Source: Heterobilharzia americana | Lineage: Eukaryota; Platyhelminthes; Trematoda; Strigeidida; Schistosomatidae | Direction: 5' to 3' | NCBI GenBank assembly: GCA_944470555.2 | Contig: OX104132.1 | Span: forward strand, 4,845,755 to 4,909,754 | DNA length: 64,000 bases | Shown: positions 1-64,000 of the stretch, one piece after another | How positions within the stretch are numbered: the first letter of the stretch is position 1 | Layout of the letters: every line of letters starts with the position of its first letter | Program-made: the position numbers and the translations under genes | The notes under the pieces: model-generated | Databases searched by the model: none | What the model saw: the letters and a program-made list of their open reading frames with translations, nothing else | What the model was told of the DNA's origin: nothing

Positions 1-294
1 ATCCATATGGAATCTTAGTAGTCCAATTTGTTAGCGTGCATTATGCCACTTGACCTTATGACGAACGCATAAAGCCCAAGGTTACAGCTGCACCACCCGC
101 CCTACCTTCAAGAATATCAGAAGATTCAAACAATAGCCAAATGTTTCCTACTTTCAAACTGAGCTTGCCTTAGTATGATGAACAATTATGCTGGTGTTTA
201 TCTGTTTCATCCTTTGCTACCTGCAAAGCATTAACGTTCTTACTCTAGACGCAACTTTTATGTACCGGAAAGAACGGTGTCTATTGTACGGTTT

Positions 295-410
295 CATATT
301 GTACATAACAGTCAGTTCACATTACCAAAATGATCAAACCTGTAAACTGGTTTGTTTTCATGTAACTTATGTTGTATGAAGCATATCCTTATTATTATTA
401 TTATTAACTG
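295..410 (+). repeat. Dispersed ~115-bp repeat ending in a TTA/ATT tail
   Basis: This segment matches the reverse complement of about 17,940-18,045 over nearly its full length, with scattered mismatches. Shared blocks include the stretch around 'aacagtcagttcac' and 'catgtaacttatgttgtatg'. In both copies the homology ends in a short (TTA)n run, here at about 390-408. A simple-repeat tail of this kind is typical of the 3' end of some non-LTR elements or SINEs. The element family is not recognised. Confidence 0.6.
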
Positions 411-420
411 CTTTGCTACA

Positions 421-1371
421 GGTGACGCTTTTCTATATGCCGACAGCCTAAAAGTCGCCTACTCTTGTTATAGCCATGAGCTAGGTGACCGCTGTGACTG
501 CTATTCGACATGAACTAGAAAAGCTTTCTTCCTGGTGTGCTGATACCCTTCCACGGTTCAACACCAACAAATGCGGATGGAGCTGCATCGGTAACAGTGA
601 CCATGACTTGATATTTGGAGTATCTGGACAACAGTTATCAAACTCAGTTCTGTCTCAGACCTAGCTCAGATATTCCAGTGACTTGAATTTATCTGAGCAG
701 GCAGCGTACAGCGAAACTAAGCCACACAGGCTCCTAGGATGCACATTCGTAAATTTTATGGTACTGAATGAAGGGTCCTACTCTACAAAGTATGCATCCG
801 TTCAGTTCTAGAACACTGCTCATTTGTCATAAATAGCTTTAGAATAGACGACAAACTAAAAGTCGAAGGGGTACAACGCCACTTTACATTAAGAACACCA
901 GGAGCTGACTGCACCCTTGACTACATCTCCAGATGCAACACGCCAGGACTAGAACCCCTCTGGAAGAGGCAACTTAGAATGAATCTTATTTTTCACTATG
1001 AGTTACTTCGTGAACAAAGTCATTCATGTGACCCTGAAATTAAAATACTTTATTATAAACTACTTTGTAAGCAAATGCACTCATGCGGTCCAGGAATAGA
1101 AATGGTCGTAACATCTATTTACAATATACGTAATCACAAACAATTAGCTAAAACTGAGTGTTGTAAGACCAATGTGCGAGGTAATTTCTTATTCAGTAAG
1201 TTCTCTCACATTTGGAATAGACTTCCTATGGAAATATGTACTGCAGGTTCATTATCTGTCTTTCGTTCCTCACTTAATAAGCTCCTCACAGATGATGAGT
1301 CCATCACTCGTTTGGTCACTAGATATACGTTCTGGGCTAATGAAAACATACTAGGCCCCGTAAACGTGTAA
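421..1371 (+). pseudogene. CR1-like non-LTR retrotransposon fragment: end of reverse transcriptase and C-terminus
   Basis: This is the 3' coding end of a CR1/Jockey-type LINE. The frame starting at 421 reads 'YADSLKVAYS' (about 436-465), which sits where the RT catalytic motif Y/F-A-D-D belongs. The second Asp is replaced by Ser, so the enzyme would be inactive. Between about 480 and 770 the frame is broken. From 772 to 1371 it is open for 200 codons and carries the typical post-RT landmarks: 'IRSVLEHCSFV', 'VEGVQRHFT', 'LEPLWKRQLRMNLIFHY', and finally 'FSHIWNRLPMEI' followed by a short tail to the stop at 1371. The 5' part of the element lies outside the window or is lost. Assignment to CR1-like rather than another Jockey-group clade is by motif style only. 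Confidence 0.75.
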
Positions 1372-2254
1372 AGTAAGGCTATAATCAATCCCAAGTATTT
1401 TTTTTCTTAATAGGCCCCAATGTTATTGCACGGGGCGTTTGACTGCTATTCCACTAGCTTAGTTTGCGTGGTCAGTAAAGTATACATCACCTTGATGTAG
1501 AGTCAGTTTTACCCATACGTCTACAAATAAACACGGTATATCCAAAACTTGTACGTGTTTTACGTAGGAAAATCATAAGAGTTATTTTTATATGCATAAA
1601 TTATAGTTCACAAATGGCTGGAGTGACTCTTAGAAGATAGGAACTTCTCTCTACCCGTTTTGTCTAGTGCCGTATATCAGTTGTCAGTTTCTGCTCATGC
1701 TTTCTTTCCATGTGTTTTCAGCATATGCTTGAAGAGAAAATCTTGAGCTCAGTTTTGACCAAAAAATATCAACTTACTCAACGTTCTACTTCATACGTAA
1801 TGCCAGAAATTATTGGAAAAGTTCTTCAACCTGTTTTCCTTCCAATTTTCTGAAAGGTTTCACAGTAAACTCACCTACTTATCAACATTCTAAATGCTAC
1901 CATACACGAAAACTCAACTACAATAACTGGTCACAACGGCAGCAAAAATCTGGAAAAACAACTTAATCTAAGAAATAGGCTCTCCTAGCGACTAGAGACA
2001 TATCCGCAAACAAACCTATGCAACAAACTTCCCCAGTACTTTATCTCTCTTGACTCCATCTAGCAGAAGACAATAAACAGTCAACATACATCCTTGATAA
2101 ACCTGTCTGCATTGTATAAGTCCTGTGTGCCAAACTCGATTACCATAGAATAATTGTCCTTCAAATGTCTATTTATTTTTACCGCAGCAACTAATTCTGA
2201 TGGCTTGCATCTACATGGCTGTGTAAGGTAACACTACGAGTGGGGAGTGCGTAG
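1372..2254. other. Unassigned AT-rich sequence
   Basis: No open frame above about 60 codons, no RNA gene and no recognised element motif was seen. It may contain the 3' UTR of the LINE that ends at 1371. Confidence 0.4.
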
Positions 2255-2329
2255 ACTTAGATACTCACACGGATTATGTGGTTATGCTAACACTTGCTGT
2301 TGACTCAAGTCGAAAAGTGAGTTTTTGTT

Positions 2330-2720
2330 GACCAGTGATACTGTGAACATATGAATTGATGTTAAAATAAACGTTTATCTTACGACACACGTAACTATAC
2401 TGCCGGGTTGGGCATCTCGGTCGCATGTGACGCAAACGTTGAATATTGTAGGATTTGTGCCACTTTATTGGGAAAAAAATGGTGAGTGGAAACGACCGAA
2501 ACTCATAAACAATCTGTATGCACTGTGAAGTGATATTTTACTATTCTTTTCACAACCTGCAAACACTTGATATTATGACAAAATTTGATGCCCTACCTTC
2601 CGTATCATTCACAGCAGCTCAATTAATGGGGATTTATCCACCATTATCAGTCTGGTGATGCCTGTAAACTGGTTTTTCTCATGTTAAATTCTTAATTTGC
2701 AACTAAACTATTTATTTATT
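2330..2720 (+). repeat. Dispersed repeat family A, copy 1
   Basis: This copy shares an ordered series of blocks with 6,695-6,945 (same orientation) and with 18,050-18,660, 19,800-20,225 and 60,045-60,490 (opposite orientation). Blocks seen here are 'acgcaaacgttgaatatt' (about 2,432), the stretch 'cactgtgaagtgatatttta' (about 2,521), 'tgatattatgac' (about 2,567) and 'gatgcctgtaaactggtttttctcatgtt' (about 2,656-2,685). Copies are well diverged, so this is an old family. It encodes no recognisable protein, and the class (SINE, MITE or LINE 3' tail) is unknown. Confidence 0.6.
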
Positions 2721-3425
2721 ATTACCACAGTGACGTACTCTTATCACAGAAAAGCTAGCTCACCAAGGTAAAATTGAAAACTATTTTCTTTTACAATTTT
2801 CCTGGCTATTTCACCTTTCATTGAATCAGTTTGTCCTAAAGTCACCTGTGGCCCTTTTCATCCTGCACCCGGATTTACGGATAGATTATGGGTTTATCAT
2901 CTACCCATGGAGGTAAATACGCACCTGAAGATCATTGCAGTGAAAGTCCTTCAGCGCTTCAATCGAAAAAATAACCGAGCCTCAAGACGTAGAATCGAGA
3001 GCTCAAAAACTACAAGTTCCCTCTACTCACATTATTGATGTTGGATGGTGGAACTCATGAAAACTAGTAACTTTGTTTCTGCGGTACACATCCAACAGGT
3101 GACCTGATTAGGCAGAGGTGATGAAAAGGAACCAAGGAGACCAATAAAAGTGGTCCAAATGTATAAAAGGGAGACGTATACCATTGTGGTCAACGCGCAC
3201 AAGGCGAGTGACTCAAATGTTCACATTCGTGTGGGCTGGACTTTTGAGGGTAGAGCCAGAGGCTCGGGAAGAGAAGGGACAAAAAAATATAAAACTGGTG
3301 GGTTTTCTTAGGGTAAGGTTTCAGAAACGATTCCCTCTAACGCTTACAGTGGTAGGCAAGTTTGTATCTCTGTCAATCTAACGGTACTGTGTACGGAGGC
3401 TAGCAGCCTGAGTGATACAATGCAG
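2721..3425. other. Unassigned sequence
   Basis: No coding or repeat signature was recognised. A 65-codon open frame at 3,184-3,381 (+) has no familiar motif and is not supported as a gene. Confidence 0.35.
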
Positions 3426-4930
3426 GAGAGGTGTGTCGTCACAGACGAATTCAAATTTGACGTGGTTACCGTGACAGAAAAATGGCCCGTAAGAGGTACG
3501 TATCCTGCTCCTCCTACCTCTAGGTACCTCTACAGCAGGGATGACAATATTCAGTCGGATAGGCTGAGAAGTTCTACTTCACATCCACGAAGACTTAAAT
3601 CTGTGGTTGACTTACTTGGAAGCAAGTGAAGACGGTGCTTGCCGACTAATATGCGTTGAGATCAGGTCATTTGATGAAATAATCAAAATCGGAGTAACAC
3701 AAAAATTCATGTTGAGGGGAAAACGACTTCCTTCTGAACCTCACTTGTGAGCGGAGTAGTAGCTGCAGATGCCTGTCAACGAGTGACCCAAATGGACTTC
3801 ACAACGCCTGGGTGCAGCCTTCATCTACAAATTCAAACACCTGCTTCGGTAGCAACCTTCTTTGATCATCTGCAAAGAGCGTTTGGTTCCAAAACGTCAT
3901 GAGCGTAACACGTTCTGACCCATAGCATATACCATAGCTTCTAGATTCGGTTTATACATGTCAAAGAGAGAAATTGACTGAGGTCCACCATCTGTTATCC
4001 CCAACTGAAGCGATCAGGTAGAATCGCTTTCTACATTTTGCACACACGATTTAGGTGATGATTGCCTCCCCCCTAGACGTAATGGATGGGGTGCGGCATG
4101 TCAGTTATCAGAGAGTTCACAATCGCAATAAACTGGACTTTGGGTAATAACATGCCTGGAGGTGAAGACGAGAAAGAATTTAACCCAACGTTTGACGGAG
4201 CAAAGTCACAATTCATTACGTGGTCAGCTACATGTAGAAATTCTCGCTACCTTCCGTGGGTCAATATGAGAGCATCCACGCTCTGAGGAGAAGAAAATGA
4301 CTGTGACACCTAGTCATAGAAACAGGCAAGCAGGTTTCAAGAATTCATCCTGCAAGGTTGATAAAATGTATGAATCAGATATTATGGAGTTCAGAATGAA
4401 ATGCAAAAGGCACCTAGCAATCTGCTTTCAGGTATGTCCAAAATGATTGTTCTCGTACGTTAAAAGGGCAACAAAACGTAAGGATGGAGTCCCGTCTCTC
4501 CTGTTAGCTGGTAATTCAGAAGAGTCTAACCTTTCCGAAGGTGAATGTTTCGTTGACCACTTCAGCAAGGTATGCTGAGTAGACGGGGACGTCATTTCGT
4601 TGGCCATCATTCCGAAAAGTGTCCCCCCAAATAGGCCTTTCGGTTACTGAGCAACTCAGCAGCTAAGAAACCCTCTGGTCCGGATGACTTGCATCCTACG
4701 CTGCTATCCAACTTGGCTAACCGACAGAATGCTGAGTTACCAAATAGGTTTCTATATCACACTTGGCATTCAAGCTACTGTCAAGATGCTGTAAACAGCC
4801 CAGCTTTCAACGCGAGCAAAAGGCGAACCGTTACGAGTAATCTCCTCACAAGATCAGGGTCAAATATTCCTCTGACCATCCAGGACTTGAATATCGGAGT
4901 AAAACCTGAACACTGTTGTAGACTGTAAAT
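3426..4930 (+). pseudogene. CR1-like LINE remnant: endonuclease start to start of reverse transcriptase
   Basis: Landmarks occur in the right order for the ORF2 of a CR1-like LINE but in different frames with stops between. 'FDVVTVTEKW' at about 3,450-3,482 matches the endonuclease motif that normally reads D-V-I-x-V-T-E-T-W. The EN-RT linker piece 'SYVKRATKRKDG' lies at about 4,455-4,490. 'AKKPSGPDDLHPTLLSNL' at about 4,661-4,714 is the RT entry motif (usually ...SGPDGIHP...). The central part (3,560-4,290) has no clear match and may hold other insertions. Later RT motifs are absent, so this copy is broken by frameshifts and probably truncated near 4,930. Confidence 0.6.
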
Positions 4931-5530
4931 CAACGTTGATCTGCTTAACAAAATAGATAGGCGTTTGCCACGCCGATTAGCGTGCCGAACACTCAAATAT
5001 TCTACACATTACAAACACCTACCCACAGTCCACCTGTGCATCCTCATAATCCTAGTCAATATTTTGTGAACAGATGTATACTCTTCGCCGGAAACTTCAC
5101 CAGTTATGAACCCAACCAAAAATATTTTCGGACCCCGCACAATATATACGACCCGTGGTGTCCAAGATTGATTGATCCCCGATAACACAGGGCTGGAGCC
5201 AATGCCCTCGAATTTCACCGGTCGTAAACCATACTTTACGCCAAGAGCAAAGAAGAATTGCACGTTAACAACCCATAAGTGCCTTGAAAAACTAGGTAAT
5301 CACATATTTGTGCGAGACAGAAACCCATCAGTCACGCCCAGTTTTGAGTCACATTACATCCGAAATATCGGTAGTGCATCGCCTCGCGAACTAAATACGG
5401 TAAGTCGTTTTCCCACCGGGGCTAAACAGATATAGTAAGCTACCCTACAAGCCACAGTAAACTTTTTAAGATTCCGCTTATTAATGCCCACTCGTTACTT
5501 AAAAAAATGCCCGACCTAAGAACAACAGTT
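4931..5530. other. Unassigned sequence between two LINE fragments
   Basis: Overlapping open frames of 67-87 codons exist on both strands (4,982-5,185 and 5,172-5,435 on +, 5,009-5,263 on -), but none shows a recognisable motif. It may be decayed LINE sequence. Confidence 0.3.
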
Positions 5531-5534
5531 TTAC

Positions 5535-6690
5535 TAGCCAAACCCACAGCATTACCAGTTACTGAATCATCGTTTACTGCCCGAATTCTAGATATCAACC
5601 TGTGTATAGATGATTATACTCTTTATCGCACTAATCGTGATCACTAGGGTGGTAGAGGCTGTTTGATCTATGTGTGGCCTCGTTACCCAAAATAAGATTG
5701 AAGATGACATCCCCAGTGATCGGCTGGGCTCACTTTGGCTCACTATAGACGGTACCAAGTACAGAATCCTCATAGGCTGTGTGTGAATAGCGTCATGCTA
5801 AACAAAAGAAAATGATAAACCTATGGCTGGATCATTTGGCCAAGCTGACTCTCTCACTGTCGAGTTCCAACTGATTGCAGGTGACTTTAACTTCCCTGAA
5901 GTCAACTGCTAGGCCGGTCGCGGCCCACAGCGCTTTGATGAAATGCTTACTGTCATAGATATCCATGACTTGACGCATTACATCCACCAACTTAGGCGTA
6001 GGGATAATATACTGAACCCGGTCCTTTGCTGTAAACTTCGTTTCCGTGACTACCTACGTTAGTAGCGAATTCTCCAGCAGTAACCTTAGGATGGTGTTCT
6101 GTTGCTTACCAATTCTTCCTCCCAATGAGCAAAACAAGCAATCTTCAAGTTGCACTGAACCTACAAGAATGCATAATGGGAAGTGCTCATAAAGCTCCTC
6201 AGATGCTCTCCATGGGATAACTACTTTACCACAGCCTCATTAACAGACATACTCACTTTTTTACAGAAATACAGAGTTATGTCTAGACACGCTCCTGTGA
6301 AAACAGTTAAGATGTATAAGCAGCCAGAATCATATATCCCTAAAATATTTCCCAATAAGCTTGGGAAATTATCATCACAATACCACTTGTCAAAATACTT
6401 CATATCACTGCACTCAATTTATGAAATTTACGAATATGTTGGGACACTACGTCTGGAACACGCAGTAAGTGAAGAGATCATTGCTCTCAAAAGCGGTTCC
6501 AAAATACGCAAGTTGAAATCTTTTGAATGAACGTTTGCAGCCATCAAGAGATGTAGCCTATTTGCTACACAATGGGATTGTATACAACGATCCCCTTGAG
6601 ACTGGTGAACTGTTTAACGAATCATTCGCAACTTCCAACCATAGTATTTTAACCCCACCAGTTTTGCTGCAACGAATATTGAGTGGATTT
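5535..6690 (+). pseudogene. CR1-like LINE remnant: endonuclease domain and EN-RT linker
   Basis: This is a second decayed copy of the same kind of element as at 3.4-4.9 kb. In order it shows: 'LPVTESSF' (about 5,551), where family members have V-T-E-T-W; 'GGRGCLIYV' (about 5,650-5,676); 'LGSLWLTIDGTKYRILIGCV' (about 5,725-5,784); and 'AGDFNFPEVNC' (about 5,878-5,910), the catalytic GDFN block of the apurinic-type endonuclease. A 115-codon open frame at 6,183-6,530 and the 'GELFNESFATSN' piece (about 6,607-6,642) correspond to the linker before RT. The copy then stops abruptly where dispersed repeat family A begins (about 6,695), which suggests truncation or a later insertion. Frames change several times, so it is dead. 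Confidence 0.7.
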
Positions 6691-6694
6691 CGTG

Positions 6695-6945
6695 CCACTT
6701 TAGTGTGAAGAAAGAAATATGAGTAAGAATTATCTAAACTCAAAACGATATGTATGTACTGTAAAGTGATAGTTTCCCGCTCTTTTTATAACTTTCAGAG
6801 ACTTGATATCATGATAGAGGTTAATGTCCTGCCTCCGGTACCATTCAACACTGCTCAAATCTTTGAGGTTTCTCTACAATTACCAATATAATGGTGCCTG
6901 TGAACTGGCTTCTGTCATGTCAAATTCATAACCTGAGCGTAAAAC
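6695..6945 (+). repeat. Dispersed repeat family A, copy 2
   Basis: It aligns block by block with 2,455-2,720. Both contain 'tgtgccacttta/gtgccacttta', '...actgtaaagtgatag', 'gacttgatatcatgata', and 'ggtgcctgtgaactggcttctgtcatgtcaaattc', in the same order and spacing. It directly follows the truncated LINE at 5.5-6.69 kb. Confidence 0.65.
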
Positions 6946-7180
6946 ACTTATTCATTTATTTGTTTAACAGTAGTCATGTGCTTGTAGCAAACTGAAGGTC
7001 TTAGAACCCTCAAACAGAGAGCTTTGGCTCACTTTATTATTTTCTCTCGTATTTTTTAGATGATCAAAGAAGTGTTCGAGTGGATTGGGAGTATTTGTGG
7101 CTCCAGCGTTGTATTCACGGAGCTGGATTACTTAGTTGTGGAGCGTTTTGTTGCTTTCTGGACATTGTTATCACCAAAAA
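6946..7180. other. Unassigned sequence
   Basis: Nothing recognisable. Confidence 0.3.
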
Positions 7181-7181
7181 C

Positions 7182-8290
7182 TTAAGAAGGTGAGCGGTAC
7201 GTTTTCCCCTGCAATTCACTTAGTAGCTTACTTTGATAACCTTGTGTGTGATTGGTTATTTCTGTCGAGATCTTGTCATTGCCCCCATGTTTATTTTGGC
7301 TGGTCGTCCTGATGAATTGAAGTTTGACTCTCGTTGATCTTGTCAGTTGGTGAAATGGGTCATTGTCAATATGCCTGTTGATTGTTGACTGACCTGAATG
7401 CCAAGCTTCTAAATACTCTATGGCATACTTTGTGTTTCTTTCGTCCAGGATTACCACATTTTTCAGTCAAATTCATACTTGTACATATGCATTGACATGA
7501 GCGACAATATGTTATGACGCTTGACTGCTAGCTAATGCCTATGTTGAAGGACACGAACAGGGCAACCCCTTTTTCCGGCACAGTGCTTCCCGCAATATCT
7601 GCATTTTATTTTGTAGTTAAAGTTTCGTTCATTTTTCCTTGCAGCTGTATCTCTTCGCCTGCGTTAAAGAGACCGGGAGCTTTCCTGGGCTTATGAAACA
7701 CAACGATTCTAAAAGGCTTCGGTAATCTTGTCGTGATCACAGAGACGTTCCTAATGTGGGGTGGGATAATCCGTTCATTAGTTCTTCGAGGTTGACTTCT
7801 AGGATGTTGACGAACTGTGTAAATGTCTCTCGATGAAGCTGCATGAATATCCTTTCTTCTGGAAAACAGTCATCAAATGGTTTTTGCTTTTCGCTGCAGG
7901 GCTGACATACTAAAGTGTGTCCCCTCTGTTTTGAACAATACCTTTGTGCAACTGATTTTGTATGTTGTTGGGTTGTTGCTACTGTAGTTTAAGATTCCAT
8001 CCTTATCAGCTGGTTCTCTGCATACTTCAGTTTCAAATTTACGCTCATCCGTTCTGGTAATCAGAACAGCTAAAAATACCAGTTTCTTATTTGATTCCTC
8101 TTTAACTGTAAATTCGATGTTGCTGAAAATGTTCTTGATTATTATGTAAGCGTCTTCCAGTGCGTTTCCCTCATTGATGAGATAAGACATGCCAAGCTGC
8201 CGGTCATCGCCAATGATACGGAATACCAATATCCAATCTCCTTTTCTCCTACGACAAGACAGAGGAAAAAAGATTTGGCCTTTCTAAACG
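7182..8290 (-). pseudogene. Penelope-like element remnant: RT palm and GIY-YIG endonuclease tail
   Basis: Read on the minus strand, the open frame at 7,873-8,229 (118 codons) has the layout of the Penelope RT region that follows the catalytic motif. It contains 'NIFSNIEFTVKEESNKKLVF', then 'LAVLITRTDERKFETEV', then 'SSNNPTTYKISC', and an adjacent 'VLFKTEGTH'. In Penelope elements this order is usually ...F-T-x-E-x-E-x-x-x-x-L-P-F-L-D-x-x-V-x-R... then Y-R-K-x-x-x-T... The frame at 7,182-7,457 gives 'EAWHSGQSTINRHIDNDPF', as in the C-terminal end of the GIY-YIG nuclease domain. The catalytic YADD/YVDD motif is not recognisable and stops separate the pieces, so the element is dead. It is the longest of four Penelope-like pieces in this window. 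Confidence 0.65.
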
Positions 8291-8850
8291 GCTGTAGTGG
8301 AACATATTAGGCAGAGTAGGCACCAAGTTAGTACCGAGTCTTTGAGAGCACTTCAGTGCTTTGGCATCTTTCATAAAGCAACGACTAGCCGTTTAAATTT
8401 GACAATCGACACTGATTTGCATAAATATTGGGCACAATGCTCGAAACTTATCTTTATCGAAGCATCTTAATCAGTTACGAAGAGACCACAAAAATAGGAG
8501 CCCTTTTGTTGCGACTTTAGTGCAGTGTGCAGACGGTACACTGAAATTTTCTGAAACACTGTATTCATCGTGACGTTTGTGCAGTCTTGTCAGTATACTA
8601 CACCAGTTGTCCATTTCGATAGTTTCGTCTCGTTTGCTTGACAAGCTTAGCCGATAAGAGTGAACACCCCCCCTCAATCATACTCTATTTCCTCCGCTGA
8701 TCCACGGCCGTATACAGTTAAGATATGGAGAGGTCCCCTGTAGCATGTCTCCATGTACGGCCCTCGACCTTCAACCACTTTGGATGAAATGCCCTCGGAT
8801 ACACCTTACATTTTTCTTCAAGATTTTACATAAAATATCCCTCACAACTG
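8291..8850. other. Unassigned sequence, possibly 5' continuation of the Penelope-like remnant
   Basis: No motif could be assigned. A weak minus-strand continuation of RT may exist to about 8,480, but it has no diagnostic residues. Confidence 0.25.
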
Positions 8851-8859
8851 GTGGGGAAA

Positions 8860-9120
8860 TCCCTTTTACTCCAGAAGGTTGCCAAAGTCTGCGCAATTAA
8901 GCCTATAGTTTTCATACGAAAGGTTTGAAAACACCCTCTGAGCTAGCTGGTTCTCCATTAAACACTTGAAAATGTGGAGCCATCTCCCTATCGACATCAG
9001 AGCTTCCTGCTCAACCGTCCGGTTCAGCCGTATGCTAGAAAAAGAGCTATCCTTCGACAAACTCCCGAACACACTGAGCGAACCACGACTATGCTCAATA
9101 TAAAAGGCCCCTTAAATGCA
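8860..9120 (+). pseudogene. CR1-like LINE C-terminal fragment
   Basis: One + frame reads 'TLKMWSHLPIDIRAS' followed by 'VRFSRMLEKEL' at about 8,963-9,050. This fits the conserved W-N-x-L-P-x-x-[IV] block and the F-K/R-x-x-L helix that end CR1/Jockey polyproteins (compare 'FSHIWNRLPMEI' at about 1,203). The neighbouring frames are interrupted. Confidence 0.45.
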
Positions 9121-9129
9121 CTAGGTGCC

Positions 9130-9425
9130 ATACTCTAAATGATGTATCCATACACCCTTCCTGTTACGTCCGGCGGATAAGAAATAACCGTTAAGGCTAC
9201 TTCGATAATTAAGTAGCTCATTTGTGCCTCTCACTTATTACCATCACCAATAGAGGCATCTTCCGACAAACCCTCTCAAAAAATATCACGAAAACGCAAT
9301 ACATACCACATTTTTAATCAGACTGTGCACATGAAACCTATAGCCATACACGGAATAGCAGACAAGACACTCTAAGTACACATGTAAAGATATACATACG
9401 AACAACTTCCTTGTATCTTCGTTCA
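9130..9425. other. Unassigned sequence
   Basis: Nothing recognisable. Confidence 0.25.
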
Positions 9426-9429
9426 TCGC

Positions 9430-10015
9430 TCTGTTTTCTCTATTCTTGTCTTGAACAAAATCCTAGGAACCCGCAGTTAGATTGGCATTACATTACTTCA
9501 GCAGTACTTCTCTCAGGTATAACTGTCTCAGTCTCACAACAAATGCTCCACAATCGTGCAGCATGTGACAGACGTTTTTGCGACATCATATCAAGATCAT
9601 TCCACGAGCTCTGCCGACACTTATTCATCCAGTGTTTTAGAGGCCGTGCACTTACCGTAATGTTTTATTTTCAAACGGTTGACTAGTGCTATTTCGGCTA
9701 CTGAGTCTGTGGAAAGCTTACAGAAATGCAGGAAAATACCCACGGCTTTATGATGAAGTCCGAAATCTTTGGGATGACCTCAAAATTGAACGAAATTTGC
9801 AAACTATTCACCCGGAGACCTGGTACCATGCTAACCCTTATGGTGACTATGGTAGGGATATGTTCAGTTTAACATACTCAAAAGAAAATGGAACGTTTAT
9901 TCACGGAGGTATTTCATTATTATCATTGGTGTTTGTTATTGTATTTACAGTATTTCTTGACGCTTCAATGAAGCTGGAGATGCGTACCTTTTAACCAAAC
10001 ATAGAATCTGCAGTG
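9430..10015 (+). repeat. Diverged duplicated unit, first copy
   Basis: This ~580-bp segment is related to the next ~560 bp (10,033-10,595). Shared anchors in order are: 'gttttctctattctt' (9,434 / 10,037), 'caatcgtg' (9,552 / 10,153), 'atttattcatcc' against 'ttattcatcc' (10,226 / 9,622), the block around 'acagaaatgcaggaaaatac' against 'aaaaatacagaaaaatacat' (9,720 / 10,291), 'ttattatcattgg' against 'attgttatcag', and 'gaagctggagatgcgtacctttt' against 'gaacctggagatgcgtttccttt' (9,968 / 10,539). A 102-codon open frame at 9,686-9,994 has no known motif and is broken in the sister copy, so I do not call it a gene. Confidence 0.6.
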
Positions 10016-10032
10016 GTTCTTTGCTTTGTTTT

Positions 10033-10595
10033 CGTGTTTTCTCTATTCTTATTGTAAATAGAATCTTGAAAAACTGCACATAGGTTAGAATTACGATATT
10101 TCATAAGTTCTATTCTTAAGTATTGCTGCGTCCGTCTTCAAGTAACTCCTGTGCAATCGTGAAACCTGTAATGAACATCCTTATGGCATCACACGAAGAT
10201 AATTCTAAGCTTAAGCCCTTTGACATTTATTCATCCACTGTTACATTGACTGGCACCATTTCGTCCATTGCAGCTGTAAACAGCATACAAAAATACAGAA
10301 AAATACATACAGTTTTATCTTCAGAAACGGATTCCTTCAATCGACCTCGAAACCCGAAGGAATGTGGCCAATATTCACCGAGCTATTAAGCACAAGGCAG
10401 AGCACCATGGCGGCTACTGTGGACATATGTCCAATTTAGCATGAACAAACAAAAGTAGATCGTTTCATTAGGAAGGTGATATATTGTTATCAGTATTATT
10501 TATTGTTGTTAATACAGTCCATCTTGACATTTAAATGAACCTGGAGATGCGTTTCCTTTAATAAACACGTTGAATCTGCCGTGATGCTTCGCTCA
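10033..10595 (+). repeat. Diverged duplicated unit, second copy
   Basis: Sister of 9,430-10,015 in the same orientation and nearly adjacent. Divergence is substantial (many substitutions and small indels), so the duplication, or two insertions of the same element, is old. The family is unknown. Confidence 0.6.
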
Positions 10596-10599
10596 ATAT

Positions 10600-11635
10600 A
10601 TATGATACTTCAAATTAAGGAATTGAGTAATTTAGCCAGCACTATCCTTTTCCAGCAAAAAATTGCCGAGTTACTTCCCTTCTTTTTGAGTGAGGATTTT
10701 ACATATTCATTAGACATGACTATCACTTATGCTAGATAACTTAAAAACAACAAAAATTCCAAATTTAGAATAAAGTGCACCATTTGTATGTGGTGTGAAG
10801 TTTCCTTTTTTCTCCAGACTGGGGATTACCACTATCTGGAATGAAGAGATAATAAAAACTTTTTGTAAAAAAATATTACCGGAGATTTTCCACCTTCTAA
10901 TTTTTATAACCGTATCTGTGAAGATGGTATGCACCTGTGAATTCAGGAAAAAATTATTATTATTGTTGTTATTATCTTCCTATCAAGAACCCTTGAGTAC
11001 TCAGGTCAGAATCACTCCCTTGATAGTGCATCTTGTGATTGCTTTTCCTTTCTTTGTGGGTACCCGTCAGTCTGGACAAAATCTGTAACATTCTAGCTAA
11101 ACGGAGGCTGTATCCATCAGAGGTTTTCATACTTTTCTGTGGCAACTACAGAGCTGGTAAAATAGAAGTGTTACGGGCATCCTGCAACCCACTAATCGGT
11201 GCGTTGTTCATTATATGTCGAAAACCCAAGGTGAGTAGTGCCGCACTGGCTATAAACTGCTTAGTGGTTATCAAATTCCACCGATCATATATGGACTGTT
11301 TTCATTAAGGTAAATGGCGGAGCGTTTTGTTTGGGCATGGGCGAGTGCTGTCGGTCATGTACCAACATCTTGTACCATTGAGCAAGAGGTCATCCAGACT
11401 CAGGCAACAGCCGCTTTTGAGTAAGGAGTCTATCTAAACGATGCTATTTATAAACACACTGCACCTCCAAAATTCTGATCACATGTTTACTCACGGAGTC
11501 ATTTAATGAGGGTTGAAAACCTAAGGGCAAATGCAGCGGTTATAATGACAGGGGACTGAAAATCTAGAAGGTTAAAACCGCAAGAATGGTATGTTTGATT
11601 ATATTCTAACTAGGGCCTTCCGGGTAGTATTTCTC
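10600..11635. other. Unassigned sequence with a short ATT/GTT run
   Basis: A short 'attattattattgttgttatta' run at about 10,951-10,974 resembles the tail at 57,313-57,336. Open frames of 74-97 codons here have no recognised motif. Confidence 0.3.
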
Positions 11636-11639
11636 TGAA

Positions 11640-11870
11640 ACATTCCTATCAAATGTCTAGTGACAGGTGTACAGGATCGTCTGTCAACTGTGTTCATCAA
11701 AGTTCCACACTCCGAAAATATTTCAGGATACTAAGGTATATGAACTCCCACGGAACCAATATTCAAGAAGCCTTCAAGTCTTTACTTGGAAGTAGTCACG
11801 AACACACTACATTGAGATTTGTGAAAGCAATAGCTATTCACGAAATGAAACCACCTTTACGTTTATAAAG
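11640..11870 (+). pseudogene. Penelope-like GIY-YIG domain tail (fragment)
   Basis: The 71-codon open frame at 11,653-11,868 ends with 'TTLRFVKAIAIHEMKPPL'. This fits the last conserved helix of Penelope GIY-YIG endonucleases, where R-x-x-x-E-A-I-x-I-x-x-x-x-P-x-L is usual and where the domain normally ends. The conserved Glu is replaced by Lys here. Upstream the expected H-x-x-x-T-G-H box is not clear. The call rests on this one block. Confidence 0.4.
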
Positions 11871-12104
11871 ACGGTTTTTTCTTATACCAAGTCCGCTGCA
11901 GCAAACTCCCCATTCTGACCAGAATAAGAATCATACACGTGATTCCTGCTTTTTACTCTTCTTGGTATGAGTCTTCCATCATCACAATTGTTCTAGTTGT
12001 CCGCCTAGCGCATGGCTTCATGCAGACTGACTTGAAAAATAAGCGTGTGATCAGATTGTTTGAGGTGTGCTGTTCAGGAAAATCACATTGCTTAGATAAA
12101 CCTT
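11871..12104. other. Unassigned sequence
   Basis: Nothing recognisable. Confidence 0.25.
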
Positions 12105-12109
12105 ATCTT

Positions 12110-13930
12110 TAATTTTATTATTATCATTTGTCCCCTGGATTCCTAATGTAACCGAGGGGAACGTAGGACCTAAGTAGCACGTCGTCGTTTCACCCCGTTC
12201 TCCGCAGTCTCTTCAGCCTGGCTCCACGACTTCCCACAAGCTTTCATTTCCTTCTCAGATGATCTCCTCCATGTCACCACCGCCTCGGGCGCCCAACTCG
12301 TCGTTCCCCACCTGAGTTCCAATTGATGGCCTAGTGTGTGATGTCTCAGAATGGTCTTCTTAGTGTATGTCCAATCCACCTCCACTTTAGTCTGCACATG
12401 TGTTGGGCAACGGGTTCTTGGTTGGTTCTTTTTCTGCAGATCGTTTTTGCTTATTCTTATTATTCTGGCCATCCAATCTTCAGCAGCGAGACAGCGTAGG
12501 CAGCTGTTGATAAAATGGCAGTAGTTTGTTGCGAATGCTTTTCGTAAATGTCAAGTTTCCGAACCGCCCTATAGAAGTACCGACTTGACTGAAATTGGTG
12601 TCAAAAAATCCAGATACTGTCCACTGTTAATGCTGAGTGAAGTGCGACAAATCCTCAAACTGTCTCGCTGTCTTTCCGATCCTAGCAGGTTTTGACATCC
12701 CCGTCTGTACCAGCTGTAGTTGAGACGATGCTGCCGTACCTGGGTAGGTGAAAGAGACAACTTCCTTTGGGTTTCTCCCGCTAATGGTGATCAGTGCCTG
12801 TTGTTGCTTGGGTATCTTCATCACCTCCATCTTCTTCATGCTCACCTGGAGAAAGTCCTGTCTTCGCTTCCTCGCCCCGCTTCTTTTGCCACCTTGTTGG
12901 CTTTTGCCTGTAGATCTTCAAGTTTGTTCAATAACAGGCATAAGTCATCGGCGAAATCCAAACCTTCTTGGGTCTTTTCATCGGTCCAGCTAGCGTATGC
13001 CCATCTCCTCACACCACCTCATGATCCAGTCGACCACAATCAGGGAGATGATCGGTGATAGTAGGCGGCAACCTTGTCTTATTCCTTCCTGTCTTCGCTT
13101 CAAATGCATCACTCAGCTTTCCATTGTGAACCACTTGGCATGTGGCGTCGTCACACAGCCGTTGAATGAGGTTGACATAGGCTTGACACTAAAACAGTAG
13201 TGTTGAAACAGCTGCTTGCCAAATCACTTCTCGGTCGACGCTGTCGAAAGCCTTTTCAAAGTCGATGAAGTTGAGGTACAGAGTTGATTACCATTCCATA
13301 CTCTGTTCTACGATAATGCTCAGCGTAGCGTTGCAATTTCACCCGCACATGATTTGTTCTTCCTGAAGCCGGCCAGCCAGCTTGTTCTGATGGTGATTTT
13401 GAATCCCGCGCACTTGTCAATCTCTCCGGGGTGATGCGGCTTGGTATTTTGCCTGAGATAGACGGGAGCGGAGCGTGATTCCGCGCCAGCTTAGGCAAAG
13501 ACTCAGGTCGCTCTTCTTTGGAATTTTGTCAAGGTAGCTCTCTTTCCAATATGCAGGTACCTTTCCTTCCTTCACCCCAAACCTTCTACATTAGTGGTAT
13601 GGGCACGTTCGCTGTTGTCTCTGAGTCCGTTTTCAGTGCTTCTGGTGGATTTCCATCTGGTCCTGCTGTATTTGAGGATTTCAGTGGCCTTACGGCTTTC
13701 AGGGCTTCACTTCTGCTTTCGTCGGAGGGTTTGTGTTCATTGGTAATTCTGTGCCTGAGCTGCTGGTTGTATTTTTGGGCGCGTTGCGGGTGGTGGTGAT
13801 GGTGACTGGTTCAAGGGTTTTTTGAAGTGGTCGGCCCATCATTTCCTTTGTTCCTCCTCTTTGGTAACTCAGTTCCTTCACTATCTTTCATTAATTTCAG
13901 TTGCGTTGGTCTCTTTCCAGATAGTAACCT
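12110..13930 (-). pseudogene. RTE-like non-LTR retrotransposon remnant, copy 1
   Basis: It is colinear with the element at 61.67-64.0 kb on the same strand. On the minus strand the RT entry region lies at about 13,699-13,881 ('NTNPPTKAEV'). The 'RITPERLTSARDSK' piece follows at 13,256-13,498. The RT catalytic motif 'LDFADD' lies at about 12,944-12,961 and is intact here. Next comes the 'KMEVMKIPKQQQ' block (about 12,800-12,845), and then a C-terminal region ending near 12,170 with the low-complexity 3' tail 'attttattattatcattt' (12,112-12,129 on +). Frames switch repeatedly and the 5' part (endonuclease) is missing, so it is a 5'-truncated, dead copy, the usual fate of LINE insertions. Confidence 0.75.
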
Positions 13931-15895
13931 TATGTTTTAATTACTCCCTCCCTATTTACGGAAGGGACTAGCTGTCATAAATTTCTTCAGCAGCTTCGCA
14001 ATAGCTCACGCTGTGCTGTTTTAAAACTTGCAGGAAGGTTACGCATACGTGCACTAGTGACTAAATTTAACAATGAAGCTTCTTTGATCCTGGCTGGACT
14101 CTGAATGTGTATATTTTGCTTATGGCCATTTCCTTTGGTTCGGCATTCAGAGGTTGAACATAACCGACCAACTGACATTTCCACAAAGTTTGTTGCTTAT
14201 AACCCGAGCAGAAAGTGTGAGGCTGATATTTACTTGGCAGTTGTGAGTTAAAATCATGACGGAGGTCTGCTTTTCATTATTCTCTGTATTAATGAAACAA
14301 GAGCGGCCATTTAGTAGCTACCCCACCTGAACTGGTTGGTGGAAAAATCAAGCAGAAAATTGAAAGCTGATGTTATGAAAGCGCTCGACAACCAGACACT
14401 GACAGACATCGTATTACAAATCATTATTTGGTGTGTGTGCGTGTGAATACGTCTGTATTGAACATGAACCGATGACCGGAGTCTCGTGGTCACTGAGTTA
14501 AATGAAACAATACAGGCATCGAAAAATGCCGGACAGTTTACTATTGAGTCAAACCGGCGGGTGGTTATATTACATCTTGGGATGACAGACTTCGGGTAGC
14601 ACCTAAAACCTGATAGATGTAATGATGGCTTACTAACCAACGACTTTCCGGTGTGAGTAATTCAGGCCTTCAGGGAGCCAACTATGGACAGAATAAAACA
14701 GTGGTGTATTCCAGGACATTCACTCAGGGTGACATGTGTCCAAATGTCCGAGAAAACTGCCACTTCTACAGGACCTACGATACACCTCGATGACGACGAC
14801 CAAAAGTCATAAATCCTTGGTCCACATCATCTTGTAGGTCGACTGTTGAAACGCGATAAGTTCTTTGTTCAACTAGCGTGGTCAATGACAAATAGTCGAA
14901 TAGTCAAGCGTTCGTTTCAGAATGGCACCCAGACCTTTTAGAAATTCGGATTTTCATTCCTATGTAATATTCATCAATCTCATAAGCTGCTGGTGAGGTT
15001 ACAGAAAATAACGTCAACATTTTACATTTGAGGATTTCGCTCAGTCATATGTGCTTTCGAGTCACAATTTTGCTACTCCTAACTCTGCAGAGCAAGAATC
15101 GATAGTCAGTATCTCGCAAATTCGAGAGGAAAACGGTCATCTTGTTGTCGGAAACAGGTCGAGTGATCTGGCAAAATTTATGTTAGGGATTCATGGGAAT
15201 TCATCGATTTCGTTGTGGTATGCATTACGGGTCTGAAAGCCGTTGGAAGCCGGTGAACACTGAGTAGCTTTATCGTCCTTGCATGGAACCTTTGTCAGTG
15301 TGCACTCGTGAACCGGCCAGAAGTTGAAACCGGGGAATTTAGGTGTCGCCACTAGCACGTCACTATCAAATTGCTGAGTCAAAATCAAAGGCCCACTTTC
15401 TCCTACTTCCGTGCCTTTGCACTGGTCCACTGTCGTGCTAGACATTATCATCAGCGCATGGACATTTGATGGAGAGTTCAGAAAACCGATTGTGCGTGGA
15501 CACGTACAATTTACCACTTCGCTGAAGTACTATAACCGGGTTCTTTACTTAAGGACTGTGTTTGTTTACTGTGGATGACGTTGGTTGACGTCCTGCTTCC
15601 ACTTTTACCAAATGCATTCGCAACTGTGTGGCTGATTTATTCCCTATGTTCGATTGCAAGTCATTGATGCCACTTCGCTATAACTGGCTAGCAAATTTGC
15701 TTGAATGAACTGGCGAGGGTAACTGACCGAACTTTGATACCTTCGTTTGACTCAGGTGATGAAAGGTATAATGATTTGATCGATCAGTGACCTCGTTTTT
15801 GGTCCCAAGGACAGTTTCCCGATGTTCAAATCGTCTGATTTTGTTACACTTTCGCACACTGCATCCAGGTTGATGTGTTGATTGATTGCTAATTA
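13931..15895. other. Unassigned 2-kb stretch
   Basis: No element motif, RNA gene or convincing coding frame. The longest frames are 109 codons (14,311-14,640, -) and 108 codons (15,191-15,517, -), and they have low-complexity or unfamiliar sequence. A short GT-rich run occurs at about 14,430-14,445. Confidence 0.35.
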
Positions 15896-15901
15896 GATTG
15901 A

Positions 15902-16268
15902 GTGCTAGTTCTTCAATCACTAGTGAGTCACTACCGCCTTCGCATGCTCAGATACAATAAAGTTGTTCTAGTTGGACGTGTCGCTGTGATTGTCAGTGTA
16001 CTGCTATTTGAGAATCATATCATGGCATCGCAATTATGTTCAGGCCAGTATTGTAATATCGAAAACACTTCAACCATAGCTCTGCATACTAGAAGTTCGG
16101 GTCACATGGTCGATTCTGACGTTATCAAAACTATTCACAAAGGCTTTAGGAATTGTGAAGAACAAGTTATGGCGGAGTTTCTTCATATAAAGCTGAATGA
16201 TAATCGTCTAAGTTGGAATGGGGGAGTAAAACCTAGTTCGACCTGCTCTCAACACACGCCAAGATACT
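15902..16268 (+). pseudogene. Penelope-like GIY-YIG domain tail (fragment)
   Basis: In the 122-codon open frame, residues about 58-100 read 'TIALHTRSSGHMVD', then 'VIKTIHKGFRNCEEQVMAE', then 'FLHIKLND'. This is the order of the C-terminal half of a Penelope GIY-YIG endonuclease: A-x-H-x-x-x-T/S-G-H box, then x-V-L-x-K-x-x-x-x-x-x-R-x-x-x-E, then A-x-x-I-K. The catalytic Glu position appears kept. The RT part is not seen upstream, so only the tail remains. Confidence 0.55.
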
Positions 16269-16269
16269 G

Positions 16270-17935
16270 ATATCAACATATATATGACAGGAACTGTCAA
16301 CACATGTGTGCATACAAATCTCAATCTGCAATTCATACACTCTTCACACACAATGCACTACAAATAGGTACCTTTATCGTTCCACAATACTGACAAAGTA
16401 GAACCATTCACGCATAAGAAAGCACTTCAGGTTATCACACGTGAGTCTGACTACCGTAAATTTCGGTCTACAATAACTTTGATACAGCTGTCATCAGCAA
16501 TGAATGGAAGAGCGTCAGTTGAGAAAAATTAATTTCGCTTTATACTCATTGGGAAACACAAATGTTAAAACTGATATCATTTACGAACTACCCAGATTTT
16601 TTAAGACCATCAAAACCTAAATTGTTTCAGACATCTATTTAGTTTCACGATGTTCGCTGTTCCAAGAAGGCTTACTGTCCGTCATTTTCTTCTTGTCTTG
16701 TCAATCCAATCCGCATAAAAACATTGCCCGTAAGATCTTGGTGGGTTTGAGGGATGATGGATGACGGATGTAGCTTCCGAGCACTGAACTCAAGCGCTAG
16801 GCTTGATGGCCGGCGAGACTGATAACTTCGGGCTTTATATTTGCGCTTCTCAACAGATCCCTGAACTAGTGATCTTTTTGCCATCATAACCCCATGTTCA
16901 CACGTACTTCCATTGAACTGGACTTTTGTGAACTACTGAACACCCATTGGATCTGCCGCTCTGTGTGTTTCGATCGTATTTGAGTCTGTCGATGAAAAGC
17001 TCTTTTCACCAAGGGATACACAATCCGGATGAGCTGGGGCTCCTGGTCTGATGAAACCCATGCATCCACTTCAAGGACGGAGTTACATTCAACTTTAGAA
17101 GGGAAACTCTGTTTCACAAGGCCTCATTTCGCGAAACTCCTCGCCACTGGTTAAGCGTGAAAAAGAAAGAGCAGGTCTAAAGAAGACATAAAATGAATGC
17201 TGGCATTACTACTACTAACATTAATAAGGAAACAATGATAAAACTGCTGAATCAGCTGCATAATATTAACCTCCTGTGACGTAAGAATGACTTTGCATGG
17301 GATACAAATATCTTTCGATATCAACCGGCGAAGGTGCATAACCATGTAATAGTGCCAGAGGATGGTATCCAGAAGGAAACGACTGTGTCAAAAAGCCCAA
17401 AAGTGTTTCAGGTCAGTTGAACTTACCAAGGAAACTAAAAAACAAATCAGAATCACACTTATTACACTTTCAGTCGATAGTTTTCTAAAAAGATAGACCT
17501 GCAGGAGCCAGACCTGTGGTGGACAGTGTAAGGACCTCCAAAGCTAAGCTCAGTTGTTCTCAAAAAGAAATCCAATTTATTTTCCTTGCACAAGATCTGG
17601 AAGAGCATGCATAAATGACGCCGTAACTGGACGGATGGAAGTTCGTTGGAGATTGTTCACTGAGAATAGTTATCCTTCAAGGTTACTTGAACTTAAGAGG
17701 AACCTGTAGCCTTAACGATATAAAAAGTAAATCACCATGAGCTCGAACAACATGCTGTTATTCGGGAATATTTGAATTAAAGGAACCACAGTGGCTGAGA
17801 TACTGAGGGACCGATTGTGTAAACCATTGAAGAAGGCCTTCTCTTCTACCTAACTTCGGATTATTTTCTGCCACCAACAGCCAATGCGAGGGTGTGCAGA
17901 GAATAGGTTACGAATATGAGACACTGTTACGGACG
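16270..17935. other. Unassigned 1.7-kb stretch
   Basis: Minus-strand frames at 16,672-16,887 and 16,884-17,117 are adjacent but have no recognised domain. Nothing else is supported. Confidence 0.3.
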
Positions 17936-17939
17936 TTCG

Positions 17940-18045
17940 TCTAATAATACTAATAATAATATATTTCATACAACATAAGTTACATGAAAACACACCAGTA
18001 TACAGGTCGGATCATTTTGGTGGTGTGAACTGACTGTTACGTACA
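17940..18045 (-). repeat. Dispersed ~115-bp repeat with ATT tail, inverted copy
   Basis: Reverse complement of 295-410. The AAT/ATA run at about 17,945-17,962 corresponds to the TTA tail of the first copy. It lies immediately before a family A repeat. Confidence 0.6.
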
Positions 18046-18049
18046 ATAT

Positions 18050-18660
18050 AAATAAATTTTCATTCTCACATCAGTAATTTGACACGAGAGAAGCCGGTTT
18101 ACAGGCATCATCACATTGATAAATGTAGAAAAATCCACAAGATTTTACGGGTCCTGAATAGTACAGAGGGGAGATCTTTTAACTCCGTCATAAACATCAA
18201 ACCGCGGTTACGGAACAAAGAAAATACCACCTCCAGCATATACAGTGCGTCAAAGTGAAGATAATAAAATTCCCATTCCTAAATAATGGAGTTAACATGA
18301 CAGATACCAGTTCACAAGCCCCTTCAAAATGGTTATTTTGAAAGATTACAGAATAATGCCAGGAAATATATAACTCACACAGCAAGTTATCGATGTGCAT
18401 AAACTTATTAAAACTTGCTGCAAATCAAGAGACGCGTATGGATTTCTATCTGTCATTACACAGATAGGTTCCACTATCAACGACAAAAGCGCGCAATATT
18501 CTAAGTTTGCGTTATAACTAGACGACGTTGTTAGCTCATTTGCATAGTTTCTTATTTGGTAATATAAACATCCATTCACCGGAAAGTTCTTCAGTTTTTA
18601 GCTCTGCTAACCACAAAGGGCTTACTTTTACGACCTAGAGTATCAGTAAGTATTCACAGT
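18050..18660 (-). repeat. Dispersed repeat family A, copy 3 (longest)
   Basis: It begins with 'gacacgagagaagccggtttacaggcatcatcacattgat' (about 18,079-18,118), the hallmark of the family in this orientation. It then continues through 'gggtcctgaatagtacagaggggag', 'atacagtgcgtcaaag', and much later 'gcgcaatattctaagtttgcgttataa' and 'aaacatccatt'. The same blocks recur in order at 19,800-20,225 and 60,045-60,490. About 600 bp are preserved here. Confidence 0.65.
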
Positions 18661-18895
18661 TATATAACCAACGTGAGCGTCTAAATCCATGCATTTCCAG
18701 TTCACCATGTATTTTCAAGGTAGTATAGATTAATTTCACTGGGAGTACTTCTAGTAGTAGATGAAGGTAGACGTTGAGGTGGTTGATAGTTCAAACGGCA
18801 GCAGTTATATGTGGACTTCAGGCATCGTTCATATTAGCGCAAGCAGCATCATTCGAGAAGTGTATTTGATGCATTGTAACTTTTACTGAAAACGA
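18661..18895. other. Unassigned sequence
   Basis: Nothing recognisable. Confidence 0.25.
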
Positions 18896-18914
18896 TCACT
18901 TGATACAGAGTACT

Positions 18915-19145
18915 ATTAAACATGTGGTGTGGAATTACTGCAGGTAAGTCATATCTATCCACCTGTTCTTGTGGAGCTGATTACATAGGCCACATGAAGT
19001 GTTTTCTATTCAAGCGCATCTTCCAAATCTTTCCTGCAAGGCTGTCTAAAGAACAGTGCAAGGCAATCATTAGCTAAAATCTTAGGGATTTGATTGACTC
19101 CGGTCACTGTGCACCACCGCAATTCTTCATAGAAGTCACTTGAAA
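18915..19145 (+). pseudogene. Penelope-like GIY-YIG endonuclease fragment
   Basis: One + frame reads 'CSCGADYIGHMKCFLFKRI' at about 18,967-19,023. In Penelope GIY-YIG domains the matching stretch is C-x-C-G-x-x-Y-I-G-x-T-K-R-x-L-x-x-R-I, so the GIY-YIG 'YIG' half is present. Further on, 'LRDLIDSGHCAPPQ' (about 19,081-19,122) matches the L-x-D-T-G-H box. The frame contains a stop just before that box, and the homology ends at about 19,145, where a family A repeat begins. It is non-functional. Confidence 0.6.
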
Positions 19146-19147
19146 AT

Positions 19148-19255
19148 GATGACAGTAATTTTATTCTCTTATTGTGAAATGAACATGAGGGGTGCCAGCT
19201 TACAGGCATCACCACATTAGTATAAGCTGAATATGGCTCTGAATTCAAACTACTA
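19148..19255 (-). repeat. Dispersed repeat family A, partial copy 4
   Basis: The segment 'attctcttattgtgaaatgaacatgaggggtgccagcttacaggcatcaccacatta' corresponds to the start of the 18,050 and 60,045 copies. It appears to interrupt the Penelope-like fragment on its left. Confidence 0.55.
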
Positions 19256-19798
19256 GATGAGTACACAGCATGTTAATATTTACGTGTGATGAACCTGATT
19301 ATTAATGCGACTGTGCACCCAAGCTAACTGTACATTTTCAAAAAAGTTGTAGACTGGTTGAATATTCTTATCTTTTTTATGTCATTTGTACTTATTTTAT
19401 TTTGCTACGTATGCGACTACACTGTCCCCGTCCAGATGATGCCATATGACGTGCTTAATATTCTGTGTAGAATTCCCAAAATAGCTTTCAGAATGAATCC
19501 ATTGCCACTATATTACTTTAGAGAGCGACGCAAAACAGTATTCTTACCTTAATCTTATTCGAACAGGTATTGGTGAGTTTTGACGCAACGCAAGAATGCG
19601 GAGCTTGTCTCAGCGTAGCTGTATGGTGAAAGCAGACGATCGTCTGCTACAGTGCTATTTAATTTTGAACGTTACCTTAACACCGGATATTTATGCTGCT
19701 GCATGTAACTGTAAGGGGTGTTGCCTTTTCAGAAATAAGTGCGTAAATGCTTTTTTATTGCTTCATCAGGTAAACGCACAAATGGTTAAGTAGTATGT
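19256..19798. other. Unassigned sequence
   Basis: Two 64-65-codon + frames (19,358-19,552 and 19,596-19,793) have no recognised motif. Confidence 0.25.
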
Positions 19799-19799
19799 C

Positions 19800-20225
19800 C
19801 TCATAATCTGAATTTAACATGAGAGAAGCTGATATACATGTGACGCCAAACTGATAATGGTTGAAAACTCTACAATATTTTAGAGGGCCTGAATGACACA
19901 GAAGGGAAGACACCCAGCTCCATCATAAAATCAAGTGTCTGCAAGTTATGAAACAAACAGTAAAATGCCATTTTTTGTATATATGCAGTACTTGTAAGAA
20001 AGGATCCTTTTCAGTAACTTTTTCATCCCTATACGGCGTCAAGTTCGCGAAATATTCTATATTTGTGTTACAAGTAGCCGATATGTTAGGTCCGTGCATA
20101 TGATACTGTTTTTCGTCAGATAAACGTCTATTTTAACAGTGGTTTTCATGTTTACACTCCCAGCGGTCAACAAGAACTTAATTCTACGATTCCAGAAATA
20201 AGTAAGTATCCAGATAATCATGTAA
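19800..20225 (-). repeat. Dispersed repeat family A, copy 5
   Basis: It contains 'aacatgagagaagctgatatacatgtgacgcc' (about 19,819), 'gggcctgaatgacacagaaggg' (about 19,884), 'tcaagtgtctgcaagttatg' (about 19,930) and 'gcgaaatattctatatttgtgttacaagtagccga' (about 20,046). All are in the same order as at 18,050 and 60,045. Confidence 0.65.
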
Positions 20226-22395
20226 TCCCTATAAGCGAGTACTTCGAATGGTGATGCCAGCTGTTTGTCTCTGACCTTTGGGATTTCTGTACATTAGGAA
20301 ACTCGCATTTAGAATACTCAGTCCATTAAAATCAAACTTTTTCAACGCTCCTGTCGCTGCGCGCGCTCGACTGTTACGTATTTGTCGACATACTTCTCAA
20401 CGGGGGGATAGTAGCATCATTAACTCTTTAAACTCACCAGTCTACGTCTTTTTAGTGATCTTTAGCCTTGGCTTTCGATTCTCTTCAGATATCATTCCCC
20501 GAGAAACCTGCTTCTTGGCACTACGTACGCACCTGGGGGTCACGGCCAATTTCGTCGGTCAAGTGTAGAGGAACAAGCGACAAGTGTTTAGGTGTGAGCC
20601 AGCGTAAATTGCTCTCCTTTATACATTGTCTTCCTGCTGCATTCAGTCTATAATCTCTAACACTGTTAAATACCTATTTTCTTAGGAAATTTATATAAGT
20701 GTCATGTATTTCCAAAACGGTAGGTCTGGAGCACTCACGCGGATAACGTGATATTGCACTAGGAGAATTAATGACACCTGAGACAACACTCCAGTCTGTG
20801 TCCACAAAACAACAGAGGTAGGGCAGAATGCTCATTTCTTAAAAAGACGGTCGACTGATGTTTCCAGGATTGCAATCACTATCAAACAGTTGACTCAGAG
20901 TAGTCATAGCCTGTCATAAATTAGTCTTACCCCTAGCGAAGATAAGGCCGTGTCTCACAAGAAGGAACGGCGTGGCAAGTGCAAGAATGAGAAACAAAAC
21001 ATAACATTATCCGTAGAGATAAATGGGGGCACAACGACATCCGATGGCTGCAGTGTTTGCCGTTAAATCGTACAGGTAGTTGACGGGGCACTGGCATATA
21101 ACTTGAGTCACCGATGGGCACATTGTCACTGTGGCAGAAAAGCACCCCAACAGGACTGCAAGTTGGCGAATCAGCAACCTTGTGAATGGTTCCGGTACAT
21201 TTGTCAAAAATGGAGGAAGCCCCTCGCAATCCATGCGAAGAACCTTAAAGAGGTACTCCCCGCCACACAAAAGCCATTAACATCCCTAGAAAAGTAAGGT
21301 TAACGCCGAAGGGTAACATAAAGGGGCCTAGAAACAAAGCTAGGTCTTCAGCTGTGGACACACCACCACCCACGGACACCACATTAATCCGAATTTGCGT
21401 ATCTCGTGCCCGGCCGCAGAGAACGTCAAGCCCATGGGAAAAGACATTGTCCACCAGACCTCTGGCAAACGCCCATCTCAAACACCCCAGACACTTTGTT
21501 CTAGAAACAACCGGAAGAAATACATACCAATCCGCTGAGAAGTCAGGTGTCAACCGTGACGAAAGCAAGCCAGAGGAGTGCCAACTCGACCATCTTTTTC
21601 AACGTCGATGTGTTGACAGACTCACTGTCGGTCGGCAAACAACAGTTTGACATCCGAATGCGGGTGGACTACTATCAGATACTGGGACTCCCCTCTCTCC
21701 CAGCAACGCAGCCTCGCCTTTCTCGCGGGAGCCGGGAACCCCGAGAAAAGCCACCTCCTTTGAGAGTGCTTTTGAGCACCTCTGAAAAAGCCTAAGACAC
21801 CCTTCTTCCTCCACGTCACCCGGACATTGTCAATACCCGCAAAATTCAGTTAAGGCCTGGCAAACCATGGTCATTAAGAGAGGATAAAAGAAAATCGGCG
21901 ATTAGGAATCCGAACGGAAACGTTCCTGTAGTTGTACATAGGATCACATAGCTACCAAGTGGCCAGTCCGCAAAAGAGCGACACCTCTACGACGTCCGGC
22001 AGTGGCAGTGGCCTTCACACAAAGTTGGTCTTGATAGTATGGTGTACCGGTTCACACCGTCAGCATCCCTTGAAACCAAAGCGCCTGAGGTCAGTCTCTA
22101 CTCCTGGTCTAATCGCCACCTAATTGGACTCACGTGTCCCCCTCAGTGACTTTTTACGAGCGCGGCACAACGCAGGAGGGGGGACGGGAACCGACTAGGC
22201 CTCTGGAGTCGGTGGCTGCCACACAGGCAGTTGTCAGTGAGTCGGGCGTATGGGGTGCTGAAGCCCCCACTGCCACAGTTTCCGAGGAAGTTGAAGTTGA
22301 AGCACCGAAGGGTGAGGTGACGCCGGTTTTTTGAGAACCAGCGATCCTAGACCCAACTCCCTCGCCGAAATATGTGACCACTCCTTTCCTCTCAC
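20226..22395. other. Unassigned stretch, GC-richer from ~21.2 kb; possible 5' region of the following LINE
   Basis: From about 21,200 to 22,500 the sequence is clearly richer in G and C than its surroundings. It carries several overlapping open frames of 60-107 codons on both strands, none with a known domain. It lies directly upstream of the CR1-like endonuclease start at about 22,400, so it could be that element's 5' UTR or decayed ORF1. This is inference from position only. Confidence 0.35.
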
Positions 22396-22399
22396 TGGG

Positions 22400-25320
22400 C
22401 ACACACTAACGCGTACGCACAGCAGTGTCGGCGAACTAAGGGGAAAGGTGGCGGAGATGACGACGATGCACGGACTTCCGCACTCTGACGTCATACCCGT
22501 CACCGAATCCTGGCTCTAACTGGACATCAACAGAGAGGTGCAGTAACTATTATGGGATTATTCCTCGTGGGCACAGAGCTCAGAGCTGAGGGGAGTGGCT
22601 CTCTATGGAAGCTTGCGCTCAAGGGTACGCCTCTAATCCGGCCCCCGAAATCTTTATGGCGCTGATTCATAATTCATCGCATCCTATGCCTACCCTGCGT
22701 CATATACATGTCCCCCACCAGCCCCTCTACCCTTAAGAAAGTGGTCACCGAGACCCTCTCAGTAGCTTATTCCACAGATTGCGACTCCATAATAGTCGTC
22801 GAGAGCCTCAACATTCCATCCATTTTCTTCGAGACGGAAGAGAGGTAGACTTGATCTTCCAATCAGAAGCTGGAGGATGCATTTTCAGACCGTTGATCTC
22901 TGAGAAAAAAGTAGGTGATGCTGCACGTAGGGGACCTGACATAAATGCATCGCATCTAGACCACGTTCTGACGAAGGATGATTTTTTCATTGAAGACACA
23001 TGTATCCAACCTCCTTTTGGCCTCGGTGATCATGCAGTATCAACTTTCTCCACGATTACTAAGGACGTCCTGCAACCGTCGTTACAGCAGTGCCAACTAT
23101 AAGACCATGAGAGACTAACCCATGGATGTGTCACGGCCGGTAGACTGGACTCGTCCCACCGTAGATGAGCGTTGGATACAGGTGAGGGTTAAATCGTTGG
23201 GGCCATCTGTCGTAGCCTACCGGAGGTATCACGAAGACAGTCAGTGAGAACCCCGTGGCTAGTGCGTGGGACAGATAGGCCACCTCAGCCAAGAAGCAAA
23301 CTTTTCAAGTGGCATTCATCATATAGCTAGTCTGACTTCTTGAACTGCAAAAGAATTCTCAACCGCCGCATATAAGATAGTGACGGGCTTAGCTATCAAA
23401 CAAACCTGATATGGAGATTACGAAGCAAGCTTAAAAACCTGTCCCTCTTCAAGTCGAGAGGGACGTCGACCACCAAAGTAGCGAACCTTATCACAGGCCG
23501 TGGTGAGGGCGTACGAAGCAGCCTAGAGATAGCTGGGCTTCTCAGCTCGCCCACACAGACTCAGCTTAGTACTGGCACCAAATCTGCACCGATCCGATAC
23601 GACATTGGCCAGATCTTAAATGACGAATACCCCTGTCACATCTTAATCCAGGAGAAAGTATCGGACAGTCAATCTAGGCTCCTTCCAGGCAAGTCCCCTG
23701 GCTGAGATAGCCTGAGACCGTTAATCCTAAAGACTGCACCGAGGCACTCCCGAAACTAATCAACTACTTCCTCAAGCACTCAACAGATTCATGCAAACTC
23801 CCTGAAGAATGGAAATGTACAATCTCTTCAACAATCCTCAAAGGAGGAAACAGAAAAGACTCCGGCAGCTGCGGGCCAATCTCTCCACTTCCTGTAGCGT
23901 CGAAAGTGTTAGAAAACCTTGTAGCTGACACACTCTTGGAATTCTCCAACAGGGAGGACACCATCTATACTACTCAGCATGGATTTCGGTGTGACCGTTC
24001 ATGCACCACCAACTTGTTAACTGCCTAGGACGGCCGGACGCCTGGTTGGGACAACGGAAAACCGGTGTATGCTGTTATTACCGAACTGGCCGAAGCACTT
24101 GACAGAGTTCCACCTGCAGTCCTACTTGATAAGATTGTGCCAGTTAGCATAAGTCGACCTCTACTGTTTGGCTCGAGCAGTTTTTAGAAGGGAGGCAGCT
24201 CTGCACTAAGGTAAACGGAATATGGTCGGAGTAGAGACCACCGACATCAGGAGTATCCCAGAAGGGTAAGTTCGAGACCATTTCTGTTCCTCCTGTTTAC
24301 CGCTGACCTGCCACACAAAATCTTTCCAGCTATGCTCCTCTTCACTGATGACGTTCCAGTGTGGAGGTTAGTCAACGAAGGGGCTGACCGTACAGCACTA
24401 GAAAACGATCTGCAGCAACTTGAACTCGGTCTGTCCGAAAACCGCTAGCTCTTCAAAGTGCAAAGTAATACGCACCAGTGCCTATGAGCAGGGACGTAAG
24501 ACTACTAGTGTATGTTGTGTTATGATCCACAGTGTGTTTAACGACACAGTGCTTTGACGCGATACGTTCAACCATAGAACAACGACTTCTCAACTCGATA
24601 TTCAGCTGACACGAGAAAAAAGCGATGGGAGCGAAAGTGTATTTACTCCATCCGAATGATAAAGGCTAAAACTCCAGTCGTTTATACTTCCTTGGATAGC
24701 CTTAGCCGGGTAAAACAGAGCAGTATATTGAAAATGTATAATTGACCAGTCATCGTTTAGCATCCCAAACTGCGGGAAAAATAAGTAAAATAGCATGGCG
24801 CAGAAGGGGTGCGAAAATAAGGTCTAAGTGTTATAATGACAATATGAACATATCATAAACGAATCATGCATTTGTCCATTCCTTGAATTCTCTCCTGACA
24901 ACACTGACAGCATATCAATAAGGGACAGGCGTAAACGAGAGGGAGTGAAACCTAAATTTACCAAAGTACTGATTAAAGATATAGCTGATATTTGCTATTC
25001 CGACAGATGCAAGACGTTCAACTGAGAAGTTTTACGGCTTAGAAGACTAAAGTTCAACCTGGGCGTTATTTTCGGGATTATCAGACGGTTGAAATAGTTA
25101 CGCAACAACGACCGTCTGGTGAGCACCCCTAAAAAATACAACGTCAGACATCAGGCCTCTGCTCCTAATACAGCAGGCTGCCATACTCAAACTTCTTAAC
25201 CACAAAGTACATCACTGTCTGGAACCGATCACCCATTTCAACTAGAAAAGCGTCGCTTCACAACAGTTTTCCTCCCTTCTCAACAAATAATCTGTAGAAT
25301 GTAACCTAGGATAAATATGT
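22400..25320 (+). pseudogene. CR1-like LINE, longest copy: endonuclease, reverse transcriptase and C-terminal region, frame-broken
   Basis: Ordered landmarks span most of a CR1-like ORF2. 'SDVIPVTESWL' (about 22,487-22,519) is the endonuclease start. 'LDHVLTKDDFF' then 'PPFGLGDHAVSTF' (about 22,959-23,049) is the endonuclease end with the G/S-D-H block. 'LLPGKSPG' (about 23,680) precedes RT. 'ISPLPVASKVLENLV' (about 23,879-23,923) and 'TTQHGFRCDRSCTTNLL' (about 23,971-24,019) are RT fingers. 'VSQKG' and 'PLLFL' equivalents lie near 24,250-24,290. 'LLFTDDVPVW' (about 24,335-24,364) is the catalytic box, with FTDD in place of FADD. 'GLRRLKFNLGVIFGIIRRLK' (about 25,038-25,097) is the post-RT region. 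Numerous frameshifts and stops make it a pseudogene. The stretch at 24,590-24,900 has no LINE match and may be an insertion. Confidence 0.7.
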
Positions 25321-25945
25321 CACACATTAAACGTACGTGACACCATTCAACTTCCATCCGCTTTATACAGTCAAACACCGCATTGCTTTCTTATTTTCTG
25401 ATACTTCTTTCCCTTGCTCTACGTACATAAATATATTTGCATTCAAATTCCTAGGATTTTGCACTCCTTGCAAAACGTTAAATGGATTTTCACGATTGTC
25501 TGTTGTATATCGATTTCACATCCCGCCTAAACCCCATTTACTAAAGCCGAGTTTGAGTGTTTTCAGCACCACTGGTTCAGAAAGCAGTATCGAATGTTGC
25601 AACAGGCGAATTCAATTGACTGAAACTTGGCGTACACGTTGGACAAATTCCTAAATTTTGTCTTGGCTAAACACAACTGACACTAACAAGTATACTATCC
25701 GTTCACTGACACTCCCCTACGAGAACGTGACGGCATATCTTTATCTATACAACAAATGAAACTAATAAGCGATTACGAATTCCATGAGGTCGAGTGTTTC
25801 ATAAACAGTCGATTTCGTTTTCCAAGGACTGTAATTGTTATTTTACCTGCCCTATTACAAGGCTAGCTGGCTCTAATTTTTGCGCATCTCCCTTGTATTA
25901 TGCGCTGATACTGACTCTTTCCCCTTCTTTCTCTATTTTCCTTAC
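25321..25945. other. Unassigned sequence
   Basis: A 105-codon + frame at 25,337-25,654 has no recognised motif. It may include the 3' end of the preceding LINE. Confidence 0.3.
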
Positions 25946-25946
25946 T

Positions 25947-27831
<1,885 letters not shown>

Positions 27832-28052
27832 TGTCACATAATAGGAAAGTGAAACACTCATAATAAGTCTCAAACATATAAAGGCAAATACCGAGTGTAA
27901 AGTCAAATAAGACAGTTAAACAAGCAAATAACATTACACCGGCGAGGGTCAAAGGTACACCATCCATAACGAGGGTAAAAATGTTAAAATAAATGTCAAT
28001 ACAATCAAATAAGGGTGATCGGGAGGGATTTTCAGATCATTTTTCCTTTACA
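27832..28052 (-). repeat. Left terminal LTR (3' LTR of the array in minus orientation)
   Basis: Minus-strand ends are TGTAAAGG... and ...TATGTGACA. The first base (27,832, t) differs from the internal junctions, which have c at that position, so the LTR may be 220 or 221 bp. The sequence from 27,833 is identical to the start of unit 2 (30,472). It carries a TTTATATG box (minus strand, about 27,877-27,884), a TATA-like candidate. Confidence 0.75.
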
Positions 28053-28109
28053 CCGGCCACCAAAATCCCTCCAGACACGCAAAACACCTCTGTGTATTCA
28101 GCCGTGGCT

Positions 28110-29642
28110 CTATCTTTCTTCTACTCCCTCAAGAAGACAAAGCTTTCTTATATCTCTTCTCACGGTACCTTCCTTCATACGCACCATCACAGTTCTTACT
28201 AAATCGTCTTCGTCCTTCTCGCATGTTTCGATCACTCCTAAAGGCCAGGAACCACGTGGTGTTTTTTCAGAGGCCACAATCACCACATCTCCCTCCTTGA
28301 AATTTCTTTTTCTTCCCAACCACTTCTGACGAGTTTGCAAGCATGGTAGATACTCTTTCATCCATCGGCGCCAAAATACGTCAGCTAAGTAATTAACTTG
28401 TTTCCAACGTCTGACGTAATTATCGGCAATAGTGCCCTCCACGACTATTCCTCCACTATCTCTCAATAACAATAAGCTATTGGGAGTGAGAGCTAACTCG
28501 TCTTTTGGGTCGGTCGTCATGGGAACAATAGGACGGTTGTTCAAAATTCTTTCTATTTCCACGAAGTAGGTGGCTAATGTATCATCGTGCAGAGTCTGCT
28601 CTTTGGATATGACCATCAATAACCTGCGTACAGAACGTATCATCCTTTCCCATATCCCACCTCGATGACTCGCTTGCGGGAGGTTGAAACTCCATCGTAT
28701 CCCCTTTGACACCATGGCATCATTGATTCGTCGTTTATCCCACACACTCACCAGTTGTCTTAGTTCCGAAATCGCTCCAACAAAGTTGGAACCATTATCA
28801 CTGTATATCTCTGCAGGTGTTCCTCTTCTTCCTATGAACCTCATTACAGCCATTATAAAGGCGTCGGTGCCTAGGTTGAAAGCTACCTCTAAATGTATGG
28901 CTCGCGTCTGGAGACAAGTAAACACACACCCGTACCTCTTTTCCTCTCTTCTTCCCTGGCGAACCATGAGTGGTCCAAAATAATCAATTCCCACTGATGA
29001 GAAGCAAAACCATCCTTTCTGCACGCGACAGACCGGTAAAGGGGCCATCATCTGTTGACCCAGTGCAGCTTTCAATCGTCGGCACTCTATGCACTTTCTT
29101 ATCACCCGTTTGACCGCACTGATCCCCTTAATTATCCAATAGTTTCTTCGTAGAGTGGCCAGGACTTGCGAAGTACCAGTATGTCCTTCTATAATATGAT
29201 AATGCCTTATGATCAGCTCAGTCACGAAGTGATGTCTGGGGAGGATAACCGGATGCTTAAAAGTAAGTGGGTAGTCGGAATAGTTCAACCTCCCACCGAC
29301 GCAGACCAATCCACCCACAAGTATAGGTGACAACCTTTGCAATTCACCTTCTTCAGTCTCACAACTACCCTTTTCTCGGAGTTCCTTTATTAATTCTCCA
29401 TATACCTCCTGTTGTACCATACATAATACTTTATGTCTAGCAGCTTCCAGTTCATCGGCTGTTAGATAGCCAACATTCAGTGACACACCTTGGCGACGCG
29501 AATACATAACGGATATGTAGACCACATATCTCTTAAGCCATGCCACAGCTTTAATCAGCCTCACCCAGTCCGAATGATACGCCAAAATCGGATCAGTAGT
29601 GAGCTCAGTAACGTTTGTGTTTGTTCGGACCGACCTCTTCAA
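28110..29642 (-). CDS. BEL/Pao-type integrase, array copy 1
   Basis: The 510-codon open frame encodes the integrase part of a BEL/Pao polyprotein, which would insert element cDNA into chromosomes. A zinc-binding H2C2 domain lies at residues about 140-190 (H149, H154, C184, C187). The catalytic core lies at about 210-370 with D220 in 'GIDYFGP', D282 in 'YSDNGSNF' and E332 in 'GGIWERM'; the 49-residue spacing between the last two fits this family. A DUF5641-like C-terminal domain runs from about 405 to 505 ('WPLGVI' at 466-471). The listed start is TTG. The first ATG is codon 46 (29,505-29,507), and the frame is open further upstream to a TGA at 29,742-29,744, so it originally continued from pol. 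Whether it is translated is unknown. This copy has G110, L321, R483. Confidence 0.88.
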   Translation of the reverse strand: MKRSVRTNTNVTELTTDPILAYHSDWVRLIKAVAWLKRYVVYISVMYSRRQGVSLNVGYLTADELEAARHKVLCMVQQEVYGELIKELREKGSCETEEGELQRLSPILVGGLVCVGGRLNYSDYPLTFKHPVILPRHHFVTELIIRHYHIIEGHTGTSQVLATLRRNYWIIKGISAVKRVIRKCIECRRLKAALGQQMMAPLPVCRVQKGWFCFSSVGIDYFGPLMVRQGRREEKRYGCVFTCLQTRAIHLEVAFNLGTDAFIMAVMRFIGRRGTPAEIYSDNGSNFVGAISELRQLVSVWDKRRINDAMVSKGIRWSFNLPQASHRGGIWERMIRSVRRLLMVISKEQTLHDDTLATYFVEIERILNNRPIVPMTTDPKDELALTPNSLLLLRDSGGIVVEGTIADNYVRRWKQVNYLADVFWRRWMKEYLPCLQTRQKWLGRKRNFKEGDVVIVASEKTPRGSWPLGVIETCEKDEDDLVRTVMVRMKEGTVRRDIRKLCLLEGVEER

Positions 29643-29964
29643 TTCGACATTTTCCGGTGGTTCCTTCCAGCAGAGGTCTGTGGTACTTGAAAACTGTCGG
29701 GTTCCCAGAAAAGAGGGGCCCTGAATCCAACTGTCGTACCTTCAACTGAGCAGAGGTCCTACAAGGACTAGTCTTACTATAGTCAATACCTGTACCATTA
29801 TCAGAGCCACGGCATGAAATAACATCAAGAGGGACTTGCTTGGTATCTGAGGTCGGATCCATGGACATGTCACCTTCCCCGTCCGCAATTGACTCAAGGA
29901 ACACCTTGCGATTGCCAGGTACAGCAGTGACGGGTTGTTGAGTACTGTAGCGGCCAGAATCCAA
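29643..29964 (-). pseudogene. Frame-broken late-pol remnant upstream of the integrase (in every unit)
   Basis: The integrase frame continues upstream with 'DSWIQGPSFLG', the W-x-x-G-P-x-F-L block that precedes integrase in BEL/Pao elements, then meets a TGA at 29,742-29,744. The 119-codon frame on the same strand (29,605-29,964) contains 'PLDVISCRGSD', resembling the P-A-D-x-x-S-R-G block expected just before it. The coding signal thus shifts frame between the two. The same break occurs in all eleven units (offset +2,639 each), so the damage predates the amplification. No RT or RNase H motif precedes it. Confidence 0.65.
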
Positions 29965-30471
29965 TAATCTTGGCCTGAACGCGGGAAATAGCTAGGCGGT
30001 GCCAACTGACGTGAATCTGACTAGTTCCTGCGTTCTACTGTATAGCTTCCTAACTTCCGCGAGTGACGCACAGTCAAAGGTTGGATCGAAATATCAAAAC
30101 ACGGTTTGTAGTAATTCAATAGTAGATTCGTAACAAAATCTGTGGTACTATCAAAGCAACAATAAGTTATGTCAAATTACAAAAATACCTCAACAGTGCC
30201 GTTGGGTAACTATACAGTCCAAAACGTTCTCGGGTACAAATACGTACTACACGGTAAAAACTGGTTAAAAAATACAACTGTTAAATACCTGTCGGTCAAT
30301 AGGAATATTCCCGGCAAAAGGGATCAAAACTCTGCCTACAGGAATCAAATCAACAAACAAACGTTCCCAGTAGACAGTCAAAAGACAAACAGTCAAATCA
30401 CTGCACAACCGTAAGTTGAACCAAAACAAAATGTCGTGCGCAGTAAAACATCACCTTATCAACAGTCCAGC
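29965..30471 (-). other. Leader between 5' LTR and pol remnant (in every unit)
   Basis: These ~500 bp have no gag-like coding signal on the minus strand. The candidate primer-binding site is at the right edge (about 30,453-30,468). An 81-codon frame on the + strand (30,169-30,414) is preserved in all units, with one substitution in unit 11 (Y to C), but it shows no known domain. Its preservation is explained by the overall near-identity of the units. Confidence 0.5.
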
Positions 30472-30748
30472 GTCACATAATAGGAAAGTGAAACACTCAT
30501 AATAAGTCTCAAACATATAAAGGCAAATACCGAGTGTAAAGTCAAATAAGACAGTTAAACAAGCAAATAACATTACACCGGCGAGGGTCAAAGGTACACC
30601 ATCCATAACGAGGGTAAAAATGTTAAAATAAATGTCAATACAATCAAATAAGGGTGATCGGGAGGGATTTTCAGATCATTTTTCCTTTACACCGGCCACC
30701 AAAATCCCTCCAGACACGCAAAACACCTCTGTGTATTCAGCCGTGGCT

Positions 30749-32281
30749 CTATCTTTCTTCTACTCCCTCAAGAAGACAAAGCTTTCTTATATCTCTTCTC
30801 ACGGTACCTTCCTTCATACGCACCATCACAGTTCTTACTAAATCGTCTTCGTCCTTCTCGCATGTTTCGATCACTCCTAAAGGCCAGGAACCACGTGGTG
30901 TTTTTTCAGAGGCCACAATCACCACATCTCCCTCCTTGAAATTTCTTTTTCTTCCCAACCACTTCTGACGAGTTTGCAAGCATGGTAGATACTCTTTCAT
31001 CCATCGGCGCCAAAATACGTCAGCTAAGTAATTAACTTGTTTCCAACGTCTGACGTAATTATCGGCAATAGTGCCCTCCACGACTATTCCTCCACTATCT
31101 CTCAATAACAATAAGCTATTGGGAGTGAGAGCTAACTCGTCTTTTGGGTCGGTCGTCATGGGAACAATAGGACGGTTGTTCAAAATTCTTTCTATTTCCA
31201 CGAAGTAGGTGGCTAATGTATCATCGTGCAGAGTCTGCTCTTTGGATATGACCATCAATAACCTGCGTACAGAACGTATCATCCTTTCCCATATCCCACC
31301 TCGATGACTCGCTTGCGGGAGGTTGAAACTCCATCGTATCCCCTTTGACACCATGGCATCATTGATTCGTCGTTTATCCCACACACTCACCAGTTGTCTT
31401 AGTTCCGAAATCGCTCCAACAAAGTTGGAACCATTATCACTGTATATCTCTGCAGGTGTTCCTCTTCTTCCTATGAACCTCATTACAGCCATTATAAAGG
31501 CGTCGGTGCCTAGGTTGAAAGCTACCTCTAAATGTATGGCTCGCGTCTGGAGACAAGTAAACACACACCCGTACCTCTTTTCCTCTCTTCTTCCCTGGCG
31601 AACCATGAGTGGTCCAAAATAATCAATTCCCACTGATGAGAAGCAAAACCATCCTTTCTGCACGCGACAGACCGGTAAAGGGGCCATCATCTGTTGACCC
31701 AGTGCAGCTTTCAATCGTCGGCACTCTATGCACTTTCTTATCACCCGTTTGACCGCACTGATCCCCTTAATTATCCAATAGTTTCTTCGTAGAGTGGCCA
31801 GGACTTGCGAAGTACCAGTATGTCCTTCTATAATATGATAATGCCTTATGATCAGCTCAGTCACGAAGTGATGTCTGGGGAGGATAACCGGATGCTTAAA
31901 AGTAAGTGGGTAGTCGGAATAGTTCAACCTCCCACCGACGCAGACCAATCCACCCACAAGTATAGGTGACAACCTTTGCAATTCACCTTCTTCAGTCTCA
32001 CAACTACCCTTTTCTCGGAGTTCCTTTATTAATTCTCCATATACCTCCTGTTGTACCATACATAATACTTTATGTCTAGCAGCTTCCAGTTCATCGGCTG
32101 TTAGATAGCCAACATTCAGTGACACACCTTGGCGACGCGAATACATAACGGATATGTAGACCACATATCTCTTAAGCCATGCCACAGCTTTAATCAGCCT
32201 CACCCAGTCCGAATGATACGCCAAAATCGGATCAGTAGTGAGCTCAGTAACGTTTGTGTTTGTTCGGACCGACCTCTTCAA
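30749..32281 (-). CDS. BEL/Pao-type integrase, array copy 2
   Basis: Protein identical to copy 1 (G110, L321, R483). The upstream remnant differs from copy 1 by one base (c instead of t at 32,342, Asp for Asn in the 119-codon frame), a state shared with copies 3, 4 and 10. Confidence 0.88.
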   Translation of the reverse strand: MKRSVRTNTNVTELTTDPILAYHSDWVRLIKAVAWLKRYVVYISVMYSRRQGVSLNVGYLTADELEAARHKVLCMVQQEVYGELIKELREKGSCETEEGELQRLSPILVGGLVCVGGRLNYSDYPLTFKHPVILPRHHFVTELIIRHYHIIEGHTGTSQVLATLRRNYWIIKGISAVKRVIRKCIECRRLKAALGQQMMAPLPVCRVQKGWFCFSSVGIDYFGPLMVRQGRREEKRYGCVFTCLQTRAIHLEVAFNLGTDAFIMAVMRFIGRRGTPAEIYSDNGSNFVGAISELRQLVSVWDKRRINDAMVSKGIRWSFNLPQASHRGGIWERMIRSVRRLLMVISKEQTLHDDTLATYFVEIERILNNRPIVPMTTDPKDELALTPNSLLLLRDSGGIVVEGTIADNYVRRWKQVNYLADVFWRRWMKEYLPCLQTRQKWLGRKRNFKEGDVVIVASEKTPRGSWPLGVIETCEKDEDDLVRTVMVRMKEGTVRRDIRKLCLLEGVEER

Positions 32282-33387
32282 TTCGACATTTTCCGGTGGT
32301 TCCTTCCAGCAGAGGTCTGTGGTACTTGAAAACTGTCGGGTCCCCAGAAAAGAGGGGCCCTGAATCCAACTGTCGTACCTTCAACTGAGCAGAGGTCCTA
32401 CAAGGACTAGTCTTACTATAGTCAATACCTGTACCATTATCAGAGCCACGGCATGAAATAACATCAAGAGGGACTTGCTTGGTATCTGAGGTCGGATCCA
32501 TGGACATGTCACCTTCCCCGTCCGCAATTGACTCAAGGAACACCTTGCGATTGCCAGGTACAGCAGTGACGGGTTGTTGAGTACTGTAGCGGCCAGAATC
32601 CAATAATCTTGGCCTGAACGCGGGAAATAGCTAGGCGGTGCCAACTGACGTGAATCTGACTAGTTCCTGCGTTCTACTGTATAGCTTCCTAACTTCCGCG
32701 AGTGACGCACAGTCAAAGGTTGGATCGAAATATCAAAACACGGTTTGTAGTAATTCAATAGTAGATTCGTAACAAAATCTGTGGTACTATCAAAGCAACA
32801 ATAAGTTATGTCAAATTACAAAAATACCTCAACAGTGCCGTTGGGTAACTATACAGTCCAAAACGTTCTCGGGTACAAATACGTACTACACGGTAAAAAC
32901 TGGTTAAAAAATACAACTGTTAAATACCTGTCGGTCAATAGGAATATTCCCGGCAAAAGGGATCAAAACTCTGCCTACAGGAATCAAATCAACAAACAAA
33001 CGTTCCCAGTAGACAGTCAAAAGACAAACAGTCAAATCACTGCACAACCGTAAGTTGAACCAAAACAAAATGTCGTGCGCAGTAAAACATCACCTTATCA
33101 ACAGTCCAGCGTCACATAATAGGAAAGTGAAACACTCATAATAAGTCTCAAACATATAAAGGCAAATACCGAGTGTAAAGTCAAATAAGACAGTTAAACA
33201 AGCAAATAACATTACACCGGCGAGGGTCAAAGGTACACCATCCATAACGAGGGTAAAAATGTTAAAATAAATGTCAATACAATCAAATAAGGGTGATCGG
33301 GAGGGATTTTCAGATCATTTTTCCTTTACACCGGCCACCAAAATCCCTCCAGACACGCAAAACACCTCTGTGTATTCAGCCGTGGCT

Positions 33388-34920
33388 CTATCTTTCTTCT
33401 ACTCCCTCAAGAAGACAAAGCTTTCTTATATCTCTTCTCACGGTACCTTCCTTCATACGCACCATCACAGTTCCTACTAAATCGTCTTCGTCCTTCTCGC
33501 ATGTTTCGATCACTCCTAAAGGCCAGGAACCACGTGGTGTTTTTTCAGAGGCCACAATCACCACATCTCCCTCCTTGAAATTTCTTTTTCTTCCCAACCA
33601 CTTCTGACGAGTTTGCAAGCATGGTAGATACTCTTTCATCCATCGGCGCCAAAATACGTCAGCTAAGTAATTAACTTGTTTCCAACGTCTGACGTAATTA
33701 TCGGCAATAGTGCCCTCCACGACTATTCCTCCACTATCTCTCAATAACAATAAGCTATTGGGAGTGAGAGCTAACTCGTCTTTTGGGTCGGTCGTCATGG
33801 GAACAATAGGACGGTTGTTCAAAATTCTTTCTATTTCCACGAAGTAGGTGGCTAATGTATCATCGTGCAGAGTCTGCTCTTTGGATATGACCATCAATAA
33901 CCTGCGTACAGAACGTATCATCCTTTCCCATATCCCACCTCGATGACTCGCTTGCGGGGGGTTGAAACTCCATCGTATCCCCTTTGACACCATGGCATCA
34001 TTGATTCGTCGTTTATCCCACACACTCACCAGTTGTCTTAGTTCCGAAATCGCTCCAACAAAGTTGGAACCATTATCACTGTATATCTCTGCAGGTGTTC
34101 CTCTTCTTCCTATGAACCTCATTACAGCCATTATAAAGGCGTCGGTGCCTAGGTTGAAAGCTACCTCTAAATGTATGGCTCGCGTCTGGAGACAAGTAAA
34201 CACACACCCGTACCTCTTTTCCTCTCTTCTTCCCTGGCGAACCATGAGTGGTCCAAAATAATCAATTCCCACTGATGAGAAGCAAAACCATCCTTTCTGC
34301 ACGCGACAGACCGGTAAAGGGGCCATCATCTGTTGACCCAGTGCAGCTTTCAATCGTCGGCACTCTATGCACTTTCTTATCACCCGTTTGACCGCACTGA
34401 TCCCCTTAATTATCCAATAGTTTCTTCGTAGAGTGGCCAGGACTTGCGAAGTACCAGTATGTCCTTCTATAATATGATAATGCCTTATGATCAGCTCAGT
34501 CACGAAGTGATGTCTGGGGAGGATAACCGGATGCTTAAAAGTAAGTGGGTAGTCGGAATAGTTCAACCTCCCACCGACGCAGACCAATCCACCCACAAGT
34601 ATAGGTGACAACCTTTGCAATTCACCTTCTTCAGTCTCACAACTACCCTTTTCTCGGAGTTCCTTTATTAATTCTCCATATACCTCCTGTTGTACCATAC
34701 ATAATACTTTATGTCTAGCAGCTTCCAGTTCATCGGCTGTTAGATAGCCAACATTCAGTGACACACCTTGGCGACGCGAATACATAACGGATATGTAGAC
34801 CACATATCTCTTAAGCCATGCCACAGCTTTAATCAGCCTCACCCAGTCCGAATGATACGCCAAAATCGGATCAGTAGTGAGCTCAGTAACGTTTGTGTTT
34901 GTTCGGACCGACCTCTTCAA
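33388..34920 (-). CDS. BEL/Pao-type integrase, array copy 3
   Basis: Carries two changes relative to copy 1: L321P, at the position just before the 'PQASHRGG' stretch of the core, and the private R483G in the C-terminal domain (codon change near 33,473). Catalytic residues are intact. It has the copy 1-4 states at the linked silent sites. Confidence 0.88.
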   Translation of the reverse strand: MKRSVRTNTNVTELTTDPILAYHSDWVRLIKAVAWLKRYVVYISVMYSRRQGVSLNVGYLTADELEAARHKVLCMVQQEVYGELIKELREKGSCETEEGELQRLSPILVGGLVCVGGRLNYSDYPLTFKHPVILPRHHFVTELIIRHYHIIEGHTGTSQVLATLRRNYWIIKGISAVKRVIRKCIECRRLKAALGQQMMAPLPVCRVQKGWFCFSSVGIDYFGPLMVRQGRREEKRYGCVFTCLQTRAIHLEVAFNLGTDAFIMAVMRFIGRRGTPAEIYSDNGSNFVGAISELRQLVSVWDKRRINDAMVSKGIRWSFNPPQASHRGGIWERMIRSVRRLLMVISKEQTLHDDTLATYFVEIERILNNRPIVPMTTDPKDELALTPNSLLLLRDSGGIVVEGTIADNYVRRWKQVNYLADVFWRRWMKEYLPCLQTRQKWLGRKRNFKEGDVVIVASEKTPRGSWPLGVIETCEKDEDDLVGTVMVRMKEGTVRRDIRKLCLLEGVEER

Positions 34921-36026
34921 TTCGACATTTTCCGGTGGTTCCTTCCAGCAGAGGTCTGTGGTACTTGAAAACTGTCGGGTCCCCAGAAAAGAGGGGCCCT
35001 GAATCCAACTGTCGTACCTTCAACTGAGCAGAGGTCCTACAAGGACTAGTCTTACTATAGTCAATACCTGTACCATTATCAGAGCCACGGCATGAAATAA
35101 CATCAAGAGGGACTTGCTTGGTATCTGAGGTCGGATCCATGGACATGTCACCTTCCCCGTCCGCAATTGACTCAAGGAACACCTTGCGATTGCCAGGTAC
35201 AGCAGTGACGGGTTGTTGAGTACTGTAGCGGCCAGAATCCAATAATCTTGGCCTGAACGCGGGAAATAGCTAGGCGGTGCCAACTGACGTGAATCTGACT
35301 AGTTCCTGCGTTCTACTGTATAGCTTCCTAACTTCCGCGAGTGACGCACAGTCAAAGGTTGGATCGAAATATCAAAACACGGTTTGTAGTAATTCAATAG
35401 TAGATTCGTAACAAAATCTGTGGTACTATCAAAGCAACAATAAGTTATGTCAAATTACAAAAATACCTCAACAGTGCCGTTGGGTAACTATACAGTCCAA
35501 AACGTTCTCGGGTACAAATACGTACTACACGGTAAAAACTGGTTAAAAAATACAACTGTTAAATACCTGTCGGTCAATAGGAATATTCCCGGCAAAAGGG
35601 ATCAAAACTCTGCCTACAGGAATCAAATCAACAAACAAACGTTCCCAGTAGACAGTCAAAAGACAAACAGTCAAATCACTGCACAACCGTAAGTTGAACC
35701 AAAACAAAATGTCGTGCGCAGTAAAACATCACCTTATCAACAGTCCAGCGTCACATAATAGGAAAGTGAAACACTCATAATAAGTCTCAAACATATAAAG
35801 GCAAATACCGAGTGTAAAGTCAAATAAGACAGTTAAACAAGCAAATAACATTACACCGGCGAGGGTCAAAGGTACACCATCCATAACGAGGGTAAAAATG
35901 TTAAAATAAATGTCAATACAATCAAATAAGGGTGATCGGGAGGGATTTTCAGATCATTTTTCCTTTACACCGGCCACCAAAATCCCTCCAGACACGCAAA
36001 ACACCTCTGTGTATTCAGCCGTGGCT

Positions 36027-37559
36027 CTATCTTTCTTCTACTCCCTCAAGAAGACAAAGCTTTCTTATATCTCTTCTCACGGTACCTTCCTTCATACGCA
36101 CCATCACAGTTCTTACTAAATCGTCTTCGTCCTTCTCGCATGTTTCGATCACTCCTAAAGGCCAGGAACCACGTGGTGTTTTTTCAGAGGCCACAATCAC
36201 CACATCTCCCTCCTTGAAATTTCTTTTTCTTCCCAACCACTTCTGACGAGTTTGCAAGCATGGTAGATACTCTTTCATCCATCGGCGCCAAAATACGTCA
36301 GCTAAGTAATTAACTTGTTTCCAACGTCTGACGTAATTATCGGCAATAGTGCCCTCCACGACTATTCCTCCACTATCTCTCAATAACAATAAGCTATTGG
36401 GAGTGAGAGCTAACTCGTCTTTTGGGTCGGTCGTCATGGGAACAATAGGACGGTTGTTCAAAATTCTTTCTATTTCCACGAAGTAGGTGGCTAATGTATC
36501 ATCGTGCAGAGTCTGCTCTTTGGATATGACCATCAATAACCTGCGTACAGAACGTATCATCCTTTCCCATATCCCACCTCGATGACTCGCTTGCGGGAGG
36601 TTGAAACTCCATCGTATCCCCTTTGACACCATGGCATCATTGATTCGTCGTTTATCCCACACACTCACCAGTTGTCTTAGTTCCGAAATCGCTCCAACAA
36701 AGTTGGAACCATTATCACTGTATATCTCTGCAGGTGTTCCTCTTCTTCCTATGAACCTCATTACAGCCATTATAAAGGCGTCGGTGCCTAGGTTGAAAGC
36801 TACCTCTAAATGTATGGCTCGCGTCTGGAGACAAGTAAACACACACCCGTACCTCTTTTCCTCTCTTCTTCCCTGGCGAACCATGAGTGGTCCAAAATAA
36901 TCAATTCCCACTGATGAGAAGCAAAACCATCCTTTCTGCACGCGACAGACCGGTAAAGGGGCCATCATCTGTTGACCCAGTGCAGCTTTCAATCGTCGGC
37001 ACTCTATGCACTTTCTTATCACCCGTTTGACCGCACTGATCCCCTTAATTATCCAATAGTTTCTTCGTAGAGTGGCCAGGACTTGCGAAGTACCAGTATG
37101 TCCTTCTATAATATGATAATGCCTTATGATCAGCTCAGTCACGAAGTGATGTCTGGGGAGGATAACCGGATGCTTAAAAGTAAGTGGGTAGTCGGAATAG
37201 TTCAACCTCCCACCGACGCAGACCAATCCACCCACAAGTATAGGTGACAACCTTTGCAATTCACCTTCTTCAGTCTCACAACTACCCTTTTCTCGGAGTT
37301 CCTTTATTAATTCTCCATATACCTCCTGTTGTACCATACATAATACTTTATGTCTAGCAGCTTCCAGTTCATCGGCTGTTAGATAGCCAACATTCAGTGA
37401 CACACCTTGGCGACGCGAATACATAACGGATATGTAGACCACATATCTCTTAAGCCATGCCACAGCTTTAATCAGCCTCACCCAGTCCGAATGATACGCC
37501 AAAATCGGATCAGTAGTGAGCTCAGTAACGTTTGTGTTTGTTCGGACCGACCTCTTCAA
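36027..37559 (-). CDS. BEL/Pao-type integrase, array copy 4
   Basis: Protein identical to copies 1 and 2. It is the last unit with the left-block haplotype; the next unit to the right changes at five of the six variable sites tracked. Confidence 0.88.
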   Translation of the reverse strand: MKRSVRTNTNVTELTTDPILAYHSDWVRLIKAVAWLKRYVVYISVMYSRRQGVSLNVGYLTADELEAARHKVLCMVQQEVYGELIKELREKGSCETEEGELQRLSPILVGGLVCVGGRLNYSDYPLTFKHPVILPRHHFVTELIIRHYHIIEGHTGTSQVLATLRRNYWIIKGISAVKRVIRKCIECRRLKAALGQQMMAPLPVCRVQKGWFCFSSVGIDYFGPLMVRQGRREEKRYGCVFTCLQTRAIHLEVAFNLGTDAFIMAVMRFIGRRGTPAEIYSDNGSNFVGAISELRQLVSVWDKRRINDAMVSKGIRWSFNLPQASHRGGIWERMIRSVRRLLMVISKEQTLHDDTLATYFVEIERILNNRPIVPMTTDPKDELALTPNSLLLLRDSGGIVVEGTIADNYVRRWKQVNYLADVFWRRWMKEYLPCLQTRQKWLGRKRNFKEGDVVIVASEKTPRGSWPLGVIETCEKDEDDLVRTVMVRMKEGTVRRDIRKLCLLEGVEER

Positions 37560-38665
37560 TTCGACATTTTCCGGTGGTTCCTTCCAGCAGAGGTCTGTGG
37601 TACTTGAAAACTGTCGGGTCCCCAGAAAAGAGGGGCCCTGAATCCAACTGTCGTACCTTCAACTGAGCAGAGGTCCTACAAGGACTAGTCTTACTATAGT
37701 CAATACCTGTACCATTATCAGAGCCACGGCATGAAATAACATCAAGAGGGACTTGCTTGGTATCTGAGGTCGGATCCATGGACATGTCACCTTCCCCGTC
37801 CGCAATTGACTCAAGGAACACCTTGCGATTGCCAGGTACAGCAGTGACGGGTTGTTGAGTACTGTAGCGGCCAGAATCCAATAATCTTGGCCTGAACGCG
37901 GGAAATAGCTAGGCGGTGCCAACTGACGTGAATCTGACTAGTTCCTGCGTTCTACTGTATAGCTTCCTAACTTCCGCGAGTGACGCACAGTCAAAGGTTG
38001 GATCGAAATATCAAAACACGGTTTGTAGTAATTCAATAGTAGATTCGTAACAAAATCTGTGGTACTATCAAAGCAACAATAAGTTATGTCAAATTACAAA
38101 AATACCTCAACAGTGCCGTTGGGTAACTATACAGTCCAAAACGTTCTCGGGTACAAATACGTACTACACGGTAAAAACTGGTTAAAAAATACAACTGTTA
38201 AATACCTGTCGGTCAATAGGAATATTCCCGGCAAAAGGGATCAAAACTCTGCCTACAGGAATCAAATCAACAAACAAACGTTCCCAGTAGACAGTCAAAA
38301 GACAAACAGTCAAATCACTGCACAACCGTAAGTTGAACCAAAACAAAATGTCGTGCGCAGTAAAACATCACCTTATCAACAGTCCAGCGTCACATAATAG
38401 GAAAGTGAAACACTCATAATAAGTCTCAAACATACAAAGGCAAATACCGAGTGTAAAGTCAAATAAGACAGTTAAACAAGCAAATAACATTACACCGGCG
38501 AGGGTCAAAGGTACACCATCCATAACGAGGGTAAAAATGTTAAAATAAATGTCAATACAATCAAATAAGGGTGATCGGGAGGGATTTTCAGATCATTTTT
38601 CCTTTACACCGGCCACCAAAATCCCTCCAGACACGCAAAACACCTCTGTGTATTCAGCCGTGGCT

Positions 38666-40198
38666 CTATCTTTCTTCTACTCCCTCAAGAAGACAAAGCT
38701 TTCTTATATCTCTTCTCACGGTACCTTCCTTCATACGCACCATCACAGTTCTTACTAAATCGTCTTCGTCCTTCTCGCATGTTTCGATCACTCCCAAAGG
38801 CCAGGAACCACGTGGTGTTTTTTCAGAGGCCACAATCACCACATCTCCCTCCTTGAAATTTCTTTTTCTTCCCAACCACTTCTGACGAGTTTGCAAGCAT
38901 GGTAGATACTCTTTCATCCATCGGCGCCAAAATACGTCAGCTAAGTAATTAACTTGTTTCCAACGTCTGACGTAATTATCGGCAATAGTGCCCTCCACGA
39001 CTATTCCTCCACTATCTCTCAATAACAATAAGCTATTGGGAGTGAGAGCTAACTCGTCTTTTGGGTCGGTCGTCATGGGAACAATAGGACGATTGTTCAA
39101 AATTCTTTCTATTTCCACGAAGTAGGTGGCTAATGTATCATCGTGCAGAGTCTGCTCTTTGGATATGACCATCAATAACCTGCGTACAGAACGTATCATC
39201 CTTTCCCATATCCCACCTCGATGACTCGCTTGCGGGGGGTTGAAACTCCATCGTATCCCCTTTGACACCATGGCATCATTGATTCGTCGTTTATCCCACA
39301 CACTCACCAGTTGTCTTAGTTCCGAAATCGCTCCAACAAAGTTGGAACCATTATCACTGTATATCTCTGCAGGTGTTCCTCTTCTTCCTATGAACCTCAT
39401 TACAGCCATTATAAAGGCGTCGGTGCCTAGGTTGAAAGCTACCTCTAAATGTATGGCTCGCGTCTGGAGACAAGTAAACACACACCCGTACCTCTTTTCC
39501 TCTCTTCTTCCCTGGCGAACCATGAGTGGTCCAAAATAATCAATTCCCACTGATGAGAAGCAAAACCATCCTTTCTGCACGCGACAGACCGGTAAAGGGG
39601 CCATCATCTGTTGACCCAGTGCAGCTTTCAATCGTCGGCACTCTATGCACTTTCTTATCACCCGTTTGACCGCACTGATCCCCTTAATTATCCAATAGTT
39701 TCTTCGTAGAGTGGCCAGGACTTGCGAAGTACCAGTATGTCCTTCTATAATATGATAATGCCTTATGATCAGCTCAGTCACGAAGTGATGTCTGGGGAGG
39801 ATAACCGGATGCTTAAAAGTAAGTGGGTAGTCGGAATAGTTCAACCTCCCACCGACGCAGACCAATCCATCCACAAGTATAGGTGACAACCTTTGCAATT
39901 CACCTTCTTCAGTCTCACAACTACCCTTTTCTCGGAGTTCCTTTATTAATTCTCCATATACCTCCTGTTGTACCATACATAATACTTTATGTCTAGCAGC
40001 TTCCAGTTCATCGGCTGTTAGATAGCCAACATTCAGTGACACACCTTGGCGACGCGAATACATAACGGATATGTAGACCACATATCTCTTAAGCCATGCC
40101 ACAGCTTTAATCAGCCTCACCCAGTCCGAATGATACGCCAAAATCGGATCAGTAGTGAGCTCAGTAACGTTTGTGTTTGTTCGGACCGACCTCTTCAA
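38666..40198 (-). CDS. BEL/Pao-type integrase, array copy 5
   Basis: First unit of the right-hand haplotype block. It has D110 in place of G110 and P321. G110 lies in the segment before the H2C2 domain, so the Gly-to-Asp change does not touch zinc or catalytic residues. A silent change marks the N-N-R-P block near residue 368. Confidence 0.88.
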   Translation of the reverse strand: MKRSVRTNTNVTELTTDPILAYHSDWVRLIKAVAWLKRYVVYISVMYSRRQGVSLNVGYLTADELEAARHKVLCMVQQEVYGELIKELREKGSCETEEGELQRLSPILVDGLVCVGGRLNYSDYPLTFKHPVILPRHHFVTELIIRHYHIIEGHTGTSQVLATLRRNYWIIKGISAVKRVIRKCIECRRLKAALGQQMMAPLPVCRVQKGWFCFSSVGIDYFGPLMVRQGRREEKRYGCVFTCLQTRAIHLEVAFNLGTDAFIMAVMRFIGRRGTPAEIYSDNGSNFVGAISELRQLVSVWDKRRINDAMVSKGIRWSFNPPQASHRGGIWERMIRSVRRLLMVISKEQTLHDDTLATYFVEIERILNNRPIVPMTTDPKDELALTPNSLLLLRDSGGIVVEGTIADNYVRRWKQVNYLADVFWRRWMKEYLPCLQTRQKWLGRKRNFKEGDVVIVASEKTPRGSWPLGVIETCEKDEDDLVRTVMVRMKEGTVRRDIRKLCLLEGVEER

Positions 40199-41304
40199 TT
40201 CGACATTTTCCGGTGGTTCCTTCCAGCAGAGGTCTGTGGTACTTGAAAACTGTCGGGTTCCCAGAAAAGAGGGGCCCTGAATCCAACTGTCGTACCTTCA
40301 ACTGAGCAGAGGTCCTACAAGGACTAGTCTTACTATAGTCAATACCTGTACCATTATCAGAGCCACGGCATGAAATAACATCAAGAGGGACTTGCTTGGT
40401 ATCTGAGGTCGGATCCATGGACATGTCACCTTCCCCGTCCGCAATTGACTCAAGGAACACCTTGCGATTGCCAGGTACAGCAGTGACGGGTTGTTGAGTA
40501 CTGTAGCGGCCAGAATCCAATAATCTTGGCCTGAACGCGGGAAATAGCTAGGCGGTGCCAACTGACGTGAATCTGACTAGTTCCTGCGTTCTACTGTATA
40601 GCTTCCTAACTTCCGCGAGTGACGCACAGTCAAAGGTTGGATCGAAATATCAAAACACGGTTTGTAGTAATTCAATAGTAGATTCGTAACAAAATCTGTG
40701 GTACTATCAAAGCAACAATAAGTTATGTCAAATTACAAAAATACCTCAACAGTGCCGTTGGGTAACTATACAGTCCAAAACGTTCTCGGGTACAAATACG
40801 TACTACACGGTAAAAACTGGTTAAAAAATACAACTGTTAAATACCTGTCGGTCAATAGGAATATTCCCGGCAAAAGGGATCAAAACTCTGCCTACAGGAA
40901 TCAAATCAACAAACAAACGTTCCCAGTAGACAGTCAAAAGACAAACAGTCAAATCACTGCACAACCGTAAGTTGAACCAAAACAAAATGTCGTGCGCAGT
41001 AAAACATCACCTTATCAACAGTCCAGCGTCACATAATAGGAAAGTGAAACACTCATAATAAGTCTCAAACATACAAAGGCAAATACCGAGTGTAAAGTCA
41101 AATAAGACAGTTAAACAAGCAAATAACATTACACCGGCGAGGGTCAAAGGTACACCATCCATAACGAGGGTAAAAATGTTAAAATAAATGTCAATACAAT
41201 CAAATAAGGGTGATCGGGAGGGATTTTCAGATCATTTTTCCTTTACACCGGCCACCAAAATCCCTCCAGACACGCAAAACACCTCTGTGTATTCAGCCGT
41301 GGCT

Positions 41305-42837
41305 CTATCTTTCTTCTACTCCCTCAAGAAGACAAAGCTTTCTTATATCTCTTCTCACGGTACCTTCCTTCATACGCACCATCACAGTTCTTACTAAATC
41401 GTCTTCGTCCTTCTCGCATGTTTCGATCACTCCCAAAGGCCAGGAACCACGTGGTGTTTTTTCAGAGGCCACAATCACCACATCTCCCTCCTTGAAATTT
41501 CTTTTTCTTCCCAACCACTTCTGACGAGTTTGCAAGCATGGTAGATACTCTTTCATCCATCGGCGCCAAAATACGTCAGCTAAGTAATTAACTTGTTTCC
41601 AACGTCTGACGTAATTATCGGCAATAGTGCCCTCCACGACTATTCCTCCACTATCTCTCAATAACAATAAGCTATTGGGAGTGAGAGCTAACTCGTCTTT
41701 TGGGTCGGTCGTCATGGGAACAATAGGACGATTGTTCAAAATTCTTTCTATTTCCACGAAGTAGGTGGCTAATGTATCATCGTGCAGAGTCTGCTCTTTG
41801 GATATGACCATCAATAACCTGCGTACAGAACGTATCATCCTTTCCCATATCCCACCTCGATGACTCGCTTGCGGGGGGTTGAAACTCCATCGTATCCCCT
41901 TTGACACCATGGCATCATTGATTCGTCGTTTATCCCACACACTCACCAGTTGTCTTAGTTCCGAAATCGCTCCAACAAAGTTGGAACCATTATCACTGTA
42001 TATCTCTGCAGGTGTTCCTCTTCTTCCTATGAACCTCATTACAGCCATTATAAAGGCGTCGGTGCCTAGGTTGAAAGCTACCTCTAAATGTATGGCTCGC
42101 GTCTGGAGACAAGTAAACACACACCCGTACCTCTTTTCCTCTCTTCTTCCCTGGCGAACCATGAGTGGTCCAAAATAATCAATTCCCACTGATGAGAAGC
42201 AAAACCATCCTTTCTGCACGCGACAGACCGGTAAAGGGGCCATCATCTGTTGACCCAGTGCAGCTTTCAATCGTCGGCACTCTATGCACTTTCTTATCAC
42301 CCGTTTGACCGCACTGATCCCCTTAATTATCCAATAGTTTCTTCGTAGAGTGGCCAGGACTTGCGAAGTACCAGTATGTCCTTCTATAATATGATAATGC
42401 CTTATGATCAGCTCAGTCACGAAGTGATGTCTGGGGAGGATAACCGGATGCTTAAAAGTAAGTGGGTAGTCGGAATAGTTCAACCTCCCACCGACGCAGA
42501 CCAATCCACCCACAAGTATAGGTGACAACCTTTGCAATTCACCTTCTTCAGTCTCACAACTACCCTTTTCTCGGAGTTCCTTTATTAATTCTCCATATAC
42601 CTCCTGTTGTACCATACATAATACTTTATGTCTAGCAGCTTCCAGTTCATCGGCTGTTAGATAGCCAACATTCAGTGACACACCTTGGCGACGCGAATAC
42701 ATAACGGATATGTAGACCACATATCTCTTAAGCCATGCCACAGCTTTAATCAGCCTCACCCAGTCCGAATGATACGCCAAAATCGGATCAGTAGTGAGCT
42801 CAGTAACGTTTGTGTTTGTTCGGACCGACCTCTTCAA
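41305..42837 (-). CDS. BEL/Pao-type integrase, array copy 6
   Basis: G110 and P321. It differs from copy 5 in protein only at residue 110. Confidence 0.88.
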   Translation of the reverse strand: MKRSVRTNTNVTELTTDPILAYHSDWVRLIKAVAWLKRYVVYISVMYSRRQGVSLNVGYLTADELEAARHKVLCMVQQEVYGELIKELREKGSCETEEGELQRLSPILVGGLVCVGGRLNYSDYPLTFKHPVILPRHHFVTELIIRHYHIIEGHTGTSQVLATLRRNYWIIKGISAVKRVIRKCIECRRLKAALGQQMMAPLPVCRVQKGWFCFSSVGIDYFGPLMVRQGRREEKRYGCVFTCLQTRAIHLEVAFNLGTDAFIMAVMRFIGRRGTPAEIYSDNGSNFVGAISELRQLVSVWDKRRINDAMVSKGIRWSFNPPQASHRGGIWERMIRSVRRLLMVISKEQTLHDDTLATYFVEIERILNNRPIVPMTTDPKDELALTPNSLLLLRDSGGIVVEGTIADNYVRRWKQVNYLADVFWRRWMKEYLPCLQTRQKWLGRKRNFKEGDVVIVASEKTPRGSWPLGVIETCEKDEDDLVRTVMVRMKEGTVRRDIRKLCLLEGVEER

Positions 42838-43943
42838 TTCGACATTTTCCGGTGGTTCCTTCCAGCAGAGGTCTGTGGTACTTGAAAACTGTCGGGTTCC
42901 CAGAAAAGAGGGGCCCTGAATCCAACTGTCGTACCTTCAACTGAGCAGAGGTCCTACAAGGACTAGTCTTACTATAGTCAATACCTGTACCATTATCAGA
43001 GCCACGGCATGAAATAACATCAAGAGGGACTTGCTTGGTATCTGAGGTCGGATCCATGGACATGTCACCTTCCCCGTCCGCAATTGACTCAAGGAACACC
43101 TTGCGATTGCCAGGTACAGCAGTGACGGGTTGTTGAGTACTGTAGCGGCCAGAATCCAATAATCTTGGCCTGAACGCGGGAAATAGCTAGGCGGTGCCAA
43201 CTGACGTGAATCTGACTAGTTCCTGCGTTCTACTGTATAGCTTCCTAACTTCCGCGAGTGACGCACAGTCAAAGGTTGGATCGAAATATCAAAACACGGT
43301 TTGTAGTAATTCAATAGTAGATTCGTAACAAAATCTGTGGTACTATCAAAGCAACAATAAGTTATGTCAAATTACAAAAATACCTCAACAGTGCCGTTGG
43401 GTAACTATACAGTCCAAAACGTTCTCGGGTACAAATACGTACTACACGGTAAAAACTGGTTAAAAAATACAACTGTTAAATACCTGTCGGTCAATAGGAA
43501 TATTCCCGGCAAAAGGGATCAAAACTCTGCCTACAGGAATCAAATCAACAAACAAACGTTCCCAGTAGACAGTCAAAAGACAAACAGTCAAATCACTGCA
43601 CAACCGTAAGTTGAACCAAAACAAAATGTCGTGCGCAGTAAAACATCACCTTATCAACAGTCCAGCGTCACATAATAGGAAAGTGAAACACTCATAATAA
43701 GTCTCAAACATACAAAGGCAAATACCGAGTGTAAAGTCAAATAAGACAGTTAAACAAGCAAATAACATTACACCGGCGAGGGTCAAAGGTACACCATCCA
43801 TAACGAGGGTAAAAATGTTAAAATAAATGTCAATACAATCAAATAAGGGTGATCGGGAGGGATTTTCAGATCATTTTTCCTTTACACCGGCCACCAAAAT
43901 CCCTCCAGACACGCAAAACACCTCTGTGTATTCAGCCGTGGCT

Positions 43944-45476
43944 CTATCTTTCTTCTACTCCCTCAAGAAGACAAAGCTTTCTTATATCTCTTCTCACGGT
44001 ACCTTCCTTCATACGCACCATCACAGTTCTTACTAAATCGTCTTCGTCCTTCTCGCATGTTTCGATCACTCCTAAAGGCCAGGAACCACGTGGTGTTTTT
44101 TCAGAGGCCACAATCACCACATCTCCCTCCTTGAAATTTCTTTTTCTTCCCAACCACTTCTGACGAGTTTGCAAGCATGGTAGATACTCTTTCATCCATC
44201 GGCGCCAAAATACGTCAGCTAAGTAATTAACTTGTTTCCAACGTCTGACGTAATTATCGGCAATAGTGCCCTCCACGACTATTCCTCCACTATCTCTCAA
44301 TAACAATAAGCTATTGGGAGTGAGAGCTAACTCGTCTTTTGGGTCGGTCGTCATGGGAACAATAGGACGATTGTTCAAAATTCTTTCTATTTCCACGAAG
44401 TAGGTGGCTAATGTATCATCGTGCAGAGTCTGCTCTTTGGATATGACCATCAATAACCTGCGTACAGAACGTATCATCCTTTCCCATATCCCACCTCGAT
44501 GACTCGCTTGCGGGGGGTTGAAACTCCATCGTATCCCCTTTGACACCATGGCATCATTGATTCGTCGTTTATCCCACACACTCACCAGTTGTCTTAGTTC
44601 CGAAATCGCTCCAACAAAGTTGGAACCATTATCACTGTATATCTCTGCAGGTGTTCCTCTTCTTCCTATGAACCTCATTACAGCCATTATAAAGGCGTCG
44701 GTGCCTAGGTTGAAAGCTACCTCTAAATGTATGGCTCGCGTCTGGAGACAAGTAAACACACACCCGTACCTCTTTTCCTCTCTTCTTCCCTGGCGAACCA
44801 TGAGTGGTCCAAAATAATCAATTCCCACTGATGAGAAGCAAAACCATCCTTTCTGCACGCGACAGACCGGTAAAGGGGCCATCATCTGTTGACCCAGTGC
44901 AGCTTTCAATCGTCGGCACTCTATGCACTTTCTTATCACCCGTTTGACCGCACTGATCCCCTTAATTATCCAATAGTTTCTTCGTAGAGTGGCCAGGACT
45001 TGCGAAGTACCAGTATGTCCTTCTATAATATGATAATGCCTTATGATCAGCTCAGTCACGAAGTGATGTCTGGGGAGGATAACCGGATGCTTAAAAGTAA
45101 GTGGGTAGTCGGAATAGTTCAACCTCCCACCGACGCAGACCAATCCATCCACAAGTATAGGTGACAACCTTTGCAATTCACCTTCTTCAGTCTCACAACT
45201 ACCCTTTTCTCGGAGTTCCTTTATTAATTCTCCATATACCTCCTGTTGTACCATACATAATACTTTATGTCTAGCAGCTTCCAGTTCATCGGCTGTTAGA
45301 TAGCCAACATTCAGTGACACACCTTGGCGACGCGAATACATAACGGATATGTAGACCACATATCTCTTAAGCCATGCCACAGCTTTAATCAGCCTCACCC
45401 AGTCCGAATGATACGCCAAAATCGGATCAGTAGTGAGCTCAGTAACGTTTGTGTTTGTTCGGACCGACCTCTTCAA
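43944..45476 (-). CDS. BEL/Pao-type integrase, array copy 7
   Basis: D110 and P321, the same protein as copy 5. At 44,073 it carries the t state typical of copies 1-4, inside an otherwise right-block unit, which points to a short exchange tract. Confidence 0.88.
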   Translation of the reverse strand: MKRSVRTNTNVTELTTDPILAYHSDWVRLIKAVAWLKRYVVYISVMYSRRQGVSLNVGYLTADELEAARHKVLCMVQQEVYGELIKELREKGSCETEEGELQRLSPILVDGLVCVGGRLNYSDYPLTFKHPVILPRHHFVTELIIRHYHIIEGHTGTSQVLATLRRNYWIIKGISAVKRVIRKCIECRRLKAALGQQMMAPLPVCRVQKGWFCFSSVGIDYFGPLMVRQGRREEKRYGCVFTCLQTRAIHLEVAFNLGTDAFIMAVMRFIGRRGTPAEIYSDNGSNFVGAISELRQLVSVWDKRRINDAMVSKGIRWSFNPPQASHRGGIWERMIRSVRRLLMVISKEQTLHDDTLATYFVEIERILNNRPIVPMTTDPKDELALTPNSLLLLRDSGGIVVEGTIADNYVRRWKQVNYLADVFWRRWMKEYLPCLQTRQKWLGRKRNFKEGDVVIVASEKTPRGSWPLGVIETCEKDEDDLVRTVMVRMKEGTVRRDIRKLCLLEGVEER

Positions 45477-46582
45477 TTCGACATTTTCCGGTGGTTCCTT
45501 CCAGCAGAGGTCTGTGGTACTTGAAAACTGTCGGGTTCCCAGAAAAGAGGGGCCCTGAATCCAACTGTCGTACCTTCAACTGAGCAGAGGTCCTACAAGG
45601 ACTAGTCTTACTATAGTCAATACCTGTACCATTATCAGAGCCACGGCATGAAATAACATCAAGAGGGACTTGCTTGGTATCTGAGGTCGGATCCATGGAC
45701 ATGTCACCTTCCCCGTCCGCAATTGACTCAAGGAACACCTTGCGATTGCCAGGTACAGCAGTGACGGGTTGTTGAGTACTGTAGCGGCCAGAATCCAATA
45801 ATCTTGGCCTGAACGCGGGAAATAGCTAGGCGGTGCCAACTGACGTGAATCTGACTAGTTCCTGCGTTCTACTGTATAGCTTCCTAACTTCCGCGAGTGA
45901 CGCACAGTCAAAGGTTGGATCGAAATATCAAAACACGGTTTGTAGTAATTCAATAGTAGATTCGTAACAAAATCTGTGGTACTATCAAAGCAACAATAAG
46001 TTATGTCAAATTACAAAAATACCTCAACAGTGCCGTTGGGTAACTATACAGTCCAAAACGTTCTCGGGTACAAATACGTACTACACGGTAAAAACTGGTT
46101 AAAAAATACAACTGTTAAATACCTGTCGGTCAATAGGAATATTCCCGGCAAAAGGGATCAAAACTCTGCCTACAGGAATCAAATCAACAAACAAACGTTC
46201 CCAGTAGACAGTCAAAAGACAAACAGTCAAATCACTGCACAACCGTAAGTTGAACCAAAACAAAATGTCGTGCGCAGTAAAACATCACCTTATCAACAGT
46301 CCAGCGTCACATAATAGGAAAGTGAAACACTCATAATAAGTCTCAAACATATAAAGGCAAATACCGAGTGTAAAGTCAAATAAGACAGTTAAACAAGCAA
46401 ATAACATTACACCGGCGAGGGTCAAAGGTACACCATCCATAACGAGGGTAAAAATGTTAAAATAAATGTCAATACAATCAAATAAGGGTGATCGGGAGGG
46501 ATTTTCAGATCATTTTTCCTTTACACCGGCCACCAAAATCCCTCCAGACACGCAAAACACCTCTGTGTATTCAGCCGTGGCT

Positions 46583-48115
46583 CTATCTTTCTTCTACTCC
46601 CTCAAGAAGACAAAGCTTTCTTATATCTCTTCTCACGGTACCTTCCTTCATACGCACCATCACAGTTCTTACTAAATCGTCTTCGTCCTTCTCGCATGTT
46701 TCGATCACTCCCAAAGGCCAGGAACCACGTGGTGTTTTTTCAGAGGCCACAATCACCACATCTCCCTCCTTGAAATTTCTTTTTCTTCCCAACCACTTCT
46801 GACGAGTTTGCAAGCATGGTAGATACTCTTTCATCCATCGGCGCCAAAATACGTCAGCTAAGTAATTAACTTGTTTCCAACGTCTGACGTAATTATCGGC
46901 AATAGTGCCCTCCACGACTATTCCTCCACTATCTCTCAATAACAATAAGCTATTGGGAGTGAGAGCTAACTCGTCTTTTGGGTCGGTCGTCATGGGAACA
47001 ATAGGACGGTTGTTCAAAATTCTTTCTATTTCCACGAAGTAGGTGGCTAATGTATCATCGTGCAGAGTCTGCTCTTTGGATATGACCATCAATAACCTGC
47101 GTACAGAACGTATCATCCTTTCCCATATCCCACCTCGATGACTCGCTTGCGGGGGGTTGAAACTCCATCGTATCCCCTTTGACACCATGGCATCATTGAT
47201 TCGTCGTTTATCCCACACACTCACCAGTTGTCTTAGTTCCGAAATCGCTCCAACAAAGTTGGAACCATTATCACTGTATATCTCTGCAGGTGTTCCTCTT
47301 CTTCCTATGAACCTCATTACAGCCATTATAAAGGCGTCGGTGCCTAGGTTGAAAGCTACCTCTAAATGTATGGCTCGCGTCTGGAGACAAGTAAACACAC
47401 ACCCGTACCTCTTTTCCTCTCTTCTTCCCTGGCGAACCATGAGTGGTCCAAAATAATCAATTCCCACTGATGAGAAGCAAAACCATCCTTTCTGCACGCG
47501 ACAGACCGGTAAAGGGGCCATCATCTGTTGACCCAGTGCAGCTTTCAATCGTCGGCACTCTATGCACTTTCTTATCACCCGTTTGACCGCACTGATCCCC
47601 TTAATTATCCAATAGTTTCTTCGTAGAGTGGCCAGGACTTGCGAAGTACCAGTATGTCCTTCTATAATATGATAATGCCTTATGATCAGCTCAGTCACGA
47701 AGTGATGTCTGGGGAGGATAACCGGATGCTTAAAAGTAAGTGGGTAGTCGGAATAGTTCAACCTCCCACCGACGCAGACCAATCCACCCACAAGTATAGG
47801 TGACAACCTTTGCAATTCACCTTCTTCAGTCTCACAACTACCCTTTTCTCGGAGTTCCTTTATTAATTCTCCATATACCTCCTGTTGTACCATACATAAT
47901 ACTTTATGTCTAGCAGCTTCCAGTTCATCGGCTGTTAGATAGCCAACATTCAGTGACACACCTTGGCGACGCGAATACATAACGGATATGTAGACCACAT
48001 ATCTCTTAAGCCATGCCACAGCTTTAATCAGCCTCACCCAGTCCGAATGATACGCCAAAATCGGATCAGTAGTGAGCTCAGTAACGTTTGTGTTTGTTCG
48101 GACCGACCTCTTCAA
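46583..48115 (-). CDS. BEL/Pao-type integrase, array copy 8
   Basis: G110 and P321, the same protein as copy 6. It is a mosaic: left-block state at the LTR site and at the silent N-N-R-P site (47,009), right-block state at the site between them (46,712). Confidence 0.88.
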   Translation of the reverse strand: MKRSVRTNTNVTELTTDPILAYHSDWVRLIKAVAWLKRYVVYISVMYSRRQGVSLNVGYLTADELEAARHKVLCMVQQEVYGELIKELREKGSCETEEGELQRLSPILVGGLVCVGGRLNYSDYPLTFKHPVILPRHHFVTELIIRHYHIIEGHTGTSQVLATLRRNYWIIKGISAVKRVIRKCIECRRLKAALGQQMMAPLPVCRVQKGWFCFSSVGIDYFGPLMVRQGRREEKRYGCVFTCLQTRAIHLEVAFNLGTDAFIMAVMRFIGRRGTPAEIYSDNGSNFVGAISELRQLVSVWDKRRINDAMVSKGIRWSFNPPQASHRGGIWERMIRSVRRLLMVISKEQTLHDDTLATYFVEIERILNNRPIVPMTTDPKDELALTPNSLLLLRDSGGIVVEGTIADNYVRRWKQVNYLADVFWRRWMKEYLPCLQTRQKWLGRKRNFKEGDVVIVASEKTPRGSWPLGVIETCEKDEDDLVRTVMVRMKEGTVRRDIRKLCLLEGVEER

Positions 48116-49221
48116 TTCGACATTTTCCGGTGGTTCCTTCCAGCAGAGGTCTGTGGTACTTGAAAACTGTCGGGTTCCCAGAAAAGAGGGGCCCTGAATC
48201 CAACTGTCGTACCTTCAACTGAGCAGAGGTCCTACAAGGACTAGTCTTACTATAGTCAATACCTGTACCATTATCAGAGCCACGGCATGAAATAACATCA
48301 AGAGGGACTTGCTTGGTATCTGAGGTCGGATCCATGGACATGTCACCTTCCCCGTCCGCAATTGACTCAAGGAACACCTTGCGATTGCCAGGTACAGCAG
48401 TGACGGGTTGTTGAGTACTGTAGCGGCCAGAATCCAATAATCTTGGCCTGAACGCGGGAAATAGCTAGGCGGTGCCAACTGACGTGAATCTGACTAGTTC
48501 CTGCGTTCTACTGTATAGCTTCCTAACTTCCGCGAGTGACGCACAGTCAAAGGTTGGATCGAAATATCAAAACACGGTTTGTAGTAATTCAATAGTAGAT
48601 TCGTAACAAAATCTGTGGTACTATCAAAGCAACAATAAGTTATGTCAAATTACAAAAATACCTCAACAGTGCCGTTGGGTAACTATACAGTCCAAAACGT
48701 TCTCGGGTACAAATACGTACTACACGGTAAAAACTGGTTAAAAAATACAACTGTTAAATACCTGTCGGTCAATAGGAATATTCCCGGCAAAAGGGATCAA
48801 AACTCTGCCTACAGGAATCAAATCAACAAACAAACGTTCCCAGTAGACAGTCAAAAGACAAACAGTCAAATCACTGCACAACCGTAAGTTGAACCAAAAC
48901 AAAATGTCGTGCGCAGTAAAACATCACCTTATCAACAGTCCAGCGTCACATAATAGGAAAGTGAAACACTCATAATAAGTCTCAAACATACAAAGGCAAA
49001 TACCGAGTGTAAAGTCAAATAAGACAGTTAAACAAGCAAATAACATTACACCGGCGAGGGTCAAAGGTACACCATCCATAACGAGGGTAAAAATGTTAAA
49101 ATAAATGTCAATACAATCAAATAAGGGTGATCGGGAGGGATTTTCAGATCATTTTTCCTTTACACCGGCCACCAAAATCCCTCCAGACACGCAAAACACC
49201 TCTGTGTATTCAGCCGTGGCT

Positions 49222-50754
49222 CTATCTTTCTTCTACTCCCTCAAGAAGACAAAGCTTTCTTATATCTCTTCTCACGGTACCTTCCTTCATACGCACCATC
49301 ACAGTTCTTACTAAATCGTCTTCGTCCTTCTCGCATGTTTCGATCACTCCCAAAGGCCAGGAACCACGTGGTGTTTTTTCAGAGGCCACAATCACCACAT
49401 CTCCCTCCTTGAAATTTCTTTTTCTTCCCAACCACTTCTGACGAGTTTGCAAGCATGGTAGATACTCTTTCATCCATCGGCGCCAAAATACGTCAGCTAA
49501 GTAATTAACTTGTTTCCAACGTCTGACGTAATTATCGGCAATAGTGCCCTCCACGACTATTCCTCCACTATCTCTCAATAACAATAAGCTATTGGGAGTG
49601 AGAGCTAACTCGTCTTTTGGGTCGGTCGTCATGGGAACAATAGGACGATTGTTCAAAATTCTTTCTATTTCCACGAAGTAGGTGGCTAATGTATCATCGT
49701 GCAGAGTCTGCTCTTTGGATATGACCATCAATAACCTGCGTACAGAACGTATCATCCTTTCCCATATCCCACCTCGATGACTCGCTTGCGGGGGGTTGAA
49801 ACTCCATCGTATCCCCTTTGACACCATGGCATCATTGATTCGTCGTTTATCCCACACACTCACCAGTTGTCTTAGTTCCGAAATCGCTCCAACAAAGTTG
49901 GAACCATTATCACTGTATATCTCTGCAGGTGTTCCTCTTCTTCCTATGAACCTCATTACAGCCATTATAAAGGCGTCGGTGCCTAGGTTGAAAGCTACCT
50001 CTAAATGTATGGCTCGCGTCTGGAGACAAGTAAACACACACCCGTACCTCTTTTCCTCTCTTCTTCCCTGGCGAACCATGAGTGGTCCAAAATAATCAAT
50101 TCCCACTGATGAGAAGCAAAACCATCCTTTCTGCACGCGACAGACCGGTAAAGGGGCCATCATCTGTTGACCCAGTGCAGCTTTCAATCGTCGGCACTCT
50201 ATGCACTTTCTTATCACCCGTTTGACCGCACTGATCCCCTTAATTATCCAATAGTTTCTTCGTAGAGTGGCCAGGACTTGCGAAGTACCAGTATGTCCTT
50301 CTATAATATGATAATGCCTTATGATCAGCTCAGTCACGAAGTGATGTCTGGGGAGGATAACCGGATGCTTAAAAGTAAGTGGGTAGTCGGAATAGTTCAA
50401 CCTCCCACCGACGCAGACCAATCCATCCACAAGTATAGGTGACAACCTTTGCAATTCACCTTCTTCAGTCTCACAACTACCCTTTTCTCGGAGTTCCTTT
50501 ATTAATTCTCCATATACCTCCTGTTGTACCATACATAATACTTTATGTCTAGCAGCTTCCAGTTCATCGGCTGTTAGATAGCCAACATTCAGTGACACAC
50601 CTTGGCGACGCGAATACATAACGGATATGTAGACCACATATCTCTTAAGCCATGCCACAGCTTTAATCAGCCTCACCCAGTCCGAATGATACGCCAAAAT
50701 CGGATCAGTAGTGAGCTCAGTAACGTTTGTGTTTGTTCGGACCGACCTCTTCAA
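49222..50754 (-). CDS. BEL/Pao-type integrase, array copy 9
   Basis: D110 and P321. It agrees with copy 5 at all six variable sites tracked. Confidence 0.88.
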   Translation of the reverse strand: MKRSVRTNTNVTELTTDPILAYHSDWVRLIKAVAWLKRYVVYISVMYSRRQGVSLNVGYLTADELEAARHKVLCMVQQEVYGELIKELREKGSCETEEGELQRLSPILVDGLVCVGGRLNYSDYPLTFKHPVILPRHHFVTELIIRHYHIIEGHTGTSQVLATLRRNYWIIKGISAVKRVIRKCIECRRLKAALGQQMMAPLPVCRVQKGWFCFSSVGIDYFGPLMVRQGRREEKRYGCVFTCLQTRAIHLEVAFNLGTDAFIMAVMRFIGRRGTPAEIYSDNGSNFVGAISELRQLVSVWDKRRINDAMVSKGIRWSFNPPQASHRGGIWERMIRSVRRLLMVISKEQTLHDDTLATYFVEIERILNNRPIVPMTTDPKDELALTPNSLLLLRDSGGIVVEGTIADNYVRRWKQVNYLADVFWRRWMKEYLPCLQTRQKWLGRKRNFKEGDVVIVASEKTPRGSWPLGVIETCEKDEDDLVRTVMVRMKEGTVRRDIRKLCLLEGVEER

Positions 50755-51860
50755 TTCGACATTTTCCGGTGGTTCCTTCCAGCAGAGGTCTGTGGTACTT
50801 GAAAACTGTCGGGTTCCCAGAAAAGAGGGGCCCTGAATCCAACTGTCGTACCTTCAACTGAGCAGAGGTCCTACAAGGACTAGTCTTACTATAGTCAATA
50901 CCTGTACCATTATCAGAGCCACGGCATGAAATAACATCAAGAGGGACTTGCTTGGTATCTGAGGTCGGATCCATGGACATGTCACCTTCCCCGTCCGCAA
51001 TTGACTCAAGGAACACCTTGCGATTGCCAGGTACAGCAGTGACGGGTTGTTGAGTACTGTAGCGGCCAGAATCCAATAATCTTGGCCTGAACGCGGGAAA
51101 TAGCTAGGCGGTGCCAACTGACGTGAATCTGACTAGTTCCTGCGTTCTACTGTATAGCTTCCTAACTTCCGCGAGTGACGCACAGTCAAAGGTTGGATCG
51201 AAATATCAAAACACGGTTTGTAGTAATTCAATAGTAGATTCGTAACAAAATCTGTGGTACTATCAAAGCAACAATAAGTTATGTCAAATTACAAAAATAC
51301 CTCAACAGTGCCGTTGGGTAACTATACAGTCCAAAACGTTCTCGGGTACAAATACGTACTACACGGTAAAAACTGGTTAAAAAATACAACTGTTAAATAC
51401 CTGTCGGTCAATAGGAATATTCCCGGCAAAAGGGATCAAAACTCTGCCTACAGGAATCAAATCAACAAACAAACGTTCCCAGTAGACAGTCAAAAGACAA
51501 ACAGTCAAATCACTGCACAACCGTAAGTTGAACCAAAACAAAATGTCGTGCGCAGTAAAACATCACCTTATCAACAGTCCAGCGTCACATAATAGGAAAG
51601 TGAAACACTCATAATAAGTCTCAAACATACAAAGGCAAATACCGAGTGTAAAGTCAAATAAGACAGTTAAACAAGCAAATAACATTACACCGGCGAGGGT
51701 CAAAGGTACACCATCCATAACGAGGGTAAAAATGTTAAAATAAATGTCAATACAATCAAATAAGGGTGATCGGGAGGGATTTTCAGATCATTTTTCCTTT
51801 ACACCGGCCACCAAAATCCCTCCAGACACGCAAAACACCTCTGTGTATTCAGCCGTGGCT

Positions 51861-53393
51861 CTATCTTTCTTCTACTCCCTCAAGAAGACAAAGCTTTCTT
51901 ATATCTCTTCTCACGGTACCTTCCTTCATACGCACCATCACAGTTCTTACTAAATCGTCTTCGTCCTTCTCGCATGTTTCGATCACTCCCAAAGGCCAGG
52001 AACCACGTGGTGTTTTTTCAGAGGCCACAATCACCACATCTCCCTCCTTGAAATTTCTTTTTCTTCCCAACCACTTCTGACGAGTTTGCAAGCATGGTAG
52101 ATACTCTTTCATCCATCGGCGCCAAAATACGTCAGCTAAGTAATTAACTTGTTTCCAACGTCTGACGTAATTATCGGCAATAGTGCCCTCCACGACTATT
52201 CCTCCACTATCTCTCAATAACAATAAGCTATTGGGAGTGAGAGCTAACTCGTCTTTTGGGTCGGTCGTCATGGGAACAATAGGACGATTGTTCAAAATTC
52301 TTTCTATTTCCACGAAGTAGGTGGCTAATGTATCATCGTGCAGAGTCTGCTCTTTGGATATGACCATCAATAACCTGCGTACAGAACGTATCATCCTTTC
52401 CCATATCCCACCTCGATGACTCGCTTGCGGGGGGTTGAAACTCCATCGTATCCCCTTTGACACCATGGCATCATTGATTCGTCGTTTATCCCACACACTC
52501 ACCAGTTGTCTTAGTTCCGAAATCGCTCCAACAAAGTTGGAACCATTATCACTGTATATCTCTGCAGGTGTTCCTCTTCTTCCTATGAACCTCATTACAG
52601 CCATTATAAAGGCGTCGGTGCCTAGGTTGAAAGCTACCTCTAAATGTATGGCTCGCGTCTGGAGACAAGTAAACACACACCCGTACCTCTTTTCCTCTCT
52701 TCTTCCCTGGCGAACCATGAGTGGTCCAAAATAATCAATTCCCACTGATGAGAAGCAAAACCATCCTTTCTGCACGCGACAGACCGGTAAAGGGGCCATC
52801 ATCTGTTGACCCAGTGCAGCTTTCAATCGTCGGCACTCTATGCACTTTCTTATCACCCGTTTGACCGCACTGATCCCCTTAATTATCCAATAGTTTCTTC
52901 GTAGAGTGGCCAGGACTTGCGAAGTACCAGTATGTCCTTCTATAATATGATAATGCCTTATGATCAGCTCAGTCACGAAGTGATGTCTGGGGAGGATAAC
53001 CGGATGCTTAAAAGTAAGTGGGTAGTCGGAATAGTTCAACCTCCCACCGACGCAGACCAATCCACCCACAAGTATAGGTGACAACCTTTGCAATTCACCT
53101 TCTTCAGTCTCACAACTACCCTTTTCTCGGAGTTCCTTTATTAATTCTCCATATACCTCCTGTTGTACCATACATAATACTTTATGTCTAGCAGCTTCCA
53201 GTTCATCGGCTGTTAGATAGCCAACATTCAGTGACACACCTTGGCGACGCGAATACATAACGGATATGTAGACCACATATCTCTTAAGCCATGCCACAGC
53301 TTTAATCAGCCTCACCCAGTCCGAATGATACGCCAAAATCGGATCAGTAGTGAGCTCAGTAACGTTTGTGTTTGTTCGGACCGACCTCTTCAA
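51861..53393 (-). CDS. BEL/Pao-type integrase, array copy 10
   Basis: G110 and P321. The adjoining upstream remnant has the c state (53,454), otherwise found only in copies 2-4. Confidence 0.88.
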   Translation of the reverse strand: MKRSVRTNTNVTELTTDPILAYHSDWVRLIKAVAWLKRYVVYISVMYSRRQGVSLNVGYLTADELEAARHKVLCMVQQEVYGELIKELREKGSCETEEGELQRLSPILVGGLVCVGGRLNYSDYPLTFKHPVILPRHHFVTELIIRHYHIIEGHTGTSQVLATLRRNYWIIKGISAVKRVIRKCIECRRLKAALGQQMMAPLPVCRVQKGWFCFSSVGIDYFGPLMVRQGRREEKRYGCVFTCLQTRAIHLEVAFNLGTDAFIMAVMRFIGRRGTPAEIYSDNGSNFVGAISELRQLVSVWDKRRINDAMVSKGIRWSFNPPQASHRGGIWERMIRSVRRLLMVISKEQTLHDDTLATYFVEIERILNNRPIVPMTTDPKDELALTPNSLLLLRDSGGIVVEGTIADNYVRRWKQVNYLADVFWRRWMKEYLPCLQTRQKWLGRKRNFKEGDVVIVASEKTPRGSWPLGVIETCEKDEDDLVRTVMVRMKEGTVRRDIRKLCLLEGVEER

Positions 53394-54499
53394 TTCGACA
53401 TTTTCCGGTGGTTCCTTCCAGCAGAGGTCTGTGGTACTTGAAAACTGTCGGGTCCCCAGAAAAGAGGGGCCCTGAATCCAACTGTCGTACCTTCAACTGA
53501 GCAGAGGTCCTACAAGGACTAGTCTTACTATAGTCAATACCTGTACCATTATCAGAGCCACGGCATGAAATAACATCAAGAGGGACTTGCTTGGTATCTG
53601 AGGTCGGATCCATGGACATGTCACCTTCCCCGTCCGCAATTGACTCAAGGAACACCTTGCGATTGCCAGGTACAGCAGTGACGGGTTGTTGAGTACTGTA
53701 GCGGCCAGAATCCAATAATCTTGGCCTGAACGCGGGAAATAGCTAGGCGGTGCCAACTGACGTGAATCTGACTAGTTCCTGCGTTCTACTGTATAGCTTC
53801 CTAACTTCCGCGAGTGACGCACAGTCAAAGGTTGGATCGAAATATCAAAACACGGTTTGTAGTAATTCAATAGTAGATTCGTAACAAAATCTGTGGTACT
53901 ATCAAAGCAACAATAAGTTATGTCAAATTACAAAAATACCTCAACAGTGCCGTTGGGTAACTATACAGTCCAAAACGTTCTCGGGTACAAATACGTACTA
54001 CACGGTAAAAACTGGTTAAAAAATACAACTGTTAAATACCTGTCGGTCAATAGGAATATTCCCGGCAAAAGGGATCAAAACTCTGCCTACAGGAATCAAA
54101 TCAACAAACAAACGTTCCCAGTAGACAGTCAAAAGACAAACAGTCAAATCACTGCACAACCGTAAGTTGAACCAAAACAAAATGTCGTGCGCAGTAAAAC
54201 ATCACCTTATCAACAGTCCAGCGTCACATAATAGGAAAGTGAAACACTCATAATAAGTCTCAAACATATAAAGGCAAATACCGAGTGTAAAGTCAAATAA
54301 GACAGTTAAACAAGCAAATAACATTACACCGGCGAGGGTCAAAGGTACACCATCCATAACGAGGGTAAAAATGTTAAAATAAATGTCAATACAATCAAAT
54401 AAGGGTGATCGGGAGGGATTTTCAGATCATTTTTCCTTTACACCGGCCACCAAAATCCCTCCAGACACGCAAAACACCTCTGTGTATTCAGCCGTGGCT

Positions 54500-56032
54500 C
54501 TATCTTTCTTCTACTCCCTCAAGAAGACAAAGCTTTCTTATATCTCTTCTCACGGTACCTTCCTTCATACGCACCATCACAGTTCTTACTAAATCGTCTT
54601 CGTCCTTCTCGCATGTTTCGATCACTCCCAAAGGCCAGGAACCACGTGGTGTTTTTTCAGAGGCCACAATCACCACATCTCCCTCCTTGAAATTTCTTTT
54701 TCTTCCCAACCACTTCTGACGAGTTTGCAAGCATGGTAGATACTCTTTCATCCATCGGCGCCAAAATACGTCAGCTAAGTAATTAACTTGTTTCCAACGT
54801 CTGACGTAATTATCGGCAATAGTGCCCTCCACGACTATTCCTCCACTATCTCTCAATAACAATAAGCTATTGGGAGTGAGAGCTAACTCGTCTTTTGGGT
54901 CGGTCGTCATGGGAACAATAGGACGATTGTTCAAAATTCTTTCTATTTCCACGAAGTAGGTGGCTAATGTATCATCGTGCAGAGTCTGCTCTTTGGATAT
55001 GACCATCAATAACCTGCGTACAGAACGTATCATCCTTTCCCATATCCCACCTCGATGACTCGCTTGCGGGGGGTTGAAACTCCATCGTATCCCCTTTGAC
55101 ACCATGGCATCATTGATTCGTCGTTTATCCCACACACTCACCAGTTGTCTTAGTTCCGAAATCGCTCCAACAAAGTTGGAACCATTATCACTGTATATCT
55201 CTGCAGGTGTTCCTCTTCTTCCTATGAACCTCATTACAGCCATTATAAAGGCGTCGGTGCCTAGGTTGAAAGCTACCTCTAAATGTATGGCTCGCGTCTG
55301 GAGACAAGTAAACACACACCCGTACCTCTTTTCCTCTCTTCTTCCCTGGCGAACCATGAGTGGTCCAAAATAATCAATTCCCACTGATGAGAAGCAAAAC
55401 CATCCTTTCTGCACGCGACAGACCGGTAAAGGGGCCATCATCTGTTGACCCAGTGCAGCTTTCAATCGTCGGCACTCTATGCACTTTCTTATCACCCGTT
55501 TGACCGCACTGATCCCCTTAATTATCCAATAGTTTCTTCGTAGAGTGGCCAGGACTTGCGAAGTACCAGTATGTCCTTCTATAATATGATAATGCCTTAT
55601 GATCAGCTCAGTCACGAAGTGATGTCTGGGGAGGATAACCGGATGCTTAAAAGTAAGTGGGTAGTCGGAATAGTTCAACCTCCCACCGACGCAGACCAAT
55701 CCATCCACAAGTATAGGTGACAACCTTTGCAATTCACCTTCTTCAGTCTCACAACTACCCTTTTCTCGGAGTTCCTTTATTAATTCTCCATATACCTCCT
55801 GTTGTACCATACATAATACTTTATGTCTAGCAGCTTCCAGTTCATCGGCTGTTAGATAGCCAACATTCAGTGACACACCTTGGCGACGCGAATACATAAC
55901 GGATATGTAGACCACATATCTCTTAAGCCATGCCACAGCTTTAATCAGCCTCACCCAGTCCGAATGATACGCCAAAATCGGATCAGTAGTGAGCTCAGTA
56001 ACGTTTGTGTTTGTTCGGACCGACCTCTTCAA
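54500..56032 (-). CDS. BEL/Pao-type integrase, array copy 11
   Basis: D110 and P321. It is the 5'-most unit in the direction of transcription. Its own leader carries a private base change (Tyr to Cys in the + strand 81-codon frame near 56,625), and to its right lies the divergent patch at 56,818-56,925. Confidence 0.88.
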   Translation of the reverse strand: MKRSVRTNTNVTELTTDPILAYHSDWVRLIKAVAWLKRYVVYISVMYSRRQGVSLNVGYLTADELEAARHKVLCMVQQEVYGELIKELREKGSCETEEGELQRLSPILVDGLVCVGGRLNYSDYPLTFKHPVILPRHHFVTELIIRHYHIIEGHTGTSQVLATLRRNYWIIKGISAVKRVIRKCIECRRLKAALGQQMMAPLPVCRVQKGWFCFSSVGIDYFGPLMVRQGRREEKRYGCVFTCLQTRAIHLEVAFNLGTDAFIMAVMRFIGRRGTPAEIYSDNGSNFVGAISELRQLVSVWDKRRINDAMVSKGIRWSFNPPQASHRGGIWERMIRSVRRLLMVISKEQTLHDDTLATYFVEIERILNNRPIVPMTTDPKDELALTPNSLLLLRDSGGIVVEGTIADNYVRRWKQVNYLADVFWRRWMKEYLPCLQTRQKWLGRKRNFKEGDVVIVASEKTPRGSWPLGVIETCEKDEDDLVRTVMVRMKEGTVRRDIRKLCLLEGVEER

Positions 56033-56817
56033 TTCGACATTTTCCGGTGGTTCCTTCCAGCAGAGGTCTGTGGTACTTGAAAACTGTCGGGTTCCCAGAA
56101 AAGAGGGGCCCTGAATCCAACTGTCGTACCTTCAACTGAGCAGAGGTCCTACAAGGACTAGTCTTACTATAGTCAATACCTGTACCATTATCAGAGCCAC
56201 GGCATGAAATAACATCAAGAGGGACTTGCTTGGTATCTGAGGTCGGATCCATGGACATGTCACCTTCCCCGTCCGCAATTGACTCAAGGAACACCTTGCG
56301 ATTGCCAGGTACAGCAGTGACGGGTTGTTGAGTACTGTAGCGGCCAGAATCCAATAATCTTGGCCTGAACGCGGGAAATAGCTAGGCGGTGCCAACTGAC
56401 GTGAATCTGACTAGTTCCTGCGTTCTACTGTATAGCTTCCTAACTTCCGCGAGTGACGCACAGTCAAAGGTTGGATCGAAATATCAAAACACGGTTTGTA
56501 GTAATTCAATAGTAGATTCGTAACAAAATCTGTGGTACTATCAAAGCAACAATAAGTTATGTCAAATTACAAAAATACCTCAACAGTGCCGTTGGGTAAC
56601 TATACAGTCCAAAACGTTCTCGGGTGCAAATACGTACTACACGGTAAAAACTGGTTAAAAAATACAACTGTTAAATACCTGTCGGTCAATAGGAATATTC
56701 CCGGCAAAAGGGATCAAAACTCTGCCTACAGGAATCAAATCAACAAACAAACGTTCCCAGTAGACAGTCAAAAGACAAACAGTCAAATCACTGCACAACC
56801 GTAAGTTGAACCAAAAC

Positions 56818-56925
56818 GAAATGTCGGGCGCGGTAAAACATCACCTTGTCAACCTTCTAGCGTCACATAATAGGAAACTGAAACATTCATATTAAGTATC
56901 AAACATACAAGGGCAAACACCGAGT
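56818..56925. other. Divergent patch at the right (5') edge of the array
   Basis: About 108 bp covering the end of the leader and the first 64 bp of the terminal LTR differ from the unit consensus at more than a dozen positions. Examples are 'aaccttctag' for 'aacagtccag', 'gaaactgaaacattcatatt' for 'gaaagtgaaacactcataat', and 'acaagggcaaacacc' for 'ataaaggcaaatacc'. The bases on both sides (copy 11 body, and 56,926-57,081) match the consensus almost perfectly. Confidence 0.8.
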
Positions 56926-57081
56926 GTAAAGTCAAATAAGACAGTTAAACAAGCAAATAACATTACACCGGCGAGGGTCAAAGGTACACCATCCATAACG
57001 AGGGTAAAAATGTTAAAATAAATGTCAATACAATCAAATAAGGGTGATCGGGAGGGATTTTCAGATCATTTTTCCTTTACA
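56862..57081 (-). repeat. Right terminal LTR (5' LTR of the array in minus orientation)
   Basis: It starts on the minus strand with TGTAAAGG at 57,081 and ends at 56,862, giving 220 bp with no length change relative to the internal LTRs. The inner third is divergent (see 56,818-56,925), and the outer 156 bp match the consensus. If the array is transcribed as one unit, this is the outermost promoter-bearing LTR. It has the TTTGTATG form of the TATA-like box. Confidence 0.75.
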
Positions 57082-57086
57082 TTCCT
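57082..57086. other. Candidate target-site duplication, right
   Basis: Reads ttcct, against tttct at 27,827-27,831; one transition apart. Confidence 0.4.
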
Positions 57087-57250
57087 ACACTTCTTTCTCT
57101 TACGAGATGCAAATGAAATTCACCCTCGTGATAGACGGACAAGTATAGAAACCCTCGGTATCCATTATTTTTTTCTGTTGTGTATATCAATAGAACTTAT
57201 ACACACTTGCTGACTACCTTTCAACAATGAAGTCTTACCAGCCAAAAGCC
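57087..57250. other. Unassigned sequence between the array and the Ty3-type remnant
   Basis: Nothing recognisable. It may be the 3' part of the Ty3-type element. Confidence 0.3.
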
Positions 57251-57299
57251 CCAAACTAGTAAAATACATAATCACAGAAGTGAGCCGGTGTGTGCTTGT

Positions 57300-59860
57300 A
57301 TTTTGAAAAACAAATTATTATTATTGTTGTTATTGGTATTATTATCGGATCACGAGTCAGTTTTACATGCTCGTCCTTTGAACTGAGGTTAGTATAGTGG
57401 TGACGGAATGCTTCATGCCATGTAGACGACAGAAGTCTTTGAATTCCGCGGATGTAAACTGGGAACCGTTTTGCAAAACCGTAGTTTTCGGGAGGCTGTG
57501 GGAATAGAAGAAACGCTGTGTTCGGCCGGCAAACAAGCGAGATCTCCGGCCATTTTTGGTAGGCTTGTATCACAATAATATGATGATTTCCACCAGTGGT
57601 TCCAGTGAAATCGACACAAAATGTATACCATGGGCGTTCGGGACCTAGCCACGGCTTTGTTGATAGTCGTGGCAGACGCTTGATGGCCCGTTGACGTTCT
57701 GGGCGCCAGTTGACACGGTCCATGGTTTTTTGGTCCGTCCGCGGCAAATACACTTAGCTGCCAGCGGTTGACTGCATGCATTCGATACCAGTGTCACCCG
57801 AATGAAATTGAATTAGGATTTGGTTGCGCGGAGACGGAAAGAGTATGATCCGGTTTTCAAGTGTGAAGCGGTGGCTGATCATTCACAGGGAGTTTCTACA
57901 ACGGTGTCGCTGTTGAAGACCACCTACGAACGTTTCCTTCGGTCATCGGGCAAGAGCAAATTGAATTTCACGCTGTAGTGTTTTGTCCTTGCATGAAGCG
58001 GTCTGGATATCGTCTGTGGTGACTTGGAGCTCTCTGGTGGCTACAGTTAGGTCAAAAGCCGAGAAATCTCCCGTTGAAACTGTTGCAGTGCCTCTTCTTC
58101 GTTGATCCCAGGACAGGACTTGGCTTGACCAAACTCGAATGCGCCGAATCTGAACGTCAAAACCATATTCCATCAGTGTTAGGTCCCACTGTTGAAGCCG
58201 ATTTACATAGTAAACTAGAACACCATATTCAGAAATAATAACAGCCGGCAGCGGTTTATAGCCTGTATGTATCGTATATTTGCGGCCATAGATTAGCTCA
58301 TGGGAACGACGGGCACAAAAACAATGACCACGGCTTCTTTCTCAGTTTGACTGTTGTTCCAGTCTGTGATAAACTGTGTTCAGAAGGCATATGTGATGCC
58401 TTTCTCTTTGTCATCTGCTACAGCTCTAGCTCCATGAGACGATGCATCTGCGGCTTTAGCGACTAGCGATAGTGGATCAGCAGGGGGTTTGATGATAACA
58501 TATATTTCAGCTGATGGAAGGCTGATGAGAATCCTCCGGTACGCTGCTAAGAAAAGTTTTTACCCACGGGGTGATTTACCAGCATCTTCACAGCATGCTA
58601 TGCAAATAACAATGCTGGATAATAAGTAATCCGCCTCCAAAATGATCGAAGGGAGAGAACGTCAGTCAGTTCTGGCACTCGCTGTATGGCACGAATATTT
58701 TTGGGGTCTGGTTGGCCGCCGCAGGCAACAAAAATAAATCCCAGATGTCTCAGTGAATGTGGATTGAACTGGAATTTTTCGAAACGAAGATGGAAACATT
58801 TGTCTTCTGCTCATTTGGCACCCGATCAAGTCAGTCCCATAGCTGTTCTGAGGAAGCCGCAACAATGCGAATATCATCCGGATACGCAGCTATCGTGGGC
58901 ATGCTACATAATATGGTATCTGTTATTAGCTGCAGACTTTCTGCAGCTGTTTAAGTTCCAAATGGAAGTTGGTAGTACTAGTTTAATCCACGATATGTGC
59001 TTGCCACTAATAAGTCTGGGACTTCTGGTACCATCTCGACTTGTAGACATGCACCAGCCAGGTAAATTTTAGCGAAGCACGCGCCTCTGTAAGTGGGTAG
59101 TGGTGCTATTTTAGTGCCGCATTAAGTCCCATAGAACAGTCTGCACATATGTGAATAGAGCTATTTGAACTTTTGGCAACCACAACCGGAGCCCCCCAAG
59201 CAGAGTAAAAGAATGGTGTGACAACACTCTGTTTTCCGAGAGGGGATATTTTTGCGTTGAGCTATGGTAGTCATGCACAAAGCACAGGTCTTTTGGGCCG
59301 AAAAACGGGTTTGGCATCGTCTCAAAGGCATAGAGAACCCCAGGATACTGTTCAACGCCCGAGACTGGGTTTGAGTATATTTTGGAGGCGCTGTCTTGTG
59401 TCGGTGACTGTCAATGGACGCCTGGACCGATTGTAAGTTAAGCGTAGATGCACGTCCGAAAGACCAAGATTTTCGATTTCAGTTTTAAATCGGCATCAGA
59501 TAGACAAAAATTCAGCTTATCGAAGTATTGTGAAAAGATACAGTACGTGATAACTGACCTGTTAGTAGTAGTTGACCACTGCATGTACCGGCGGCAGTTT
59601 GTTCTGTCTTCTAGAGAGAAGGTCAGCTAATCTTCTGCCATAGTTTCTCAGGAATAATCATGATATCTGAAGCTGTGCCAATTTGTAGTCTGGATGGTGA
59701 TATACTTTCTCTGCGCTGGCGCATATGCCTGAAAAGCAGCAGTAAGACTAAGAGATTTGCCAACTGGTTAGGGCCTCGATCCTTGACGGTGACTAGATAG
59801 TGACCTGCCTGTTCTTTGTGATGGGTGCTGCCTGCAAAATTCATCCTTGTGGTCGGTAGT
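57300..59860 (-). pseudogene. Ty3-type (Metaviridae) LTR retrotransposon remnant: protease, RT, RNase H, integrase
   Basis: On the minus strand, pol domains occur in the Ty3 order protease-RT-RNase H-integrase. A protease-like 'LQIGTASDIMIIPEKLW' lies at about 59,635-59,685; the catalytic D-T-A/G is G-T-A here. RT pieces 'YSAWGAPVVVAK' and 'IHICADCSMGLNAAL' lie at about 59,115-59,210, and the catalytic 'AYPDDI' at 58,870-58,887 (YPDD kept). 'LRHLGFIF' and 'PKNIRAIQRVPELTD' lie at about 58,667-58,755. The RNase H end 'LTLMEYGFDVQIRRIRVW' is at about 58,130-58,185. Integrase 'RPWYTFCVDFTG' and 'YQKWPEI' lie at about 57,560-57,640, then 'QNGSQFTSAEFKDFCRLHGM' at about 57,415-57,473. Frames change often and stops are present. 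The second catalytic Asp of integrase is Gln (57,471-57,473). No LTRs were identified. Confidence 0.75.
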
Positions 59861-60044
59861 ATTATAATCTCTGTATTTATCCCGCTTGTAAAGACAAAGT
59901 CTCACAAAATGCCATGAACCACAGTGCGAGATAGAGGAAAGAGAGGGCTTCTTCCTGTTTCTTTTGGCATTGCAGATGTTGGAGTAATGAATAGGAGATG
60001 AAAAGCCAGGAGTCCTTTGGCCAGGAAAGGATAAATAATAATGA

Positions 60045-60490
60045 CAAATAAATAGACATTTTATTCTCATATTAGCAGCTTAACATGAGAGAAGCCAGTT
60101 TACTGGCATCATCACGTTGATATGTGTTGGAAAACTTACAAGATTTTATAGGATCTAAATGGTACGGAATGGTGGTCATTAAATTAGATTAAAGGCATCA
60201 GAAGATTACACAAGTCATTAAATGAACGAAAAAATACAGCTTTTCAGCGTATACAGAGTGTTAATGTTTGGATCATTTTCAGTCATACTTTCTTTTTCAC
60301 CATTGGTGGCACCAGGGTAGCACGAAATTCTAAATTTCCGTTACAAGTAATCGACCTGTTTGATTCGTCTTTGCGATGCCCCGTCAAGTCATACAAACAT
60401 CTATTTTACCATAAATTCTTATCTTTATAGCTTCGGGTACCAGAAGAACCCACACTGACGATGTTGAGAACCTGTAAGTTTCCACGCAAT
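60045..60490 (-). repeat. Dispersed repeat family A, copy 6
   Basis: 'aacatgagagaagccagtttactggcatcatcacgttgat' at about 60,082-60,121 matches 18,079-18,118 with few changes. Further shared blocks are 'cagcgtatacagagtg' (about 60,245), 'acgaaattctaaatttccgttacaagtaatcgacc' (about 60,322) and 'caaacatctattttacc' (about 60,395). Confidence 0.65.
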
Positions 60491-60544
60491 CCAAGTGTTA
60501 TCATTCATAGCAATATGGATTGGATGGTGCAAAAGGAATAAAAA

Positions 60545-60640
60545 CTTGAAAAAACTGCTGACCAGTGACAATGAGTTTTCCATACTGTCCACGTCAAGGT
60601 ATGCAGCACTGTCAAGGAGGTGTATTCACTGTTAGATGAA
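60545..60640 (+). pseudogene. CR1-like LINE extreme C-terminus (fragment)
   Basis: One + frame reads 'LKKLLTSDNEFSILSTSRYA', parallel to 'LNKLLTDDESITRLVTRYT' at the end of the LINE near 1,280. Only about 30 codons match. Confidence 0.35.
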
Positions 60641-61149
60641 GTACTAGAGAAGTCAGATGTATGTCGCTATTGTTAATATGTTCACTTTAAAGTTAATAAG
60701 TGAGTTTATCCCCTGTATTTTACGGTCTGTTCAGGTTTCCGATGCCATTAAAGCCGTCCAGAAATTTGAGCAATTCGAGGATAGATAAATGTACATATGG
60801 TGAGAGGGTGAAATGAGTGAATGGGATTGGCAATCCTTGCTTATTGGACAGTAATTTTCGTAGAGTAATGGTTTTATTGTTTTGAAAAGAAATGGAATGT
60901 TGAGAACTAGTAAAGTATATTCCTCATTTGTGTCCTGTTGTCATCATTGAAGGTTATCTTGATGATGTGGGTATTCGAGGGTCCGAGTTTAACCCTTTGA
61001 TCGTTTAGTGTTCAGATTTCCAGATTGTTCGGTAAGTTTTCACCATAGTCTAGTTTCTTCATAGTCTAATGACATCTTCATGCTGCAACCATCTGAAATT
61101 TTGGTAGAGAAACAACAAAAGCAGGTGAGTTTGGAAATTGTTTAAATAT
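60641..61149. other. Unassigned sequence
   Basis: Nothing recognisable. Confidence 0.25.
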
Positions 61150-61410
61150 TGAGAGTTCCTAATATGTCTCTAGTTCTAGTAGCAGTAATAGTGGTGCTTT
61201 CCTGTAGTGTAGAATTAATGTCTTATAAACCCAGTCAGTGTTTGATTCTCGCACTTTCCTAGGTAAGCTGTTCCATATCTGAGCATATTTTATCACAAGT
61301 TCTCCCTAGTGACTGTTCTGAAATGCTCAATTACTACTGTTGCAGTTACATTTCTTAAGGCATATGCGGTTTTGTTTATGCAACACATGTCTGCGTTTTT
61401 TCTTCTTGAG
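61150..61410 (-). pseudogene. LINE C-terminal fragment on the minus strand
   Basis: A minus-strand frame reads 'YAQIWNSLPRKVRES' at about 61,245-61,290, the conserved W-N-x-L-P block at the end of CR1/Jockey-group polyproteins. Flanking sequence is too decayed to follow. Confidence 0.45.
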
Positions 61411-61664
61411 TGGCGTGGCGACTGGCGAAGTGCCGTACTCGCGTGAGCTCTGGATCTACCACCCGACTGTGTTAGCCGGCTGGTACCATCTCACCTAGTT
61501 TTTGACACTTGGTGGTACGCGGTGTAAGGCTTTTAGAGTCAGGTATTTTACCAAGACAAGGTTAAACAGGAACATTACACTTGGACGTATCACTTGCCCG
61601 TTACGCACTTGATACATTGTTGTTGAGTACTATCTGGGGTTTCGCATTTTTTCGTTGAAGTGGG
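61411..61664. other. Unassigned sequence
   Basis: Nothing recognisable. Confidence 0.25.
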
Positions 61665-61671
61665 ATTCGAT

Positions 61672-64000
61672 CTTATCATTATTATTTATTATCAGTCCCT
61701 TGGGTTCCTAATGGAACATAGGGCTTCAGTAGCATGTCTCCATCCCACTCCGTTCTCTGAAGTCCTTTCAACCTGGCTCCACGACAGCCCACAAGCTCTC
61801 ATTTCCTCCTCTCACGATCTCCTCCATGTTACCCTTGCCTCAGACGCCCAACTCGTTGCTTCCCATGGGGATTCCACTCGAGGGACTGGCCTGAGGATTG
61901 ATGTCCACAGTCGGCCTTCTCACTGCATGCCCAATCCGTCTCCATTTCCTCCTGCATATTTGTTCAGCGATAGGTTCTTGGTTGGTTCGTTCCCAGAGCT
62001 CCTTGTTGCTTATTCTTTCTGGCAATCCATCCGATCTTCGGTAGTGAGTGTAAGCAATTGTTGATGAATGTCTGTAGTTTATTGGAAATCTCTTCCGTAA
62101 CACACCAAGCCTCTCAACCATACAGAAGCACTGACTTGACGTTGGTGTTGAAAATCCGTATCTTGTTCACGCTTTGTGCTGAGTGCAGAAGATCTCCACA
62201 CTGGTTTCAAGCTAATGAACGCCTGTCTTGCTTTCCCGATTCTGACCTGAACATCCTCGTCTGTGCCGCCTGTAGTTGAAACAGTGCTTCCTAGATAAGT
62301 GAAAGAGGTTACTTCCTTTAAGTTCCTCCCGTTGATGGTGACTGGAGTTTGTTGTTGTTGGTGCGGTATCTTCATCACTTCTGTCTTCTCTATATTCACC
62401 TGAAGTCCCGTCTTCGCTACCCTGACTCTTCTGTCAACTTGTTAGTTTTCGCCTGTAGGTCTTCAAGTTTGTGCGACACTGGACATAGGTTATCGGCGAA
62501 ATCCAAATCTTCTAGGTTCTTTTCTGCGGTCCAGCGTATCACCCTCGTCTCGGTCCCCACTGTTTGCTGCGTGATCTAGTCGACCACAGTCAAGAATATC
62601 ATGGGTGATAGTAGACAGCCTTGTTTCTATCCTGTCTTCACTTCAAAAGCATCACTGAGCTTCCCACTGTGAATTGCTTGGCATGTGGCATCTTCATATA
62701 GTTGTTGAATGAGATTGATGAAGGTCTGTGGTATTTTGTAGTATTGAACCAGCTGCCTGACAAGACGCTTGTCGGTCGATGCTGTCGAAGGCCTTCTCAA
62801 AGTCATTAAAGCTGAGGTGGAGAGTTGACTGCCATTCTATACTCTGTTCTATGATGATCCGGAGCGCTGCAGTTTGGTCCGCACAACATTTCGTACTTCC
62901 TGAATCCAGTCAGCCAGCCTGTTCCGGTCGTAGTTTTGAATCCAGCGCATCCTTCAGCCTTTCCAGGATGATGTGGCTTAATATTTTGCTTGGGGTGGAC
63001 AAGAGAGTGATTCCGCGCCAGTTCTTGCAAACACTTAGGTCTCCCTTCTTCGGGAGTTTGACAAAGTAGCCTTTCTTCCGATCAACCACCAGGTACCTTC
63101 CCCTGCTTCCACACCTGCAATAGTGGTGTGGTGTGAGCATGTCCGCTGTTATCTCTGCGTCTGCTCTTAGTGCTTCTGACGGGGTTCCATCTGGTCCTGC
63201 TGCTTTCCCACATTTCAGTAGCTTTATGGCGTTCAGGACTTCCACTTTTGTTGGAGGATTTGTGTTCACTGGTGGTTCTGTGGCTGCAGGTGGTATTTCT
63301 GGACGAAGTGCAGGTGGTGGTCGATTCAAGAGCTTCTTGAATAAGTTGGCCCATTGTTTCCATTGTTTCCCTTCTTTCATAATTAAATTTCCGTCATCAT
63401 CTTTTATTGGTTTCGTCTGTGTTGATCTCTACCCTCGCAGATAGTAATCTGGTTATTTGATACAATGTCGTCAGGTCTCTCTTACCTGCAGCCTGCTCTG
63501 CCTTACTTGCAATGCGTCGCAGAAGTATCTTTTGTCTTTCCGTGCACTCTTCTTCACTTCTTTGTTCAGTGTTTTATACATCGCGCTCAGTTCCTCTTGT
63601 CGTTGAGCATCCATGTGCTGGTTTATCTTCTGTTTCACCATCCTCCTCTCCTCTATCAGCTTCCAGGTATCCACTGAGATCCATTCCTTGTCTTCTTTCT
63701 TCTTCCTTCCTAATACGGCTGTGCAGGTTTCTTCCCACATAGCTTTCAAAGACTTCCAGTGTTCTTCCACACAGGTTTCTTCACGGATGTTCCTCGATAT
63801 CTCCCATTTTGTCTCGATGGATGACTGTCGTGAAGATCTCCTTTGTAGTTTCATCCTTCAGTTTCCGAGTGTTGTACTTGAACTGAGGTCTATCACCAGC
63901 TTACTTGAAGGCTTTTAACTTGATTTGGAAGGTTCCTTGCACTAGATAGTGGTCTGAACCTAGATCTGCTCCTCTTCTTGATCTTGTGTCAAGTAGGCTG
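61672..64000 (-). pseudogene. RTE-like non-LTR retrotransposon, copy 2, continuing past the right edge
   Basis: It is better preserved than the copy at 12.1-13.9 kb, and three long pieces share one reading frame. At the right edge 'SRRGADLGSDHYLV' (about 63,933-63,977) is the end of the apurinic-type endonuclease with its S-D-H. Residues 63,471-63,854 are the EN-RT linker (127 codons). Residues 62,910-63,380 (156 codons) hold the RT entry: 'NAIKLLKCGKAAGPDGTPSE', 'LPKKGDLSVCKNWRGITLLS', 'KILSHIILERLK'. The catalytic box near 62,489-62,500 reads FADN instead of FADD. Residues 62,079-62,399 hold 'KTEVMKIPHQQQ' and 'SFTYLGSTVSTTGGTDEDV'. Stops separate the pieces. The 3' end has an ATT/ATA-rich tail at about 61,672-61,695. 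Similar proteins are common in schistosome genomes, from general knowledge. Confidence 0.85.

Follow-up and report, generated by a model that had tools for sequence, protein, structure and literature searches.

The window analysed in this work, a stretch of 64,000 nucleotides of Heterobilharzia americana DNA, hosts eleven copies of an LTR joined to an integrase region. The locus raises the question of how these copies came to stand head to tail, and whether the open frames they carry imply a function. The locus looks like a young, satellite-like array of LTR and integrase, which resembles an early satellite stage, and is best explained as an animal case, of unusual size, of the tandem LTR-retrotransposon structures already known.

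Layout of the array and of its LTRs

As assembled, in number and order, the array consists of 11 head-to-tail units plus a 220-bp stub, and its sense strand is the minus strand (Table 1). The 2,639-bp period is exact from 27,833 to 57,081, as revealed by offset identity and by the variant table, and no indels separate the units; chance falls far short of explaining repetition of this kind over 29 kb. Units are numbered from U1, which starts at 27,833, to U11 at the outer end, and cutting from 27,833 leaves the 220-bp remainder. Eleven full LTRs, shared by adjacent units, alternate with 11 internal regions, as is proper of tandem LTR-retrotransposon structures, and the last LTR is truncated to 220 bp. 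Eleven near-identical units of 2,639 bp, set head to tail and sharing LTRs, had been described in the original prediction, and they are borne out by the exact period and by the pairwise differences among U1-U10 (0-6 bases, mean 3.3, or 0.13%). The predicted span holds at its end, 57,081; its first base, 27,832, is flank, and identity begins at 27,833.

The LTR had been thought to be short, about 220 bp. It is really 746 bp long, 220 bp being the overhang of the truncated last LTR, and a 220-bp LTR is ruled out by the longer LTR of dispersed copies. The LTR end was read from dispersed relatives, in which ..GGCCGCTACA is followed by varied flanks (L001, L005-L007). LTRs are mostly 749 bp long in relatives, and the 3-bp length difference recurs in L003 and in one of 80 surveyed copies (L087). 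The rest of the last LTR is absent from the left 27.8 kb of the window and from the 40 kb further left (L013-L016). Splitting of this LTR by another element was considered and rejected, as the missing part was not found leftward, where only a relative approximately 69% identical was detected, in L013. The unit retains the leader and the purine-rich stretch preceding the LTR. Neither Rfam matches at gathering score nor tRNAs were found in the window.

Table 1. Position of the array and of its components in the window
Feature	Positions	Strand	Remarks
Whole array	27833..57081	(-)	11 x 2,639 bp (27833-56861), then 220 bp (56862-57081) belonging to the next copy
Sense-3' terminal LTR	27833..28052	(-)	only first 220 bp left, abuts unrelated flank; family LTRs continue further
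Internal region, first unit	28053..29945	(-)	1,893 bp: leader, ~48 gag codons, integrase region, 3' end
Integrase frame, first unit	28110..29642	(-)	H2C2 zinc domain, D220-D282-E332, DUF5641; repeats every 2,639
25-bp deletion at integrase stop codon	28110..28116	(-)	stop retained, all 11 units; exact placement ambiguous in alignment
Internal-deletion junction, first unit	29725..29730	(-)	6-bp microhomology TTGGAT; gag L018-L020, pol L005, L006
LTR01, first of 11 full LTRs	29946..30691	(-)	746 bp; repeats +2,639 each, to 56336-57081
LTR11, sense-5' terminal LTR	56336..57081	(-)	divergent patch at LTR 164-264 (56818-56918)
5 bp beside intact sense-5' end	57082..57086	(-)	AGGAA in sense; opposite (3') end of array truncated

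Parent family, internal deletion and tandem relatives

The full-length parent postulated by the original prediction has counterparts in abundant undeleted Pao/BEL relatives residing in the same genome (665 Mb in 337 contigs searched; the array is on contig C6). The LTR-leader junction, with at most 2 mismatches, was identified at 162 places, 11 of which lie inside the array, and the reversed control was found at 0. In pieces of one relative the Peptidase_A17 (Pao) profile scores 159.4 bits, above cut-off; RVT_1 (24.2 bits, cut-off 29.6), DUF1759 (22.7 bits, cut-off 25.4) and an aspartyl protease are present below cut-off. The parent carries the Pao peptidase/RT polyprotein, and the array integrase features H2C2, DUF5641 and the widened D..D(49)E spacing of Pao/BEL integrases. 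In the integrase region, U5 was compared with four copies only, the nearest of which, L058, shows 4 differences over 1,432 internal bases and 2 in the LTR; over 1,406-1,439 bases, L072 shows 6, L005 8 and L060 10 differences. Indels aside, U5 is identical to L060 and L072 in the LTR and in the final 479 bases of the internal region. Seven array differences looked fixed relative to L003 and L005-L008; three are family variants, four array-private so far.

The unit is a deletion derivative of this abundant element, in which about 48 codons, from the gag ATG to the junction, are joined to the integrase region. The last match to gag pieces, drawn from three tandem relatives, is at unit position 967, and pol pieces match from 962. 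The original claim that units lack gag, protease, RT and RNase H stands to the extent that no complete gag, protease or RT, as found in a full Pao/BEL element, is present, and has to be amended for the gag codons left. The frame opened by the gag ATG stops after 87 codons in all units, since the integrase region that comes next is in a different frame. Nine of 11 family pieces carry the gag ATG motif and a frame open to the piece end, and all of these come from the five tandem loci described below; of the other two, L119 has the gag ATG and reads 31 codons to a stop, and L120 is devoid of the motif.

A query spanning the junction matches end to end in the 11 array units only (40 places scored of 382 candidates). 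The deletion junction is present in 0 of the 29 other scored places, where matches stop at the breakpoint. The single-unit copies envisaged by the original prediction, which a non-autonomous family would have dispersed, were therefore not found among these places. Similarly, the 40 places revealed one 29-kb array, and not the long arrays at many loci that mark a satellite. At the integrase stop all 11 units also miss 25 bp relative to L003-L008, the 6 copies used in the comparison of the array with dispersed elements (L001 and L002, which match only in part, were omitted); alignments of all 80 further dispersed copies have 25-27 gap positions at this site.

Tandem organization is not confined to the array. 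From 150 scored integrase places (358 candidates), 134 loci were recognized by eye, counting as one locus any hits on the same strand that lay closer than 7 kb to each other. Five loci besides the array host 2-3 units, at 12.1, 24.4 and 46.3 Mb of contig C3, and at 31.6 and 88.9 Mb of contig C8. Units at these loci are undeleted and constantly spaced, and junction pieces reveal a single LTR shared between units. Perfect 5-bp target-site duplications (GACGG, ACATC, ACTAC and GTGAT) surround all four tandem relatives which have both ends, and each of these therefore fits one insertion; the fifth lacks the 5' LTR start. A survey of the sense-3' end of 80 further copies identified 79 LTRs which are full by the script criterion, and one cut at 355 bp. 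The leader directly follows the LTR in two surveyed copies, L044 and L093, which may represent further tandems; the following sequence matches the family only in part.

Variation among units and coding state of the integrase

Fifteen columns vary over the 11 units, eight of them only in U11. U5 is identical to U9, and U2 to U4. Between U11 and the other units there are 9-13 base differences, largely due to the outer 5' LTR. This LTR departs from LTR01 at 15 bases, 14 of them clustered within 101 bp (LTR positions 164-264), and across all other full LTRs the count is 14-15. It carries the family base at LTR position 174, and the other 13 differences of the patch are also differences from the family; the list of variable LTR columns includes only columns that vary when L003, L004 and the truncated LTR are set aside. 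No donor for the patch was found among the dispersed loci compared, nor any close source in the genome, where the next best match is 93% identical (40 scored of 1,100 candidates). An outermost repeat escaping homogenisation would preserve a divergent LTR patch, but would not create one.

Seven variable sites lie outside the outer-LTR region. The rarer state is found in at least three units at six of them, and is private at one, and all four combinations of states are seen in 8 of the 21 pairs of sites. Independent mutation predicts neither pattern, and both point to exchange between units: mutations have spread within the array. U5 and U9 match the compared dispersed copies, hence the family state, at all seven sites, and most derived states are common to U1-U4. 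Homogenised head-to-tail monomers are a hallmark of satellites, and the near-identical units with their mosaic variants agree well with the proposal of a young, satellite-like array with shared LTRs.

Eleven minus-strand ORFs of 510 amino acids, one per unit, were returned by a tool using the bacterial code, and the integrase frame has no internal stop in any unit. DUF5641, presumably a marker of Pao/BEL integrase tails, scores 100.6 bits and Integrase_H2C2 38.2 bits, both above cut-off; the rve core scores 23.1 bits, below the cut-off of 32.6. The claim that catalytic residues are kept is sustained by the spacing D(61)D(49)E, checked in U5; the zinc domain is present as well, checked in U1 and U11. 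The best protein match is 70% identical and belongs to Schistosoma mattheei, other flukes being lower among the 120 matches listed of 869; no integrase relative was found among solved structures at E 0.001. The unbroken frame of the original prediction is indeed open in 11 of 11 units, but its 510 codons are counted from a TTG. The open frame spans 543 codons, its first ATG is codon 79, and none is located near the N-terminus.

Thirteen changes fall in the integrase region. Six are nonsynonymous, against an expected share of 0.67 for transitions (P=0.10). The chance of finding zero stops among 13 changes is 0.64 for transitions, and 0.49 for any change; intact frames consequently say little about function, as youth alone suffices. 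Three of the changes are common to L058, which leaves 5 of 10 nonsynonymous (the P value refers to the 13). One change replaces P with L in U1, U2 and U4, four residues ahead of a SHRGG stretch. The P residue is kept in the dispersed copies compared (the codon table covers these copies with L004 left out) and in the fluke relatives P0002, P0008 and P0017.

Origin of the array and comparison with known systems

The array probably stems from a single deleted insertion that was multiplied in situ through unequal recombination between LTRs and between units. A Pao/BEL LTR retrotransposon would have inserted at the locus, and a deletion at the 6-bp microhomology would have removed the region from early gag up to the start of the integrase region. 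LTR-LTR recombination between sister chromatids, or homologues, could then have converted LTR-int-LTR into LTR-int-LTR-int-LTR, and repeated unequal exchange among identical 2.6-kb units may have raised their number to 11. Exchange and gene conversion would have spread variants among units, and the sense-3' end would have been lost later, inside its LTR. We infer both this course and the driving role of unequal exchange, starting from what is observed, namely the anatomy of the array, its parent family, the deletion, the lack of dispersed copies among the scored places, the mosaics and the tandem relatives bearing target-site duplications. Simple unequal exchange leaves the divergence of the outer 5' LTR (14-15 bases, no donor found) unexplained.

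A multimer generated in the course of retrotransposition, from the transcript of a one-LTR circle or as a concatemer, could alternatively have been integrated in one step and have changed little since. Single-step insertion also predicts one perfect 5-bp duplication per tandem, as seen in all four testable relatives, and both mechanisms are left open by Morales-Diaz et al. 2025 (PMC11899658). We regard it as unlikely, since the array is made of 11 units of a private deletion, of which no dispersed single copy was found at the 29 other scored places, and shared and mosaic variants require exchange after formation anyway. A two-step origin, in which multimeric insertion is followed by exchange, fits nearly as well as in-place amplification. 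It is quite improbable that the assembly multiplied or misordered one or few units. The count of 11 rests on the assembly, and the identity of U5 to U9 and of U2 to U4 might hint at such an artefact. Yet contig C6 is 46 Mb long, other tandems in the assembly carry clean duplications, and each of the 10 pairs of neighbouring units is distinct as a haplotype pair, so that we infer that the units could, in principle, be placed in order by accurate reads some 8 kb long.

Retention of LTRs, leader and purine-rich stretch might suit a non-autonomous mobile family of the LARD or TRIM kind, the tandem being one of many copies. TRIMs are not known to carry an integrase coding region. Such a family is very improbable here, because the junction is restricted to the 11 units, all other scored places end at the breakpoint (29 of 40, from 382 candidates), and the 25-27 gap positions at the integrase stop recur in the alignment of every one of the 80 surveyed relatives. 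Hardly credible is the notion that the array has been retained to supply integrase in trans, as the original prediction contemplated, or for some host role. In its favour, every one of the 11 units has an open frame, the protein that was read retains its catalytic residues, and nonsynonymous changes (6 of 13) fall short, if not significantly, of the expected share of 0.67. However, openness is expected from youth, no ATG precedes codon 79, and the share becomes 5 of 10 once the changes common to L058 are removed. The P-to-L change of U1, U2 and U4 alters a residue near SHRGG which dispersed copies and the three fluke relatives keep. In none of the 11 units does the gag ATG read in the integrase frame, which makes an integrase donor unlikely; the missing dispersal of the deleted form among the places scored likewise speaks against a donor. 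That integrase frames stay open in an array of this kind does not by itself imply function.

In-place amplification of a deleted insertion could tentatively be extended to a satellite caught at birth. A recent single deletion might have created a recombination-prone monomer, still expanding and contracting, possibly via circles, and unit number would vary between individuals. Though this is possible rather than likely, if true the locus would report the rate of LTR-driven satellite formation. The same genome holds undeleted parents, tandems of 2-3 units with clean insertion scars, and a deleted array of 11 units, a series of stages on which the seeding of satellites by LTR retrotransposons could usefully be tested, including whether expansion goes further when units are shorter, and whether it is driven by exchange or by the insertion of multimers.

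In one rice genome, 28 clear cases of tandem LTR retrotransposons have been reported, 10 of them with perfect 5-nt duplications (PMC11899658). As described there, plant tandems resemble the array in the alternation of LTRs and internal regions, the sharing of LTRs and the variable number of units, and often have one target-site duplication. They are mostly gypsy elements, and the two loci described in detail have two units, whereas the array is a Pao/BEL structure in an animal, with 11 internally deleted units and a truncated end. Tandems sharing LTRs also occur in TRIMs, in kangaroo centromeres and in yeast, and illegitimate LTR recombination has been proposed for tandem TRIMs and for the LTR arrays of kangaroo centromeres (works cited in PMC11899658). 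TRIM and kangaroo arrays share LTRs as the array does, but belong to different element families (PMC11899658). Satellites derived from retrotransposons (PMC7004042, PMC6947457) are, according to the sections available, likewise seeded by an LTR retrotransposon. The seed described in PMC7004042 lies in the 3' untranslated region and consists of a short tandem repeat, while the monomer of the array is a whole deleted element. No earlier integrase-only Pao/BEL array was found among the titles and abstract openings returned by searches of open-licence papers. Sinbad and Saci-1 of Schistosoma mansoni, likened to the array by description, belong to the same Pao/BEL superfamily (PMC554778). Sinbad is described as an element of 6,287 bp whose LTRs measure 386 bp, rather than as an array (PMC554778). 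The Saci-1 LTR, of about 840 bp (PMC554778), is similar to that of the array. A widened D-to-E spacing is reported for BEL/Pao-like elements, and Sinbad has D(62)D(49)E where the array has D(61)D(49)E (PMC554778).

A second integrase in related elements

Five sequence pieces from the same genome (L020, a gag piece of a tandem relative, L028, L030, L031 and L033) point to a second type of integrase, often encoded in frames of 1,058 aa. LTR and leader are ~99% common to these elements and the array, and the match between the two integrases is confined to the last part and one short stretch. It is as if modules had been exchanged between elements. Among the protein matches listed for the array integrase, P0004, P0079 and P0013 are publicly labelled as Streptococcus dysgalactiae or Schistosoma valine-tRNA ligase; on such integrases the former label probably reflects contamination, and a chimeric gene model is the probable source of the latter.

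The outer 5' LTR and the flanks

The outer sense-5' LTR differs from the first full LTR of the array at 14 sites within 101 bp (LTR positions 164-264, window 56818-56918), the changes being a mixture of transitions and transversions. No donor of this patch was found among the compared family loci or by genome search (40 scored of 1,100 candidates).

The right flank (57256-63857, minus strand) contains short decayed frames and a single, weak RVT_1 match (62910-63428), below cut-off, and may because of these features be an old retroelement.

Other repeats

The inverted pair listed below perhaps represents two copies of one short dispersed element.

Repeats in and near the window
Feature	Location	Strand	Remarks
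Relative of array LTR and leader	L013:8126-9037 (same contig, 1-2 kb left of window)	plus	~69-71% identity
Microsatellite, (TC)n then (TA)n	window 25950-26073		
Inverted repeat pair	window 293-403 and 17942-18052		111 bp each, 88% complementary
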